Shown here: positions 1 to 64,000 of the stretch, piece after piece
Layout: each line of letters starts with the position of its first letter
How positions within the stretch are numbered: position 1 is the stretch's first letter
Assembly: GCF_034044635.1 (NCBI RefSeq)
Contig: NZ_JAXCLX010000002.1
Span: forward strand, 248,001-312,000
Direction: 5' to 3'
Source of the DNA: Dongia rigui
GTDB taxonomy: Bacteria; Pseudomonadota; Alphaproteobacteria; Dongiales; Dongiaceae
Length of the DNA: 64,000 bases
Notes under the pieces: generated by a model
What the model was told of the DNA's origin: nothing
Database searches by the model: none
Seen by the model: only the letters and a program-made list of their open reading frames with translations
Translations under genes and position numbers: made by a program

Positions 1-1046
1 CGCTTTTCCTCGACCACCAGGATTTCGTCCAAGCCTTCGGCGAATTGTCGGATGCCGTCGCGCTCCAGCGGCCAGGTCATCCCGACCTTGTAGAGCGAAA
101 GGCCGATCTCGCGCGCATAGTCTTCGTCGATGCCGAGGTCTTCGAGCGCCTGGCGCACGTCGAGATAGGATTTGCCGCAGGTGACAATGCCAAAGCGCCG
201 CTTCGGCCCGTCGATGACGGCGTAATTCAGTTTGTTGGCGCGGGCGTAGGCGAGGGCGGCATAGAGCTTGTACTTGTGGAGGCGCATCTCCTGTTCCAGC
301 GCCTGGGCCGTCGCAAACGGCGAGGCGGGCAGGCGGATGTTGAGACCACCTTCCGGCATGTCGAAATCGGTCGGAATGGTGACCTGGAAGCGCTCCGGAT
401 CGAGAGAGACGGAACCGGAGGTTTCGGCCGTGTCCGCCACGACCTTCATGGCGACCCAGCAGCCGGAATAGCGCGACATAGCCCAGCCATGGAGGCCGTA
501 ATCGAGAATCTCCTGCACCCCTGATGGATTGAGCACCGGAATGCCCGCATCCATGAAGGCATATTCGCTTTGATGCGCGGTGGTCGACGACTTGCAGGTA
601 TGGTCGTCACCGGCCAGCAGCAGCACGCCGCCATGCTTGGCGGAACCGGCGAGGTTGCCATGGCGCAGCACGTCGCCGCTGCGGTCGACGCCGGGGCCCT
701 TCGCGTACCACATGGCGAAAACGCCCTGGTATTTGCTGTCGCCGAACAGATCCGTCTGCTGGCTGCCCCAGATGGCGGTCGCCGCCAGGTCTTCGTTGAC
801 GCCCGGCTGGAATTTGATGTTGTGCTTATCAAGGAAAGTCTGCGCCTGGATGAGCGCCAAGTCGATGCCCCCCAGCGGCGAGCCGCGATAGCCGGTGACA
901 TAGCAGGCGGTGTTGAGGCCGGCCCGCTCGTCACGCCGGCGCTGCATCATGGGGAGGCGGATCAGCGCCTGGAGACCGGTCAGGTAGACCCGCCCGGTGT
1001 CGACCTCATACTTGTCGTCAAGCGAAACGGCGGCGAGCTTGGTCAC
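1..1046 (-). CDS. Indolepyruvate ferredoxin oxidoreductase, N-terminal part (runs off left edge)
   Basis: The frame is open from a GTG at 1046 to the window edge, giving about 348 residues. The N-terminus reads SLDDKYEVDTGRVYLTG, then TGYRGSPLGGIDLAL near residue 50, YAKGPGVDRCGDVLRHGN near 110 and FGIVTCGKSYLDVRQAL near 305. These are typical of the alpha-type, thiamine-diphosphate-binding half of indolepyruvate:ferredoxin oxidoreductase, which oxidatively decarboxylates aryl pyruvates. In proteobacteria it is often one fused chain of about 1,150 residues, so most of the protein lies outside. A GGAG sits 9 nt before the GTG. An upstream in-frame TTG would add a Pro-rich leader and is less likely. 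Confidence 0.85.
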   Translation of the reverse strand, partial: MTKLAAVSLDDKYEVDTGRVYLTGLQALIRLPMMQRRRDERAGLNTACYVTGYRGSPLGGIDLALIQAQTFLDKHNIKFQPGVNEDLAATAIWGSQQTDLFGDSKYQGVFAMWYAKGPGVDRSGDVLRHGNLAGSAKHGGVLLLAGDDHTCKSSTTAHQSEYAFMDAGIPVLNPSGVQEILDYGLHGWAMSRYSGCWVAMKVVADTAETSGSVSLDPERFQVTIPTDFDMPEGGLNIRLPASPFATAQALEQEMRLHKYKLYAALAYARANKLNYAVIDGPKRRFGIVTCGKSYLDVRQALEDLGIDEDYAREIGLSLYKVGMTWPLERDGIRQFAEGLDEILVVEEK

Positions 1047-1242
1047 GGGCGGTGGCTCCGGGGCTGGCGGTTCCTGAATGAGGGCAACGTTCGACCGATT
1101 TGCCAAGCTTGTCCAGAGGCTTGGGAGGCGCTGAGACAGTTAGATCGATTTTGTCGCGTGCGTGGCTCGTGCTAGCTTGAAATTGCGCGCGGCGTAGGTC
1201 GTGGCGCATCAGAATTGTTGCTGCAGCGCGGCGAAGGGGAGC

Positions 1243-1929
1243 ATGAGTTCGGGTATGAAGACGAAGCGGCGGCGCAGTTGGGGATCGCATGTGAAAGGGC
1301 GGCAGCGTTTGCTGGCCGGCGCCATCGCCTTTGCCGTCGCTTATCCGATTTTATCCAGTGCCGGCCTCGGCACCGCGCTGCCGCTCACCTTTGCCTGGGA
1401 CATCGGCATCCTGGTCTATCTTCTCCTCTCTAGCCTGATGGTCTTTCGCTCGACGCGTGAGCAGATTGCGCACCGGGCGCGGGAACTGGACATCAGCCTG
1501 GGCGAGATCGTCCTGCTCTCACTGCTGGCCGGCGGCGCGAGCCTGTTGGCCGCTGTCCGCGTGCTGGTGCTGGCCAAGGATGTCGGCGGGCAGCTGGGGC
1601 CGCTCTATTTCACCACCGGCGCCGTGACCATCGTGCTGTCATGGTTTCTCGTGCATATGCTGTTCTCGATCCACTACGCGCATGAGTTCTACAACGAGGG
1701 CGAGAACGGGAAGCCCTTCGGCGGCCTCAATTTTCCGGGCGAAAAAGCGCCGGATTATCGCGATTTCATCTATTTCTCCGCCGTCATTGGCATGACTTGC
1801 CAGGTCTCCGATGTCACCATCGAGCGGCGCGAGCTGCGCCATCTGGTGACCGCGCATGGCATCATCAGCTTTTTCCTCAACACGGTGATCGTGGCGCTCA
1901 GCGTCGGCATCGCCGCCAGTCTCATCTAG
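1243..1929 (+). CDS. DUF1345-type integral membrane protein
   Basis: About 228 residues with a basic N-terminus (KTKRRRSWGSHVKGRQR) followed by four to five hydrophobic segments near residues 25-65, 85-110, 125-150 and 205-228. The tail motif FSAVIGMTCQVSDVTI followed by RRELRHLVTAHGIISFF is characteristic of the DUF1345 family of predicted inner-membrane proteins, whose function is unknown. An upstream in-frame GTG at 1201 adds a Cys-rich stretch; I prefer the ATG at 1243, which follows AAGGGGA, although the spacing is short. It is followed after 9 nt by the PaaK-like gene, so the two are probably cotranscribed. Confidence 0.75.
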   Translation: MSSGMKTKRRRSWGSHVKGRQRLLAGAIAFAVAYPILSSAGLGTALPLTFAWDIGILVYLLLSSLMVFRSTREQIAHRARELDISLGEIVLLSLLAGGASLLAAVRVLVLAKDVGGQLGPLYFTTGAVTIVLSWFLVHMLFSIHYAHEFYNEGENGKPFGGLNFPGEKAPDYRDFIYFSAVIGMTCQVSDVTIERRELRHLVTAHGIISFFLNTVIVALSVGIAASLI

Positions 1930-1938
1930 GAAAGACGA

Positions 1939-3402
1939 ATGGACTCACGCGATCATTTCTTGAAGACCTCGCTCGACGACCTGCTGCGCCCGGGCGAAAG
2001 CGGCGACGGATTTGCTGAAACCAGGCAGCTGCTCGCCCGGGTCGCGGCTGAGGTGCCGGCTTATGCCGAGATCTTGCGCGAACGCGGGATCGATCCGGCG
2101 GCGATCCGCCATCCGTCCGACTTTGCCGGCCTGCCGCTCCTCGACAAAGCGAACTATGTTCGCCGCTTCTCGCAGGACCAGGTGGTGTTCGGTGGCGACC
2201 GGGCGCGTTGCGACTTCTATGCCGTTTCCTCCGGCTCGACCGGCGAGCCGACCTTCTGGCCGCGCGCGGCTGCGGACGAATACCCAATTGCCGTCCGCTT
2301 CGAGCAGGTGTTCGGCGACATGTTCCAGGCGCATGAGAAACGGACGCTCGCCATCGTCTGCTTCGCCATGGGGACCTGGGTCGGTGGCATGTTCACGACC
2401 TTCTGCCTGCGTGGCGTGGCCGAGAAGGGTTACAAGCTCATGATCGCCACACCCGGCAATAAGCCGGACGAGATCATCCGCATCGTCGAGCGTCTGGGTG
2501 GCGATTTCGAGCAGACGGTGCTGCTGGGCTATCCGCCTTTCTTGAAGGAAGTCATCGATGCCGGCCGTGCCAAGGGGTTGGATTGGGGCCGCTACAAGCC
2601 GCGCCTCGTTCTGGCGGGCGAGGTCTTCAGCGAGACCTGGCGCGAGTTGATGGCGGAACGGGCCGGTGTCGAGGATATCCTCCATTTCGCGGCATCGCTT
2701 TACGGCACGGCCGATGCCGGCGTGCTGGCGCAGGAGACGCCGCTGTCCGTCGCCATCCGGCGCTTCCTCTCCAAGCACCCAGCACTGGCGCAAGAGATAT
2801 TCGGCGACACGCGCCTGCCGACACTTTGCCAATACGACCCGACCAATCGCTATTTCGAAGTGGTGGATGGGACGTTGGCCTTCAGCGGCGACAATGGCGT
2901 GCCGCTCATCCGCTATCACATCGCCGACCGCGGCGGCATCGCCCGCTATGATGACATGCTGGCAAAGCTGCGCGGGGCGGGGTTTGATCCGGACACCCTG
3001 GGCCTCGGCGGCCACCGCCGCCAGCCTTTTGTCTGGGTCTTCGGCCGCGCCAATTTCACCATCTCCTATTTCGGCGCCAACATCTTCCCCGAGACGGTAA
3101 GCCTGGCGCTGGAGCAGCCAAGCGTGCGCGGCTTCGTCACCGGCAAGTTCGTGATGGAGGTGAAAGAAGGGCTTGGTGACAAGCCGGCCTTTGCCTTGGC
3201 GGTCGAACTGGCGCAGGGCGTAGCGGCAGCGGACACGATTTCCGATTGCGTCACTGAGACGGTGCTCAAGACCTTGCGCAAATTGAACAGCGAGTTTGCA
3301 AACTATGTGCCGGCCGATTTGCAGCGGCCGGTCGTCACGCTCTATCCGACCGGGCACCCGGACTACTTCCCGGTCGGCGTCAAGCATCGCTACAGCCGGT
3401 AG
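1939..3402 (+). CDS. PaaK-like adenylate-forming enzyme (phenylacetate-CoA ligase family)
   Basis: A 487-residue protein with the adenylation P-loop SSGSTGEPTF at about residues 96-105, SLYGTADAG near 255 and a C-terminal lobe of acyl-CoA ligase type. The family activates carboxylic acids as acyl-adenylates, usually for CoA thioester formation. It is longer than classical PaaK (about 430) and resembles the uncharacterised phenylacetate-CoA ligase homologues, so the substrate cannot be named. AGGAAAGACGA precedes the ATG. It sits between a DUF1345 protein and a small two-TM protein in a tight three-gene run. Confidence 0.75.
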   Translation: MDSRDHFLKTSLDDLLRPGESGDGFAETRQLLARVAAEVPAYAEILRERGIDPAAIRHPSDFAGLPLLDKANYVRRFSQDQVVFGGDRARCDFYAVSSGSTGEPTFWPRAAADEYPIAVRFEQVFGDMFQAHEKRTLAIVCFAMGTWVGGMFTTFCLRGVAEKGYKLMIATPGNKPDEIIRIVERLGGDFEQTVLLGYPPFLKEVIDAGRAKGLDWGRYKPRLVLAGEVFSETWRELMAERAGVEDILHFAASLYGTADAGVLAQETPLSVAIRRFLSKHPALAQEIFGDTRLPTLCQYDPTNRYFEVVDGTLAFSGDNGVPLIRYHIADRGGIARYDDMLAKLRGAGFDPDTLGLGGHRRQPFVWVFGRANFTISYFGANIFPETVSLALEQPSVRGFVTGKFVMEVKEGLGDKPAFALAVELAQGVAAADTISDCVTETVLKTLRKLNSEFANYVPADLQRPVVTLYPTGHPDYFPVGVKHRYSR

Positions 3403-3410
3403 GGGCATCT

Positions 3411-4130
3411 ATGACCGACACGCCACCGAAGGTGAAACTGCCGATCCGGTTGATACCCAATCGGCTTTCGGCGATCGGCGGCGCATTGGTTGTCCCGATT
3501 ATCGGCGTCTTTGTGCTCTGGCGTTTCGGCAGTGACATGCTCGATATCTGGCGGGGGACCGATCTGCTGCATGCCTTTACAGCCAAGCCACTGCTCACCC
3601 TGTCGCTGGGGATCGGCGTCGGCGTCATGCTCTGGGCCGAGACGGTGACGATCCTGCGTGCGTTGCCGAACGGTCCGTTTTTCTATTTCGAATTGGGCCA
3701 GACCGGTGTCACGCTGCGACGGCTGTCGAAAATTCGCTCGGTCACGTGGGACAAGGTCGGCAGGATCGATCTTGTCGAGCGCATGCAGCGCAGCGGAAAG
3801 ACCAAGCGCATGCACTGGTGGGTGCTGATCGAGCCCAATGGGACAGATGTGGCGACCGACCTCAACCAGCGCATTAAGCAGGCTCTGCTGGCCTATGACA
3901 CAAATGATCTGGCGCCGGTGTTCAGCACCAGCCAGGTGGCGGCGAATGAAGTCCTGATGCTGCTTAAGCGTGTTCAGAAAGACGTGCAGGCGGGTGAAAG
4001 AGAGCTGTCGGCATATATCGCACCGGCCTTGCACGATGTTTCCGTGCCGATACGTCGCGCAACGACAAGGGCCGTCAGCCAGAATGCCGTTGCCAAGGCA
4101 CGCAGATCGGGTGGCGTGATCGAACGCTAG
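3411..4130 (+). CDS. Hypothetical two-TM membrane protein
   Basis: A 239-residue protein with hydrophobic segments near residues 20-40 and 60-82, then a soluble part beginning FFYFELGQTGVTLRRLSKIRS, which looks like the short beta-strand layout of bacterial PH-like membrane-associated domains. The C-terminus is basic. I do not recognise a named family. AGGGGCATCT precedes the ATG and the gene begins 8 nt after the PaaK-like gene, so they are probably one transcript. The stop overlaps the end of the convergent acyl-CoA ligase by 4 nt. Confidence 0.6.
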   Translation: MTDTPPKVKLPIRLIPNRLSAIGGALVVPIIGVFVLWRFGSDMLDIWRGTDLLHAFTAKPLLTLSLGIGVGVMLWAETVTILRALPNGPFFYFELGQTGVTLRRLSKIRSVTWDKVGRIDLVERMQRSGKTKRMHWWVLIEPNGTDVATDLNQRIKQALLAYDTNDLAPVFSTSQVAANEVLMLLKRVQKDVQAGERELSAYIAPALHDVSVPIRRATTRAVSQNAVAKARRSGGVIER

Positions 4131-5917
4131 CTGCGCTCGTATAGCTTCGCGATGTTCTGGCCCCACCGTTCACGGATCTTATGGCGCTTGATCTTGAGGC
4201 TTGGGGTCAGCATGCCGTTGTCGATGGTGAAGCCTTCTGGCAGCAGCGCATAGCGGCGGATCTTCTCGATCGGCGACAGGCTGGCGTTGACACGGTCGAT
4301 GACAGGACCGAGTGCCTTGTGAAAGGCCGGATTGTCGGCGAGGGTCGTGAGGTCTGGCGGGGTGCCGTTCTTGATCGCCCAGTCGCGGGCAAAGTCCTCA
4401 TCCGGTACGATCAGGGCAACAAGATGCGGGTGCTTGTCGCCATGCACCATGGCCTGGGCGATTTCCGGCTGCAGGACCAGGAAACCCTCGACACGCGCTG
4501 GCGAGACGTTGTCGCCGCCGGAGAGCACGATGATGTCCTTCTTACGATCGGTGATCTTCAAATAGCCATCGCCGTCAAACTCACCGATATCGCCGGTATG
4601 CAGCCAGCCATCGATCACCGCCTTGGCGGAGGAATCAGGATCCCGCCAATAGCCGTTCATCACGGCTTCGCCCTTGACCAGGATTTCGCCGTCATCGGCG
4701 ATGCGGGCGGTGAGGCCGTCGAAGATCGGTCCCACCGTGTCGATCTTGATCTTGCTCGGCATGTTGGCGCTGATGACGGGAGAGGCCTCGGTCTGGCCGT
4801 ATCCCTGCAGCAGCCGAACCCCCAGCGACAGGAAGAAGATGCCGATTTCGTAATTGAGTGCCGCCCCGCCGGACACAAAGGCTTTGAGGTGGCCGCCGAA
4901 GCGCTGGCCGACTTTCTTGCGCACGAGCACATCGCAGAGCTTGTTGAGCAGCCGCTCTGTGAGCGTGAGCGAGCCCGGCTGCTCATAGGCCTTGCGGCCG
5001 AGGCGATGTGCCAGCCAGAAGAGCTTCTGCCGCAGGGGCGGCGCCTTGTCCAAGCCGCGCAGGATCTTGGCATGCACCGCTTCATAAAGACGCGGCACGG
5101 CCGTCATGATGGTGGGGCGCGCCTCCGCCATGTTGTCGACCAGCCGCTCGATGCTCTCCGCATACCAGATCTCGGCGCCGATCGAGATCGGCAGGAACTG
5201 ACCGGCGGTGTGCTCATAGGAGTGCGATAGCGGCAGGAAGGAAAGAAAGCGGTCATTGCCGAGGCCGACATCCAGCAACAGCCGATAGGCGCCCTTGATG
5301 TTGCACAGGATCGACCCGTGGCTGAGCATGACGCCCTTTGGCGTACCACCTGTGCCGGAGGTGTAGATGATGCAGCACGTGTCGCCGCGCTTCTGGTCGT
5401 CCAGGCGGCGCTGAAATTCGCCATCGTCCATTTGGTTTACCAGTGCATCCTGCCAGCTGAGCTGGCGAAAGGGCATCTGGGCCATCTTCTCCTGCGGGTC
5501 GATTGCGATCAGAAACTTCAGCTCCGGCGCCTGGAACGCCGCCGGCAGCAGGCGCGCCGCGATGGTGCCGCCCGAATAAATGACGCCCTTGGCCCCACTA
5601 TGGGTCAGGATATGACGGTGGTCCTCGCTGGTGTTGGTCGCGAAAGCCGGCACCGTGATGGCGCCCGCTGCCATGATGGCAAGGTCGGCGATCAGCCATT
5701 CCGGACGGTTCTCGGCCACCAATGCGACGCGGTCGCCCGGTTCAACACCCTGGGCGATCAGGCCGGCAGCGAGCCTTTTGACCAGATCGGCGGTTTCGGA
5801 CCAGCTGGCCGACCGCCACTCCCCGCCTTGCTTCTGATAGGTCAGCGGCTTGCTGCCCAGACTTGCCGCTTGCTCAAAAAACAGGCGCGTCAGGCTCGAA
5901 ATACGGTCGTAATCCAT
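4127..5917 (-). CDS. Long-chain fatty-acid-CoA ligase (AMP-binding)
   Basis: A 596-residue acyl-adenylate synthetase from ATG 5917. The AMP-binding P-loop YTSGTGGTPKGVMLSH lies near residues 183-198, followed by LQGYGQTEASPVIS, GWLHTGDIG and DRKKDIIVLSGGDNVSP, the canonical A5/A7/A8 motifs. Such enzymes make acyl-CoA from free fatty acids with ATP, usually at the inner membrane face. A longer in-frame start at 6082 would run into the divergent peptidase gene and lacks family similarity, so it is not used. GGGGGAG lies about 12 nt upstream of the chosen ATG. Confidence 0.88.
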   Translation of the reverse strand: MDYDRISSLTRLFFEQAASLGSKPLTYQKQGGEWRSASWSETADLVKRLAAGLIAQGVEPGDRVALVAENRPEWLIADLAIMAAGAITVPAFATNTSEDHRHILTHSGAKGVIYSGGTIAARLLPAAFQAPELKFLIAIDPQEKMAQMPFRQLSWQDALVNQMDDGEFQRRLDDQKRGDTCCIIYTSGTGGTPKGVMLSHGSILCNIKGAYRLLLDVGLGNDRFLSFLPLSHSYEHTAGQFLPISIGAEIWYAESIERLVDNMAEARPTIMTAVPRLYEAVHAKILRGLDKAPPLRQKLFWLAHRLGRKAYEQPGSLTLTERLLNKLCDVLVRKKVGQRFGGHLKAFVSGGAALNYEIGIFFLSLGVRLLQGYGQTEASPVISANMPSKIKIDTVGPIFDGLTARIADDGEILVKGEAVMNGYWRDPDSSAKAVIDGWLHTGDIGEFDGDGYLKITDRKKDIIVLSGGDNVSPARVEGFLVLQPEIAQAMVHGDKHPHLVALIVPDEDFARDWAIKNGTPPDLTTLADNPAFHKALGPVIDRVNASLSPIEKIRRYALLPEGFTIDNGMLTPSLKIKRHKIRERWGQNIAKLYERS

Positions 5918-6035
5918 GCGCTGAGGCGCTCCCCCAAATGACGCTAGGCGGCTGATCCGATAGGTGCTTGGCGCACCCGTTTGAATCCCCATATAAGGTG
6001 ACCATGGCGCAATCAAGTTCAAGAGCGTGACAATT

Positions 6036-7838
6036 ATGACTGCTGCACCTGCGAAGCCTGCTGAAAAATCGGACCTCGGCACCCTGCCGAACTGGAACCT
6101 GGGCGACCTCTATGCCTCGCCCGCCGATCCGACGATCGAGCGTGACCTGCAATCGCTGGCGGCCTTGTCGGGCGAGTTCAAGCGGCAGTTTGAAGGCAAG
6201 CTTTCCGCTCTTGGCGGTGCCGATCTGCTGAAGGCCCTGCTGGATTTCGAGAAAATGCAGGATCTGGCGGGTCGCGTCGGCTCCTATGCGCAGTTGGCTT
6301 ATGCCGGCAACATGACCGACCCGGAGCTGTCGCGCTTTCAGCAGAACATATCCGAGCGGCTGAACAACATATCGGTCGAGACGTTGTTCTTCACGCTGGA
6401 GCTCAACAAGATCGACGATGCGGTACTGGCCAAGCAGCTCACCCATGGGCCGTTGCAACGCTATGCGCCCTGGCTCGATTCCGTCCGCGCCTTCCGCCCG
6501 CACCAACTGTCCGACGAAGCCGAACGGTTGCTGCATGAAAAGTCGATCTCCGGCCGGCAGGCCTGGAATCGCATGTTCGACGAGACGATGGCCGATCTGC
6601 GTTTCGACGTCGACGGCAAGAAACTCACCAGCAATGAAGTGCTGAACCTTCTTACCGACCGTGACGGCGCCAAGCGCAAGGCGGCGGCGATGGGACTTTC
6701 CAAGGGCCTCAAGGACAACCAACGCATCTTTGCGCTCGTCACCAATACCTTGGCCAAGGACAAGGAGATCGAGGACAAGTGGCGCCAATTCAAGCGCCCG
6801 GTCTCGTCGCGCAATCTCGCCAACCAAGTCGAGGACGAGGTGGTCGACGCGCTGGTGAAAGCGGTGAAGCAGAGCTACCCGAAGCTCAGCCACCGCTATT
6901 ACAAGCTCAAGGCCAAGTGGATGGGGGTCGAGGCACTCGACTTCTGGGATCGCAATGCGCCGCTGCCACGCGACGACGACCGCCTCATTCCCTGGAACGA
7001 GGCGACGCAGAGCGTGCTCGACGCCTATCATGAATTCTCGCCGGAACTGGCGGAAGTGGGTAAACAGTTCTTCGACAAGAACTGGATCGATGCGCCGTCG
7101 CGGCCGGGCAAGGATCCGGGAGCATTTGCGCATCCGACGGTGCCGTCGGCGCACCCCTATCTGCTGCTGAACTATCACGGCCGCACACGCGACGTGATGA
7201 CCTTGGCGCATGAGCTGGGCCACGGCGTGCATCAGGTGCTTGCCGGGCCGCAAGGAGCCCTCCTTGCGGACACGCCGCTCACTTTGGCTGAAACCGCATC
7301 GGTCTTTGGCGAGATGCTGACCTTCCAGTCCCTGTTGAAACGGGAAAGCGATCCGGCCAAGCGCCGCATCCTCCTCGCCGGCAAGGTGGAGGACATGCTC
7401 AACACGGTCGTGCGGCAGATCGCCATGCATAATTTCGAGACCGTGCTGCATGACGAGCGCCGGGCGGGCGAGGTGATGCCGGAGCGCATCGCCGAGATCT
7501 GGCTGGGAACGCAGCGCGAGGCTCTGGGTGCCGGCGTGAAATTGCCCAAGGACAGCGAGTATGGGGTCTATTGGTCCTACATCCCGCACTTCATCCATGT
7601 GCCGTTCTATGTCTATGCCTATGCCTTCGGCGACTGCCTGGTGAACTCGCTCTATGCCGTCTATCGCAATGCCAGCGGCGGCTTTGCCGAGAAGTATCTC
7701 GACATGCTGAAGGCGGGCGGCACCAAGCGACACAAGGAATTGCTGGCGCCGTTCGGTCTTGATGCTGCCGACCCGGCGTTCTGGTCCAAGGGCCTTGGTG
7801 TTGTTTCCGGCTTTATTGATGAGCTGGAGGCCATGTGA
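6036..7838 (+). CDS. pepF: Oligoendopeptidase F family metallopeptidase (M3)
   Basis: A 600-residue protein with the zinc motif HELGH at about residue 392 (LAHELGHGVHQ), the downstream glutamate in TLAETASVFGEML, and the C-terminal substrate-contact segment YSYIPHF/HVPFYVYAYAFGD typical of the M3B clan. It is expected to be a cytosolic enzyme that degrades short peptides. An in-frame GTG lies 9 nt upstream; ATG 6036 is chosen by similarity. Its last codons overlap the start of the next gene (ATGTGA), so translation is probably coupled. Confidence 0.88.
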   Translation: MTAAPAKPAEKSDLGTLPNWNLGDLYASPADPTIERDLQSLAALSGEFKRQFEGKLSALGGADLLKALLDFEKMQDLAGRVGSYAQLAYAGNMTDPELSRFQQNISERLNNISVETLFFTLELNKIDDAVLAKQLTHGPLQRYAPWLDSVRAFRPHQLSDEAERLLHEKSISGRQAWNRMFDETMADLRFDVDGKKLTSNEVLNLLTDRDGAKRKAAAMGLSKGLKDNQRIFALVTNTLAKDKEIEDKWRQFKRPVSSRNLANQVEDEVVDALVKAVKQSYPKLSHRYYKLKAKWMGVEALDFWDRNAPLPRDDDRLIPWNEATQSVLDAYHEFSPELAEVGKQFFDKNWIDAPSRPGKDPGAFAHPTVPSAHPYLLLNYHGRTRDVMTLAHELGHGVHQVLAGPQGALLADTPLTLAETASVFGEMLTFQSLLKRESDPAKRRILLAGKVEDMLNTVVRQIAMHNFETVLHDERRAGEVMPERIAEIWLGTQREALGAGVKLPKDSEYGVYWSYIPHFIHVPFYVYAYAFGDCLVNSLYAVYRNASGGFAEKYLDMLKAGGTKRHKELLAPFGLDAADPAFWSKGLGVVSGFIDELEAM

Positions 7839-8596
7839 GCAAAGGGGCCTCGGTCCCGCGCGAGTTCGAGGATCTGCTGACACCAGCCGGCCGCCGCATC
7901 TTGAGCGGCCGGTCTGATGTTTGCGGCGCGCTGGCCGATCCCAGGCGGCGCTTCCTTGCCGTCGACGGGCTCATCTCGAAGGGCAAGGCCGAGGCATTGC
8001 GCCGCGTGCTGGAAGCCGAGCTTCTGCCGCTGCTGTCGCCGATGAGCGATCCCATCCCGCCGGAGACGATCTGGGAGATGGAGCATGACTATGAGGAGTG
8101 GCTGCCCAAGACCGTGCGCGTTCGCACCGCTTATCTGGAGCGCAAGCGCGATACCGCTTACCTGCGGGCGCAGGAATTGGGTGTGGTCGATCTCCTGAAA
8201 TCGGAAAGTGCTGCGGCCTTCGCCGAGGCGGTCGTCGGGCGAAAGCTCGATCGCCGCAGCGGGCAACAGGTACTGTGTTATGGCCCGGGCGATTATGCCG
8301 GACCCCATAACGATCATCACCCAGAGAACAAACGCGCGGCGCAGGGTTATCTCGATATGCACCTGTCGCTCGCCTCGAAGGCGGTCGACCATCAATACCT
8401 GGTCTATGCCAAGGCCGGACATTTCACCGAGATGTTGCCCGTGCATGGCCTAGGATTTCTCACCATCTATCGGTTGCCGTTCTGGCATTACACCACGCCG
8501 TTGCAGGCCAAGGCCGGCAAAGAGGCCATTGCGCGCCGCTGGGTGTTGCTCGCGACTTATCTCTACGCGCCGGAAAAGGCCAAGAAATCGGCATAG
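7835..8596 (+). CDS. Hypothetical protein, possible 2-oxoglutarate/Fe(II) oxygenase fold
   Basis: A 253-residue protein starting at a GTG that overlaps the pepF stop. In its second half YGPGDYAGPHNDHHPE offers an HxD-like pair, followed about 60 residues later by LPVHGLGFLTIYRLPFWHY and then RRWVLLATYLY. This order (HxD, distal His, Arg on a strand) is that of 2OG-Fe(II) dioxygenases, but the match is by eye only. No transmembrane or signal segment is seen. The coupling to pepF suggests joint expression. A function cannot be stated. Confidence 0.55.
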   Translation: MSKGASVPREFEDLLTPAGRRILSGRSDVCGALADPRRRFLAVDGLISKGKAEALRRVLEAELLPLLSPMSDPIPPETIWEMEHDYEEWLPKTVRVRTAYLERKRDTAYLRAQELGVVDLLKSESAAAFAEAVVGRKLDRRSGQQVLCYGPGDYAGPHNDHHPENKRAAQGYLDMHLSLASKAVDHQYLVYAKAGHFTEMLPVHGLGFLTIYRLPFWHYTTPLQAKAGKEAIARRWVLLATYLYAPEKAKKSA

Positions 8597-8658
8597 ATCG
8601 GCGCACAGCCCTGCGCTAGCATCCCGCCGCCTTTTCAAGAGTCGCGTGGGAGTTCATC

Positions 8659-10251
8659 ATGAATGCCGTCGACAGCCGCAAGCAATTCGTCCTCGATTGG
8701 GTGGCGGATCACGCCAAGGAGCTGTCGGACTGGCACCAGATCATCTGGCACTTCGCCGAACCGGCTTTCCGCGAATACAAATCGTCGGCGTGGTATGTCG
8801 CGAAACTGCGCGAACTGGGTTTCGAGGTCGAGGCCGGCTCGGGCGGCATGCCGACGGCGTTCATGGCGACGTGGAAGAATGGCGCCGGCCCCACCATCGC
8901 CACTTACGTCGAATATGATGCCGTGCCGGGGAATTGCCAGGCCGCAAGCACGAAGCAAGAGCCGCGCAAGGGGCTTTCCAAATACGCGCCGGGCCATACC
9001 GACCCGCATTCCGCGTTGGGCATGAGTGCCTTTGCCGGCGCGCTCGCCACCAAGGCGGCGATGGAAAAGTTCGGCATCAAAGGCACACTCAAGGTCTTTG
9101 GTGAGCCGGCGGAAAAGGTGCGCGCCTCGAAGCCGATCCATGCGGCGAAGGGCTATTACGACGATCTCGATGCGGCGGTGTCGTTCCATCCCGCCTATAT
9201 GCTACCCATGTGCAACACCACGATTTGGGATACGCATTGTGGGGTGGGTTACAACTACATCTATACCTTCACCTGCGATAATCCGCAGGACTGGATCGCC
9301 TCCGACAAGTATTCACCGATCCCGCAGAACCATCTGGCCGCCCGTGCCCCCGGTGCGAGCGACGCCTTGATCCATTTCTATTCGCTGAACGAGAGCCTGC
9401 GCCGTTCCATGCTGCCCTTCACGGGCCTCTGGAGCTTCAACGAGGCGATCCTCTGTGCGGGCCAGGCGACGGCTGACAACCTGACGCCGCAGATCGCGCA
9501 GATCGATTACATGCTGCGCACGGATTCGATCGAGCAGGCCGAGATCATCAGCAATGTGATGGACAACAATGCCGAGGCGGCTGCCAAGGCCACCTTCTGC
9601 CAATGGAAGAAGACCTGGGTCGCCAAGAGCCGGCCGGGCCTTGCCAATCATGTCATGTCGCAGGCGACCTATGACAATCTGGCAGCGGTGGGTGCGCCGC
9701 AATGGGGCAACGACGCCATCGTCGTTGCGCAGGAAATGCAACGCAATCTGGGCTTGGAGCCGATGGCAAAGCCGTTCCTGCCGGCCACCGAAAGCCTGAT
9801 CGCGCCGCAGGAATGCGAGCGGCTGATGCGCAAGCAGATGCCGGAATGGCAGAAATATCTGACGTCGGACGATTACCCCGACTACACTTGGCATTGCCCA
9901 ACAGTGCGCCTGATTATTGCGCGGCCGATGCTGTCGGCGCCCAAGGGCTACACCTATCCGGATTGGGTGGCGAACGCGCTGGGCGGCATTCCTGCAACAA
10001 TCGATCCCATGGTGCAATGTGCCGGCAAGACCATCGGCGCCACGCTGCTCGACCTCTTCACCAAGCCCGATCTGCTGCGGGCGGCAAAGGATGAGTTTAA
10101 CGAGCGTACGGGCGGTGGCGTGGGCGGCAGCGCCTGGATGGCGCCGCTCTTGCCCAAGGACTTCAAGGTGCCGCACCAATATCGCTGGCCGGAATACATC
10201 ACCACCGCCCGCGGCGAGGAATGGACCATTCCCTACCGCGACGATGAGTGA
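8659..10251 (+). CDS. M20-family amidohydrolase, AbgB-like
   Basis: A 530-residue protein resembling aminobenzoyl-glutamate utilisation protein B. The metal-site region reads TYVEYDAVPGNCQ near residue 85 and APGHTDPHSALGMSAFAGAL near 112. The C-terminus YRWPEYITTARGEEWTIPY is like those of AbgB homologues. Members of this group hydrolyse amide bonds of N-acyl amino acids using two metal ions; the substrate here is unknown. GGGAGTTCATC precedes the ATG. It appears to be a single-gene unit, 62 nt after the preceding gene. Confidence 0.75.
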   Translation: MNAVDSRKQFVLDWVADHAKELSDWHQIIWHFAEPAFREYKSSAWYVAKLRELGFEVEAGSGGMPTAFMATWKNGAGPTIATYVEYDAVPGNCQAASTKQEPRKGLSKYAPGHTDPHSALGMSAFAGALATKAAMEKFGIKGTLKVFGEPAEKVRASKPIHAAKGYYDDLDAAVSFHPAYMLPMCNTTIWDTHCGVGYNYIYTFTCDNPQDWIASDKYSPIPQNHLAARAPGASDALIHFYSLNESLRRSMLPFTGLWSFNEAILCAGQATADNLTPQIAQIDYMLRTDSIEQAEIISNVMDNNAEAAAKATFCQWKKTWVAKSRPGLANHVMSQATYDNLAAVGAPQWGNDAIVVAQEMQRNLGLEPMAKPFLPATESLIAPQECERLMRKQMPEWQKYLTSDDYPDYTWHCPTVRLIIARPMLSAPKGYTYPDWVANALGGIPATIDPMVQCAGKTIGATLLDLFTKPDLLRAAKDEFNERTGGGVGGSAWMAPLLPKDFKVPHQYRWPEYITTARGEEWTIPYRDDE

Positions 10252-10278
10252 GGTACGATGAGTCTCTAGGCCAGTCTG

Positions 10279-11178
10279 CTACCGCAACGCGGATCTCAGC
10301 GCCGCGATATGCTCCGGGCCGATGCCGCAGCAGCCGCCGATAATATCGGCGCCGCGCTTCTGCCAGTCGCGGGCAAAGGCTAGATAGCCCTTGGGGTCGA
10401 GATCGGCGCGAATGTCGTGAAGATTGCCGTTGGCTTCGGCATCTTCGGTCTGCGGCGGGAAGGCGTTGGCATAGCAGCCGACCTTGATGTCGGCGCCAAG
10501 TCGCTTCAGTTCCGTGCGCGCGACTTCGATGGCATTGCCCATGACTTCCGGCTGGCTGCAATTGAAGAGCAAGGTTGCGGCGCCGATTTCCTTGGCAAGC
10601 CGCGCTGCGTCGACGACGCTTTCGCCAGAGCGCAGTTTGGGATTGGCGGGATCGGGATGCTCGTCATGCAGTGTGAAGGAGAGCCAGAGCGGCTTGCTGT
10701 TGCCCTGCAACGCGATGGCCACCTCGCGCGCTTCCGCCAGCGCCGATTGGGTTTCGGCGAGCCAAAGATCGACATGGGGCGCGAGGCCGGCAATGAGTGG
10801 CTTCAACAGCGCCTGCGCTTGGGCGGGCTTGAAGAGGTCCGGCCGGTAGGAGCCAAAGAGCGGCGGCAGCGATCCGGCGACGCGCACCTTCTTTCCCGAC
10901 TCGGTCACGGCCTGGCGCGCCAGCCGACCGGCAAGATCGGCCAGTTCCTGGCCGCGCGCGGCAAAGCGCTCTTCCCCGATATGGAAGGGGACGACGGCAT
11001 AGGAATTGGTGGTGATGATTTCGGCGCCGGCGTCGATGAACGCCGCGTGCGCGCGGCGCACGAAATCCGGACCCTCGAACAAGGCGAGAGCAGACCATTC
11101 CGGCTGCTGGAAGGGTGCGCCCATGCGCTTGAGTTCACGGCCCATGCCGCCGTCGAGCAACATCACCTGGTTCGTCAT
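10279..11178 (-). CDS. Homocysteine S-methyltransferase family protein
   Basis: A 299-residue TIM-barrel protein opening LLDGGMGRELKRMG. Zinc-ligand cysteines are seen in LLFNCSQPEV at about residue 206 and in GADIIGGCCGIGPEHIAAL at about 282, the signature of Zn-dependent homocysteine methyltransferases such as MmuM and the MetH N-domain. It is stand-alone and lacks cobalamin or folate domains, so S-methylmethionine or betaine-type donors are possible. The upstream 71 nt contain no SAM riboswitch that I can recognise. Confidence 0.8.
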   Translation of the reverse strand: MTNQVMLLDGGMGRELKRMGAPFQQPEWSALALFEGPDFVRRAHAAFIDAGAEIITTNSYAVVPFHIGEERFAARGQELADLAGRLARQAVTESGKKVRVAGSLPPLFGSYRPDLFKPAQAQALLKPLIAGLAPHVDLWLAETQSALAEAREVAIALQGNSKPLWLSFTLHDEHPDPANPKLRSGESVVDAARLAKEIGAATLLFNCSQPEVMGNAIEVARTELKRLGADIKVGCYANAFPPQTEDAEANGNLHDIRADLDPKGYLAFARDWQKRGADIIGGCCGIGPEHIAALRSALR

Positions 11179-11249
11179 TTCCGTCCTTCGATCCGCAAAT
11201 GTTCAATCGGCCGGACCCTAATACGAGCGCGGGAGGGACGCAACCGGCC

Positions 11250-13241
11250 CTATTCGATGCCACCTGCCACGCAATAGCGCGCGGTCGGCAATTGATCTGC
11301 ACCGCCGGCGATGGCGATGATAATCGAACCATAGGGGGCTCGCCATTCGCTGTGGGTGATGCGGTATTTTTCCGGCGATACCGGCAGACGGCAGGCGAAG
11401 GCCGTGCCGGTGCGCGTTGCCGTCACGGCGAGGCCATCGACAAAAAGGCGAAGATCCGCAGCATCCGTCTTGCCTTCGATGACAATTGTCCCATCCGTCA
11501 AATCGGCTTTGAGCGACAGAGCCGGAACATTTTGCGGACGCGTCCGCGGCGTGCCGGCAAGGCTGTCGGTCGGCAAGGCCGGTGTCCGCGGCGGTGCCTT
11601 GCGACGCTGCCCCGATTGCTCGAACGCATAGGCGTAGCGCAGCAGATTGGAATCGTCATAGGCCTTGCCGGCGAAGGTGAGGCCGACCGGCATGCCGGTG
11701 TCGGCCATGACGCCCATCGGCACGGTCACGGTCGGAATGCCGAGATGGCGGATGACGAGATTGCCATTGGCAACCCATGTCCCATTGCGCCAGGCGATGT
11801 CGTAGGAGGCCTGGTTTACGTCGGCATCGGCTGGGGCCACATCCGCCACCGCCGGGAAGACGACGCCGTCCAATCGTTCCGTATCCAGCCAGTTTTCGAG
11901 GTCGCTCTTGCGGGCGCGCTCCAAGCCGCGCAAGCCATCCCGCAAAGTGGCGATCTGCTCGAGCGGCAACAAACCTTTCTTGGCACGGCGCGGGTACTCG
12001 GCCAGGTCGGAAGCGAAATTCCGTTCAGCAAGACGACCGGGCAGGGCACCCTGGGGCAGGGGGAAGATCTTGGGGCCATCGACATCCGCAAGGCGGTGCA
12101 GGGCCGGGTCAGCGTTGGCTTCGAGGAAATCGTTCCAGGCGAACATGCTGACATCCCAGAACTCGTCCTGGATATAGGTCTTCGGCACCATGCCGCGCGC
12201 GGCCATTGCCTTGCCGTCAATCCCGTCGCGTTCATAGTTTGAGACGGCGGGGAAATCCACCTCGACAATCCCGGCACCCAGCGCTTCAAGATCGCGCCGG
12301 GCTTTCTCCCACAAGGCGATCACGCTGGGCCGCGTGGCGACCGGTTCCGGCAGATCGGCCTTGCCGTTGATATACATGCGCGGGATGCCGAAGCGCTTGC
12401 CCTTCAGCGCGCCGTGATCCGCGAGCGCGGGGTAGCATGCCGGCCGCACTGCCGAGCTTGCCGGCAGTGAAATCCAGGGCTGCACACGCCAGAAATCACC
12501 CCGGGGATCGGGATCGTCGGCGACGATGACGTCGAGCACTTCCAGCATATCGGCGACGGTACGGGTATGCGGCACGACCACATCCATGGTCGGCACCAGC
12601 GGCCAGTTGCCGCGCATGGAGATAACGCCGCGCGACGGTGTGTAGGCAACGAGTCCGTTGAGAGATGCCGGCGCGCGACCCGATGACCAGGTCTCTTCTC
12701 CCAGGCCGAAGGCTGCAAAGCTTGCTGCCGTTGCGGTGCCGGAGCCGTTGGAGGAGCCGGAGAAGAAGCAGGCCGTCAGATAGTCGCCGTTATAGGGGCT
12801 CTCGGCACGGCCGTAGACGCCGCGCTCCATGCCGCCATTGGCCATCGGCGGCATGTTGGTGAGGCCGATGAGCACGGCACCCGCCGCCCTCAGCCGCGCG
12901 ATGGTGAAGGCATCTTCATTGGCAACCAGCCGCTCGAAGGCGGGCGAACCGGCGGCGACGGTGAGGCCCTTGACCTTGTAGCTGTCCTTGGCCGTATAGG
13001 GGATGCCGTCGAGCGGACCGATCGGGCGGCCCTGTGCCCGGCGCTGGTCGGATGCGAGCGCATCCTCAAACATCTGCGGATTGAAGACGGGGATGGCGTT
13101 GAGGCGGATCCCTTGCCGGTCGTAATGGGCGATGCGGTTCATATAGGCGGCCACCAGTTCGACGCTGGTGACCGTGCCAGCCTCAAGTGCGGCACGAATT
13201 TCGGCGATGCCGGCCTCGACCAGATGGAAGGACGATCCCAT
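11250..13241 (-). CDS. Amidase-signature family protein
   Basis: A 663-residue protein with the amidase-signature core: YTAKDSYKVKG (catalytic Lys) near residue 79, SGSSNGSGTATAASFAAFG (cis-Ser region) near 142 and ETWSSGRAPASLNGLVAYTP (nucleophile Ser) near 165. The usual GSDTGGSIR box is altered to GEETWSSGR, but the aligned serine is kept. A C-terminal extension of about 150 residues follows the amidase core. The start is set at ATG 13241, as the longer frame adds an unrelated 18 residues; GGGGAG lies upstream. Hydrolysis of a carboxamide is expected; the substrate is unknown. Confidence 0.8.
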   Translation of the reverse strand: MGSSFHLVEAGIAEIRAALEAGTVTSVELVAAYMNRIAHYDRQGIRLNAIPVFNPQMFEDALASDQRRAQGRPIGPLDGIPYTAKDSYKVKGLTVAAGSPAFERLVANEDAFTIARLRAAGAVLIGLTNMPPMANGGMERGVYGRAESPYNGDYLTACFFSGSSNGSGTATAASFAAFGLGEETWSSGRAPASLNGLVAYTPSRGVISMRGNWPLVPTMDVVVPHTRTVADMLEVLDVIVADDPDPRGDFWRVQPWISLPASSAVRPACYPALADHGALKGKRFGIPRMYINGKADLPEPVATRPSVIALWEKARRDLEALGAGIVEVDFPAVSNYERDGIDGKAMAARGMVPKTYIQDEFWDVSMFAWNDFLEANADPALHRLADVDGPKIFPLPQGALPGRLAERNFASDLAEYPRRAKKGLLPLEQIATLRDGLRGLERARKSDLENWLDTERLDGVVFPAVADVAPADADVNQASYDIAWRNGTWVANGNLVIRHLGIPTVTVPMGVMADTGMPVGLTFAGKAYDDSNLLRYAYAFEQSGQRRKAPPRTPALPTDSLAGTPRTRPQNVPALSLKADLTDGTIVIEGKTDAADLRLFVDGLAVTATRTGTAFACRLPVSPEKYRITHSEWRAPYGSIIIAIAGGADQLPTARYCVAGGIE

Positions 13242-13350
13242 GATCCCAATTTCTCCCCAACAGACTTTTGCGGTCCCATATACCGCGTCCGGCATGGAGA
13301 AGCAGGCCCAGAATAGGTTGGGATCGACAATTCGAGGTCATAAGGGGAGT

Positions 13351-13424
13351 TGGAGCGGGTGAGGGGAATCGAACCCCCGTCGTAAGCTTGGGAAGCTTCT
13401 GCTCTACCATTGAGCTACACCCGC
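13351..13424 (-). tRNA. tRNA-Gly (anticodon CCC)
   Basis: Read on the minus strand, GCGGGTG pairs with the 3' acceptor arm CACCCGC and is followed by an encoded TCCA. The D arm (GCTC/GAGC), the anticodon loop TTCCCAA with CCC at positions 34-36, and the T arm GGGGG-TTCGATT-CCCCT are all present. The top base pair of the anticodon stem (27-43) looks mismatched. The gene lies between the amidase and the ABC importer. Confidence 0.93.
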
Positions 13425-13537
13425 GCGGGCCATCGGCCGGCTCGGCCCGATTTATAGGGGATCACGCGGCCGGGTTCAAGGCGCCGAAAGCTGCAACATT
13501 TCCGCGGTCCCGGCGTATAGACTGACAGGGCAAGCAT

Positions 13538-13571
13538 TGGGCGCCAACAACTGGGCGCCAATAATTGGGCG
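13538..13571. repeat. Short tandem repeat before the solute-binding gene
   Basis: A 14-bp unit (TGGGCGCCAACAAC, then TGGGCGCCAATAAT) is repeated twice, followed by a partial third copy (TGGGCG) at 13566-13571. Each unit contains the palindrome GGCGCC. It ends 7 nt before the ATG of the solute-binding gene, next to its GGGGACAG ribosome-binding site. It may affect expression, or may be simple slippage. Confidence 0.6.
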
Positions 13572-13578
13572 GGGACAG

Positions 13579-14811
13579 ATGACGCGGCACTGGACACGGC
13601 GGGATGTGGTGGTGGCAGGTTTGGCGGCGGGTTTCGGGACGGCCGTCCTCCCCCTGGCAGCCCGCGCCGATGCCCCGCCCCGGGACTATGAATCAGCACT
13701 GGCCGCGGCACGTGGGCAGGTCGTCTATTTCAACGCCTGGGGTGGTGACCAGCGGATCAACGACTTCATTTCCTGGGTGGCGGGGGCGGTCTCGACTCGC
13801 TTTGGCGTCACGTTGCATCACGTGAAGCTCACCGACACGGCCGAGGCTGTGTCGCGTGTCCTTGCCGGCAAGATCGCCGGCGAGACGGATGGCGGCGGGG
13901 TCGATCTCATCTGGATCAACGGCGAGAACTTCGCCGCCATGAAGAAGCAGGGGCTGCTTTTTGGGCCGATGATCCAACTGCTGCCCAATATGAAATTCGT
14001 CGACCCCAAGACAAAGCCCACCGTTCTTTCCGACTTTACCGTGCCAACGGATGGGTATGAATCACCCTGGGGCATGGCGCAGCTGGTCTTTTTTTACGAC
14101 AGCGCGCGGCTGACACAGCCGCCGCGATCGCCGGCGGCCTTGCTCGAATTCGCCACAGCCAATCCTGGCCGATTCACCTTTCCGGCGCCGCCTGATTTTG
14201 TCGGTTCGACGGTCTTGAAACAGTTCCTGCTGTCGTTGGCGCCAGATCGCCGGCCCTTCGACAGACTGTTGGACCCAGCGCTGTTCGACACGGCAACTAC
14301 GCCGCTCTGGGACTATCTTGCTGCCTTGGCGCCGCATCTGTGGCGTGGTGGGAAAAGCTATCCGACCTCGACGACGGCTTTGCGCCAATTGTTGAACGAC
14401 GGCGAAATCGACATCTCCATGGCCTTCAATCCGGGCGATGCATCCTCCGCCATCGCCCAAGGCCTGCTGCCGGAAACGGTGCGCAGCTTTGTCTTCGACG
14501 GCGGCATGATCGGCAACACGCATTTCGTCGCCGTGCCGTTCAACGCCAATGCCAAGGCGGGCGCATTGGTGGTGGCCGATTTCCTGCTGTCGCCCGAAGC
14601 GCAGTTGCGAAAGGAGGATCCCAATGTCTGGGGCGATCCGACCGTGCTGGACATGGCTCTGCTGCCGCCCGAGGCGCGCGCCGCTTTTGCCCAGCTGCCG
14701 CGGGGCATCGCCACGCTGTCGCCCCGGGAGCTGGGGCCGGTGCTGCCGGAACTCCATCCCAGCTGGATGGTGGCGATCGAGGCGCGCTGGACGCAACTCT
14801 ATGGTCATTGA
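13579..14811 (+). CDS. ABC transporter substrate-binding protein, YnjB-like
   Basis: A 410-residue periplasmic binding protein. The N-terminus MTRHWTRRDVVVAGLAAGFG followed by a hydrophobic stretch and AARADAPP looks like a twin-arginine or Sec signal with cleavage after ARA. The mature part has VVYFNAWGGDQRINDFISWV and GVDLIWINGENFAAMKKQGL, typical of the YnjB group. The start at ATG 13579 removes a 14-residue leader encoded by the tandem repeat. It is followed immediately by the permease and ATPase genes, so the three form one import operon. The solute is unknown. Confidence 0.8.
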   Translation: MTRHWTRRDVVVAGLAAGFGTAVLPLAARADAPPRDYESALAAARGQVVYFNAWGGDQRINDFISWVAGAVSTRFGVTLHHVKLTDTAEAVSRVLAGKIAGETDGGGVDLIWINGENFAAMKKQGLLFGPMIQLLPNMKFVDPKTKPTVLSDFTVPTDGYESPWGMAQLVFFYDSARLTQPPRSPAALLEFATANPGRFTFPAPPDFVGSTVLKQFLLSLAPDRRPFDRLLDPALFDTATTPLWDYLAALAPHLWRGGKSYPTSTTALRQLLNDGEIDISMAFNPGDASSAIAQGLLPETVRSFVFDGGMIGNTHFVAVPFNANAKAGALVVADFLLSPEAQLRKEDPNVWGDPTVLDMALLPPEARAAFAQLPRGIATLSPRELGPVLPELHPSWMVAIEARWTQLYGH

Positions 14812-14817
14812 GGCCGC

Positions 14818-16518
14818 GTGAGAGCGCATCACCTCCATCTTCTCGCCGGTCGGTTGCCGCCGGCCATCGCCCTCATCCTGCTGGTGGGGTCGACCCTTAT
14901 CGGCCTGGTCTTTCTTCTGGCGACCGGCTTCGGATTTCTGCCCGCGCTGGGCGGCCATGCGCTGTCGCTGGAGCCGTTCCGGATTCTCCTTGCCGACGCG
15001 CGCCTCGTCTCATCCTGCCTCGTGACGGTGCTTGCCGGCACGCTGGGGACATTGGCAGCCGTTGCCATGGCTTTTGCTTTGGCCGTCGCCGTCTGTCCGG
15101 AAGGCACTGCACCCGCCGGCTGGTCGCAGCGACTGGCGCTGGGTGTCCTGGGCGTGCCGCATGTCGCCATCGCCGTGGGGTTGGTCTTTGTGGTGGCGCC
15201 TTCCGGTTGGCTGATGCGCGCCTTGCAGACAATGATCGGGGCCTGGCCGCTGCCGCCGGATTGGCAGTTCTTGTCGAGCGAATCCGGCCTGACACTTGCC
15301 CTGGCTCTGTTCCTCAAGGAAACGCCCTTTCTCTTTTTCGCAATGTTGACCGGCCTGCGCCAGCTGCGGCCGGAGCGGCAAATCCTCGTCGCGCGGGCGC
15401 TCGGCTATGACGACACCATGGCTTGGGTAAAACTCATTCTGCCGCAACTCTATCCCTTGGTGCGCTTTCCCATACTCGCGGTCCTCGCCTACAGCCTCTC
15501 CGTCGTCGATATGTCGTTGATCCTGGGGCCGACCACGCCGGCGACCCTGCCGGTCCTCATCCTGACATGGGCCAACGATCCGGATCTCAACCAGCGTTTC
15601 GTCGCTGCGGCGGCCGGACTGGTGCAACTGGCGCTGGTCATCGGCGCCGTGCTGGCCTGGTGCCTCGGCGAACGGGTCGTGGCGCTGGGGCTGCGCCCTT
15701 GGCTCAGCGCCGGCGATCGACGTCTCTCTTCGCCTTGGGTGCTGCTCGGCCGGTGGCTGCGCAACCTTGCCGCCGGTCTTGGCGTGACGCTGGTCGTCCT
15801 TGCCATCGGCGGGTTGATGCTGTGGTCCTTGGCGCATGATTGGCGCTATCCGGCCTTGCTGCCGCCGTCACTTGACCTGGGGGCGTGGCGTCGCGGCCTT
15901 GGCGTCCTCTATGTTCCCCTTCTGGACAGCTTGGGCTTGGCGCTGTCGACGACGTTTCTGGCGATCGTTCTGGCGGTCGCCTGCCTGCAGCACGAACGAC
16001 TTTTGCGCCTCGACATCGTCCGCTCGGCCGAGCGGTGGCTGTTCCTGCCGCTCCTCGTTCCGGAAATCTGCTTCCTGTTCGGCCTTCAGGTTCTGCTCCT
16101 GCTGGCCGGTTTCAACGGCACCTGGCTGGCGGTGTTGTGGATGCATGTCCTCTTTGTCTTTCCCTATGTCTTCCTGACCCTGAAGGAGCCTTGGCGGGCT
16201 TTCGATCGGCGATACGAAACAGTGGGCCTCGCGCTCGGTCGCTGCGGCTGGTCCGTGTTCTGGCGCATCAAACTGCCGATGCTGCGGGGGGCGATATCCT
16301 GGGCTTGCGCCATCGGTGGCACCGTCTCGCTGTCGCTTTATTTGCCGACGCTGCAGGGTGGCGAGGGGCGCATTGCCACCCTGGCGACAGAGGCCGTGGC
16401 ACAGAGCGCCGGTGGCGACCGGCGGGTCATGGCCGTTTTCGGGCTGGTCCAGACGCTGACGGCTGGCCTCTTCTTTGCGATTGCGTCAGTTTCGGCACGG
16501 GGGCGACGTTGGCGGTAG
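14818..16518 (+). CDS. ABC transporter permease, YnjC-like (two fused permease domains)
   Basis: A 566-residue membrane protein with about twelve hydrophobic segments arranged as two binding-protein-dependent permease halves. The inner EAA-like loops are seen at VARALGYDDTMAWVKLILPQ (near residue 192) and GLALGRCGWSVFWRIKLPML (near 470). Such double permeases pair with a single ATPase. The GTG at 14818 lies 6 nt after the binding-protein stop. The downstream ATPase begins 2 nt after its stop, so the three genes are surely cotranscribed. Confidence 0.82.
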   Translation: MRAHHLHLLAGRLPPAIALILLVGSTLIGLVFLLATGFGFLPALGGHALSLEPFRILLADARLVSSCLVTVLAGTLGTLAAVAMAFALAVAVCPEGTAPAGWSQRLALGVLGVPHVAIAVGLVFVVAPSGWLMRALQTMIGAWPLPPDWQFLSSESGLTLALALFLKETPFLFFAMLTGLRQLRPERQILVARALGYDDTMAWVKLILPQLYPLVRFPILAVLAYSLSVVDMSLILGPTTPATLPVLILTWANDPDLNQRFVAAAAGLVQLALVIGAVLAWCLGERVVALGLRPWLSAGDRRLSSPWVLLGRWLRNLAAGLGVTLVVLAIGGLMLWSLAHDWRYPALLPPSLDLGAWRRGLGVLYVPLLDSLGLALSTTFLAIVLAVACLQHERLLRLDIVRSAERWLFLPLLVPEICFLFGLQVLLLLAGFNGTWLAVLWMHVLFVFPYVFLTLKEPWRAFDRRYETVGLALGRCGWSVFWRIKLPMLRGAISWACAIGGTVSLSLYLPTLQGGEGRIATLATEAVAQSAGGDRRVMAVFGLVQTLTAGLFFAIASVSARGRRWR

Positions 16519-16520
16519 GC

Positions 16521-17153
16521 ATGAAAGGTCCATTGGCCTTGCGCAGCGTTACCCTGTTCAAGGACGGCGTGGCGCTGCTTGGCCCGATCGATTGTACGAT
16601 CGCGGCCGGCCGGCCCGTCGTCCTGATGGGACCATCGGGCAGCGGCAAGTCGACCCTGCTCAATTTCATGATCGGCGCCTTGGCGCCGGTGTTTGGCGCG
16701 ACGGGCGAAGTGTGGCTCGGCGACGTCGAGATCACGCAACTGCCGATTCAGCAGCGCCATCTAGGAATATTGTTCCAAGACGACCTCCTGTTTCCGCATC
16801 TGTCCGTCGCCGAGAACTTGGCGTTTGGCCTGCCGGCGGGCCTGTCGCGGTTGGAACGGGAGCAGCGGGTCGCCGCCGGGCTGGCCGAGGCGGAACTGAC
16901 CGGTCTCGGGGCGCGCAATCCGGCCAGCCTGTCTGGCGGCGAACGGGCCCGCGCGGCGCTGATGCGCACGTTGCTGGCGGAACCCTGTGCCCTGTTGCTG
17001 GACGAGCCCTTTGCCAAGCTCGACATCGCCCTGCGGGGCCGTTTCCGCGCCTTGGTCTTCGAGCGGGCGGCTCGCCGCAACCTTCCCGTGCTGCTGGTCA
17101 GCCATGATCCGGCCGACGCCGAGGCGGCCGCCGGCCAGGTGATCGCCCTCTGA
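16521..17153 (+). CDS. ABC transporter ATP-binding protein, YnjD-like
   Basis: A 210-residue ATPase with Walker A GPSGSGKST at about residue 36, Q-loop FQDDLLFPHLSVAENLAFG, signature LSGGERARAALMRTL near 136, Walker B ALLLDEPFAKLD and the switch His in LLVSHDPADAEA. It energises the preceding YnjBC-like importer. The reading frame is open far upstream inside the permease gene, but the family start is ATG 16521, directly after the permease stop. It is the last gene of the operon. Confidence 0.88.
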   Translation: MKGPLALRSVTLFKDGVALLGPIDCTIAAGRPVVLMGPSGSGKSTLLNFMIGALAPVFGATGEVWLGDVEITQLPIQQRHLGILFQDDLLFPHLSVAENLAFGLPAGLSRLEREQRVAAGLAEAELTGLGARNPASLSGGERARAALMRTLLAEPCALLLDEPFAKLDIALRGRFRALVFERAARRNLPVLLVSHDPADAEAAAGQVIAL

Positions 17154-17260
17154 GGGGGACTCGGCGAGGCGGCAAAAGCTGCCCAGCGGGCGGCTCGGAA
17201 AAGGGCACAGAATCAAGAAAAATTGAGCGTTTGGGGGAACCAAAACCGATCTTCGGGCTT

Positions 17261-17289
17261 TTGACATCGCTGGGCCGTTTACCTATAGT
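17261..17289 (+). promoter_or_regulatory. Sigma-70-type promoter for the OmpA-family lipoprotein
   Basis: A perfect -35 TTGACA (17261-17266) and a -10 TATAGT (17284-17289) are separated by exactly 17 bp, upstream of the lipoprotein gene at 17462. This leaves a 5' leader of about 165 nt. The rest of the 308-nt gap 17154-17461 holds nothing else I recognise. The near-consensus boxes suggest an abundant transcript, as expected for an outer-membrane protein. Confidence 0.75.
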
Positions 17290-17461
17290 GCCCCAGATGT
17301 CAGCATTCGGCTGGCTTCGCCGGGGGATATCACCACATTTGACCGGTTTTCGAACTCAGCCGAGTTATAAGGCATAAGCCGAAGTCGGGGATGTTGCGAA
17401 GCGTCTGTGGGCGACGCATCGGAACCTGGGGACGGCGCTGAACAAGAGCGAGGAGACAAAA

Positions 17462-18298
17462 ATGAAAGCATTGCGACTTCTGGCGGTTTTGGGGGCAGTT
17501 GGATTTCTGGCGGCCTGCTCGACCGATCTCGACCGCATCCGTACGACTGAAGCGAGCGGCGGCACGCCGTTCACCCAGGCACTGACCAAGGAATATCGCG
17601 ATCTGGCCGTATTCGAAGCCGACGAGATGTTCGACTGGCGTGATGCCGGCTACTACGCCCGCCGCGGCCTTGCTGCTGCCGGTGGCGAAGTTGTTCAGCC
17701 GGAAGATCCGGCCAACCGTGACCTGCCCGCTGATTCGCTCGGCGAAATCACCGACGTTCGTGGCCGCCTGCTGGCAGCCCTCGACGGCGGCGCTCGCGAC
17801 AACAAGGCGGAACTCGCTGCCCGCGCTCAGGCCCGTTTCGATTGCTGGCTCGAGCAGCAGGAAGAGAACTTCCAGTACGACCATATCAGCGCCTGCAAGG
17901 ATGAACTCCTCGCGGCTCTCGCTGAACTCGAAGCGGCTCCGGCTGCTGCCGAAGCTCCGGCCCCCGCGCCGAATGTCTACCTGGTGCTGTTCGACTTCGA
18001 CAAGTCGAACATCAATGACGCGGCCCAGGCCGTCGTGAACCAGGTGGTTGCGGACTTCGCGGCCAACAAGTCGACGGCCATCTCGGTCACCGGTCACACC
18101 GACCGCTCTGGCTCGGATGCCTACAACGAGAAGCTCTCCGAGCGTCGCTCCGACGCAGTGCGTGAAGCACTGATCGCGGCTGGCGTCCCGGCAGAAGCGA
18201 TCACGACCGCCTGGAAGGGTGAGTCGGAGAACGCGGTCCCGACCGCTGATGGTGTCAAGGAGCAGGCTAACCGCCGCGCCGAGATCATCGTTCAGTAA
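17462..18298 (+). CDS. OmpA-family outer-membrane lipoprotein
   Basis: A 278-residue protein with a lipoprotein signal (MKALRLLAVLGAVGFLAACS, lipobox LAAC). The middle, residues 30-165, has no named domain, then a Pro/Ala linker leads to a C-terminal OmpA-like peptidoglycan-binding domain: YLVLFDFDKSNINDAAQAVV, TGHTDRSGSDAYNEKLSERR and the final NRRAEI. The domain layout resembles Pal but is longer. It likely anchors the outer membrane to peptidoglycan. GAGGAGACAAAA precedes the ATG, a near-consensus promoter lies upstream and a strong terminator follows. Confidence 0.85.
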   Translation: MKALRLLAVLGAVGFLAACSTDLDRIRTTEASGGTPFTQALTKEYRDLAVFEADEMFDWRDAGYYARRGLAAAGGEVVQPEDPANRDLPADSLGEITDVRGRLLAALDGGARDNKAELAARAQARFDCWLEQQEENFQYDHISACKDELLAALAELEAAPAAAEAPAPAPNVYLVLFDFDKSNINDAAQAVVNQVVADFAANKSTAISVTGHTDRSGSDAYNEKLSERRSDAVREALIAAGVPAEAITTAWKGESENAVPTADGVKEQANRRAEIIVQ

Positions 18299-18324
18299 TC
18301 GAGACCTAGACCGCTCGTTTGCGG

Positions 18325-18357
18325 AACGGCGCCGGGGCAACCCGGCGCCGTTTTCTT
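18325..18357 (+). terminator. Rho-independent terminator after the OmpA-family gene
   Basis: A perfect 12-bp stem (AACGGCGCCGGG / CCCGGCGCCGTT) with a GCAA tetraloop is followed by TTTTCTTTT. It begins 26 nt after the stop codon of the lipoprotein gene. Confidence 0.9.
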
Positions 18358-18540
18358 TTGCCGACACGCCCGCTCCGTTGATTTCGTCTGGCGGCGACTG
18401 TTTCTGTCCTGTCGACGCTTCAACCGGGTTGCCGCCATATAAGCCCAGTCATTCCAGGGTCTTGGCGCTGTTGGATTCGCTGGTGCTTCCGATCTAAACT
18501 GCCGGCAAGCCGCCCAAGCGGCAGCAGCAAGGCTTACCTC

Positions 18541-18933
18541 ATGTATCAGCAGACCACCCGCAGCATCTCGGTCAGCGTCGAACCGACCTACCTCGATGAT
18601 CAATCCTCGCCGGACGAGGCCCATTTCGTCTGGAAATACCATGTGCGCATCGAGAACAAGGGCGAGTTGACAGTTCAGCTGCGCAACCGCTATTGGCGCA
18701 TTACGGACTCCCTTGGCCGCATTCAGGAAGTGCGCGGTGCCGGTGTCGTCGGCGAGCAGCCCGTGCTGCATCCCGGCGAGGCCTACGAATATACCAGCGG
18801 CACGCCGCTGAAGACCCCATCCGGAATCATGGTTGGCACGTATGAGATGGAGAGCGAGACGGGCGAGATGTTTGATATCGACATCCCGGCCTTTTCGCTC
18901 GACAGCCCGTATCAGCCAAAGCGCCTGAACTGA
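18541..18933 (+). CDS. apaG: ApaG family protein
   Basis: A 130-residue single-domain protein of fibronectin-like fold. The family motif GAGVVGEQPVLHPGEAYEYT (about residues 67-86) and the end GEMFDIDIPAFSLDSPY identify ApaG. The protein is conserved in proteobacteria and linked genetically to cobalt/magnesium resistance and Ap4A levels, but its biochemical role is not settled. The next gene, folE, starts 46 nt downstream and may be in the same unit. Confidence 0.92.
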   Translation: MYQQTTRSISVSVEPTYLDDQSSPDEAHFVWKYHVRIENKGELTVQLRNRYWRITDSLGRIQEVRGAGVVGEQPVLHPGEAYEYTSGTPLKTPSGIMVGTYEMESETGEMFDIDIPAFSLDSPYQPKRLN

Positions 18934-18979
18934 TCTTCTCGCGCCCCCATGAACGCCATTCCTTGAAAGGACAACGGCC

Positions 18980-19612
18980 GTGTCCAAGGCCCTGACAAAA
19001 TCCAAAACACCAGCAACCGGCTTGCCGAGTCAGGCAGAAGCCGAAGAAGCGGTGCGCACGCTGATCCGCTGGGCCGGCGACGACCCGACGCGCGAAGGCC
19101 TGATCGATACGCCGCGCCGTGTTGCCAAATCCTATCGCGAATTCTTCCGCGGCTACGAGCAGAACCCGACTGAGATCCTGTCGCGCACTTTTTCCGAAAC
19201 CGATGGCTATGACGAAATGATCGTCCTCAAGGACATTCGTTTTGAGAGTCATTGCGAGCATCACATGGCGCCGATCATCGGCCGTGCCCATATCGCCTAT
19301 CTGCCCAGGAAGCGCGTCGTCGGCATTTCCAAGCTGGCGCGTCTTCTCGAATGTTATGCCAAGCGCCTGCAGATCCAGGAAAAGCTGACGGCGCAGGTGG
19401 CCAACACGTTGAACGAGGAACTGCAGCCGCGCGGTGTGGCCGTGGTCATCGATGCCAGCCACCAATGCATGACGACGCGTGGCGTGCACAAGGCCGGCAC
19501 CTCCATGGTGACCAGCCGCATGCTGGGTGCCTTCCGCAACGACCCGTCGACCCGGCGCGAATTCCTGGCCTTCATCGGCCTGCCATCGGCGACGATCGGC
19601 TCCAGTTCATGA
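18980..19612 (+). CDS. folE: GTP cyclohydrolase I
   Basis: A 210-residue enzyme converting GTP to dihydroneopterin triphosphate, the first step of folate and pterin synthesis. Zinc ligands are seen as Cys and His in [20 protein letters not shown] (near residue 90) and Cys in [10 protein letters not shown] (near 162). [16 protein letters not shown] is the conserved N-terminal helix. It starts at a GTG preceded by GAAAGGACAACGGCC. The downstream deacylase gene follows after 13 nt. Confidence 0.95.
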
Positions 19613-19625
19613 GCTTGGTGGCAGC

Positions 19626-20783
19626 ATGAACGACGCGTTTGTCGGCATTCTCGATCGGCTGATCGGCTTCGACACGGTTTCGGCGCGCTCGAACCTGTCG
19701 CTGATCCATTGGATCGGCGACTACCTGAAGCAGCATGGTGCAACGGTCGAAATCGTGCCGGCGCCGGATGGGCAGCCAAAGGCCAATCTCTGGGCGACCA
19801 TCGGTCCGAAGAAGGATGGCGGTATCGTCCTTTCCGGACATACCGATGTGGTGCCGGTCGAGGGCCAGCCTTGGACCAGCGACCCGTTCAAGCTGATCGA
19901 GACCGACAAGCGTTTCATCGGGCGGGGCACCAGCGACATGAAGGGTTTCATTGCGCTGTGCCTCGCGCTGGTGCCGGACATGGCGGCCAAGCCGTTGCAG
20001 ACGCCGCTTCACTTTGCCTTCTCATACGACGAAGAGTTGGGTTGTCTTGGCGCCCCCCATCTCCTCAAGGCGATCGGCGAGAAACTGCCGCAGCCGCGCA
20101 TTGCGATCATCGGCGAGCCAACCGGCATGAAGCTCGGCGTGCGTCACAAGGGTGTCTATTCCTTCGAGACGCATGTCACCGGCAAGGACGGTCATTCCAG
20201 CCAACCGGAACGTGGCCTCAATGCCATTCTCCTCGCCGCAGAAGTGATGGGCGAAATGGCGCGCATCTATCGCGGCATCCAGGAGAATGGGCCATTCGAT
20301 CGCAGCTTCGATCCGCCGCATTGCTCGTTCAACATCGGCAATGTCGATGGCGGCACGGCGGTCAATATCATTGCCCGCGAATGCCGCTTCTTGTGGGACT
20401 TCCGTGCCATTCCTGGTGGTCATCCGGACCAGATCCTGGTGCCGCTCAGGGCCTTCATCGAAAAGCGCCTCGGCGAGTTGCGCCAATCGCAGCCGCTGGC
20501 CGATATCGTCATCACGCCACGCGTTTCGGCGCCACCCCTGGTGGAAGAGCACGAATCTGCGGCCGAGGCGCTGCTGAAGCATCTGACCGGCGCCAACGAC
20601 ACGGTGAGCCTTCCTTACGCCACCGAAGCCGGGCAGTTCCAGCAGGCCGGCATGTCGGCCATCGTTTGCGGCCCGGGTCACATCGCCCAGGCGCATCAGC
20701 CGGACGAGTTCATCGACAAGGAACAGCTGGCGGCGGGCGATGCCTTCCTTCGGCGCCTGATTGATTGGGCGCGAGTGAATTGA
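19626..20783 (+). CDS. argE: Acetylornithine deacetylase-like M20 peptidase
   Basis: A 385-residue M20 metalloenzyme. LSGHTDVVPVEGQPW near residue 71 gives the first metal His and Asp, RGTSDMKGF the next Asp, and YDEELGCLGAP near 135 the catalytic glutamates; the final ligand is near GPGHIAQAHQPDEFI. The C-terminal HQPDEF is typical of ArgE, which hydrolyses N-acetylornithine to ornithine in arginine synthesis. The start is ATG 19626; a longer frame runs back into folE. Other N-acyl substrates cannot be excluded from sequence. Confidence 0.82.
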   Translation: MNDAFVGILDRLIGFDTVSARSNLSLIHWIGDYLKQHGATVEIVPAPDGQPKANLWATIGPKKDGGIVLSGHTDVVPVEGQPWTSDPFKLIETDKRFIGRGTSDMKGFIALCLALVPDMAAKPLQTPLHFAFSYDEELGCLGAPHLLKAIGEKLPQPRIAIIGEPTGMKLGVRHKGVYSFETHVTGKDGHSSQPERGLNAILLAAEVMGEMARIYRGIQENGPFDRSFDPPHCSFNIGNVDGGTAVNIIARECRFLWDFRAIPGGHPDQILVPLRAFIEKRLGELRQSQPLADIVITPRVSAPPLVEEHESAAEALLKHLTGANDTVSLPYATEAGQFQQAGMSAIVCGPGHIAQAHQPDEFIDKEQLAAGDAFLRRLIDWARVN

Positions 20784-20790
20784 CCAAGCC

Positions 20791-21666
20791 ATGAGTCTGC
20801 TGCGGCAATATCGGCGTTACGCGCCGCCGGATCTCCAGCGCTATTGCCGGTTCGTGGTTGCAGGACGCCATGTCGGTTGGGTGAAGCCTGTTCTGGCAAA
20901 AGAACTCGCTGGCCGCGCCGATGTCTTTCAAATGGCCGGTGCCGATCTGAAGATGCAGCCCGCCTTGGCGGACGCCGCGCAGCGCAGTACCGCGATGGCT
21001 TCCGTCCTTGAGGACCTGCGTGCTCAAGGGCGGATCCCGGGTTGGCGCAGCGAGCTCTATCCAGTCAACCAGTCATTCGGCGAGACGCCCCTGCTGGTGA
21101 TGGAGCGTGCCGCGGCACCGCTTTTCGGTGTCGCCGCCTATGGCGTCAATCTCAATGGCTTCGTCGGCCGCGGCTGGGAAATGAAGATCTGGGTTGCGCG
21201 TCGCGCGCCGACCAAATCGGTCGATCCCAACATGCTGGATCTCGTGGTCGGTGGTGGCCAGCCCTTGGGCCTGACACCGGCCGAGAACCTGCTGAAGGAA
21301 TGCCAGGAGGAGGCGGGCATCCCCGCCGCCATTGCCGAGCGGGCGCTGCCCGTCGGCATCGTCACCCTGCTGATCGAAGCTGGCGAGGGCCTGCGTGTCG
21401 GCCAGCAGTTCAACTTCGACCTCGAATTGCCGGAGAGCTTCACGCCGCAGAACCAGGATGGCGAAGTCGCCGGCTTCGAACTCGTGCCGGTCTCCGAACT
21501 GATCCATCGCCTGCGCTCGGCTGATGATTTCATGTACGATATCGCACTCGTCCTCATAGATTTCCTGATCCGCCACGGTTTCGTCGGGCCGGAGGAACGG
21601 GATTACCTGCCCCTCATCGCTGGTCTGCGGCGACCGATTCCTTTCGCCATGGAGCCTGTGGCATGA
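20791..21666 (+). CDS. DUF4743 / Nudix hydrolase (copy 1)
   Basis: A 291-residue protein with an N-terminal DUF4743-type half (PLFGVAAYGVNLNGFV) and a Nudix half. The Nudix box is GQPLGLTPAENLLKECQEEA (near residue 155), with Lys in place of the usual Arg. Homologues resemble plant and yeast thiamine-pyrophosphate-type Nudix proteins. It starts 7 nt after argE and overlaps the next, paralogous gene by 4 nt. The substrate is unknown. Confidence 0.78.
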   Translation: MSLLRQYRRYAPPDLQRYCRFVVAGRHVGWVKPVLAKELAGRADVFQMAGADLKMQPALADAAQRSTAMASVLEDLRAQGRIPGWRSELYPVNQSFGETPLLVMERAAAPLFGVAAYGVNLNGFVGRGWEMKIWVARRAPTKSVDPNMLDLVVGGGQPLGLTPAENLLKECQEEAGIPAAIAERALPVGIVTLLIEAGEGLRVGQQFNFDLELPESFTPQNQDGEVAGFELVPVSELIHRLRSADDFMYDIALVLIDFLIRHGFVGPEERDYLPLIAGLRRPIPFAMEPVA

Positions 21667-22514
21667 GCCTGCTCGATCGCATCGAGGCCTGCCACCGCCA
21701 CGACATCTCCCGCTATCTGCCGTTCGGCGTCGGTGCGGCGCAGATCGGCCATATGCGGCGCGACATGGCGCAGGAATTGCGCCGCTTTCCCAGCGTCTTT
21801 CGCGTCGGCGCGTCCGACGTGCGGGTTGCCGAGCATCTCGATACGTTCGACTACCGCTCGGCGGCAATCGATTCAGTTATGCGCGAGTTGCGCCAGGAGG
21901 GTTTCATTCGCGGCTGGCGTGACGAGCTTTTCACCGTTGCCGCGCAATATGGCGCCGAGCCGCTGTTCGATCTCGAACGCGCCGGCGTGCCGCTGTTCGG
22001 CGTCAAGGCCTATGGCGTGCATCTCAACGGCTATGTGAAGCGCGATGGCGAGATCTGGCTGTGGGTCGGCAGGCGCGCGGCCGATCGGCCGATCGAGCCG
22101 GGCAAGCTCGATCATCTGGTGGCCGGTGGATTGCCGTCAGGTGTCAAGCCCTTCGACAACCTCATCAAGGAAGCTGCCGAGGAAGCGTCGATTCCCAAGG
22201 AACTGGCGCGCCGCGCCCGGCCTTGCGGTGCCTTGAGCTATCGCATGGAGCTTGACGGCTGCCTGCGCGACGACACGCTCTTCACCTATGATCTGGAATT
22301 GCCGGCCGATTTCGTGCCGAAGAACCATGATGGCGAGATCGCCGACTTCCGGCTGCTGCCATTGTCCGAGGTCGAGCGCCTGTTAGCCGAGACGAATGAT
22401 TTCAAATTCAATGTCGGCCTGGTCATCATCGACTTCCTCATTCGCCACGGCTATCTGACACCTGAACGCCCGGATTACGTCCAACTGGCGATGGGACTGT
22501 CGCGCCGGCCCTGA
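21663..22514 (+). CDS. DUF4743 / Nudix hydrolase (copy 2)
   Basis: A 283-residue paralogue of the preceding gene, sharing PLFGVKAYGVHLNGYV, the Nudix region GLPSGVKPFDNLIKEAAEEA and the tail VIIDFLIRHGYLTPERPDY. The Nudix box is more degenerate than in copy 1: Asp stands at the position of the first Glu and Ser at the usual Gly of the EExGU end. The start ATG overlaps the stop of copy 1 (ATGA), so translation is coupled. The pair looks like a tandem duplication that has diverged. Confidence 0.78.
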   Translation: MSLLDRIEACHRHDISRYLPFGVGAAQIGHMRRDMAQELRRFPSVFRVGASDVRVAEHLDTFDYRSAAIDSVMRELRQEGFIRGWRDELFTVAAQYGAEPLFDLERAGVPLFGVKAYGVHLNGYVKRDGEIWLWVGRRAADRPIEPGKLDHLVAGGLPSGVKPFDNLIKEAAEEASIPKELARRARPCGALSYRMELDGCLRDDTLFTYDLELPADFVPKNHDGEIADFRLLPLSEVERLLAETNDFKFNVGLVIIDFLIRHGYLTPERPDYVQLAMGLSRRP

Positions 22515-22520
22515 CCTCCT

Positions 22521-22555
22521 CAAAAAGAAAATGCCCGGCCGTGTGGCCGGGCATT
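22521..22555 (-). terminator. Terminator for the terC gene
   Basis: An 11-bp perfect stem (AATGCCCGGCC / GGCCGGGCATT) with a GTGT loop lies between the Nudix pair and terC. On the minus strand the stem is followed by TTTCTTTTTG, so it terminates leftward terC transcription; the plus side has no T run. Confidence 0.8.
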
Positions 22556-22581
22556 GAGCATTTCAGGGATACGGTTCGTGC

Positions 22582-23280
22582 TTAGCCGCCATTGACCATG
22601 GGGGCCACTTCCGCCCAGCCGCGCCAGATCATTTCGGCGGCCACGTAGAAGATCACGGCAAGACCGATATAGGCGATCCAGTGATAGCGCTTCAGCAGCT
22701 TGGCGATGACCGAGGCGGCGAGGCCCATCAACGCGACCGACAGAATGAGGCCGAATACCAGGACGTTGGGGTGCTCATGGGCGGCGCCGGCAACGGCCAG
22801 GACGTTGTCGAGGGACATCGATACGTCGGCGATGACGATCTGCACGATGGCCTGGCGCATGGTCTTGGCCGGCGCCGAGCCGGGCAGGGCACCTTGACCT
22901 TCTTCCAGATCGGCTCTTTCGGCGGCACTCATCTTTTCACCGGCACGGAGCTTTGCCTTGCGGTTCTCGCGGCGCTGATGCTCAAGCTCACGCCAGAACT
23001 TCCAGCACACCCACAGCAGCAGGATGCCGCCGGCCAGTGTCAGGCCGATGATGGACAGCAGGTATGTCGTGCCCAGCGCGAAACAGATGCGCATGACCGT
23101 CGCAGCGGCGATACCGATCAGGATAACCTTGGTGCGCTGGTGCGAGGGCAGGCCGGCTGCGGCCATGCCGACGACGATCGCGTTGTCGCCGGCAAGCACT
23201 AGGTCGATGAGAATGACCTGACCGAAGGCGATCATTTCGGGGCCGGTCAGCAGGCTGATAAGGTATTGCGTGTCGAACAT
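22582..23280 (-). CDS. TerC family membrane protein
   Basis: A 232-residue protein with about seven membrane segments. The paired acidic motifs DLVLAGDNAIVVGMAA (near residue 26) and ADVSMSLDNVLAVAGAAHEH (near 150) are those of the TerC/YjbE/Alx family, which is linked to manganese export and tellurite resistance. A charged cytoplasmic loop (ELEHQRRENRKAKLRAGEKM) separates the halves. It lies 40 nt downstream of gluQ on the same strand and may be cotranscribed. No manganese riboswitch was recognised in that gap. Confidence 0.88.
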   Translation of the reverse strand: MFDTQYLISLLTGPEMIAFGQVILIDLVLAGDNAIVVGMAAAGLPSHQRTKVILIGIAAATVMRICFALGTTYLLSIIGLTLAGGILLLWVCWKFWRELEHQRRENRKAKLRAGEKMSAAERADLEEGQGALPGSAPAKTMRQAIVQIVIADVSMSLDNVLAVAGAAHEHPNVLVFGLILSVALMGLAASVIAKLLKRYHWIAYIGLAVIFYVAAEMIWRGWAEVAPMVNGG

Positions 23281-23320
23281 TCACATACTGCTTTGCTTGG
23301 GTGAAAATCTGGGGTGAAAA

Positions 23321-24178
23321 CTAAGCACGAAAAATCGGATCGGCGTAACCGATCATGGTCCGCACCTCGGCAGCGCTCGTTCCACTGTCACGCATGGAGC
23401 GCAGGCTGGGCGCGCCGGCACGTTTGGCCAGGCGCTGCCCGGCCGCATCGGCGAGCAGGCGATGATGCGCATAGGCCGGAACCGGAAGCGCCAGCAGGGC
23501 TTGCAGCAGCCGATGGACATGGGTGGACGGCAGCAGGTCTTCGGCGCGCGTCACCAGCGTCACACCTTGCAGCGCGTCGTCGAGCGTGACGCAAAGATGG
23601 TAGGAGCAGGGCGTATCGCGCCGGGCCAGCACAACATCGCCCAGCACTTCCGGCTGTGCGGAAATCCTGCCGGCATGCTCGTCGGTGAAAGCGAGGTTGC
23701 CGGAAAGGACGCGCGCCTTGGCAACATCGAGGCGCAGGACAAAGGGCAGGCCGGCCGCCTGTTTCTCGGCGATGAGCGCTGGGTCGAGGTGACGACAAGT
23801 GCCGGGATAGACCGGCCCGTCCGGCCCCTGCGGGGCGCTCGTCGCGGCCGCGATATCCTTGCGGCTGCAAAAGCAGGGATAGATGACGCCCAGGGTCTGA
23901 AGCTTGTCGAGGGCCGCCTGGTAATCGGCAAAATGGTCGGATTGCCGCCGCACCTCGCCGTCCCAATCAAGGCCGAGCCAGGAGAGATCCTCAAGCAACG
24001 CCGCCTCGAATTCCGGTCGGCAGCGCGTCTGGTCGATGTCCTCGATGCGCAACAAAAACCTTCCCCCCACCGCTCGCGCCCTGGTCCAGCCGTCCAGCGC
24101 CGAGAAAGCGTGGCCGAGATGAAGATATCCGGTGGGGCTTGGCGCGAAGCGAGTGACTAGCGGCGGCATAAAGGCCAT
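23321..24178 (-). CDS. gluQ: Glutamyl-Q tRNA(Asp) synthetase
   Basis: A 285-residue truncated glutamyl-tRNA synthetase paralogue. TRFAPSPTGYLHLGHAFSAL is the HIGH region and RLAKRAGAPSLRSM replaces the KMSK loop; zinc-type cysteines lie in YPCFCSRKDI and YPGTCRH. It lacks the anticodon-binding C-terminal half, as expected for GluQ-RS, which attaches glutamate to queuosine of tRNA-Asp. Two ATG codons (24178 and 24169) are possible starts and neither has a clear ribosome-binding site. Confidence 0.9.
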   Translation of the reverse strand: MAFMPPLVTRFAPSPTGYLHLGHAFSALDGWTRARAVGGRFLLRIEDIDQTRCRPEFEAALLEDLSWLGLDWDGEVRRQSDHFADYQAALDKLQTLGVIYPCFCSRKDIAAATSAPQGPDGPVYPGTCRHLDPALIAEKQAAGLPFVLRLDVAKARVLSGNLAFTDEHAGRISAQPEVLGDVVLARRDTPCSYHLCVTLDDALQGVTLVTRAEDLLPSTHVHRLLQALLALPVPAYAHHRLLADAAGQRLAKRAGAPSLRSMRDSGTSAAEVRTMIGYADPIFRA

Positions 24179-24251
24179 AGGTAAGCAGCAGACCTGCCTC
24201 GCGCAACCGCCCTGGCGCTTTTTGACCTTAAAAAATGAGGAAAAACGCCTG

Positions 24252-24803
24252 TCAGCCGTCGATTCCGGCCTTCAAGCCCTCGAACCAGGCCCGTCTGGCG
24301 CCGATTTCCGCGATTTCGAGGTCCAGCCAGGAGGGCAGGTGGCCGCCGTCGGTCGCGACCGGCTCATAGGCGCGCAAATCACGCAGCCGCCCGAGCTCCT
24401 TGTCGCAAGCTTCGATCATCAGATCGAGCTGCCCGCGCTGGTCCTCAGCGGAAAGACTGCCCAGAAAATGGACCTTAAAGGCGATGATCAGCTTGTTGAC
24501 CTCGCCCATGGGGCCGCGGAGGCGGGTCGTCATCAGCCGGCGGAGTTCCGTGCGTCCGTCAGCCGTGAGCCGCATCATCTGCGATTCTGCCGGCGGCGTG
24601 GGGTCGATTGCCTCAATGAGGCCTTCGATCTTGAAGAGCTCGAGAGAAGGCCCCAGCAGCTCCAGGGAGGGGCCGGCGATGCGCCCCACAAAGTGCCGGA
24701 TCTCGCGCGCGAGATCGGCATAGCTGCGCTCGCGCTGCCACAGCAGGCCAAGGGCGGCGAGGCGGATCGCTTCGGAGGGTATGAGGCTGTTGTCTTTGTA
24801 CAT
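24252..24803 (-). CDS. PadR-like winged-helix regulator (putative)
   Basis: A 183-residue protein. Residues 8-75 (SEAIRLAALGLLWQRERSYA to MMRLTADGRTELRRLM) have the layout of a PadR winged helix: helix, recognition region and a wing ending in LTADG. The C-terminal half is helical and acidic, as in the PadR/Vir family dimerisation arm. The repeated GPSLELLGPSLELF stretch is notable. It sits alone between gluQ and the ion channel; a target cannot be named. Confidence 0.55.
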   Translation of the reverse strand: MYKDNSLIPSEAIRLAALGLLWQRERSYADLAREIRHFVGRIAGPSLELLGPSLELFKIEGLIEAIDPTPPAESQMMRLTADGRTELRRLMTTRLRGPMGEVNKLIIAFKVHFLGSLSAEDQRGQLDLMIEACDKELGRLRDLRAYEPVATDGGHLPSWLDLEIAEIGARRAWFEGLKAGIDG

Positions 24804-24934
24804 TCAAGCTCGGTGGCAAATGGTCGCAAGTGGAGCCAGATTTGCCGGGGCTAAGCGTTCTCAACGCTTTGCTAAGTTCTGCTCCTTAGATATGAGGGTT
24901 TAACGCGTTTACTGGCGAAGCGGAAGCGGCTCGG

Positions 24935-25381
24935 ATGTTCCTGGTAACTATCTTGTTCGGATCCGGATTGGTCCTCCTGGCCATCGGCATCCATTATGAA
25001 GTTCTGCGGCTGGTTGCCAGCTACCTGATGCCGCGCATGGAGATCGTGTCGCGTCGCGCGCATGTGATGGTCGGCGTCATCTCCTGCATGGCGGCGCATA
25101 CGATCGAGATTTGGGGATTCGCCGCGGCCTATTGGCTGGTGCATTACACCGATCTCGAGCTGGGCTTTGCCGACGAACACCGACGTACCTTTGTGGATTA
25201 TCTGAATTTCTCAGCTGAATCATATACTTCGCTGGGTTTTGGCGATGCCGAGATGCTGACCCCGGGCATGCGCCTGCTGGCCGGAATCGAGGCGCTGGCC
25301 GGCCTCGTCCTCATTGCCTGGAGTGCCTCCTTTACCTATTTCCTGATGACCCAGTATTGGGGCGGCCGAACCAGGGGTTAG
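24935..25381 (+). CDS. Two-TM potassium-channel-like protein
   Basis: A 148-residue protein with four hydrophobic segments: residues 1-30, 45-70, the pore region and 112-135. The pore helix and filter FSAESYTSLGFGD (filter near residue 99) match the TxGxGD signature of the two-TM ion channel family, with LGFG in place of the common GYG. No cytoplasmic regulatory domain is present. The ATG is preceded by CGGAAGCGGCTCGG. It is probably an inner-membrane cation channel of low characterisation. Confidence 0.75.
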   Translation: MFLVTILFGSGLVLLAIGIHYEVLRLVASYLMPRMEIVSRRAHVMVGVISCMAAHTIEIWGFAAAYWLVHYTDLELGFADEHRRTFVDYLNFSAESYTSLGFGDAEMLTPGMRLLAGIEALAGLVLIAWSASFTYFLMTQYWGGRTRG

Positions 25382-25551
25382 CAGCTATGCGCCGGCGGAG
25401 ACCCTATACGCGCCAAGCGTTTGACCCATGCCCCGATAGCGGTTGTGCGGTGCAGCAGTATCGGACAGAATGTCGCGCCTAAAACAGCGTAATGCGAACT
25501 GGCGACGGGGCTGACGGGCCACAACGTCGCCCGGCACGAGGGAGGCGAAAA

Positions 25552-26403
25552 ATGAGCGTCCATGCCAGCGGCAGCAATGAAGGTGCGGTCCTGAAGCGCC
25601 TGTCGGTGCCGGAATTCGCCGCCCGCAAAGGCAAAGAGCCGCTCGTCTGCCTGACCGCCTACACAATGCCGATGGCGCAGCGCCTCGATTCCCATGTCGA
25701 TTTGCTCATGGTGGGCGATTCGCTCGGCATGGTTCTCTATGGCTTTGAGACGACCTTGCCGGTGACGCTGGAGATGATGATCCAGCATGGCGCCGCTGTC
25801 GTGCGTGGCTCGAAGACATCGATGGTCGTCGTCGACATGCCTTTTGGCAGCTATCAGGAAAGCCCTGAACAGGCTTTTCGCTCGGCCGCCCGCATCATGA
25901 AGGAGACGGGCTGCCAGGCGGTGAAGCTCGAAGGCGGTCGTGAGATGGCCGATACGGTGGCGTTCCTCGCCAAGCGCGGCGTGCCGGTGATGGGCCATGT
26001 CGGCCTCACGCCGCAATCGGTGAACACGCTGGGCGGTTTCCGCGCCCGCGGCCGCGGTGACCAGGAAGCCGCCACCATCGTTGCCGACGCGGTGGCCGTT
26101 GCCGAAGCCGGTGCTTTCTCTGTCGTGCTCGAAGGCGTGATGGAGCAGATCGCGCAGGTCGTCACCGCGCGTGTTACCGTTCCGGTGATCGGCATCGGCG
26201 CTTCGGCTGCCTGCGACGGGCAGGTCCTGGTGGCGGAAGATATCCTTGGCCTCTTCAGTGCCTTCAAGCCGCGCTTCGTGAAGCGCTATGCCGAGCTTGG
26301 CAACGAGATCGAAGAGGCGGCGGAGCGTTATGCAAAGGACGTGCGCGCGCGTTCCTTCCCCGGCCCCGAGAACATCTTCGGCGCCATCAAGAAGCACGGC
26401 TGA
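25552..26403 (+). CDS. panB: 3-Methyl-2-oxobutanoate hydroxymethyltransferase
   Basis: A 283-residue TIM-barrel enzyme that forms ketopantoate from 2-ketoisovalerate and methylene-tetrahydrofolate in pantothenate synthesis. [27 protein letters not shown] (metal Asp), [11 protein letters not shown] and [17 protein letters not shown] are the family landmarks. The start is ATG 25552 after GGGAGGCGAAAA; the open frame extends 60 nt upstream without homology. It is followed 24 nt later by panC, so the two form a pan operon. Confidence 0.95.
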
Positions 26404-26427
26404 ACCGGCGGCTCTAAAACATCATCC

Positions 26428-27276
26428 ATGACCATGCTGCCCATCGCCCGCCGCGTCGCCGATCTGCGCGCCCGCATCGCTGATATCCGCCGCACAGGCG
26501 GCACGATCGGCCTGGTGCCGACCATGGGCGCCTTGCATGAGGGGCATCTGACGCTGGTGCGTCGCGCCAAGGCAGAGAACAGCCATGCGATCGCAACGCT
26601 TTTCGTCAATCCAACCCAGTTCGGGCCGAATGAGGATCTCTCGGCTTATCCGCGCGACGAAGCCAGCGATGCCGCAAAGCTCACGGATGTCGGGTGCGAT
26701 CTGCTCTTCGCACCCGATGTGACGGAAATGTACCCGGCCGGTTTCACGACATCGGTGACAGTCGGCGGCATCACCGCGCATCTCGACGGCGTGGCGCGGC
26801 CCGGCCATTTCGGTGGCGTTGCTACCATCGTCTCGAAACTGCTGCTGCAGAGCCTGCCGGACCGCGCCTATTTCGGCGAGAAGGACTTCCAGCAATTGCA
26901 GGTGATCCGGCGTTTGGCGCGCGATCTCGACATGCCTGTGGAAATTGTCGGCGTGCCGACCGTGCGCGAAGCAGACGGCCTCGCCATGTCGTCGCGCAAT
27001 CGCTATTTGTCGCCAGCCGAGCGCGCACAAGCAGCGTTGCTGCCGCGGATCCTGGCCGAGACTGCCAAGCAGCTGGCCTCGGCTGCCGACGCGGCGCCCA
27101 TTCTGGCTGAGGCCACGGCCAAGCTGCTTCAGGGCGGCTTCGCGCGCGTGGACTACGTAGCGCTATGTGATGAAACGACTCTTGCGCCGATCGAGCGCGC
27201 GCAAAGCGGCAGCCGCCTATTCGCCGCGGCCCATATCGGCCGCACGCGTCTCATCGACAACTGGCCGGTGGCTTAG
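26428..27276 (+). CDS. panC: Pantothenate synthetase
   Basis: A 282-residue ligase joining pantoate and beta-alanine with [23 protein letters not shown] near residue 30 carries the HxGH nucleotide motif, [18 protein letters not shown] and [16 protein letters not shown] follow, and the KMSK-like [13 protein letters not shown] is near 190. It lies in tandem with panB. Its stop overlaps the 3' end of the convergent gpt gene by 4 nt. Confidence 0.95.
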
Positions 27277-27752
27277 CCGCGCTTCTGCTTGGCGATCGGC
27301 TGCGCGAATTGCAGTTCGATGTCCCAGGGGAAATAGATCCAGGTATCCTGCGACACTTCGGTGACGAAGGTGTCGACCAGGGGTCGGCCCGAGGGCTTGG
27401 CGTAGATCGTGGCAAAGTGCGCCTTGGGCAGCATATCGCGCACGACTCGCGCGGTACGGCCGGTATCGACCAGATCGTCGATGATGAGCCAGCCTTCGCC
27501 ATCGCCGGGCACTTCCTTCAGCACCTTGATCTGGCCTTGCGCGTGATCGTCGGAATAGCTCTGCATGCAGACCGTGTCGATGAGGCGCACGTCGAGCTCG
27601 CGGGCAATGATGGCTGCCGGCACCAGGCCGCCGCGCGTCACCGCGACGATGCCGTTGAACGGCCCCTGCTCGATGAGGCGCCAAGCCAGCGCCTTGGCAT
27701 TCCGGTGCAGTTCCTCCCAGGAAACGGGAAAGGTCTTTTGCGGATCGGACAT
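27273..27752 (-). CDS. gpt: Xanthine phosphoribosyltransferase
   Basis: A 159-residue type I phosphoribosyltransferase. The PRPP-binding motif is [20 protein letters not shown] near residue 88, [19 protein letters not shown] is the upstream loop and [11 protein letters not shown] is typical of the Gpt C-terminus. It salvages xanthine, guanine or hypoxanthine with PRPP. It converges on panC with a 4-nt overlap. Confidence 0.92.
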
Positions 27753-28087
27753 CTATCTCTCACCCCTGGGTTGGCGCGCCGGAACGCATTGACCGGCTGA
27801 TCGTTCTCATGCATTAGCCCAAGCCGTCCGGGGCGGCAATTCCCGGATCGACGGGCCGCCTCTAAGGCGGAGTCGTCCCCGAAGTCAAGGGGGAATATTG
27901 CAGTGCAAAAACCCTATTGCGCGAGGGGCGGGCCGATGACAGGATGCGCCGCTTTCACGGGCAGGACAGGCCCAGTTCAGCAAGGGATGGATAATCATCT
28001 TGTCTCCGCGCCGGCTGCCCGGAAGGGCGCCGCGGGTCAAAGCGGCCAACCAAGCTGGGGCCGGATGCAAGATGCCACCGACCATAC
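27753..28087. other. Intergenic region upstream of gpt and kup
   Basis: This 335-nt stretch separates the divergent gpt and kup starts and must hold both promoters. I see no convincing gene, no c-di-AMP riboswitch core and no clear terminator. A short open frame on the plus strand running into kup has no recognisable content. Confidence 0.5.
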
Positions 28088-30016
28088 GTGACCACATCAG
28101 CTCAGACACCAGATAGCCAGGGCGCGGCTGCGGCGCCGGCTAACGAACATGCACCGCATGGTGCGCTCGCCCCCTTGGCGATCGGCGCGCTTGGCGTCGT
28201 TTTTGGCGATATCGGCACTTCGCCGCTTTACACCTTCCGCGAAGCCTTTCATGGCGCCGGCGAGTTGATGGCGAATCCCACCCATGTGTTCGGGATCCTG
28301 TCGCTGATCTTCTGGACCGTGACGATCATCGTCAGCTTCAAATATGCCCTCTTGATCCTGCGGGCCGACAACCAGGGGCAGGGCGGCCTGCTGGCCCTCA
28401 TCGGTCTTGCCATCCGGTCTGCCGCGAAGCCGGGCCGACGCGAGAAGTTCCTGGCGCTCGGCATCGTCGGTGCCGCCTTGTTCTATGGCGACGGCATGAT
28501 CACGCCGGCCATCTCGATTCTCTCGGCGGTGGAAGGCCTCAAGATCGCGCAGCCGAATCTTGACCGGGACTGGATCGTCGCCATCACCATCATCATTGTG
28601 ATCGGCCTCTTTGCGATTCAGAGCCGTGGTACGGGCGCGGTCGGCGCCTTTTTCGGCCCGATCATGATGATCTGGTTCACGACGCTGGGTGTGCTCGGCT
28701 TGCTGCAGATCGTCGGCCACCCCGAGATTCTGCTGGCGTTGTCGCCGCATTACGCTCTCTCGTTCCTGTTCCACAACATCGGCATCGCCTTCCCGGTCAT
28801 GGGCGCCGTGCTGTTGGCGGTGACCGGTGCCGAGGCGCTCTATGCCGATCTCGGCCATTTCGGGCGCAAGCCCATCCAGGCTTCCTGGTTTGTCTTCGTG
28901 CTGCCGTGCCTGACGCTCAACTATTTCGGCCAGGGTGCCCTGGTGCTGGCGCATCCCGAGGCTGTCGCCAATCCCTTCTATCTCCTGGCGCCCGACTGGT
29001 TCCTCTATCCGCTGATCGGCCTCGCGACCGCCGCCACCATCATCGCCTCGCAGGCAGTCATCTCTGGTGCCTTCTCGCTGTCCTGGCAGGCGATGCGCAT
29101 GGGTGTCTGCCCGCGTCTCCTCATCACGCACACCTCGGCCCATCATCAGGGCCAGATCTATGTACCGCAGATCAACTGGCTGCTGATGATCTGCGTGCTG
29201 CTGCTGGTGATCGGATTCAAATCGTCGAGTGGCCTTGCCAATGCCTATGGCATCGCCGTCACCGGCACGATGATCATCGACACCATCATCGCCTTCTTCG
29301 TCTTCCGCTCACTGTGGAAGTGGAGCGTGCAGCGGACGGTGATCGTGTGCGGCTTCATCCTGCTGGTCGAAGCCTCGCTGCTCGGCGCCAGCCTGCTCAA
29401 AGTTCTGGATGGCGGCTGGTTCCCGCTGCTTATCGGCGCCATTATCATCTTCATCCTGTCGACCTGGATGGATGGCCGCGGGCTGCTCGCCAAGCGCCAT
29501 GGTGCCGGTTCGCTGACCGAGGAGGAATTTCTCGGTGCGTTGTCGGAGCGGCATCTTAGCCGCGTGCCGGGCACCGGCCTGTTCCTCACCGCGCAGATCG
29601 ACCGCGTGCCCTTTGCGCTCCTCCACAACATGCGCCACAACCGCATCCTGCACGAGCGCGTGGTGATGACGACCCTCATCACCGAGGCGCGGCCTTTCGT
29701 GCCCGATGCCGAGCGCGTTCAGGTCAAGGAATTGGGCCGCGGTTTCTGGCGCATCATCGTGCGGTATGGTTTTGCCGACGAGCCGAACCTGCCGGCAGCC
29801 ATGCGGATCGCCGCCAAATACGGCCTGGAACTGGATCCGGAGAGCGTCTCCTATTTCATCGGTCGCGAGCGCATTGTGCCGCGGGCGAAATCGGCAATGT
29901 CGGGCTGGCGCCGCTGGCTGTTCATCCTGCTGTCCGATACGGAAATCTCGGCCTCCGATTATTTCCGCATCCCGGTCGGGCGCATCATCGAGCTTGGCGC
30001 ACGGACCGAGATCTAG
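28088..30016 (+). CDS. kup: Kup-type potassium uptake transporter
   Basis: A 642-residue membrane protein with about twelve hydrophobic segments and the Kup/HAK signature IGALGVVFGDIGTSPLYTFR at about residues 32-51, then FYGDGMITPAISILSAVEG. After the membrane part comes a cytoplasmic C-terminal domain (from about 455) ending in PVGRIIELGARTEI. It is expected to import potassium with protons. Translation starts at a GTG; no strong ribosome-binding site is visible. Confidence 0.93.
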   Translation: MTTSAQTPDSQGAAAAPANEHAPHGALAPLAIGALGVVFGDIGTSPLYTFREAFHGAGELMANPTHVFGILSLIFWTVTIIVSFKYALLILRADNQGQGGLLALIGLAIRSAAKPGRREKFLALGIVGAALFYGDGMITPAISILSAVEGLKIAQPNLDRDWIVAITIIIVIGLFAIQSRGTGAVGAFFGPIMMIWFTTLGVLGLLQIVGHPEILLALSPHYALSFLFHNIGIAFPVMGAVLLAVTGAEALYADLGHFGRKPIQASWFVFVLPCLTLNYFGQGALVLAHPEAVANPFYLLAPDWFLYPLIGLATAATIIASQAVISGAFSLSWQAMRMGVCPRLLITHTSAHHQGQIYVPQINWLLMICVLLLVIGFKSSSGLANAYGIAVTGTMIIDTIIAFFVFRSLWKWSVQRTVIVCGFILLVEASLLGASLLKVLDGGWFPLLIGAIIIFILSTWMDGRGLLAKRHGAGSLTEEEFLGALSERHLSRVPGTGLFLTAQIDRVPFALLHNMRHNRILHERVVMTTLITEARPFVPDAERVQVKELGRGFWRIIVRYGFADEPNLPAAMRIAAKYGLELDPESVSYFIGRERIVPRAKSAMSGWRRWLFILLSDTEISASDYFRIPVGRIIELGARTEI

Positions 30017-30025
30017 TCAGCTGGC

Positions 30026-30385
30026 ATGACGCGGGCCGAATTCGACAAGTTCTGCCGCGCGCTGCCGATGGCCACGAATGTCGTGCAATGGGGCGGTGCC
30101 TCGGTCTGGAAGGTCGGCGGCAAGATCTTCGCCGTCGCCAATAACTGGGGTCCGGGCGAGGGCGCGAAGTTCAGCTTCAAATGCAGCGACATGTCCTACG
30201 ATCTGCTGCGCCAGCAGAAGGGCATCGTGCCGGCACCTTATCTCGCGCGGGCCAAGTGGGTGCAGGTCGATGCCGTGAAGGCGCTCCGCGACAAGGACCT
30301 TAAGGCCTATATCGAAACGGCCTATCGGCTGGTCGCGAAGAAACTCACCAAGGCGGTGAAGAAAGAACTCGGCCTGGATCTCTAA
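30026..30385 (+). CDS. MmcQ/YjbR family protein
   Basis: A 119-residue protein with the YjbR/CyaY-like fold markers ATNVVQWGGASVWKVGGKIF and AKFSFKCSDMSYDLLRQQ, then PAPYLARAKWVQVD. The family is annotated as putative DNA-binding, but its role is unclear. It begins 9 nt after kup and is probably cotranscribed; its stop overlaps the convergent DUF3750 gene by 4 nt. Confidence 0.82.
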   Translation: MTRAEFDKFCRALPMATNVVQWGGASVWKVGGKIFAVANNWGPGEGAKFSFKCSDMSYDLLRQQKGIVPAPYLARAKWVQVDAVKALRDKDLKAYIETAYRLVAKKLTKAVKKELGLDL

Positions 30386-31143
30386 TCGACGGCGAGTGCC
30401 GGCTGGCGCGCGACTTCCTCCGGAAAGCCGATGCGCCCCAGACCCGGCACACGCAAGGCCGGACGCAGGAAGTCGACACCCAGATTGAGGCCCAACACGT
30501 TGACCTCGATCCCTTCCTCAAGGCCCAGCGTCAGGCCGGCGACGCCCAACAACGATGCCTGCACGCCTGTGCCACTGGGCGCCAGGCCGACCGGCGCATC
30601 CCAGGCGCGGTAATCCTTGCCGATCGCATTGGCGGGGATGTCGAGCCGCAACTCCGGCACTTCGCGCGCGACATGGGCGAGGAACGTGTTGCTGTTGGGA
30701 CCCGGCCAGCTGCGATACTGGTCCTTGAAGGGATAGCTGGCGACCGCCGCTTCGATACGGTCGATGAGTTGATCGGTGCCGGCGCCACGATACTCCGCCA
30801 TGACACGCGGCTCGGCGCCGAACCAGTAACCGTCCGGCAGCGCATAGTTCACTTTCAGCGATTGTCCGCCGCCCCAGCCAACAACTTCATAGCGCGTATA
30901 GGCCTTGGCATTCGCACGCTTGACGATGATCCACGGATGCGTTGCCACATAGCCGCGCCAGTTGAAGGCACGCGCCGAATAGATCTGCACGATCGCGTCT
31001 GGCGTCTTGGCGGGATCCGGGGCGAGGCCTGAGGCATGGCGCGGTGCGTCGCGCCACGAACCGTCATAGGCCATGCCGCGGCCGATGCTGATGGCAAGGG
31101 GAACCAGGATGAGGGCAGCCAGCGACCAGAGGATCACGCGCAT
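30382..31143 (-). CDS. DUF3750 family protein
   Basis: A 253-residue protein with one N-terminal hydrophobic segment (MRVILWSLAALILVPLAISI), then YSARAFNWRGYVATHPWIIV, PGPNSNTFLAHVAREVPEL and the Pro/Gly-rich C-terminus FLRPALRVPGLGRIGFP. These match the DUF3750 family of envelope proteins of unknown function in alphaproteobacteria. The start abuts the stop of the DUF4864 gene with no gap, so the two are coupled. Confidence 0.78.
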   Translation of the reverse strand: MRVILWSLAALILVPLAISIGRGMAYDGSWRDAPRHASGLAPDPAKTPDAIVQIYSARAFNWRGYVATHPWIIVKRANAKAYTRYEVVGWGGGQSLKVNYALPDGYWFGAEPRVMAEYRGAGTDQLIDRIEAAVASYPFKDQYRSWPGPNSNTFLAHVAREVPELRLDIPANAIGKDYRAWDAPVGLAPSGTGVQASLLGVAGLTLGLEEGIEVNVLGLNLGVDFLRPALRVPGLGRIGFPEEVARQPALAVD

Positions 31144-31560
31144 TCACACGCTTTCGTCCTGGGCCCGTTCCAGATAGCAGCCGCTGATGCGCCAGGAACC
31201 ATCGGGCTGCCGCTCCATCATATAGTGGGCGATGTAGCCTCTGCCATCGGGGCCGACCACAAAAACCTGCTGCTCCGGGCCGGTGTCATGCTCGACCACG
31301 GCGCGAAACTCGACCGAGCGCGGCCGATAGACCGGGGCGTAGCCGCTCCGGACCATGTCCATGAACACGGCGGCACTGCCGAATTTGGCCTGCAGGTCCG
31401 GTGACGCGAAGCCGAAGGCGGTTGTGCCGTCGTCAGCTTTGAAGGCCGAAATCTGCCGGCTGATGATCTTCTGGAACTGTGCCTCGTCGGCAGCGCTCGT
31501 TTGCGCTCGGGCGAGCGGGGCCAAGCAGAGAAATACCAGGGCAAGAACGGCAAGGCGCAT
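31144..31560 (-). CDS. DUF4864 family secreted protein
   Basis: A 138-residue protein with a Sec signal (MRLAVLALVFLCLAPLARA, cleavage before QTS). The mature part (QKIISRQISAFKADDGTTAF, then YMMERQPDGSWRISGCYLE) has the NTF2-like layout described as DUF4864. It is probably periplasmic. The gene is transcribed just ahead of the DUF3750 gene, with directly adjoining stop and start codons. Confidence 0.78.
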   Translation of the reverse strand: MRLAVLALVFLCLAPLARAQTSAADEAQFQKIISRQISAFKADDGTTAFGFASPDLQAKFGSAAVFMDMVRSGYAPVYRPRSVEFRAVVEHDTGPEQQVFVVGPDGRGYIAHYMMERQPDGSWRISGCYLERAQDESV

Positions 31561-31629
31561 TGTGACCTCCTGGCGAGAGGGGTCATCGTATTACGCACCC
31601 GCTGCCGTTCTGGATCGAGCCACAAATGA

Positions 31630-31659
31630 AAACCGGCGCCCATTTCGGGGCGCCGGTTT
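31630..31659 (-). terminator. Stem-loop terminator after the OmpA-like lipoprotein gene
   Basis: An 11-bp stem (AAACCGGCGCC / GGCGCCGGTTT) with an 8-nt loop lies 36 nt beyond the stop of the gene ending at 31696. On the minus strand it is followed by TCATTT, a weak T tract. Confidence 0.6.
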
Positions 31660-31695
31660 CCGGTTCGTGGTTATGTGCAGAGGACGAAAGGCTTA

Positions 31696-32754
31696 TCAGC
31701 GCACGTAAACGTGGACTTCGTTGACCTGCGCATTGGGGTCGGTCACCTGGGCGATGCCGACACGGTCGGGCGGCAGGCCCATATTGAGCAGCGACCGCGA
31801 CACCTTGTTGGCATTGGTGCGGGCGATATCGCTGTTGAGGGCGACCTGGGCCGGCTGGCCCATGGCCGGGGCGACGCCCACGACATCAAAGGCGGCGTTG
31901 GGGCGCAGTTCCAGCGCCTTGGAGGTGGCCTGATAGAGCGCCTGCTCGTAATTCACATTGGCGCGGTCGAAGCGGATGACGACCAGCGGACGGCCCGTGC
32001 TCATGCCGGCCATCGGCGGCAAGGCGGGCTGTGCCGGCGGGGCGTAGGAACGCGCGGCAAGCGTGGTGCCATAGACCTGGCCGTTATTCACGCCGGCTGC
32101 CAGCGTGGTCAGGTTCGAACGCTCATTGGCGAGGAAGTTGGTCTGGCGCGAAACATCTTCCGACAGCTGGTTGAGCAGGCGGTCGATCGAAACCGTCGTC
32201 TGGTTGGTCTGGTCTTCGAGCGCCCGCAGCTGGCGATGGTCTTCATCGACCGCGCCCGAGACGGTGTAGGAGGCGCGGATCGAATCGAGCAGGTAGCTGG
32301 AGAAGGCGGCGTTGTTGGCAACGTCGTTCTGCAGCCGGTTCATCTGGTCGAGATCCGAGCCGATCTGGTCGAGCTGGTTCTGCGCCTGCTGCCAGGCCGA
32401 AGTCACCATCGGATTGCCCGGCGTGGTGCCCATCTGCAGCTTGCCTTGGATGGCGCCGACCGTCGTCTGGTATCCGGCGGCGTTGCGCTCGGCGCTGCCG
32501 CGCAGTTCCTGATGCTTCAGGGTCTGCTGCTGCACCGCCTGCTGCAAGCGGCTGAGGTCGCTGCGGATCTCGATGACCCGGGTACCGACCAGCGTGCCCG
32601 TCGGCTGACCCGTCGGCACCGAGGCGGTGTTGTGAACGTCTGCCCCGATCGGCGCGCCGGAAACCGACGGTGCCAGGGCATTGTTGAAGAATTCGCAGCC
32701 GCCCAACATAAGCGGTGCGGCGGCCACGGCCGCGAGCCAGACGTGTTTCTTCAT
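31696..32754 (-). CDS. Lipoprotein with coiled-coil middle and OmpA-like C-terminus
   Basis: A 352-residue protein from ATG 32754 with a lipoprotein signal (AAAPLMLGGC lipobox). Residues 60-225 are Gln-rich and helical with heptad character. After a Pro-rich linker, RPLVVIRFDRANVNYEQALY to the end resembles an OmpA-like domain (FDVVGVAPAMGQPAQVAL, RTNANKVSRSLLNMGLPPDR). It is probably an outer-membrane-anchored, peptidoglycan-associated protein. A longer in-frame start adds 12 residues before the signal and is rejected. Confidence 0.65.
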   Translation of the reverse strand: MKKHVWLAAVAAAPLMLGGCEFFNNALAPSVSGAPIGADVHNTASVPTGQPTGTLVGTRVIEIRSDLSRLQQAVQQQTLKHQELRGSAERNAAGYQTTVGAIQGKLQMGTTPGNPMVTSAWQQAQNQLDQIGSDLDQMNRLQNDVANNAAFSSYLLDSIRASYTVSGAVDEDHRQLRALEDQTNQTTVSIDRLLNQLSEDVSRQTNFLANERSNLTTLAAGVNNGQVYGTTLAARSYAPPAQPALPPMAGMSTGRPLVVIRFDRANVNYEQALYQATSKALELRPNAAFDVVGVAPAMGQPAQVALNSDIARTNANKVSRSLLNMGLPPDRVGIAQVTDPNAQVNEVHVYVR

Positions 32755-33207
32755 GCTTGCCGAACCCCGAAAATCTGAGAGCGAAAACAAAGTCCCAAAC
32801 CCCCTTTGGCTTCGCTCAACCCATTACCCAAAAACAGTTCTTCGCAGCTTTCAGGACAAGAATCAACAGCCCAAGTCGGGTTCGAGGCCCCCGGGCGTGC
32901 CGTCGTCGCCACAGGGTGGCCGGCGGGCCACAGATGATATCAGTGGCGATACCGGTGAGACGGGGCGTCGCACGCGTAAAGATTCGCTGGCCCGCCCTGT
33001 GGATAACCCAGGACCGAGCGCGTTCCAGTCGGAGTTTCCTTATTGAAAACAAGTGTATAGGGCGTGTGGCGCAATCCTTAAAATGGCCGCGCCAAATAGC
33101 TTGCAATGCTCATCGGCTTTGGCTAGTTTCCGCCACCGTTCGGGGGCCGAGACATCCAACTCGGCTGGTCGCCGCGCCAGCGCCGCGCCCAACCACCGCG
33201 AACCGAC
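32755..33207. other. Intergenic region before tRNA-Arg
   Basis: These 453 nt hold the promoters of the lipoprotein gene and of tRNA-Arg. I see no gene. A possible promoter, TTGCAA then 17 nt and TAGTTT, lies about 85 nt before the tRNA but is weak. Confidence 0.45.
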
Positions 33208-33284
33208 GCACCCATAGCTCAATTGGATAGAGCATCTGACTACGAATCAGAAGGTTGGAGGTTCGAGTCCTTCTGGGTGCGCCA
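33208..33284 (+). tRNA. tRNA-Arg (anticodon ACG), integration target
   Basis: A complete 77-nt tRNA: the acceptor GCACCCA pairs fully with TGGGTGC, the D arm is GCTC/GAGC, the anticodon loop is CTACGAA with ACG, the T arm is GGAGG-TTCGAGT-CCTTC and the gene ends in encoded GCCA. Its last 49 nt (anticodon stem to CCA) recur exactly at 49512-49560, so an element has inserted here and restored the gene. Confidence 0.95.
33236..33284 (+). repeat. attL: left 49-bp direct repeat of the integrative element
   Basis: The sequence from CTGACTACGAATCAG to GGGTGCGCCA is identical to 49512-49560. The flanks differ immediately upstream (GAGCAT against ACCACG), and downstream a TTTCC match continues after one mismatch. 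It is the 3' part of the tRNA, the usual crossover site of tyrosine integrases. Confidence 0.93.
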
Positions 33285-33423
33285 CTTTCCAAATCAATAA
33301 CTTAGCTGACATTTTGGGCCAGGTTTTGGCCTGTGCGAATCGCGCCTAGGTAGCGGCCTAGGTAACGCACGATCTGGCGTTGTGGTATGCTGCCGCCGGA
33401 CCGAGAAATTGGGGACGGGCCTT

Positions 33424-34344
33424 ATGCCTTCAGATGTCTGCTACGTCTGCAAGCGCGCTGCACCGAGCGCTGCCCTCTCATTAACTGGCGACATTGAATA
33501 TCACATTCAATGTGCCTATTGCGGAACCTACCGACTCCGGGACTCAGCCTTAAGCCGGCTGGACGGCGCGACGAACGCTGAACGCGGGCGCGTTGCGGAG
33601 TGGATTAGTTCTGCGCAAGGCAGCACCGTGGCGCCAGTGTTAGATGTGGGCACCCTAGACTATGCGCTGTCACGCCCTCGATTTCGATTTTCCGAGCAGC
33701 TGGAAAAGATGCTTGTATCTCTTGCCAAGCGAGAACCGCGGCTCGATTGGGTTGCGCTCAGAGGCGACAGACTCGGGGCTTTTCTTCAAACGATTGAGGA
33801 TAGAGATGTGGACGCTGTGGCGCGCCACCTCGAGCAGCACGGCTGGATGAAGATTGATCCCAGCGGCGGGCGCGGCAAGCTCACTTCAGAAGGGCTGTTG
33901 CAGGGCGAGAAGCTGCTTGGTTCCGCTCCCGACAGCTCTCAGGTCTTTGTGGCAATGTGGTTCTCCGAGGAGATGGAACCGGCGTGGCTCAATGGATTGA
34001 AGAAAGGAATTGAGTTAGCGGGATATGTGCCGTTCCGCGTGAGCCAGCAGGAACACGTGAACAAGATCTGCGACGAAATCATTGCGCAAATCCGCCGGTC
34101 GAAGTTTATCGTAGCGGATTACACAGGGCATCGTGGCGGCGTTTACTATGAAGCTGGCTTTGCAAGTGGTCGCGGCCTGCAGGTCATTCCGACATGTCGC
34201 AAAGATGACATTGAAAAACTGCACTTCGACGTTCGGCAATACAATTGCATCGACTGGACCAGCCCTGAGGAGCTGGCGCAGAGATTGTCGGTACGCATAT
34301 CTGCCGTGATGGGAGACGGTCCGCTTCGGAACCGGCGGACGTAA
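33424..34344 (+). CDS. Zinc-ribbon protein with nucleoside deoxyribosyltransferase/TIR-like C-terminal domain
   Basis: A 306-residue protein from ATG 33424. The N-terminus has two Cys pairs (CYVC at residue 5 and, after about 25 residues, CAYC), suggesting a zinc ribbon. The middle is helical. The C-terminal 130 residues (SSQVFVAMWFSEEMEPAW, then ICDEIIAQIRRSKFIVADYT, GGVYYEAGFASGRGLQVIPT and LHFDVRQYNCIDW) have the alternating fold and Glu-containing motif of nucleoside deoxyribosyltransferase-like/TIR-like domains. Such domains occur in nucleotide-hydrolysing defence effectors. It is cargo at the left end of the element; the function is not proven. Confidence 0.6.
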   Translation: MPSDVCYVCKRAAPSAALSLTGDIEYHIQCAYCGTYRLRDSALSRLDGATNAERGRVAEWISSAQGSTVAPVLDVGTLDYALSRPRFRFSEQLEKMLVSLAKREPRLDWVALRGDRLGAFLQTIEDRDVDAVARHLEQHGWMKIDPSGGRGKLTSEGLLQGEKLLGSAPDSSQVFVAMWFSEEMEPAWLNGLKKGIELAGYVPFRVSQQEHVNKICDEIIAQIRRSKFIVADYTGHRGGVYYEAGFASGRGLQVIPTCRKDDIEKLHFDVRQYNCIDWTSPEELAQRLSVRISAVMGDGPLRNRRT

Positions 34345-34387
34345 CCCACTTCGCCGTGAAGCGGAACGCAGCCATCTTCTCTCGAGC

Positions 34388-34630
34388 CTAGTCGCACCCA
34401 CTCTCAGAGCACCGATCGGTACGAGCATTCTGGCGATCTGGTGACTGGTATGTGCACGCCATCAAGTACCCGTTAGCGTCCTTATCAGTGGCAATGAGTT
34501 GCCAGCCCTGAGCATCTTTGGATTCACACAGTACATAGTAGTGCGGTGGAGCGTCGTCACCGCACGCGGTCAGTCCGGCCCAGAAGATGGTGATCGCGGC
34601 AGCGCGCAAGCTTCGAACTACGCGTCTCAT
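34388..34630 (-). CDS. Small putative lipoprotein
   Basis: An 80-residue protein from ATG 34630, with a basic start (MRRVVRSLRAAAITIFWAGL) and lipobox LTAC. The mature part has four further cysteines (VLCESKDAQGW, YLMACTYQS, DRCSESGCD). GAGAGA lies 7 nt before the ATG. The frame is open upstream for another 49 codons, but that part lacks a signal. I do not recognise a family. It lies in the element's cargo zone, convergent with the zinc-ribbon gene. Confidence 0.5.
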   Translation of the reverse strand: MRRVVRSLRAAAITIFWAGLTACGDDAPPHYYVLCESKDAQGWQLIATDKDANGYLMACTYQSPDRQNARTDRCSESGCD

Positions 34631-34660
34631 ACGTCGATCTCTCGCTGAATCAAAAAAAAC

Positions 34661-34737
34661 GCAACGCGTTGCTAATGCAGCAACGGCGGCCATAAGTTGC
34701 ACATAGGACGATAAACAAAATCCGCATTGCAGTCTAG
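34661..34737 (+). promoter_or_regulatory. Duplicated upstream block, copy 1
   Basis: A perfect 12-bp palindrome GCAACGCGTTGC (34661-34672) is followed by ATAAACAAAA (34711-34720) and, after 11 nt, GTCTAG (34732-34737). The same ATAAACAAAA-N11-GTCTAG spacing occurs before the second paralogue. It lies 55-130 nt upstream of the first small paralogue gene and may be its control region. Confidence 0.45.
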
Positions 34738-34792
34738 CGCACCGCCCGCGCTCTCCCATAATCGCCGCGCCCAACAACCAAGGGAGCGAGCA

Positions 34793-35023
34793 ATGACCAA
34801 GGGACCGAAGACTGTGAAGGTGGCGCTGCCGAGCGGCGGCCCGCTAAATCTGAGCGCCGATGTCGGCCGGCTGTTCATGATGCAGATTGAGATGTATTCG
34901 CGCGGCGGCGTGGACTCGGAATCGCTGGGCCAGAAGATCAACGAGCTACTGAACGAGCTGCCCGACAGGCAACTCAGCCTCGCGAACGCGATAGCGTCGT
35001 CACTCGTCCGCATAACAAAATGA
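34793..35023 (+). CDS. Small helical protein, paralogue A of three
   Basis: A 76-residue protein starting at ATG 34793 after AGGGAGCGAGCA. The core PSGGPLNLSADVGRLFMMQI, then LPDRQLSLANAIASSLVRI, is shared with the two genes that follow (PSGG, LS-D-GRLF, QIE, a basic Q-LA-AIA-SL helix). It is probably all-helical and soluble. No known family is recognised. It is the first of a tandem set of three in the element, with its own upstream block. Confidence 0.6.
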   Translation: MTKGPKTVKVALPSGGPLNLSADVGRLFMMQIEMYSRGGVDSESLGQKINELLNELPDRQLSLANAIASSLVRITK

Positions 35024-35060
35024 AGGAAAATCAGAGCCAACTGTCTCGGTTGTCTCAATA

Positions 35061-35131
35061 CGTTGCTAAAAGCGCAACGCATTTTCGCGATAACTAACTG
35101 AACTATAAACAAAAATTAGCCTCGCGTCTAG
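35061..35131 (+). promoter_or_regulatory. Duplicated upstream block, copy 2
   Basis: An inverted repeat CGTTGC (35061-35066) / GCAACG (35074-35079) is followed by ATAAACAAAA (35105-35114) and, 11 nt later, GTCTAG (35126-35131). This repeats the arrangement before paralogue A, so the duplication included the upstream region. TATAAA at 35104-35109 could be a -10 box, but no good -35 is seen. Confidence 0.45.
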
Positions 35132-35204
35132 ATTTGATGAGACGCCAGGCGCACCTTCATTTCATCGGCGCCCACGGTGGGGGCCATTGATCGGAGGATC
35201 ACCG

Positions 35205-35492
35205 ATGAAACGCTCTGAGATTGCCATTCCATCCGGCGGTAGCCGCGAATTGAGCCCCGACATTGGGCGGCTGTTCCTGCAGCAAATCGAGCTTTGGACC
35301 TTACGAGGTGACGACATTATTCGGAAGGGTCGCGAGGTCGACAGCACGTTCAAGAACATGCCGGCAAAGCAGCGCAGGCTCGCTCACGCGATCGCCCTAT
35401 CCCTGGTGAACCTGCTGGATGCGGAGGCCCAACGTGTACGAACCGTCAAGACGGCGGCGAGCGCCGGCACAGCTGCGCCGGATCTCGCCTGA
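35205..35492 (+). CDS. Small helical protein, paralogue B of three
   Basis: A 95-residue protein from ATG 35205 after GGAGGATCACCG. It shares PSGGSRELSPDIGRLFLQQI and the C-terminal helix KQRRLAHAIALSLVNLLDAE with paralogues A and C. It has a C-terminal extension of about 25 residues, coded in the stretch that overlaps the start of paralogue C. Function unknown; the absence of membrane segments and the basic helix allow a nucleic-acid or partner-binding role. Confidence 0.6.
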   Translation: MKRSEIAIPSGGSRELSPDIGRLFLQQIELWTLRGDDIIRKGREVDSTFKNMPAKQRRLAHAIALSLVNLLDAEAQRVRTVKTAASAGTAAPDLA

Positions 35493-35661
35493 GATAGTCG
35501 ACGTCTTCGCCGCCCACGTGGCTCTCTATACGCGCCGCAGCCCTGACAATGTTGCGGCGCTAGAGCGCGATCGAGATGAGAAGCTTTGCCGGCTTTCCGA
35601 CAAGCAGCGCCAGATCGCGCGCGTCATCGCGTTGTCGCTGCTGAAGTTGTTGGATAGCTAA
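35434..35661 (+). CDS. Small helical protein, paralogue C of three
   Basis: A 75-residue protein from GTG 35434, chosen because GGAGG lies 6 nt upstream; an ATG at 35419 in the same frame would add five residues. It overlaps paralogue B by 59 nt in a different frame. The core ISPEIVDVFAAHVALYTRRS, then SDKQRQIARVIALSLLKLLD, aligns with A and B, though the N-terminal PSGG is replaced by an Arg-rich stretch. The overlap suggests coupled translation of B and C. Confidence 0.55.
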   Translation: MYEPSRRRRAPAQLRRISPEIVDVFAAHVALYTRRSPDNVAALERDRDEKLCRLSDKQRQIARVIALSLLKLLDS

Positions 35662-35775
35662 ATTCCGCATTGCAACCAGCGCGAGGCGCGAAATGTGGCC
35701 CACACGTATTGCTATAGACATCTAAAAATCGCTATGGCAGCCTTCTAACAATCATTTGTTGGAGGGGGAAACAGC

Positions 35776-36810
35776 ATGGCTTTCATCCACGATTATGTTC
35801 CTGTGTTGCGGTGGAAACGAGGCGAACGTGTTGGCATCAGTCACCTCACTGCGACATCTCGAGGGAGAGTCACACCTCTTTTTCAGCTGGCACCCGAAAG
35901 CTATGTTGGCAAGGAGAAAACCGCGAAGCGTGCCGCCGTTCCAGCGCCCGCCGCATTTGCAAATGAACTCAAGGCAGCCTGGGGCACCGCGTCCTTTTAT
36001 CTCGACACCGCCAAACTCGGGTCCGCTGCTGCCGCGGAACTAACTGCAGTCGCGGCGGCCTGCAGCGCCAATTCAATGGAGATGATTCCGATCTCTTATC
36101 TTGATGCTCCGACGGCTTATCAGTCTGCCGTAGCTAAGGTTGCCGCCTCAGATGGGCGCGGCGTCGGCCTTAGGGTCGACTTCGCCCAATTCACAGACGC
36201 GAATAGGTGGGCGAAAGGCTGGCCTCACGCGCTGAGCGCGACAGATCTGATCTTGGACCTCGCTAGCAGCGTTCCTTCGGTAGTCAGCCTCGGCAACCTG
36301 GCCATAGAGGCTTTCAAGAAACTCCACCAGGGTGAAAAATGGCGGACGGTTACATTGATCGGCAGTAGCCTGCCCGAGAATTTCACTGGGTTCGCGAGCG
36401 GGACTCACGAGATCGAAAGAGTCGAGTGGAAGCTCTGGCGCAAATTGAACAAGGCATCACTGCCCTACCAGCTCGATTTCGGAGACTATGCCACTGTTGC
36501 AGTGACTCCCCCGCCGTCAGGGATTCGGTGGGGCTTCCCGATCAATGTGAAATACACATTGGGCGATCACTTCCTCGTCTGCCGTGGAGTAAACACCTCA
36601 GGCTTGGGTGGCGTTGATATGGACGTTCAGCTCATTGATCACGCACGCACAATCACCAAGTACCCGAACCGCACTCCGCTAGCTGACTGCTGGGCTGATG
36701 CCAATATCGATGAGATTGCGGCGAAAAAGAAGCAGCCGGGAAACCTAGAATCTTGGGTGCAGTTTGGCGTCAATCGGCATGTTTCCCTGGTCCGGGATAG
36801 TTTGCCCTAG
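35776..36810 (+). CDS. Beta-family protein
   Basis: A 344-residue protein whose opening FIHDYVPVLRWKRGERVGIS and PLFQLAPESYVGKEK match the group annotated as 'beta family protein', whose members are often encoded beside sce7726-family genes. Later landmarks are FYLDTAKLGS, GVGLRVDFAQF and a C-terminal KYPNRTPLADCW. Its biochemical role is unknown. A strong GGAGGGGGAAACAGC precedes the ATG. Its last 66 nt overlap the 3' end of the convergent sce7726-like gene, so the two form a tight tail-to-tail pair. Confidence 0.7.
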   Translation: MAFIHDYVPVLRWKRGERVGISHLTATSRGRVTPLFQLAPESYVGKEKTAKRAAVPAPAAFANELKAAWGTASFYLDTAKLGSAAAAELTAVAAACSANSMEMIPISYLDAPTAYQSAVAKVAASDGRGVGLRVDFAQFTDANRWAKGWPHALSATDLILDLASSVPSVVSLGNLAIEAFKKLHQGEKWRTVTLIGSSLPENFTGFASGTHEIERVEWKLWRKLNKASLPYQLDFGDYATVAVTPPPSGIRWGFPINVKYTLGDHFLVCRGVNTSGLGGVDMDVQLIDHARTITKYPNRTPLADCWADANIDEIAAKKKQPGNLESWVQFGVNRHVSLVRDSLP

Positions 36811-37365
36811 CCAATTTTGGCGGCGCTTCAGCGCCGCCCGCACATAGTCTAAAAGCTGAGACAGTGGAATCGTGTCCGCCAAGTGCTGATGAATTGCCTT
36901 GATTCTTTTGCTGCGCCAGCCGCTTGCGGAGCCAATCGTTTCCAAGACCGAAAGAGCCTCGTCTTTCCAGAGCAGCTGAGCGACCAAATACGGATCTTGG
37001 CCAGGATTGCGCCGCCCGCGCCGCTTTTGTCGGAGGTGCACGGCGCCGTCTTTCTCGCTGGCTAACAGCACGCCCCACCAGGCTGGCACGGAAGCGACTG
37101 CCTTTTCGGCATGCCGCTTCCCGACGACAAGCGACACTCGATCGAACACTCGGCTGTAGAGATCGGCCTGAAGCGGCAGACGGTCCAATGTGTCCCGATC
37201 ACTCTTGAGCTCATAGCCGGATAGTTCGCCATTTATGACTGCGATGTCTATCCGCACGGAGCCAGACCACACTCCCATTTCTTGGACGATACTTGTGTCG
37301 GTGTCGCCGGAATGGAGATCACGGAGCATGGCAATAGTTGCCCGCCGCACGTCCGAGTCCCGCAT
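36745..37365 (-). CDS. sce7726-family protein with PD-(D/E)xK nuclease-like motif
   Basis: A 206-residue protein. MRDSDVRRATIAMLRDLHSG, then VRIDIAVINGELSGYELKSD, contains the Asp...Glu-x-Lys order of PD-(D/E)xK nucleases, followed by RLPLQADLYSRVFDRVSLVV and ASVPAWWGVLLAS, all typical of the sce7726 family. A GGGGGAG lies 8 nt before the ATG. It is paired convergently with the beta-family gene. A role in nucleic-acid cleavage and defence is inferred from motif and setting. Confidence 0.7.
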   Translation of the reverse strand: MRDSDVRRATIAMLRDLHSGDTDTSIVQEMGVWSGSVRIDIAVINGELSGYELKSDRDTLDRLPLQADLYSRVFDRVSLVVGKRHAEKAVASVPAWWGVLLASEKDGAVHLRQKRRGRRNPGQDPYLVAQLLWKDEALSVLETIGSASGWRSKRIKAIHQHLADTIPLSQLLDYVRAALKRRQNWLGQTIPDQGNMPIDAKLHPRF

Positions 37366-38057
37366 TGGCTTTTCTCCCCCAGGAACGGGAAAATGATATC
37401 ACTTACTTGCCGCGTTTCCTACACGACTGACGGTCACGTTGCAACGCGGCGAGCATTCAATTTGCCGATATGGGTGACTGTCCCATCACCCGCTCAGTCC
37501 GAAGCTCGGCCGACTGCTTCAGCATGTCCCGGTTAGCTATTAGCATGTAGGTCCGGGCCGATTCCCGCGGCTCGGTGATCGTCTTCCGCAGGCCCCAGCA
37601 CAGGCGAATTCCGCGACGTCATCTCAGTCCCGGAAGTGCATTAACCGCTGCGGCTATAGCGGATTGAGCGGCGGGTGCAGCCCCGCCCGCCGCCGGCCGG
37701 TGTATCGGGCCAACCGCCTCAGAAGCGCTGCCGATTTGGTGAGGTCGGCAGCCACGGCCGAAAGCACTCTTGCCCGACCGCGTTTAGCCAGGGCCTTAGC
37801 GACCTCGTGAATGGTCAGGAAGAGCTCGGCCCGACGTGCACGATGTCGGCCCGGGCCTCGGTGGGTTTCAGTTTGTCTCTCATGACTTCTACCCCATTGA
37901 CGCCGGCAAAGCGCCGGTGGCACCGCCGCATTGGCCGGCGGCGCTACAATCTGGGATTTCCCATTTGTCTCCGGCCGATGTGAACTCCGGGTATACTGAC
38001 CTATTGAGTTCCCTTAATGTTCTCGTCTAGGGTCTCCCATGGAGCTGGGGAGGCGGT
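37366..38057. other. Cargo-zone region with no convincing gene
   Basis: About 690 nt between the sce7726-like and zinc-protein genes. One minus-strand frame (37654-37923) is listed separately with low confidence. On the plus strand a 47-codon frame from ATG 37393 has GGGAAA before it but no recognisable content. Composition is mixed, and the region may be remnant sequence. Confidence 0.4.
37654..37923 (-). CDS. Possible small hypothetical protein
   Basis: An 89-codon frame whose second half (AELFLTIHEVAKALAKRGRA, then LTKSAALLRRLARYTGRRR) reads like a basic helical protein, while the first half is an unlikely Arg/His-rich stretch. A second frame starting MRDKLKPTEARADIVHVGP stops just where this helix begins, so a frameshift or pseudogene is possible. 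No family is recognised. Confidence 0.25.
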   Translation of the reverse strand: MPPALCRRQWGRSHERQTETHRGPGRHRARRAELFLTIHEVAKALAKRGRARVLSAVAADLTKSAALLRRLARYTGRRRAGLHPPLNPL

Positions 38058-38450
38058 ATGCCGGAAGTACGCGACAAGCACGGCGCGCCCAAGCTCTGGG
38101 GGACACTGCGCTGCCTAGTCCCTGGGTGTGGCGCTGAGCGCCTGATCGAGCCGGAACAGGCCGAGCGGCTTGCGCAGCGGCTCTCGGCGGGCATCGGGGT
38201 CCGCTACTATCTCTCGCGCCTCAAATGCCGAAAGTGCGGCTTCAGGAATGCGTCGATCGCCTTTCATCTGGCCTATGCCGGGAAACGGCCCTGGGACGAT
38301 CGCCGCCGGCCTGGCGAGCCGCGGAAGCCGTTTGCGCATGAGGGTGGCGATCCTCAAACTGCCACACCCGACGAAGCGGCCCGGCACAAGGCAATCGGGG
38401 AACTTCCTGTGATTGTCAGAGGGAGCGGAAACCGACGGAAGACTAAGTGA
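38058..38450 (+). CDS. Hypothetical zinc-finger-like protein
   Basis: A 130-residue protein with a CxxxxC pair (RCLVPGCGAERL, residues 19-24) and CRKCGF about 40 residues later, which together could bind zinc. The segment RLKCRKCGFRNASIAFHLAY looks like a mobile-element nucleic-acid-binding finger. The C-terminus is charged and low in order. GGGGAGGCGGT precedes the ATG. I do not recognise the family; it is element cargo. Confidence 0.5.
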   Translation: MPEVRDKHGAPKLWGTLRCLVPGCGAERLIEPEQAERLAQRLSAGIGVRYYLSRLKCRKCGFRNASIAFHLAYAGKRPWDDRRRPGEPRKPFAHEGGDPQTATPDEAARHKAIGELPVIVRGSGNRRKTK

Positions 38451-38614
38451 CTTAACGTCGGACCGCCCGACGCACGTGAACGGGAAAGGTTGAATCACTC
38501 ACGTTCGTTGCCTTTGCCCTCGTCCAGTGTTTTGGCCGCCTCCCGGTTTCGATAGGTATTCCGCACCGCGCGGTCTCTGGCCGCTCGGTCCAACCTTTTA
38601 GGCGATCGTAGCGC

Positions 38615-39082
38615 CTACATAGCCACCGCTTTCACCAGCTCGCGAAGTTGTTTTCGAGTGGCGGCATCAATTTTATAGTAGGCCCTTACGAGTTCGAGCG
38701 TCTCGCGCCTAAACATTTCATCGGGCTCCGGTTCGATTTGCTTTAGCTCTGGCGCTTGCATCACCTGGGCGGGCGATTTGGATTTCACGTCGCCGGGAAT
38801 TTCTTCGAAGAACCAAGAAAGAGGCACGTCAAGAACTCGGGCCAGGTCGAACAGCCGGCTGCTGCTGACGCGATTGGCGCCGCGCTCGTATTTCTGCACC
38901 TGCTGGAAAGTGAGCCCGATGGCCTCGCCCAAATCCGTTTGGCTCAACCCGAGCAAGGTTCTTCGTTGGCGGATCCGCTGACCAACGTGGATGTCAATCG
39001 GATTGAAGAAACCCTTGCTGGCCATCCGGCCGGAGGATTTGCGCGGTTTCTTGGCGGACTTCCCTTTCGGGGCCTTACCCAT
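38615..39082 (-). CDS. XRE-family transcriptional regulator
   Basis: A 155-residue protein with a Lys-rich N-terminal tail and a Cro/CI helix-turn-helix at residues 30-90: [38 protein letters not shown], then [22 protein letters not shown]-terminal helical region includes [17 protein letters not shown]. This form is common in alphaproteobacterial chromosomes and prophages. A 13-bp direct repeat directly upstream is a likely binding site, so the gene may repress itself. Confidence 0.85.
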
Positions 39083-39086
39083 ATGT

Positions 39087-39115
39087 GTTTGTCCCTATTT
39101 CTGTTTGTCCCTATT
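39087..39115 (-). promoter_or_regulatory. Direct-repeat operator upstream of the XRE regulator
   Basis: GTTTGTCCCTATT occurs twice, at 39087-39099 and 39103-39115, 16 bp apart start to start. On the minus strand the copies (AATAGGGACAAAC) overlap the leader and ribosome-binding site of the regulator gene. The arrangement suggests autorepression. Confidence 0.55.
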
Positions 39116-39312
39116 GATAACCTAGGGGCAGAACAGAATACATCGTCCTGGGAGAAAATGCCTGGCTCACAAGAGTTTAGCCATGCCGACATCAGATGCG
39201 GCGTGTCCCGGTGTCGCCCAGGAACTGAGCGCAGATCGGGCACACGCCGCATGCAAATCTCGTTTCGCCACGAACCAGTAGACGTTGAAACTTATCCCTC
39301 CGCCTCGTTAAG

Positions 39313-40929
39313 CTAATTTGCGACAGGCTGGAATGCGTGAGCAAAAACGTAATCTGCGATTTTATTGCCCTGCTCGATTCCTGCGTCAGCGTCGAACTGC
39401 CAATGAATCCCCAGCCAAATCCGACTGCGGCCATTCGCATATTCAGCATGGCTGAACGATACAAATGACTGCGGAAGTTTGGCTCGGGGCTCGGTCCCTC
39501 CGACAGGATAGTTCAATCCATTGTATTCGTCGGACACCAGTACGAACGGTGTCGCGTCGTCCCAAAAATGGCGCAGCATGCCAAATACCGTACCTCCGAA
39601 GACGGCATGGCCCGACGGGTACGCCGGAAACGGCGGCGTGAAATTAGGTCCGCGGGCGTTTGTCGCCGGAGCAGCAAGCGGTAGCCAATTTGGGTCTTGC
39701 TGAGTGTCTGGGTTGCCATCGCGGTCGGCAGCCCGGATCGCGGTAACAGGCCGCCATAGCTGATAATGGTATTTTGCTTCCCAAGCAGATATTGCCGCAT
39801 CCGCCATTGCAGTGTTGACCAGAGCTAAGTACCTCGAAAAATCTGCGACATCCCCCATCCGTTGTTGCAAAGCAACGGTATCCGCGACTTGGTTGTATAG
39901 TCGGGGCGGGGCACAAAGCGCGGGTGTTCCATCGTAAGCCCAGAAATAACCCTCGAACGTCTGATAGTCTCGCCGATCTCCAGCAGCTTCGGCATTCTTT
40001 GCGCCAACTTTCGCCACCTCATTGAACGCCCGAGCGTAGTCTGCGCTGTCTAAGGCAGGAGGAGGCAGCGGGCGAAATTGACTCGCTGACTCGATAACAA
40101 ATGGCCTCACTTTCGACCACTCGGCGCCTAATGCAACTGTGAGCTTGTTTTCCGGATCCGGATCAGGACTCCAAACGCCAGGGCACGGATTTGGAGATAC
40201 ATCGCACTGGTTGGGCACAAATCCTGAACCGTATGCCAGTTCTTTGCGGTCGGCACCGTCATTCAATCGTTTCTGGAGTATAGATTGCGCCGCATCCCTT
40301 CCGAGCTCCTCGCCGGCTTGGAGTTCCTTCTCCAACTTCTCCTTTAGCGTTGCATTACCTGCACCTGAGGGAGGCTTAGGCAAACGGGCAATGTAAACTG
40401 AGAACTGAGAGTCGAGCCGATCTTTCTGGTAGGGATACATTGCCAGAAGCGCGTCATGCGCCGCCTGGCCAATCGCCATCTCGAGAAAAACAGGAGAGGC
40501 TGCCAATGCTGGATCCGACTTTCTAAGTCCAGTGTAGCTCTCATATTTCTGATAAACAGAATTCACCGCCTCAAACATCGCGATGTGCACAATCGCCATT
40601 GCATAGCTTGAGCGATGGGGTCCGATCCGTTCGGCGAACCTACGGGGGTCGTCCCCGGATCCGGGCTCGACCGGCGTGTGATCAAGTGCAGTTGCTTCAA
40701 GAGCAATGTTACTCCAAAGCAACAGTCTCTCCAGTTTTGTTTCTGCGGCCCGCGGGGGCATGAAGCTCTCCAAGCTCAGCGATCGCTGTGTATTTTGCAC
40801 TTCTAACAGCTTCGCAAATTCCGCTTGGTTCTCGGGGCTGAGCGCCGTCTGTGCGAATGCATCGCTCTGCATCGAACAGTACAAGCTGACTGCAATCCCC
40901 ATAATGAGCCACGTCCATCGCCTGGCCAT
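39313..40929 (-). CDS. Secreted vanadium-dependent haloperoxidase / PAP2-type protein
   Basis: A 538-residue protein from ATG 40929 after AAGGGGAG, with a signal peptide ending SDAFA-QTA. The metal/phosphate-binding set is complete: KYHYQLWRPVTAIRA (Lys, Arg) near residue 380, PPFPAYPSGHAVFGGTVFGM (Ser-Gly-His) and GRSRIWLGIHWQFDADAGIE (Arg, His). This is the vanadium haloperoxidase/PAP2 phosphatase fold. The protein is probably periplasmic or exported. It is element cargo; its substrate and benefit are unknown. An AT-rich segment (40980-41060) lies upstream. Confidence 0.82.
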   Translation of the reverse strand: MARRWTWLIMGIAVSLYCSMQSDAFAQTALSPENQAEFAKLLEVQNTQRSLSLESFMPPRAAETKLERLLLWSNIALEATALDHTPVEPGSGDDPRRFAERIGPHRSSYAMAIVHIAMFEAVNSVYQKYESYTGLRKSDPALAASPVFLEMAIGQAAHDALLAMYPYQKDRLDSQFSVYIARLPKPPSGAGNATLKEKLEKELQAGEELGRDAAQSILQKRLNDGADRKELAYGSGFVPNQCDVSPNPCPGVWSPDPDPENKLTVALGAEWSKVRPFVIESASQFRPLPPPALDSADYARAFNEVAKVGAKNAEAAGDRRDYQTFEGYFWAYDGTPALCAPPRLYNQVADTVALQQRMGDVADFSRYLALVNTAMADAAISAWEAKYHYQLWRPVTAIRAADRDGNPDTQQDPNWLPLAAPATNARGPNFTPPFPAYPSGHAVFGGTVFGMLRHFWDDATPFVLVSDEYNGLNYPVGGTEPRAKLPQSFVSFSHAEYANGRSRIWLGIHWQFDADAGIEQGNKIADYVFAHAFQPVAN

Positions 40930-41162
40930 AAGTCGCTCCCCTTGAAAGAAGTGATCTCCACAGCTCAGAGAGTACCAAAATACCATTTCATCAACTAATG
41001 GATTCACACGTTAAGACAGATTAATTTATTAACTATTCGCCTAAAAGGGGAATACACAGTATGGGTTTTTCGGACAGAGGTGTTAGCCGGAGTGCGACTC
41101 CGTCTAGGCAGTTGCGACCCGTCCGGCGCGCCCAAACCGTATTGCCTGGCTCTTGTTTAGCG

Positions 41163-41657
41163 TCAGTCCTGAAACGGATTCACCCGCGCGCGCTTAGGCG
41201 CAAGCGAAATGGCTCTGGCCGGCTCCGCCGGCACGTCGATAACTGGAAGCGCTGGTCGTTGCACCCGCGCGCGAGCCGCCGCGAGCGCTTCGATAACGCT
41301 AACCTGGGTCATCTCGACCTTATCGATCATGAGCCCGCCCATCTTGGCGACGATCTCCTGACCCTTCATGACCGCGTTCATGTTCTTGTGTTGGCGCGCG
41401 AGTTCCATGTCCTCGAGAATGCTCTTAACGCGGTTCTCGCGCGTGATGGCCATACTGTCGCGCAGCACCTGCCGCCGCTTGTCGATCGCTGCCCTGATGC
41501 GCGTATTGTTGCGAATGAGCTTGTCGGCCGCGCGGCGCGCGTATTCTTTCGAATAACCAGCCTCGCGCGCAGCCTGCGAAGCATTCATGCCGCCAACGAC
41601 AAGATCCACAAACTTGTCTTGCTGCGGCGTTAGATCACGGTCCTGGGGCGCCTTCAT
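41163..41657 (-). CDS. Phage terminase small subunit
   Basis: A 164-residue protein. The N-terminal part, LTPQQDKFVDLVVGGMNASQ, AAREAGYSKEYARRAADKLI and NNTRIRAAIDKRRQ, is the typical TerS DNA-recognition region. The rest is helical. No large subunit is encoded in the element, so packaging would need a helper phage's motor, as in phage satellites. The ATG overlaps the stop of the upstream small zinc protein by 4 nt. Confidence 0.82.
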   Translation of the reverse strand: MKAPQDRDLTPQQDKFVDLVVGGMNASQAAREAGYSKEYARRAADKLIRNNTRIRAAIDKRRQVLRDSMAITRENRVKSILEDMELARQHKNMNAVMKGQEIVAKMGGLMIDKVEMTQVSVIEALAAARARVQRPALPVIDVPAEPARAISLAPKRARVNPFQD

Positions 41658-41857
41658 TCCAGCCCCGCCGGAATGAAATTGGCGTCAGCAATGGCGGCAA
41701 AGCTCGCCAGCTTCTTCTGTGCGTCGGTGGATTTGGGGGGGATGTGCGTCAAGTTCCAATGCTCATCACAGTAGGGTTTGCCCGCGCGCGTAGGACGCGA
41801 GCACCAGGCGACGGGCCGCGCCTGCGGGTCACCATGTATGTAAGCGCAGCCATTCAA
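41654..41857 (-). CDS. GcrA-like zinc-tail small protein
   Basis: A 67-residue protein: CAYIHGDPQARPVAWCSRPT followed by GKPYCDEHWNLTHIPP. The Cys/Cys/Cys/His set and the GKPYC-EH motif match the C-terminal zinc element of the alphaproteobacterial cell-cycle regulator GcrA, but the N-terminal DNA-binding helix is missing. It overlaps terS by 4 nt. It may bind nucleic acid or interfere with host GcrA. Confidence 0.6.
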   Translation of the reverse strand: MNGCAYIHGDPQARPVAWCSRPTRAGKPYCDEHWNLTHIPPKSTDAQKKLASFAAIADANFIPAGLE

Positions 41858-41864
41858 TCGCTGC

Positions 41865-42626
41865 CTACGTCGCCGGCTTCAAGTCGGCCGCGTATTCTGC
41901 ATACTCGCCACCGGGCTTGAACTTGCTGCCGTCCCAACCTTCAGCCGGCGTCACCAGGGGCTTGTCTGGCGCATAGTCGGCAAAAATCGCCTGATCAGCC
42001 GGGATCGTCTGCCCCATGCCGGGGAGAAACCCTAGATGATGCAGCACCACGTGGCGCAGCACGCCGAAAGCACGGTCGACCATGCGGTCGAATTCCTTGT
42101 CGCTCATTGTGGGGCCGGCTGAAAGCGCGGTATCCCATGCCTTGCGGACCGCGCCGGCCAAGTCGCGAATATGGTTGTCCACACTCGCGAACGCCTGGAC
42201 CGTCGTTCTGTGAGCGTTGCAGCGCTCGATCGCGGCTTGCTGATCGGCTTGAACTTGGCGCAACGCGCTTTGCCTCACCGCTTCACTGCGCTGCGCTTCG
42301 TCCGTCATTGCCGCTTCGAGGTCGCCCACTTCGGCCGCAAGGATCGTGAACTTTGCCAGGTATCGGGCCAAGCGCTCGAGGTGCGAGACTCCTTCCTTGG
42401 CCAGCACCGCGGCGGCTGCATCGCGTCCTGCAAGGGCGTCGGCGTTGGCTTTGCGCGCCGCCTCAATCTTCGCCGGCAGTTCGGCCTCTGCCTGCAGCAA
42501 TGCGTCATAGATCGTGCCTGGCGATGCGTCGGCGGCTAGCCGCAAAAGGTCGACAAGGTGGCTTTGCGTTGCCGCGTCACTCAGGAGCGGAATTGCAGCA
42601 GTCTTAAGGTCTTGGAGTTTTGCCAT
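41865..42626 (-). CDS. Hypothetical coiled-coil protein of the element
   Basis: A 253-residue, strongly helical protein. Residues 25-150 are Ala/Glu/Gln-rich with heptad spacing (LLQAEAELPAKIEAARKANA, RQSALRQVQADQQAAIERCN). The C-terminal part has LPGMGQTIPADQAIFADYA and ends GEYAEYAADLKPAT. No named family is recognised. It lies in the leftward phage-type block between the 65-aa gene and the GcrA-like gene. Confidence 0.6.
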   Translation of the reverse strand: MAKLQDLKTAAIPLLSDAATQSHLVDLLRLAADASPGTIYDALLQAEAELPAKIEAARKANADALAGRDAAAAVLAKEGVSHLERLARYLAKFTILAAEVGDLEAAMTDEAQRSEAVRQSALRQVQADQQAAIERCNAHRTTVQAFASVDNHIRDLAGAVRKAWDTALSAGPTMSDKEFDRMVDRAFGVLRHVVLHHLGFLPGMGQTIPADQAIFADYAPDKPLVTPAEGWDGSKFKPGGEYAEYAADLKPAT

Positions 42627-42646
42627 GGTACGTTCCTTTCGTCGTG

Positions 42647-42844
42647 TCAGGCCGGCGCGTTGCTTGTGACGATCTTCGCCACGATGGCCTCGATCGCATT
42701 GATAACTTGCGGCTTACCGCGCCCGGCAACACCGTTCTTGATCCTGAATTCGAAATCAGCTGTCGGTGCGGATGACGCGCCTACGGTGACAGCGGCAGGG
42801 CTGAGGCCCTTGCCAAGGTTGATTGAGTAAAAAGTATCGGCCAT
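42647..42844 (-). CDS. Small conserved phage-type protein (65 aa)
   Basis: From ATG 42844 the protein reads MADTFYSINLGKGLSPAAVT and continues with VTVGASSAPTADFEFRIKNG, a mixed strand/helix protein. AAAGGG precedes the ATG; the open frame extends 19 codons further upstream with no support. Similar short proteins occur in alphaproteobacterial prophages, but no function is known to me. Confidence 0.55.
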   Translation of the reverse strand: MADTFYSINLGKGLSPAAVTVGASSAPTADFEFRIKNGVAGRGKPQVINAIEAIVAKIVTSNAPA

Positions 42845-42857
42845 GGGGTGCCCTTTC

Positions 42858-43022
42858 TCAGTTGGTTTCGGCGGTGCCGTTGACGAAAGCTTCGTATTCA
42901 CTCGCCCGCTCGGTGATTTGCTTGGGCGTGTGGTCGAAGCGATTCACCAGCTTGAGACACTCAAGCCGGATTTCTTGCTCGGGGGTGAGCGTCGTGGGTC
43001 GTTTGTCGGTTGTTTCAGCCAT
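42858..43022 (-). CDS. Small hypothetical protein (54 aa)
   Basis: A 54-residue frame: MAETTDKRPTTLTPEQEIRL, then ECLKLVNRFDHTPKQITERA and SEYEAFVNGTAETN. It overlaps the 3' end of the preceding gene by 8 nt and ends 13 nt before the next start, as in a packed operon. The sequence is helical and charged. It lies in the element's leftward block. Confidence 0.55.
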   Translation of the reverse strand: MAETTDKRPTTLTPEQEIRLECLKLVNRFDHTPKQITERASEYEAFVNGTAETN

Positions 43023-43779
43023 GGGAAATGCCTTTCTTGGCCAGGAGTTGTTCAGCAGTGAGTGCTAGCGAGCTAATGACATGGGCGTTGCTGCCGGCGC
43101 CCGTGACCGAAAGCATGTCGATAACGCCGGGTGATTTGGCGTCGAGTTCACGGATCAACTGCGCCACGAGTTTGAGCTTTGCCGGCTTGGTGTCGCCCCA
43201 CATGCGGTCCAGCATCGCTTCCTGCCGGTCGCTGTAGGCCTGGCGCTCGGCGTCGCTGGCGTCGCGCCAGGTGGCGAACGTCTTTTCGGCTTGGTGCAAG
43301 ATGCTGTTGCCGATGCTCACGGGGATCTGCGCAGTTTGCAGCCATCCGCGCACCTGCTCCTGCCGTGCCTCCGCTTCCTGCAGTTCTTCCGGGGTGTCAG
43401 TGGGTAGGCCAAACAGGGGCACGCGGTATTCCGCTGGATTGATCGGCTCGTCCGTTTGGCTGTCCGCACCTTCCGGGTGCGCTTGCCGCGACAGGTCTTC
43501 CAGTTCCTTGTTGGCGGCCGGATCGCCAGCGAGGTATTTGGCGACCCACGCTGGATCCTGCTTCAATTGGGCGATGCGCTGTTGCGCTGCCTCGGAGCCG
43601 GTCGGTGCCTCATAGGACGTGCCGGGGTCGGCATAGGCCGTTTGGTGCAGCCGGTTGGACTCTGCGACCACGGCGGCATCACCGGCCAATAGCTTGGCGC
43701 CCCATGCCGGGTCTGATTTGTGAGCTTCAAGCGCGGCCAGGGCGTCAGCCTGGGTATTGGGTGCGATGTTTTCTGTCAT
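43015..43779 (-). CDS. Phage-type protein with internal duplication
   Basis: A 254-residue acidic protein from ATG 43779. Two copies of a 28-residue unit lie near the N-terminus: SDPAWGAKLLAGDAAVVAES and QDPAWVAKYLAGDPAANKEL, each followed by a Leu/Ala-rich tail. The C-terminal half is helical, with RQEAMLDRMWGDTKPAKLKL. It may be a scaffold- or adaptor-like protein, but no family is recognised. A TTG start 6 codons upstream is possible. Confidence 0.55.
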   Translation of the reverse strand: MTENIAPNTQADALAALEAHKSDPAWGAKLLAGDAAVVAESNRLHQTAYADPGTSYEAPTGSEAAQQRIAQLKQDPAWVAKYLAGDPAANKELEDLSRQAHPEGADSQTDEPINPAEYRVPLFGLPTDTPEELQEAEARQEQVRGWLQTAQIPVSIGNSILHQAEKTFATWRDASDAERQAYSDRQEAMLDRMWGDTKPAKLKLVAQLIRELDAKSPGVIDMLSVTGAGSNAHVISSLALTAEQLLAKKGISHG

Positions 43780-43898
43780 GTCGTCATCCAATCTCAAAGG
43801 GTGGGGCGAACGTGTGCGCGAGATTTCGGCTCACGGGCGAGCCTCATAAAAAATTCTGGTCTAGCCCGCTCGAGGGGCCTACATCGCGTCGGCGATTG

Positions 43899-43965
43899 TC
43901 GGCCGGCTTGGGTGCCACCCGGGGCACCCCCCGGGGGTCGACGATCGACCCTCGAGGCCGGCCGA
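43899..43965 (-). other. Nested inverted repeats between two element genes
   Basis: An outer 9-bp pair, TCGGCCGGC (43899-43907) with GCCGGCCGA (43957-43965), encloses two inner hairpins: GGGTGCC/GGCACCC (43910-43916 with 43923-43929) and GGGTCGA/TCGACCC (43935-43941 with 43945-43951). It lies in the 214-nt gap after the coiled-coil gene and would be transcribed leftward. It could be a structured RNA, an attenuator or a DNA cruciform. Confidence 0.5.
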
Positions 43966-43993
43966 TTGCCGATCACCGCTGCAGTCACCGGCA

Positions 43994-44680
43994 TCAGCCT
44001 TTCGCTTTCCGAAGCTGCACCAGCTGGGCAGTTGCATCGGCCATTCGTTTGCTGAGCGTTGGCAGGTCCTTCATTTCCCATGGCCAGTTTGCAGCCCAAC
44101 GCAGCCCGGCCTTGGTGAGGGCGTACCGCGCAGCGATTTCAAGCTCGGGCAGAATCAGAGACGTGCCCGTTCTCTCGGCGGTGTCCGGCCGATACGGCAT
44201 TGCTGCCGCGACCTGCGTCGTTACGTCTTGCAGCTGGCTAAACTTCTCGGCCAGGGCGGCCGCAAGCTGCTCAATCTCAGAGGCGATGCCCTCCCGTTGC
44301 TTTGCCAGGGCTCCTGCGGCATCCCAGCGCCTGGCCCGTTCGGCAGCAGCTTGCGCGGCCGCTGTGACGGCCTCGCCGTCCTTGGCGGCGGCAATCGCGC
44401 TGGCAAGGGCGTCAACGCGCTCCTGGGCCTGTGCCAGGGCGCTGCGGGCCCGGTCGCGGGCTGATCCTGCCGCGGCCTCGTCAGGCGTAAGCTCGGCAGC
44501 CAGGTTTGCCGCTGTGAATTTGGTTTGGGCGGCATCGCGAGCCGTGACGGCTTCGGCGTGGCGCTGGTACAGCCGCTCGACGGGGGTTTGGCCACTCAGA
44601 ATCTCGGCCGCGGTGCCGGCTGCGGCTTCGGCGATCTTGCCAGCGGTGGTGCCCAACAGGCGGGCGAGGGAATTTTTCAT
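43994..44680 (-). CDS. Ala-rich coiled-coil protein of the element
   Basis: A 228-residue protein, mostly helical and Ala-rich between residues 40 and 165 (SALAQAQERVDALASAIAAA, REGIASEIEQLAAALAEKFS), with a short C-terminal globular part containing LRWAANWPWEMKDLPTLSK. There is no signal or membrane segment. It is the first gene after the primase and iteron cluster in the leftward block. The family is unknown. Confidence 0.55.
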   Translation of the reverse strand: MKNSLARLLGTTAGKIAEAAAGTAAEILSGQTPVERLYQRHAEAVTARDAAQTKFTAANLAAELTPDEAAAGSARDRARSALAQAQERVDALASAIAAAKDGEAVTAAAQAAAERARRWDAAGALAKQREGIASEIEQLAAALAEKFSQLQDVTTQVAAAMPYRPDTAERTGTSLILPELEIAARYALTKAGLRWAANWPWEMKDLPTLSKRMADATAQLVQLRKAKG

Positions 44681-45112
44681 GGGGTGATGCCTTTCTTTTC
44701 ATGTTCGCTACCTAACCAGCTACCTAGGAAATCGGGAGCAGCACGCGGCGGTGAATTAATCGGCGGAATTCTGCGGAAAAATCCGCGCTGAAATTTCTGA
44801 TCAATTGTCAGGAGGTGAGCGGGGCGGGGTGTCTCGGCCCGGCGCAGCGATCGGCGGGCGCGGCGGCGCGTCACGCGTGCGAGCGATGCGCCCCCGGATA
44901 CCTGCTGTATCGGCCAAGGGCTGTTTGATGAGTTTTGAAAAGCAGGGTCGTGGCGTAGCGGACATCCCCTATAGGGATGTGTCCGCTTTGTCCGCCCCGT
45001 ATGACCGGCGGACATTTGCGGGCATGTCCGCCGTTTGTCCGCTTTGTCCGCTCCTGAATTCCCACGTGTTATCAAAGCGATAGCACTGGCGACGGTTTGT
45101 CCGCTGCAGGGC
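44681..45112. repeat. Iteron-like TGTCCGC cluster, candidate replication origin
   Basis: In this 432-nt gap past the primase gene, TGTCCGC occurs eight times between 44958 and 45104: forward at 44980, 44989, 45025, 45036, 45045 and 45098, and reversed at 44958 and 45008. Two more lie in the end of the primase gene (reversed 45161, forward 45176). Two pairs are 9 bp apart start to start, extending to TTTGTCCGC. The left end forms a nested inverted repeat around CATCCC-CTATA-GGGATG. In satellites and plasmids such repeats bind the replication initiator. No gene is supported here. Confidence 0.65.
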
Positions 45113-47095
45113 TTAACCGAGAACAAGCGCATGGTCGCCCTCGTCCTTGATCCAGCCCATGCGGACAAGCTCATTTGTCCGCCTTCTGAACTCCCTTTGG
45201 CCGCTTGATTCACGGCCCCGATAATTCCGGGAGACGAATTCAGCCCGCCACTCATGGACCGCAATCCGGGCCGGTTCGCCCGGTTCTGCCCTACCTAAAG
45301 TCAGGTTTTGGGCCGCTTCCAGTAGCTTCGCGGTACTGGTTCCGGCCTTGGGTGTCTCACGCTCAAATTCCCGGCCGCGGTCCGGGACGGTGACGGCAGA
45401 CGTGACCGGGCGCCCTTTGGCATCGGTGCCGATTTCGACCGTCTCAATTTGGAAATGGAATTTTGCGCCCGTCTCACCGTCGCGTTGCTTCTCGATCGTG
45501 ACGGCCGAATTCTTAATTTCCAGGGAGGTGTCGACGGCGCCCATAAGCGAGCTATGGCCGCGCGCGCCTTTGGATGCATCCTTGCCAAGATGATGGATTA
45601 CCAGGACCGCGGCGCCGGTCTCACGCTTGATGCGACCTAAGCTGGCGATAACGGCGCCCATGTCTTCCGCGCTGTTTTCGGCGCCGCCGGCCATGATCTG
45701 GTTCAGGGTGTCGATCACAATCAAGCGCAGGGGGTGGCCGGTGCGCTCCGGCAATTCCAGGGCCGCCGTAATCAAGGCTGACACATCGTCGGCGCTGCTG
45801 CGCAGATTGGCGCCGTCCTCGATCGCCGCGAAAGGAATGTCAGTGCCGGCGAGCTCGTCAAATTGGCGCCGGGCCTCGAGGCGGTTGGCGAGCATGCCTT
45901 CCGCGCTGAAATAGAGCACCGAGCCCTGAAGGGTGTCCCGGCCATGCCATGGAATTCCGCGGGCGATGGCAAATGCCATTTCTACCGCGTTGAGTGTCTT
46001 GGCCTTGCCCGGCTCGGCAATGAAAACGACCAGGCCGCCGGCCGGCAACACCCCATCGATCACCCAAAGCATATCCAGCTTGGGGGCTATGTCGCCAAGT
46101 AGCCGCGCCTTGAAGCGCCGCTTGCCCGTGGTCGCATTGCCGGCGGCGGGCGCCTCGCTGGGGGCCGCCTTCTCAGGGGTCTCGATCTTGCTGAAGATGA
46201 CCTCGGGGGCCGACGATCCCGGATCCTCGAAACCATATATAAAAGCGTGGTTGACCTTATCCTGCAGTTCCGCGGCGTCCCATGGCGGCGAACACCTAAG
46301 GTTCCATTCGGCCATAAGCAGATCAACGGTGTCGTCTTTCCCAACACCGAAATCTTTCATCCGCGCCGCCACCTTGAACGTGGTGAGGTCGCCACCTTGT
46401 CCTTCGACAGCCAACGGCGCGTGTGACCGTAGATAATCGGTTGCACGAGATAGAGCACGGGCTCGGTCGATGTTGGCAGGGGGCGCCGTTTCGGCGTCCG
46501 CGGCCTTGGTCTTGGCTTGGCCGCAGCGGGCAATGAGCCATTCGGGCGCAGGCGCCACGGGATCGGAAGATATGACCTTGTACGCCTTGCCGTCGATCAC
46601 GGAACCACAGGCTACAACGTACCCACCATAGGACCGATGATCGACCCCGTCGCCCAAGCGTTCCACGCCTTGCCTGACAGGCTGGCCGACGCGGTAGAAC
46701 AGATGGCGGCCACCTGTTGGCGTTTCTGTTACGAGCGTCCTGGGAAGCTCCAGGCCCTCGGCTTCCCATTGCGCGATCGTAGCGGAGCCGTTCTTACCAT
46801 CCTTGTTATCTTCATCGACAACTAGGAGCGCATCAAATCCGCCATCCGCCCGCACGTCGCCAAATTTGCCGGTATAGATTCCAATGTTGTAGTCGGGGTT
46901 CTCCGCCCACCACGCCTTGATCTGGTCAGGATCACGGGTCGCCAGCTCCTTGAACTTCATTCCTTTAAGCGGCGTCTTCCCTGGCTTGCGGCCAAGGGGC
47001 CACGGCAGCAACGGAAAGACGTGAAATTCATTTTGCGCCAGCGTCTGGGCAAATTCGAGCTTGGGCAGCACCGCGCCCCCGGATGAATCCGCCAT
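45113..47095 (-). CDS. Primase-helicase (PrimPol N-terminal, RepA-like ATPase C-terminal)
   Basis: A 660-residue replication protein. Residues 10-190 form a bifunctional primase/polymerase domain: KPGKTPLKGMKFKELATRDP, NIGIYTGKFGD, ALLVVDEDNKDG and PTGGRHLFYRV. Residues 330-560 form a RepA/RecA-like helicase with a degenerate Walker A, FIAEPGKAKTLNAVEMAFAI (near 358), Walker B LIVIDTLNQIM (near 461) and VIHHLGKDASKGARGHSSLM. The last 60 residues look like a winged helix. It probably initiates and primes element replication at the adjacent iteron cluster. Confidence 0.82.
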   Translation of the reverse strand: MADSSGGAVLPKLEFAQTLAQNEFHVFPLLPWPLGRKPGKTPLKGMKFKELATRDPDQIKAWWAENPDYNIGIYTGKFGDVRADGGFDALLVVDEDNKDGKNGSATIAQWEAEGLELPRTLVTETPTGGRHLFYRVGQPVRQGVERLGDGVDHRSYGGYVVACGSVIDGKAYKVISSDPVAPAPEWLIARCGQAKTKAADAETAPPANIDRARALSRATDYLRSHAPLAVEGQGGDLTTFKVAARMKDFGVGKDDTVDLLMAEWNLRCSPPWDAAELQDKVNHAFIYGFEDPGSSAPEVIFSKIETPEKAAPSEAPAAGNATTGKRRFKARLLGDIAPKLDMLWVIDGVLPAGGLVVFIAEPGKAKTLNAVEMAFAIARGIPWHGRDTLQGSVLYFSAEGMLANRLEARRQFDELAGTDIPFAAIEDGANLRSSADDVSALITAALELPERTGHPLRLIVIDTLNQIMAGGAENSAEDMGAVIASLGRIKRETGAAVLVIHHLGKDASKGARGHSSLMGAVDTSLEIKNSAVTIEKQRDGETGAKFHFQIETVEIGTDAKGRPVTSAVTVPDRGREFERETPKAGTSTAKLLEAAQNLTLGRAEPGEPARIAVHEWRAEFVSRNYRGRESSGQREFRRRTNELVRMGWIKDEGDHALVLG

Positions 47096-47541
47096 CAGCG
47101 GGCACCCGCCAACCGCTCAAACCAAAACTCGATATCGAGCCAGCTACCTTCAGGCAGCGGGTTCCAGGCGGCCCCTTTTCCGTACCAAAGGATGTTCCTT
47201 TCCGTCAGCTGTTGGGCGAGCTGTTTGAATTCGTCGCTTTCAAGCTGGTCCATGCTGAAGGCGCCGAGCTTGCCCGCGGCTTCGTCTTCCGCCATCTCGA
47301 TAAGAGTCGGCGTTGCCGGCCGCATCGGTGCCCAGCCTTCCGACCAGAATTCGATATGTAAACGCAGGTCGCCGCGATCGATGCTTAGGCGTGCCCGATC
47401 GGGATTCTCCGGGCTCACCGTGCAGATGACGCCTGGGACGTTAACGGGATAGCCATGAGGTAGTGGGTCGAAAATGTCGACGACGAATCTCGCAACAGCC
47501 ACTGTCGAAGCGCACTGATAGACGTCAGAGAGAGTCTTCAT
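47095..47541 (-). CDS. Hypothetical element protein upstream of the primase
   Basis: A 148-residue acidic protein. It includes VVDIFDPLPHGYPVNVPGVI, LHIEFWSEGWAPMRPATP and ILWYGKGAAWNPLPEGSWLD, with no named domain. Its stop overlaps the primase ATG, and its start overlaps the alpA-like stop by 4 nt, so the three genes form a coupled operon. A replication or regulatory accessory role is inferred from position only. Confidence 0.6.
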   Translation of the reverse strand: MKTLSDVYQCASTVAVARFVVDIFDPLPHGYPVNVPGVICTVSPENPDRARLSIDRGDLRLHIEFWSEGWAPMRPATPTLIEMAEDEAAGKLGAFSMDQLESDEFKQLAQQLTERNILWYGKGAAWNPLPEGSWLDIEFWFERLAGAR

Positions 47542-47729
47542 GCCGCACCTCGCTCAGCCTTGCGGGCTTCAAGCCAGGCGGCGATTTCGTCGGCATCCCA
47601 TGCGACAGTGCGTTCGGCAATCCGAACACGTCGGGGAAAGCGGTTCGCCTTCTCAAGCCGCCAAAGTTGGGCGCGGGACAGACGAATGCCCAGAACTTTC
47701 AAATCAGCGGCGGCCAGCAACTTCGCCAT
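47538..47729 (-). CDS. AlpA-like helix-turn-helix regulator
   Basis: A 63-residue winged-helix protein: ADLKVLGIRLSRAQLWRLEK, then ANRFPRRVRIAERTVAWDAD and EIAAWLEARKAERG. The sequence RxQLWRLEKANRFPRRVRI is the MerR-like AlpA/excisionase signature. Proteins of this type activate P4-like and PICI-like elements. AGGAGGACTCCGCT precedes the ATG. It leads the coupled replication operon. Confidence 0.85.
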   Translation of the reverse strand: MAKLLAAADLKVLGIRLSRAQLWRLEKANRFPRRVRIAERTVAWDADEIAAWLEARKAERGAA

Positions 47730-47774
47730 AGCGGAGTCCTCCTGATGACAGGCGGACCAGCATTGGCGCGCCTG

Positions 47775-47819
47775 CGATTATCGGTGCGGGTTCATCAGTG
47801 CAAATCGGTGCATATCGGT
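47775..47819 (-). promoter_or_regulatory. Predicted alpA-operon promoter overlapped by GCACCGAT repeats
   Basis: On the minus strand, TTGCAC (47803-47798) and TAATCG (47780-47775) are spaced 17 bp. Two copies of GCACCGAT (47787-47780 and 47811-47804) lie 24 bp apart, one within the promoter spacer and one just upstream of the -35, with a partial third (ACCGAT, 47819-47814). They are candidate operator sites. Confidence 0.5.
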
Positions 47820-47997
47820 TTCTTTCAGAGCAGCCATGGCCACGCGCGCAATGCCGGGCGGGTTCACTCCTACAGCGATTCAGGTTGAGCTACGTTTGCC
47901 CATCACGAACCGTGCGGTCGCATTCTACTAATTGGCGTGTCGCTACGCAATATGTTGCAAGGATTGCAACAGGTTACGAGTCATTTCGCTATGTAAA

Positions 47998-49353
47998 TCA
48001 ATGCGGCAGGGTCGCCGAATCGAATGTCGACGCTAGCGGAAGGGCGCTTTTAGCAGGCACACTTTCCAGTGTCGTTTTGATAGCCGTCGAAAGTCTCTCA
48101 AACGCGTCCCGCATTTCCGTCACGTATGCATGACGATCGTAAATGCCTTCGACGCCTGGGATCACATGACCCAAGCACCTTTCGCTTGTGAAACGGTCGA
48201 CGCCAACGGCACGCATCATCGTCTTGGCGGTGCGCCGGCAGTCGTGCAGTGTCCAGCCGGGCAGGGGAGCGGCGCTCCTGTCGGCCTTTAGGCGGGCCCC
48301 TTGAATCAGATTGTCCAGGGTTGCTTTCTTCTGGCTGAACGCCTGGAAGTGGGTTTCGCCATCGGTCGAGAACACGTAAGGGCACTTGCCAATCCGTTTG
48401 TCGCGCTGGGCTTTGATGATGGCAGCCGCGGCCGAAGACAGGGGCATGACCAGCGGCTCACCGGTCTTGGCGCCGGTCTTGTGATCTTCCGCCGGGATCG
48501 TCCACAACGGCCCGCCGGCTGATTCTAGATCCAAGTCCTTCCATCGCATGGCGAAGACGTTGTTACGGCGCTGTGCGGTCAAGAGCAGCAGCTTGATGCC
48601 GGGCCCAAGCGCGAGAAGTTGGGGTTCATCTAGTTGGGTCCAGATCTGCCGAAGCTCATCCGCTTCCAAGACGCGCTTCCGTTCCGATCGGTGTCCGCTG
48701 GCCATGTCGCGCACGATCGGAGAATTGAACTCATCTTCGCGAGCTGCGTACCAGTTGAACAGCTTCCGCACGGCGGCAAGCACCCGGTCCGCCATGATGG
48801 CGCCATTGTTCTCGGTCACATCGTCGAGCAGGGCGACAACGTCGCTGCGCTTTATGTCGGCAATCGGTAGCTTGCCCCACTCGGGCGAGCAATAGACCCG
48901 GAAGATGCGACCGGTTTCTTTGAGGTGTCGTGGACCGATCTTCGCTTTGAGCGGGTATAGTCGTAGGAAGTCAGCCGACACGGTGTCAAAGGTCGCGGCA
49001 CGCCGCTTGGCCGTGCGGCGGTTTACAGCGTCTGCCGTTTCTTTTGGATCTTCCCCCCGGTCGATAGCTTTACGGAGTTCCGCTGCGTGCGCCCGAGCGT
49101 CGCTCAAGCTCATCCCGCCTTCGTCCTTCGAGAGTGCCGCCCGCCCGATGGTGAAGCGCGCCGCCAACTTCCGGCCGCCGCGGGCAACCCGGGCTAGGTA
49201 GAACCAGGACGCCACGCCGTTGGAGGAGTAGCGCAGGCCAAAGCCGGGGTTAGTTTCGTCGAAGTAATCCACCTGGACCACGGCGCCGGTGGGCGAGGGG
49301 GCTGGCGCCTTAAGTGCGCGCAACTTGAGCGGAGCAAAGGACACACGGGGCAT
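47998..49353 (-). CDS. Tyrosine-type integrase, P4-like
   Basis: A 451-residue recombinase. The N-terminal arm-binding domain reads NPGFGLRYSSNGVASWFYLA, followed by a core-binding helical domain. The catalytic residues are Arg in LTAQRRNNVFAMRWKDLD (near residue 259), His-x-x-Arg in GWTLHDCRRTAKTMM (near 368), His in CLGHVIPG and the nucleophile Tyr in IYDRHAYV (near 403). It lies about 160 nt from attR. It should catalyse integration at the tRNA-Arg 3' end. Confidence 0.93.
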   Translation of the reverse strand: MPRVSFAPLKLRALKAPAPSPTGAVVQVDYFDETNPGFGLRYSSNGVASWFYLARVARGGRKLAARFTIGRAALSKDEGGMSLSDARAHAAELRKAIDRGEDPKETADAVNRRTAKRRAATFDTVSADFLRLYPLKAKIGPRHLKETGRIFRVYCSPEWGKLPIADIKRSDVVALLDDVTENNGAIMADRVLAAVRKLFNWYAAREDEFNSPIVRDMASGHRSERKRVLEADELRQIWTQLDEPQLLALGPGIKLLLLTAQRRNNVFAMRWKDLDLESAGGPLWTIPAEDHKTGAKTGEPLVMPLSSAAAAIIKAQRDKRIGKCPYVFSTDGETHFQAFSQKKATLDNLIQGARLKADRSAAPLPGWTLHDCRRTAKTMMRAVGVDRFTSERCLGHVIPGVEGIYDRHAYVTEMRDAFERLSTAIKTTLESVPAKSALPLASTFDSATLPH

Positions 49354-49511
49354 GTTGAGCCTCCAAGGTAGCGTCTAGGTAGCTTCTGGCTCGCAATCAT
49401 ATGCTACCTTCTGAAACTCCACGCAAGAGGTACTGCAGAGAAGTGCCGATAATAGGCCGTTTAATCGCTGTCGGATGAACTGACCCGCAACGCTATGAAA
49501 CGATAACCACG

Positions 49512-49560
49512 CTGACTACGAATCAGAAGGTTGGAGGTTCGAGTCCTTCTGGGTGCGCCA
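49512..49560 (+). repeat. attR: right 49-bp direct repeat of the integrative element
   Basis: This is identical to 33236-33284, the 3' 49 nt of tRNA-Arg including GCCA. It lacks the 5' half of a tRNA, so it is not a gene. It marks the chromosome-element junction beside the integrase. Confidence 0.93.
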
Positions 49561-49641
49561 TTTTCCCTTTCCTAACAATTCGTTAGACGAGAATCGGCCG
49601 TAAATCCGACGGGCCGCCTCGTTCCGCTATTTTACGCAAAG

Positions 49642-49680
49642 AAAAAGCCCGCACTGGCCTTCGCCAAATGCGGGCTTTTT
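49642..49680 (-). terminator. Terminator after the chemoreceptor gene (bidirectional form)
   Basis: A 12-bp stem AAAAAGCCCGCA / TGCGGGCTTTTT encloses an inner TGGC/GCCA pairing, with A and T runs on both sides. It lies 19 nt beyond the stop of the chemoreceptor gene and is symmetric, so it may act in both directions. Confidence 0.88.
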
Positions 49681-49698
49681 GCCGGGGTCGGGGGGGCC

Positions 49699-51840
49699 TT
49701 ACCCAGCGCGGACTTTGGCGATGAAGCTGTCGACTTCATGGGCCAGGGCATGCGACTGGCGCGACAAGTCGCCGGCGGCACTCAGCACTTGCGAGGAGGC
49801 ACTGCCTGCATCTTCCGAGGCGCGGCTGACGCCGGTGATGTTCCGGTTCACCTCGTCGGTGCCCCTTGCCGCCTGCTGCGCGTTGTTCGAGATCTCCTGC
49901 GTCGCTGCGGATTGCTCTTCGACCGCCGCGGCGATGCCGGACGAGATCTCGTCGATGCGGTTGATCGTGCCGCGGATCTGCGACATGGCGGCCGCGGCGG
50001 CTCGGGTCACATCCTGCATGCCGGAAATCTGGCCGGAGATTTCCTCGGTCGCTTTCGATGTCTGTGTCGCCAGGTTCTTCACTTCGGATGCCACGACCGC
50101 GAAGCCCTTGCCGGCATCGCCGGCGCGTGCCGCTTCAATGGTCGCGTTCAATGCCAGCAGGTTGGTCTGGCTGGCGATATCGTTGATGAGTTGCACGATG
50201 CCGCCGATCTTCTCGGCAGCGACAGCGAGGCTTTCGACCGTCTCACCGGTCTTGGCCACTTCATCGACCGCGACGCGGGTGATGTTGCTGCTCTCGGCCA
50301 CTTGGCGGCTGATCTCGTTGATCGAGCTGGAGAGTTCTTCGGAAGCCGCGGCAACGGTGGTGACGTTCTGCGACGCCTCGGTTGCGGCGTTGGCCACGAC
50401 ATTGGCCTGGCGCGAGCTCTCCTCGGCCACGGCCGACATCGACTGCGCGTTCGACTCAAGCTGCGTCGCCGCACTCGACACCGTCTGCACGATGCCTTTG
50501 ACGCTGGCTTCGAAACCGTCGGCCAGTTGCAGCATGGTGCGGCGGCGTTCCTCGGCGGCCTTCTTCTCGATCTCGGCCTGCGCCAGGCGCAGATGCTCGA
50601 CCTCGATCAGCTTCTGGCGGAAGAACTCGACCGCTTTGGCCATGACACCCATCTCGTCGCCACGATCCGTCATCGGCACGGTCACCTCGGTGTTGCCGTG
50701 GGCGAGTTCATCGACCGCCCGCGTCAGCGCCGTCACCGGCCGGGCGGCGACGAAGCGCACCAGCACCATGATGACGATGGCGAGCAGCACCACCACGATC
50801 GCCGCGATGATCGAATTGACGAACACGACCTCGCGCACCGGCGCCATGATCTTGTCATCGGGCAGGTTGAGCATGACGGCCCAGGGCTTCTCGACCGCGC
50901 CGATCTTCAACGGCACGAAGACGCGGGTGACATCGGTTTGCAGCGAGTTCGACCAATCGGTGATGGAGAAACTCTCACCGGCCTGGGCGCGGGGCAGGGC
51001 GTCCTTGAAGCTCGGGCTCAGGGTCACGAATTGCTTGCCGAGGTTCTTGGGATCGATCGACGCCGCCATGATGCCGCCACTCGAAACGACGCCGATCGAA
51101 CCGGTGCCATAGGGGCGGACCTTGAGGAGGTCCTGGTTCATCTGCTCCAGCGACATGTCGACGCCGATGACGCCGATTACCTTGCCGTCGACCTTCACCG
51201 GCGTGGCGAGGCTCACCAGCAACGTGTCCTTGCCGGCCAGCGCATAGATATAGGGTTCGAGGACGGTGTCCTCTCCCGTCTTGAACGGAATCTGGTAAAA
51301 ATCGCCGCTGGCATCCTGCTTATCCAGCGACTTCATCGGATCGAGTTTGAACGTGCCGCTGTCGGGATAGGCATAGGGCACGTAGCGGCCGGTCTGGTCG
51401 GCGCCCTCGCTGCCGATTCCTGCCTGGTCGTTGCCGTCGAAGGCATCGGGCTGGAACCCGGCCCAGACACCGACGAGGTCGGGATTGGCCTTGAGTGCCG
51501 CGCGCAAGGCTGCGGTGAAGGACGCGCGGTTGAGCGCATTCTCACCGCGCATGCCAAGATAGGTATCGCGCAGGCTGTAGGCGATCTGATAGTTCGCGTT
51601 GAACATCGCCTGCATTTCGGCGGAACGCGCCGCAGCCATCTCCTGGCCTTGCGACATCGCAAGCGCGTTGACGATCGCGCCGCTGCGTTCCGACGACACC
51701 CAGGTCGATGCGACATAGCCGAGCGCCACGGCAAAGACGATCGGCAGCAGGATTTTCAGCGACAGCGGCAGGCGCGACGCGAGGCCCGGACGCGCAATTT
51801 TGTCATTCGAAAGCGCCGGCCGATTCGGATTCTCGTTCAT
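49699..51840 (-). CDS. Methyl-accepting chemotaxis protein (dCache-type sensor)
   Basis: A 713-residue receptor. A membrane segment lies near residues 25-45 ([19 protein letters not shown]). A periplasmic dCache-like region spans about 50-315 ([38 protein letters not shown]), then comes a second membrane segment, a HAMP region ([20 protein letters not shown]) and a signalling domain with the hairpin tip [20 protein letters not shown] and [16 protein letters not shown]. It should feed CheA/CheW signalling. The ligand is unknown. The start is ATG 51840 rather than an upstream TTG. Confidence 0.92.
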
Positions 51841-52024
51841 GGAAGACAGCCCCAAGGTGGAAATAGGAAAGCCGTCTTCTAGAAGCCGCCGATGAACAAT
51901 GTATTAATCCCTGACTGCTTTCACGAGATCTTCTCCGATGGTGTGTTTGCCCGGCATTTGAGGCGATTTGCGCGTGCTGCGAAATCGCCTCAACCTGCCA
52001 GACAGTGTGGTCATTGAGCGGCTG

Positions 52025-52561
52025 TCACGCGACGGCCGGAAAATCGATGGTCGTGTCGTTGATGCGGTTGAAGACGTTGGTGAACACGATGACCGCAATG
52101 GCCAGGCTGATCTCCACCAACTGCGCCTCGGTATAGCCCGCATCCAGGATGGCCTTGAACTCGGCCTCGCTGACCGTGCCGCTGGTGCGTACGAGCTTGC
52201 GCACGAAATGCGTCAGCGCATCGCGCTTGGCGTCACCGGTCGGTTCGCCGGCGCGGATCTGCTTCAAGGTTTCCGGCGGCAGGCCAACCATCTTGCCGAT
52301 CTGGCTATGCGCGGCGACACAGTAATCGCAACCGCCGACCTGGCTGACCACGATCTTGATCGTCTCGCGGTCTCGGCTGCTGAGCGTGCCGGCCGACAAT
52401 GCGCCATCGGCCTGCAGCATTGCCTTGAGGGCATTGGGTTCCAGGGCGCCGATGGCGGCATAAGCGTTGGGCACGCGGCCGGCCGCCTTTTTGATCTGGG
52501 CAAACAGGTCTGCCCTGGCGCCTGTGGCGGTGTCGGCAGAGGGGGTCTGAATACGGGACAT
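52025..52561 (-). CDS. Carboxymuconolactone decarboxylase / AhpD-like protein
   Basis: A 178-residue helical protein with the AhpD-type motif VSQVGGCDYCVAAHSQIG (CxxC near residues 77-80). Such proteins act as peroxidase partners or in redox stress. It has a divergent AraC regulator 117 nt away, a common arrangement in which the regulator controls the oxidoreductase. The gap contains AT-rich sequence (ATGATATAAAATGCC), probably the shared promoter. Confidence 0.87.
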   Translation of the reverse strand: MSRIQTPSADTATGARADLFAQIKKAAGRVPNAYAAIGALEPNALKAMLQADGALSAGTLSSRDRETIKIVVSQVGGCDYCVAAHSQIGKMVGLPPETLKQIRAGEPTGDAKRDALTHFVRKLVRTSGTVSEAEFKAILDAGYTEAQLVEISLAIAVIVFTNVFNRINDTTIDFPAVA

Positions 52562-52678
52562 GGGGCACTCCTTTGTTTGAGGTTTCGCGCTGTACGCATC
52601 CTCAATCTGGGGGTGCCGGGAGAGTTATTTAATGATATAAAATGCCAAAAATATGCTTAATCGTCTCAAGGTGGATAG

Positions 52679-53629
52679 ATGGACTGGCTCAGCCGCCTCT
52701 TGGACCTCAATCCCGTGCAGGGGCGGCTGGATGTCCGCTGCGCCTTCGGGGCACCCTGGCGCGTCGACCATGCGCCGGCCGAGATGGGCGAGATCCAATA
52801 CCATCTGATTGTTGCCGGCACCGCCACCTTGGACGACCCGGTGACGGGGACCAGCCAGTCCCTCGCCGCCGGTGACATTCTCATTCTGCCCGATGGCGGT
52901 GCCCATGTTCTGGGTGACGGCAGTGGCGCCGCGCCGCGCGCGATCCGCAGCCGTGTTGCGGGCGACTTGGTCATCAAGGAGAATGACGGCGGTGGTACAC
53001 GTCTCGACATGTTGTGCGGCCGCTTCATCCTGGTCAACGCCCAAGATCGGCTGCTGCGCCCGTATCTGCCGCCGCGTCTGATCATCCGCAGTGCTGCGGT
53101 GGGCGGCAGTGTCACCGGCCGCCAGCTCCAAGCGCTGACTGCCTTGATGCGCGCCGAGGCTGACAGCGATCGGCTCGGCGCCCGCGCCATGCTCGATCTC
53201 CTCTCTGCAGCGCTTTTCACGCTGGCATTGCGCCTGGCCGGCGAAGGGACATCGGCCCCAACGGGCCTCCTGGCGCTGGCGGGCAATCCGCGCCTCCGAC
53301 CGGCGGTGACGGCTCTTTTCAACCAGCCGGCGCGCGACTGGACCTTGCCGGAACTCGCCGCTCTTTGTCACATGTCCCGTGCCACCTTTGCACGCCACTT
53401 TCAGGACAGCTTCGGCCGCAGCGCCAGCGACCTGCTGACCGACATCCGCATGGCGCTGGCGGCCAATGCCTTGAAGGTCCCAGGCACCACCACTGCCGTC
53501 GCGGCCGAGACGGCGGGCTATCAATCCGAGGCCGCCTTCCAGCGCGTCTTCAAGCAACGCATGGGCCTGACGCCCGCGCAATGGCGCCGCATTGCGCTGT
53601 CAAAGGCACCTCCTGCCACTGGCGGCTGA
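52679..53629 (+). CDS. AraC-family transcriptional regulator with cupin N-terminus
   Basis: A 316-residue protein. Residues 1-190 form a cupin-type sensory domain (GEIQYHLIVAGTATLDDPVT, AAGDILILPDGGAHVLGDG). Residues 210-310 form the AraC domain with two helix-turn-helix units: WTLPELAALCHMSRATFARH and VAAETAGYQSEAAFQRVFKQ, then GLTPAQWRR. It lies divergent to the AhpD-like gene and probably regulates it. Confidence 0.88.
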   Translation: MDWLSRLLDLNPVQGRLDVRCAFGAPWRVDHAPAEMGEIQYHLIVAGTATLDDPVTGTSQSLAAGDILILPDGGAHVLGDGSGAAPRAIRSRVAGDLVIKENDGGGTRLDMLCGRFILVNAQDRLLRPYLPPRLIIRSAAVGGSVTGRQLQALTALMRAEADSDRLGARAMLDLLSAALFTLALRLAGEGTSAPTGLLALAGNPRLRPAVTALFNQPARDWTLPELAALCHMSRATFARHFQDSFGRSASDLLTDIRMALAANALKVPGTTTAVAAETAGYQSEAAFQRVFKQRMGLTPAQWRRIALSKAPPATGG

Positions 53630-53773
53630 GGCGTTTTCGCGGCCCCCTCCGGGCCGCGCTGCATGGCTTAAGTCGTTGACGCATCAAAGCTTTGGGTGCT
53701 ATTTCGCGGCCAACTGCACGACATTGCCGGCGCGTGAGCCTTGCGGCTGTTGGATGCGGAGAGATTTTTCTTT

Positions 53774-55879
53774 ATGAATGAAGCGCTTAAATCGCAGGCG
53801 CCCGCGGATTTCGTCCGTGGTGCCGCGCTGTTGGATGGCGTGTGTGGATTGATCATGGAAGCCGCGAAGCAACTCTTCTCGCACCGGAAATATTGGGCGC
53901 ACCGTTTTGGCACGGCGCCCTTCCTGCCGATGTCGCGTGCCGAAATGGACGAGCTCGGCTGGGATTCCTGCGACGTCATCCTGGTGACGGGTGACGCCTA
54001 TATCGACCACCCCAGCTTCGGCATGGCGGTGATCGGGCGCTTGCTCGAAGCCCAAGGTTTCCGTGTCGGCATCATCGCCCAGCCCGACTGGCAATCGGCC
54101 GAGCCGTTCAAGGTGCTGGGCAAGCCCAACATCTATTTCGGCATCACCGGCGGCAACATGGATTCCATGGTCAACCGCTACACCGCCGATCGGCGCCTGC
54201 GCCACAATGACAGCTACACGCCCAATGACGAAGGCGGCAAGCGGCCCGACCGCGCCGTGACCGTCTACGCGCATCGTTGCCGCGAGGCCTATAAGGACGT
54301 GCCGATCGTCCTGGGCGGCATCGAAAGCTCGCTGCGTCGCATCGCCCATTATGACTACTGGTCGGACAAGGTGCGCCGCTCGGTGCTGGTCGACGCGAAG
54401 GGCGATATCCTGCTCTATGGCAATGCCGAACGCGCCGTCGTCGAAGTGACACATCGCCTGGCCAAGGGCGACAAGCCGGGCGACCTCGACGACATCCGCG
54501 GCGTCGCCTTGATGAAGGACCGCGTGCCCGACGGCTGGACCGAAGCACCTGCCAACGATGTCGAGGCAGCCGATGAAGGTGCCCGCCAATTGAAGGGCAA
54601 CACGGTCGTGCGCCTGCCTTCTTTCGAGCAGGTTGAGAAGGATTCGGAAGCCTATGCCCGCGCCTCGCGCGTGTTGCACCGGGAAAGCAATCCCGGCAAT
54701 GCCCGCGCCCTCGTGCAGCGGCATGGCAATCGCGAATTGTGGGTGACGCCGCCGCCGATTCCGTTGACCACGCCGGAGATGGACGGTGTGTTCGAACTGC
54801 CCTATGCCCGCGCGCCGCATCCCGTCTATGGCGATGCGAAGATCGCCGCCTGGGACATGATCCGCTTCTCGGTCACGATCATGCGCGGCTGCTTTGGCGG
54901 CTGTTCGTTCTGCTCGATCACCGAGCATGAGGGCCGCATCATCCAGAACCGCTCGGAAGGCTCGATCCTCAAGGAGATCGAGAACATCCGCGACAAGACC
55001 AAGGGCTTCACCGGCATCATCTCCGATATCGGCGGGCCGACGGCGAACATGTACCGGATGGCGTGCAAGGACAAGAACACGGAATCGAAATGCCGCCTGC
55101 CGTCCTGCGTCTACCCCGAGATCTGCCCCAATCTCAACACCAGCCACGACTCGCTCATTCAGCTTTACAAAAAGTCGCGCGATCTGCCGGGCATCAAGAA
55201 GGTGATGGTGGCCTCCGGCGTGCGCTATGATCTCGCCGTCGAGAGCCCGGCCTATATCAAGGAACTGGTCGCTCACCATGTCGGCGGCTATCTGAAGATT
55301 GCGCCGGAGCACACCGAAGAAGGCCCGCTTTCCAAGATGATGAAGCCGGGCATCGGCACCTATGACAAGTTCAAGGCGCTGTTCGACAAGGCCGCCAAGG
55401 AAGCCAAGAAAGAATACTTCCTCATTCCCTATTTCATCGCCGCCCATCCGGGGACGACGGATGAGGACATGATGAACCTGGCGCTGTGGCTGAAGCGCAA
55501 CAAGTACCGTGCCGACCAGGTGCAGACCTTCCTGCCGTCACCGATGGCATTGGCCACGGCCATGTACCATTCAGGTCTCAACCCGCTGCGGCCGATCCGG
55601 CGCGGTGCCTCGGAAAAGGTCGAGACGATCAAGGGGCTGAAGCAGCGGCGCCTCCATAAGGCGTTCCTGCGTTACCACGATGCCGAGAATTGGCCGCTGC
55701 TGCGCGAGGCGCTGAAGAACATGGGCCGCGCCGACCTCATCGGGCCGGGCAAGCATCATTTGGTACCAAATTGGCAGCCCGCGGGTACCGGTCTTGGTGG
55801 TGGGGAAGGGAAGCGTCTGGGCCGCAAGCATGGCACGCAGACGTTTACGACGAAGGGCGTCCTCGGTCGTCGCCGCTGA
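53774..55879 (+). CDS. YgiQ-family radical SAM protein
   Basis: A 701-residue protein with the 4Fe-4S radical-SAM motif in [20 protein letters not shown] (CxxxCxxC near residue 373), YgiQ landmarks [36 protein letters not shown] and [14 protein letters not shown], and a C-terminal basic tail. YgiQ proteins are widespread, and their reaction is not defined. The start is ATG 53774; the frame is open 11 codons upstream. Its 3' end overlaps a convergent 56-aa gene by 35 nt. Confidence 0.9.
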
Positions 55880-56015
55880 GCTGTTTCAGCAGTGCTTGCC
55901 ATTCCGCCGGCAGCGGCTCGTTTTCAAGCTTGGCGAATTGGCTTTCAACCTGGCGCGCGAACCAGCGCTCGCCGGCCGGTTTCTCCGGATCGTTGACGTT
56001 GATGCGATAAATCAT
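55845..56015 (-). CDS. Small hypothetical protein (56 aa)
   Basis: A 56-residue frame from ATG 56015: [20 protein letters not shown], then [20 protein letters not shown]. The segment [14 protein letters not shown] loosely resembles the EPxPDxxxxLLxQL motif of anti-sigma factors of NepR type, but no PhyR or EcfG gene is nearby. It overlaps the end of ygiQ on the opposite strand by 35 nt. Confidence 0.45.
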
Positions 56016-56025
56016 GCGCTGTGCT

Positions 56026-56112
56026 CTATATCGCCCAATGGGTTCCGAGCAGGAAAAGCGCATAGGCGGATGCTGCTGCACTTGCCACGTAGTAGCCAAT
56101 CGTCTGCATCAT
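56026..56112 (-). CDS. 28-aa single-TM membrane peptide
   Basis: From ATG 56112 (a second ATG follows at 56109) the peptide is MMQTIGYYVASAAASAYALF, then LLGTHWAI. One hydrophobic helix spans nearly its whole length. A strong GGAGGGG lies 6 nt before the ATG. It is 10 nt from the 56-aa gene on the same strand and could share its transcript. Confidence 0.45.
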   Translation of the reverse strand: MMQTIGYYVASAAASAYALFLLGTHWAI

Positions 56113-56209
56113 GTCCGCCCCTCCACATCCCGAAAATTGCTTCCTGATCTCTATAGCTATTTTCCTGCTGCCCACACGTTGGCTGACGCAAGACAGCCGA
56201 CACCCATCG

Positions 56210-56614
56210 CTACTGCGGATAGCCTGGCGATCTGACGTCACTGTCGGTGCCTCGCCACCACGCCGCGTCGGCTTGAAGATCGGGACCGACCGGCGTCTTG
56301 CGGAGCACCTCGGCATCGATATCGACCAAGTAGCCGCCAAGGTCGACGTCATAGCGAAGAGCATTCCAGGGCAGCGCCCGACGCTCCGTGCCGATTCCCA
56401 GAAAACCACCGAATGTCACCACAGCAAAGGCGACATTGCCGGAGTGCTTGTCGATCATGAGGCTCTCGACGACGCCAAGGCTATCGCCGCGACCGTTATA
56501 GATATCGGTGCCTTGGACCTTGTCGGCGGAGATCAAGCTGCCCGTCTCGCGCTTCTTCAAGGTTTCCTGGCGATTGTCCATCTGGGGCTGCATCTGTAAC
56601 TCCGCGCGTGACAT
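56210..56614 (-). CDS. PRC-barrel domain protein
   Basis: A 134-residue protein from ATG 56614. After a Gln-rich N-terminus, GSLISADKVQGTDIYNGRGD, SLGVVESLMIDKHSGNVAFA and VVTFGGFLGIGTERRALPWN are typical of the PRC-barrel fold. Such proteins occur as soluble stress proteins or in RNA and photosystem metabolism. A later ATG (QMDNR) is possible. It lies downstream of the LysR gene on the same strand. Confidence 0.85.
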   Translation of the reverse strand: MSRAELQMQPQMDNRQETLKKRETGSLISADKVQGTDIYNGRGDSLGVVESLMIDKHSGNVAFAVVTFGGFLGIGTERRALPWNALRYDVDLGGYLVDIDAEVLRKTPVGPDLQADAAWWRGTDSDVRSPGYPQ

Positions 56615-56687
56615 TGGATACTGCCCCAACAGGCGATAGCCCGCGTTTGTTCCACGCTGGCAATATTCGGAGAAAATGTCTGGCGCA

Positions 56688-57575
56688 TCACCGGCGGCCG
56701 GCCAGAGCGCCCTTTTGTTCCTGGAACAGGGTTACCAACTGATCCATGACGGCGCGGATGCGCGGCAGCGTCCGCAGGTCTCGGTGCACCAGCAGCCATT
56801 GGTCCGCGCCGACATCCGGCAGCAAGCCCCCCAGGCGTTGCAGCCCCGTTTCGTGATCGGCCAAGTAGCAAGGCAAGACGGCCAACCCGGCGCCGGCGAT
56901 GACCGCATTGCGCAGGACCAGCCAATCGTTGACCCGAATGCGCGGGCGGCCACCTTCCAGCAACTGTCGCGTCCAGGCCTGGCCAGGCATGTAGGCATGG
57001 TCGTCGTCGAAGCCGATCCAGGTCTGCTTGCGGAGATTCTCCGGTTTGAGGTTGGGCATCTTCGTGCCGGCCCGGGCATAGATCGCGTAAGCCGCGTGGC
57101 CGAGTTTGCGGGTGACGATGCTGGCAAGATCCGGCACCTGCTCGCGGATCAACAAATCCGCCTCGCGCCGCGACAGGTTGGCCAGCGTGTGGCTCGCCGA
57201 CAGTTCGAACTCGATGCACTGCAAGTTCTCCCGCAGGCGCGGCAGGTGGGCGGCGATGAAACCGGTCATGGCCTCGCCCGCAGAGATGCGCACGACGCCC
57301 TTGGCAAGATCGCTGAGGCCGGCGCTGCGCCGCTCGATCGCCTCTGCTGCTTCCTGCATTCGCCGCGTATCCGCCAGCAGATGCTCGCCCGCCGGCGTCA
57401 GCACAAAGCGGTCGGGCAGGCGGTCGAACAGACGTGCCTTCACCGATTCTTCCAGCGCCTTGACCCGCCGGGCAATGGTGGGATGGCTGACATGCAGCTT
57501 CTTGGCAGCCGAGGTCAGTTGTCCTTCTTCGGCCAGCGTCAGGAATACCCTGAGGTCGTTCCAGTCTTCGATCAT
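56688..57575 (-). CDS. LysR-family transcriptional regulator
   Basis: A 295-residue protein. The N-terminal helix-turn-helix reads LRVFLTLAEEGQLTSAAKKL, HVSHPTIARRVKALEESVKA, RLFDRLPDRFVLTPAG. The C-terminal effector domain follows. The start is ATG 57575; the longer frame adds a short unrelated leader. It is divergent to the fused ABC exporter, 104 nt away, and may regulate it. Confidence 0.9.
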   Translation of the reverse strand: MIEDWNDLRVFLTLAEEGQLTSAAKKLHVSHPTIARRVKALEESVKARLFDRLPDRFVLTPAGEHLLADTRRMQEAAEAIERRSAGLSDLAKGVVRISAGEAMTGFIAAHLPRLRENLQCIEFELSASHTLANLSRREADLLIREQVPDLASIVTRKLGHAAYAIYARAGTKMPNLKPENLRKQTWIGFDDDHAYMPGQAWTRQLLEGGRPRIRVNDWLVLRNAVIAGAGLAVLPCYLADHETGLQRLGGLLPDVGADQWLLVHRDLRTLPRIRAVMDQLVTLFQEQKGALAGRR

Positions 57576-57679
57576 CGCGGCGAACCCTGAACAAAATTGT
57601 ACGACTGGTGATCCAAATTGTCGAATGGCGAACGACATTGTTCAGCATATTCTTGGCCCCGGCAAGTACGAGGGTGGTC

Positions 57680-61255
<3,576 letters not shown>

Positions 61256-61273
61256 TGTGAAACGGAGGCCGCC

Positions 61274-61690
61274 ATGACGATCCGCGCAATTCTCGCTTCG
61301 GCCTTGATGGCGCCAAGCCTGATGCTGGCTGCTTGTGCCGGCGGCGCGTCGTCCGAAACGCAGATCATGGGGGTCACCTGGGTCGCCGACGAAATTGGCG
61401 GCACGCCGGTTCTGCCTGACAGCGAGGTAACGCTGACATTCAACCCGGACGGCCGCTCCGGTGGCAAGGGTGGCTGCAACACCTATGGCGCCGGATATCA
61501 GCGCAACGGCAACGCCTTGACCTTCGAGCAGGCGATGTCGACGCAGATGTTCTGCGCACCGGATGCGCTGATGGCCCAGGAGCATGCCTATCTCAATCTA
61601 TTGCCGCAGGTCACAGGGTTCGAGCGCAGCGGCGACAAGCTGACGTTGAACACGCCCGCCAAATCCATCCTGTTTCACGCCAAACCGTAA
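61274..61690 (+). CDS. META-domain lipoprotein (HslJ-like)
   Basis: A 138-residue protein with a lipoprotein signal (ALMAPSLMLAACAGG, lipobox LAAC). The META domain shows GVTWVADEIGGTPVLPDSEV, GKGGCNTYGAGYQRNG and AMSTQMFCAPDALMAQEHAY. HslJ-type proteins are linked to heat-shock and novobiocin tolerance in E. coli; here the role is unknown. It starts 18 nt after the ABC exporter and may share its transcript. Confidence 0.85.
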   Translation: MTIRAILASALMAPSLMLAACAGGASSETQIMGVTWVADEIGGTPVLPDSEVTLTFNPDGRSGGKGGCNTYGAGYQRNGNALTFEQAMSTQMFCAPDALMAQEHAYLNLLPQVTGFERSGDKLTLNTPAKSILFHAKP

Positions 61691-61744
61691 CGGCCGCCTT
61701 GCCAGCGGCCCGAACTCCCGGCATGGTCCGGCCGGGAGAGCGAG

Positions 61745-62491
61745 ATGAGCGGTGCGGACAGGATTCTGATTTTGGGCGGCACGGGGGAGGGCATCGCTCT
61801 CGCTTCGGCTCTCACATCGCTGCCCGGCCGCCGCGTTATATCTTCGCTCGCCGGCCGCGTCGCCAACCCCAAATTGCCGCCGGGTGAGGTGCGTATCGGC
61901 GGCTTCGGCGGTGTCGAAGGTCTCGCCGCTTATCTGCGCGAGAACAAGATCCGCGCCGTGATCGATGCAACCCATCCCTTTGCGCGCCGCATGGGTTGGA
62001 ATGCGGCGGCCGCGTCGCAGACCACAAACACGCCGTTGCTTCGCTTTGAACGGCCCGCCTGGATGCCCCAGCCAGGCGATCATTGGATCGACGTGGCTGA
62101 TTGGGACGAGGCGGTCAATGTTTTGCGCGGCAAGGCGCGCCGGGTGTTCCTCGCCTTGGGCCGGCAGGAGTTGGCGCCCTTCACCGCTCTCAAGGATATC
62201 GCCTTCGTCATTCGCGCGGTCGACGCGCCGGATGCCGATCTCGCCTTTGCCGATGCCGAGATCGTGCTGGCACGCGGCCCCTTCAAGCTGGCGGACGAGC
62301 GGGTGCTGCTGCAGTCGCGCGGCATCGATCATTTGGTGTGCAAGAACAGCGGCGGCGATGCGACCGATGCCAAGCTGCAGGCCGCCCGCGAACTTGGCGT
62401 CACCGTCATCATGCAACGCCGCCCGCCACGGCCCGATGTGCCCAAGGTCAGCGACGTCCAGGCCGCTGTCGATTGGGTGAGATCCCTTTAA
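61745..62491 (+). CDS. cobK: Precorrin-6A reductase
   Basis: A 248-residue enzyme of anaerobic/aerobic cobalamin synthesis that reduces precorrin-6A with NADPH. The nucleotide-binding start RILILGGTGEGIALASALTS, then VIDATHPFARRMGWNAAAAS, FLALGRQELAPF and HLVCKNSGGDATDAKLQAAR are typical of CobK/CbiJ. It converges on the cbiG-cobJ fusion with a 4-nt overlap at the stops. Confidence 0.9.
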   Translation: MSGADRILILGGTGEGIALASALTSLPGRRVISSLAGRVANPKLPPGEVRIGGFGGVEGLAAYLRENKIRAVIDATHPFARRMGWNAAAASQTTNTPLLRFERPAWMPQPGDHWIDVADWDEAVNVLRGKARRVFLALGRQELAPFTALKDIAFVIRAVDAPDADLAFADAEIVLARGPFKLADERVLLQSRGIDHLVCKNSGGDATDAKLQAARELGVTVIMQRRPPRPDVPKVSDVQAAVDWVRSL

Positions 62492-64000
62492 GCCGGCTTC
62501 GTCCCGTACCAGCGCGGGGTATAGACCCAGGCGCTGCCATCGGGCTTTGCGATGGCCCGCGTCATGGATGAGCCCACAATGACGACCGTGCGGCTGTCTA
62601 CCATCTCCGTGGTGAGTTCGCCCAGCGTGGTATGACCGATCTTTTCGTCCGGCCGGCCGACATCGCGCCCCAGCACGACCAGCGTCTCAGGCGCCCGGTA
62701 CTGGCGCAACAGATCCAATGCCTCGCCCAATTGCCAGGGCCGCGCCTTGGAAATGGGATTGTAGAGGGCCATGGCAAAGTCACCCTCCGCGGCATGGCGG
62801 AGGCGATCGAGAATTGTCGCCCAGGGTTTCAGATTGTCAGAAAGCGAGATGACGCAGAAATCATGGCCGAGCGGTGCGCCGATCTTTGCCGCCGCCGCCA
62901 TCGCCGCCGAGACACCGGGCAGGATAGCAAGGTCGACGCCGTGCCATTCCGGCTTGTCCGTATCGTCCAGGGCTTCCAGCACGGCGGCAGCCATCGCAAA
63001 GACGCCAGGATCGCCTGAGGAGACGATCACGACCGAGCGCCCGCTCGCTGCCAGTTCGAAGCCATGGCGCGCGCGGGCCAGTTCCTCGCGGTTGTCGCTC
63101 CCGTGCACGATCTGGTCGGGGCGCAAGGGGCCGGCCATCTTCACATAGGTCTCGTAGCCCAGGATGTCCTGGGCCTGGTCAATCTCGCGCCGCACGGCCG
63201 GCACCATCATTGCCGCCGCGCCCGGGCCGAGGCCGACAACGGCCAAGCGCCCGCGCTTGCGCCCGATGGGTGTCACTTCTGCCGGTGTCTCGGCGACGCC
63301 AATCGCCAGTTGCTCAATGGTCACGGACAAGGCGGGTGAGGGAACGGCGGCCAGCACCAGTTCCTCGGCCGAGCGCGCCGCGACGAAGCGCACGGGCAGG
63401 CCCAGCGCAGCTGCCGCAGTGGCGACATGCGGATCGGCAAAATCATCCTCGCGCGCCAGCAGCAGCGCCAGGGAATGAATCGATAACTGCGTCTGTGCCA
63501 AAGCCCGGCGGATCACATCCGCGAGGTCCGGTTGCGGCCGACCGATGCCGATAACGATGCTGCGCGGATGAAACAGCAACTCATTCTCGCCCGGCGCCAC
63601 GTCCTGATGCGTGATCCGTGCGGTGAGCGTGCCGTCATCGGCGATGGGCAGGTTAGCATCGGCGAACCAGGGCGCCTCGCCTTCCACCCGCATCTTGGCC
63701 CCCGCCAGCAGATCGGCAATGAAGGTCTTGCCCGCCGCAGGGTTGCGCAGCACATAACCGTCGGGTGGGTTGATGAGACAGGTGCCGAAGCGGATCTCGC
63801 CGGTCGTGGTGATCGCCGGCACGGTACCCAGGGCCGCGCCGATTTCACGCGCCAGCACATTGACGCCGCTCAGGCCCCCCAGCAGCGGTACGACAGCACT
63901 GCCGTCTTCAGCCACAGCGAGAACCGGCGGTTCCGCGCGCTTGTTCTGCAACAAGGGACTGAGCGAGCGGATGACGATGCCGGCAGCGCACAGGGCGATG
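62488..64000 (-). CDS. cobJ: CbiG-CobJ fusion (cobalamin biosynthesis, precorrin-3B C17-methyltransferase), 5' end missing
   Basis: At least 504 codons, open to the right edge. The N-terminal part, IALCAAGIVIRSLSPLLQNK and VPLLGGLSGVNVLAREIG, is CbiG-like. The C-terminal 240 residues form a SAM methyltransferase: LAVVGLGPGAAAMMVPAVRR, ILGYETYVKM, VSSGDPGVFAMAAAVLEAL and FCVISLSDNLKPW. Fusion of the ring-contraction partner CbiG with CobJ is seen in several proteobacteria. The true start is outside the window; TTG 63954 is not the start, since similarity continues upstream. Confidence 0.88.
   Translation of the reverse strand, partial: IALCAAGIVIRSLSPLLQNKRAEPPVLAVAEDGSAVVPLLGGLSGVNVLAREIGAALGTVPAITTTGEIRFGTCLINPPDGYVLRNPAAGKTFIADLLAGAKMRVEGEAPWFADANLPIADDGTLTARITHQDVAPGENELLFHPRSIVIGIGRPQPDLADVIRRALAQTQLSIHSLALLLAREDDFADPHVATAAAALGLPVRFVAARSAEELVLAAVPSPALSVTIEQLAIGVAETPAEVTPIGRKRGRLAVVGLGPGAAAMMVPAVRREIDQAQDILGYETYVKMAGPLRPDQIVHGSDNREELARARHGFELAASGRSVVIVSSGDPGVFAMAAAVLEALDDTDKPEWHGVDLAILPGVSAAMAAAAKIGAPLGHDFCVISLSDNLKPWATILDRLRHAAEGDFAMALYNPISKARPWQLGEALDLLRQYRAPETLVVLGRDVGRPDEKIGHTTLGELTTEMVDSRTVVIVGSSMTRAIAKPDGSAWVYTPRWYGTKPA

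Follow-up and report, generated by a model that had tools for sequence, protein, structure and literature searches.

A 16,276-bp island in the analyzed DNA, a window of 64,000 nucleotides from Dongia rigui, is in our judgment probably a phage satellite resembling the phage-inducible chromosomal islands (PICIs). It lies in a tRNA-Arg(ACG) gene (33208–33284, plus strand; ARAGORN, Rfam RF00005), between att repeats at 33236–33290 on the tRNA side and 49512–49566 on the integrase side. These repeats are identical at 54 of 55 positions, with a spacing of 16,276 bp and an exact stretch of 49 bp, which corresponds to the 3' part of the tRNA gene and is far beyond chance; the identical 49-bp repeats of the original prediction were thus found as described. 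The G+C content is 59.2% in the island, against 63.2% in the remaining window. A promoter scan of the sequence stayed at chance level, and terminator-like sites numbered 29, compared with 17.4 in shuffled sequences.

The core genes of the island are open frames, all on the minus strand. From the integrase-side repeat inward, they encode a tyrosine integrase with Arm-DNA-bind_3 and Phage_integrase domains (47998–49353; PF00589, 6.7e-10; phrog_1, 6.1e-44), an AlpA-like regulator or excisionase (47538–47729; PF05930, 6.6e-12), a 148-aa protein without a family (47095–47541), and a primase-helicase that combines Prim-Pol and AAA_25 domains (45113–47095; PF09250, 1.9e-32; AAA_25, 6.1e-32). Just past the primase stop lie TGTCCGC repeat units (44978–45105), which are candidate origin iterons; comparable TGTCCG or GGGACA repeats were found in 2 related loci (L016 and L026). 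There follow a 228-aa coiled-coil-like protein (43994–44680), a 260-aa open reading frame (43015–43797; 254 aa if translation starts with the ATG at 43779), an 84-aa protein without a family (42647–42901), a 253-aa protein (41865–42626), a 67-aa protein with a weak resemblance to the GcrA C-terminus (41654–41857; PF07750, 2.8e-4, below cutoff), and a terminase small subunit, TerS (41163–41657; Terminase_2 PF03592, 2.8e-12; phrog_51, 7.1e-20). These Pfam and PHROGs matches confirm the integrase, AlpA-like regulator, primase-helicase, and TerS that had been named from the sequence. Scanning 20 island ORFs against the same two libraries gave no significant match to capsid, portal, tail, lysis, or large-terminase families: a Phage_portal match within TerS (0.019) was below its cutoff, and the 253-aa protein matched none of the families tested (phrog_10, major head protein, at an insignificant 0.13). 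The earlier claim that virion and large-terminase genes are missing therefore stands for recognizable ones only, because the 260-aa and 228-aa proteins, neither of which has a Pfam family, are distantly related to podovirus late-cluster proteins. A single-sequence TerS scan of genome contigs found nothing, and query A1 found no match in viral contigs and, among 385 genomes of the class, only the window's own genome.

Cargo, including defense-like genes, makes up about half of the island and occupies its tRNA-proximal half. It comprises a protein with a C-terminal TIR-effector-like region (33382–34344, plus strand; PADLOC, 1.3e-10; phrog_16139 of unknown function, 3.1e-37), three small tandem paralogous ORFs (34727–35023, 35187–35492, and 35419–35661, together spanning 34727–35661, plus strand), a Beta_protein family member that matches the PADLOC PD-Lambda-2_C model (35776–36810, plus strand; PF14350, 2.9e-52; PADLOC, 1.8e-22), an sce7726-family protein (36745–37365, minus strand; NF033832, 8.1e-48; PADLOC model “cll”, 1.7e-31), a 130-aa protein without a family (38058–38450, plus strand), an XRE-type HTH regulator (38615–39082, minus strand; PF01381, 1.7e-15; phrog_8, 8e-14), and a PAP2/vanadium-haloperoxidase-like protein (39313–41007, minus strand; PF01569, 1.1e-8).

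The genome that hosts the island also carries a podovirus-type structural (late-gene) cluster, in which no integrase was found and which is present at the same location in three other species, under purifying selection. The cluster resembles a gene-transfer-agent locus and is a possible helper of the island. Two of its proteins, p175 and p216, are encoded adjacent to each other, immediately before the tail fiber gene. A DNA comparison of the island with the cluster region gave short matches only, the best with an E-value of 0.081, and the island proteins had no tblastn match there at 0.1. Profile comparison linked the two: the 260-aa profile matched p175 with an E-value of 2.2e-6 (best of 40 shuffles, 0.036), the p175 profile found the window's 260-aa protein at 9.9e-8 among the ORFs of seven islands or loci, and the 228-aa protein matched p216 at 3e-4 by hhalign and at 0.0027 by HMM. 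The family phrog_3742 matches both p175 (3.2e-22) and the cluster scaffold (4.3e-37), and p175 and the relatives of the 260-aa protein group with scaffold-position proteins in a single superfamily.

The 260-aa protein itself consists of N-terminal copies of a tail motif, one of them weak, followed by a scaffold-like body. With the whole protein as query, tblastn returned a single weak phage match (E 0.02). The 52-aa tail motif, searched alone only after the alignment had been inspected, matched at 6e-4, in a search of 50,697 phage records, a podovirus protein that occupies the scaffold position, with the remaining 13 of 14 records at an E-value of at least 2; relatives of the matched protein sit between the portal and major capsid genes wherever both are labeled. 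Compared directly with scaffolds, the 260-aa profile reached a probability of 62, falling to 35 when more scaffolds were added, and through p175 it reached 89. A scaffold profile alone did not find the protein at 0.01, nor did BLAST match it to the resident cluster's own scaffold, so that the connection to scaffolds is made by way of p175 and the tail motif. Foldseek searches of viral and PDB libraries with two models of moderate quality (pLDDT 66 and 69) gave no significant match. By sequence and profile homology, the 260-aa protein belongs to the phage capsid-scaffold superfamily; its role as a scaffold is not certain, because p175 adjoins the tail fiber rather than a capsid gene.

The nearest relatives of the island are two islands of similar size and layout in Rhodospirillaceae bacterium SYSU D60014 (QOZR01 contigs 25 and 6), one of 15,058 bp in a tRNA-Met gene and one of 16,261 bp in a tRNA-Thr gene. 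Both share with the window island a PrimPol (at 37–42%), the 260-aa family, an integrase at the end distal to the intact tRNA, and a length of 15–16 kb. The tRNA-Met island, which additionally carries the 228-aa family and TerS, differs from it in also having a large terminase, whereas the tRNA-Thr island differs in having a T7-like fiber, homologous to that of the resident cluster (31% over 321 columns), and in that TerS was not found. The tRNA-Thr island also encodes a coiled coil of 312 aa, which is no clear relative of p216 or of the 228-aa family (probabilities 1.4 and 15.5). TerS-bearing islands also occupy tRNA-Lys genes in Bradyrhizobium BR 10289 (12,573 bp) and in alphaproteobacterium G138 (13,506 bp), the latter with the 228-aa family at 1.4e-15. 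Among the surveyed loci, L026 and L150 have this family, together with TerS and a nearby large terminase. Among 72 surveyed PrimPol-related loci besides the window, many of them on short contigs, 3 had a TerS beyond 1e-4, with a weaker one in L085 (5.6e-4). None of the tested capsid, portal, or tail profiles matched in the related islands. A further check confirmed cysD/cysN-like genes and cas genes.

In the same genus, genome G004 has no island at tRNA-Arg(ACG). The suggested search for an empty site and for related islands thus turned up both, the latter in other tRNA genes. The tRNA-Arg gene was located in 16 of 17 order-level genomes, and five stretches at copies or fragments of it in four relatives matched neither the island integrase nor nine virion queries, which are limited in reach and miss the divergent large terminase of L150 that PHROGs detects. 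Relatives with a full prophage at the same repeats, which would have spoken against a satellite, were therefore not seen in these few genomes within the reach of those queries.

The island could alternatively be the inert remnant of a temperate, podovirus-like phage whose structural genes have been lost. Phage relatives exist for TerS, for the scaffold-superfamily protein, and for PrimPol, and since viral contigs as long as about 45 kb also contain PrimPol relatives, this gene is not specific to satellites; across 81 IMG/VR loci with PrimPol relatives (35–45% primase identity for those with fibers), T7-like fiber homologues were present in 10, a large terminase in 6, and a portal homologue in 2. 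We nevertheless regard a decayed prophage as unlikely, given the open core genes, the five tRNA-Arg stretches that lack a match to the nine virion queries (themselves limited in reach), and the islands in other tRNA genes that share the size class and these core genes yet match no capsid, portal, or tail profile among those tested. A single recent deletion from a prophage is likewise unlikely, because related islands of similar size and layout sit in other tRNA genes. Very improbable, in our view, is a non-viral integrative element or defense island with plasmid-like replication, an acquired TerS-like DNA-binding protein, and transfer by other means. Its helicase part does resemble plasmid proteins annotated as RepA-family, the defense-like cargo would suit such an element, and the 253-aa protein has a Mobilization_B match (0.015, below cutoff), but no conjugation or relaxase family exceeded its Pfam cutoff in the 20 ORFs, and TerS, which is above cutoff, recurs in related islands and has a large terminase nearby in L026 and L150.

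Compatible with a satellite, and only somewhat short of an even chance, is that the 260-aa and 228-aa proteins act at the stage of the tail or of ejection, or else in taking over the host, rather than as a capsid scaffold. The position of the p175/p216 pair before the cluster tail fiber and the homologous fiber in the tRNA-Thr island point that way, against which stand the superfamily of scaffold-position proteins (phrog_3742) and the scaffold tail motif in the window protein. More speculatively, and with a low probability, the helper could be the host's own gene-transfer-agent-like locus, inherited vertically in the genus. By means of its TerS and of the p175 and p216 counterparts that it encodes, the island would then hijack particles produced by the host to carry host DNA.

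For the favored reading, a phage satellite, the gene content suggests the following scheme. The integrase would insert the island into the 3' part of tRNA-Arg(ACG), leaving the tRNA complete; AlpA would probably trigger excision or induction, and the PrimPol-AAA enzyme would probably replicate the island from the iteron-like repeats beside its gene. Depending on a helper phage, the island would direct packaging by its own TerS, which would redirect the helper's large terminase to satellite DNA. The scaffold-superfamily protein and its coiled-coil partner may join, and perhaps reshape, the assembling helper capsid, plausibly yielding heads that fit about 15–16 kb.

Well-studied satellites come chiefly from Firmicutes, Enterobacterales, and Vibrionaceae. 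Alphaproteobacterial islands with TerS and a scaffold-superfamily gene, some also with large-terminase or tail-fiber genes, would extend this kind of satellite to another class and would provide, in a podovirus setting, a testable example of capsid control encoded by a satellite. The resident structural cluster is a candidate helper that shares the cell with the island. A literature search for alphaproteobacterial satellites with these features found no such islands described in titles and abstract openings, mostly outside subscription journals and preprints.

PICIs are characterized by an integrase, a replication module, and a master regulator, a size of approximately 12–15 kb, an att site never occupied by prophages, phage-dependent induction, specific packaging into infectious particles, and orthology of their genes to those of known PICIs (PMC6092414). 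The original prediction of a PICI gene set agrees with the integrase, replication module, and master regulator found here and with a size slightly above that range. Membership as so defined is incomplete, and the absence of virion genes is weakened: no structural or lysis family was recognized, but the scaffold-family protein and its neighbor show distant homology to proteins of the podovirus late cluster. Gram-negative PICIs of the EcCICFT073 type are similar in island size, integrase, AlpA, primase, and the lack of recognized capsid, tail, and lysis genes (PMC6092414), although in proteobacterial PICIs, Rpp acts on the helper TerS (PMC10690885), whereas the window island has its own TerS and a scaffold-superfamily gene. 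Capsid-forming PICIs, with their own capsid, portal, and head-tail genes, and the Mulch/Flayer satellites of Streptomyces are comparable as satellites that hold some virion genes; in the window island, Pfam and PHROGs recognized no capsid, portal, or head-tail gene. The tail fiber of MiniFlayer (PMC10690885) has a certain or possible parallel in the related loci L027 and L080. P4-like satellites are a further kind, with the gene set alpha, sid, and psu. Staphylococcal pathogenicity islands likewise use their own TerS for packaging choice (PMC6092414), and differ in host phylum and from the AlpA-type regulator and PrimPol-AAA replication seen here. A possible parallel to the 260-aa protein is their alternative internal scaffold, CpmB (PMC10945586), and capsid remodeling may occur in the window island.

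The element lies between the tRNA-Arg(ACG) gene at 33208-33284 and a duplicate of its 3' part at 49512, which matches at 54 of 55 positions, including the predicted exact 49 bp, and the two copies are spaced 16,276 bp apart. ORF scans bore out the integrase, AlpA-like regulator, primase-helicase and small terminase subunit (TerS) of the original prediction. On the minus strand, the element encodes an integrase, the AlpA-like regulator, a 148-aa protein, a Prim-Pol/AAA_25 protein, a 228-aa protein (43994..44680), a 260-aa protein (43015..43797), three unassigned proteins and TerS (41163..41657); its tRNA-proximal half holds the cargo, consisting of a PAP2/haloperoxidase-like protein, an XRE regulator, members of the sce7726 and Beta families, three tandem paralogues and a TIR-effector-like protein. 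No capsid, portal, tail, lysis or large-terminase family was significant when the 20 ORFs were compared with Pfam and PHROGs. The claim that virion and large-terminase genes are missing therefore stands at the level of families, but has to be qualified for the 260-aa and 228-aa proteins, a pair common to a virion cluster elsewhere in the genome. Classed by its anatomy alone, the element is a PICI-like satellite; what was originally observed was right and its interpretation mostly right, and the new parts are this scaffold-superfamily pair and its link to the resident podovirus-type cluster.

The tRNA-Arg gene is present in 16 of the 17 genomes of the order, and the original prediction had proposed looking there for relatives without the island. 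G004 is such a relative and, own genome aside, has the strongest right-flank match among the seven genomes of the genus: its left flank (window 25406-33307, 84% identical) reaches an intact tRNA-Arg, its right flank picks up again at window position 49631 (79%), and it has no 16-kb island there. Between tRNA and right flank, G004 has about 0.8 kb of unrelated sequence, the equivalent in the window being 64 bp. A full prophage at this site in relatives, which would point to a prophage stripped of its structural genes, was not encountered: nine virion queries had no match in five longer stretches (G001, G002 [3.8 kb only], G003 and two in G006), these queries being narrow, as the large terminase of the G138 island, found by PHROGs, escapes them too. 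The element's integrase had no match in these five stretches either, and at the tRNA-Arg loci of the order (about 1.5 kb per side, contig permitting) two integrase queries matched only the window's own locus. The G006 site is occupied by other genes. On G006 contig C40, away from the contig of the main site, a 61-bp tRNA-Arg fragment (L146:14549-14609) has in its vicinity an XRE gene sharing 66% identity with that of the element, a neighbour resembling the 130-aa protein, and an integrase other than the element's; it may be what remains of a further element that used this site.

Among 385 genomes of the class, the primase matched only its own genome at 1e-100, and a three-row primase alignment matched five at 1e-60, own genome counted. 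A pattern search across the 84,980 species of genome_contigs yielded 68 loci, of which the two closest are both from Rhodospirillaceae bacterium SYSU D60014 (also G016): an island of 15,058 bp running from a tRNA-Met to a partial copy of it, and one of 16,261 bp running from a tRNA-Thr to a copy of it. In both, as in the window, the integrase sits at the far end from the intact tRNA, and both have the PrimPol (37-42%) and the 260-aa family in common with the window's element. The tRNA-Met island adds the 228-aa family, TerS and a large terminase; the tRNA-Thr island has a T7-like fibre and, searched as a whole, no TerS match. Paired tRNA repeats also flank more distant islands in Bradyrhizobium sp. 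BR 10289 (12,573 bp, tRNA-Lys; integrase, TerS, and Prim-Pol and helicase as separate genes), G138 (13,506 bp, tRNA-Lys; integrase, PrimPol, TerS, 228-aa family and large terminase), Phyllobacterium endophyticum (11,528 bp) and a Salinarimonas MAG (7,871 bp), the last two with integrase and primase found. G138 breaks the geometry, its integrase adjoining the intact tRNA. Outside the window, TerS passed 1e-4 in three of 72 surveyed loci: L026 (the tRNA-Met island) and L080 (Bradyrhizobium), which are seeds of the profile and had been detected first with the window TerS as sole query (2.3e-11 and 3.1e-6), and L097, a portion of G138. L085 gave a weaker 5.6e-4. Capsid, portal, tail and scaffold profiles made with sequences of the resident cluster and of its relatives had no match in any related island searched.

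Small and large terminase genes occur together in two islands of 13.5-15 kb (L026:11657-13572 and L150:9531-13886, the latter in G138), neither matching the capsid and portal profiles tried. Tail-fibre-like or virion-type genes occur in two related alphaproteobacterial islands (L080:15312-17240 and L016:4867-6372), seemingly satellites bringing their own receptor-binding proteins; the N-terminus of a 642-aa Bradyrhizobium protein matches tail-fibre, head-decoration and virion-structural PHROGs. In G075, Cas3, Cas4-Cas1 and Cas2 genes and an array of ~36-bp repeats (L151:2967-10260) lie beside an integrase-primase element.

A phrog_2 large-terminase search of the own genome hit one place only, around which lies the resident cluster (G000 C1:2405153-2421925; L025, L109), with a repressor-like HTH gene, large terminase, portal/head-tail adaptor (phrog_332), scaffold, major head protein (phrog_3437), tail protein (phrog_376), p175, p216 and a T7-like fibre. 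The element's integrase and primase had no match in 71 kb taken around it. Three congeneric species (G001, G002 and G006) have the cluster in synteny, beside cysD/cysN-like genes, and the aligned genes showed no stop codons. Across these genomes, dN/dS lay between 0.06 and 0.14 for the capsid gene, between 0.08 and 0.21 for the portal gene (measured in two of them) and no higher than 0.41 for the remaining cluster genes; cysN, as reference, gave 0.105-0.142. The more divergent G007 and G003 comparisons reached 0.87, near saturation. The cluster is under purifying selection, and synteny, open frames and dN/dS together suggest a domesticated, gene-transfer-agent-like locus; PMC9662315 treats three groups of GTA whose genetics are established. 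Of the 17 genomes of the order, 6 gave a match to the capsid gene, G004, G005 and G016 being among those that did not.

For the 260-aa protein, Pfam gave nothing and PHROGs a single hit, at 0.11. Within it, residues 48-109 align with the C-terminal tail of UOF83095 (MW202898), encoded between head-to-tail connecting and major capsid genes; searched alone, this motif reached E 6e-4 in the phage collection, and a second, weaker copy precedes it. Several Pelagibacter phages have relatives of UOF83095 annotated as capsid assembly protein, and other relatives carry the labels putative protease, coil-containing or hypothetical; they lie downstream of a head-tail connector or adaptor gene in all seven further records read, and upstream of the major capsid gene where labelled (6/7). 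Aligned as profiles, the body of the protein matched scaffold bodies with probability 62 (E 7.7e-5), or 35 (E 4e-4) with four more scaffolds added. Its best match was p175, with probability 89 and E 2.2e-6; of 40 column shuffles the best reached E 0.036, and the 11 other families tested had probabilities of 2.7 or less. The p175 HMM picked up the 260-aa protein at 9.9e-8, the scaffold HMM did not at 0.01, and phrog_3742 is matched by both p175 and the cluster's scaffold. In AlphaFold models (pLDDT 66 and 69) the protein has two units of three helices each plus a helical body, and a structural search gave no significant match. For the 228-aa protein the match is to p216, encoded in a frame that overlaps the end of p175; hhalign gave E 3e-4, where the best of 40 shuffles reached 0.034, and the HMM gave 0.0027. 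The satellite and the virion cluster therefore have an adjacent pair in common. In G002 (L118:7237-8034), p175 and p216 are read in a single open frame that lacks a part of p175 between them.

Based on family knowledge and on PMC6092414, in which a Gram-negative PICI is activated by AlpA, the integrase would insert the element and AlpA would drive its excision or induction. The PrimPol-AAA protein would replicate it at the TGTCCGC repeats. With CpmB, described as an alternative internal scaffold in PMC10945586, as precedent for capsid remodelling, there is about an even chance that the element's own protein acts as such a scaffold and remodels capsids. In SaPIs, TerS redirects packaging (also PMC6092414), and the element's own TerS may act in the same way.
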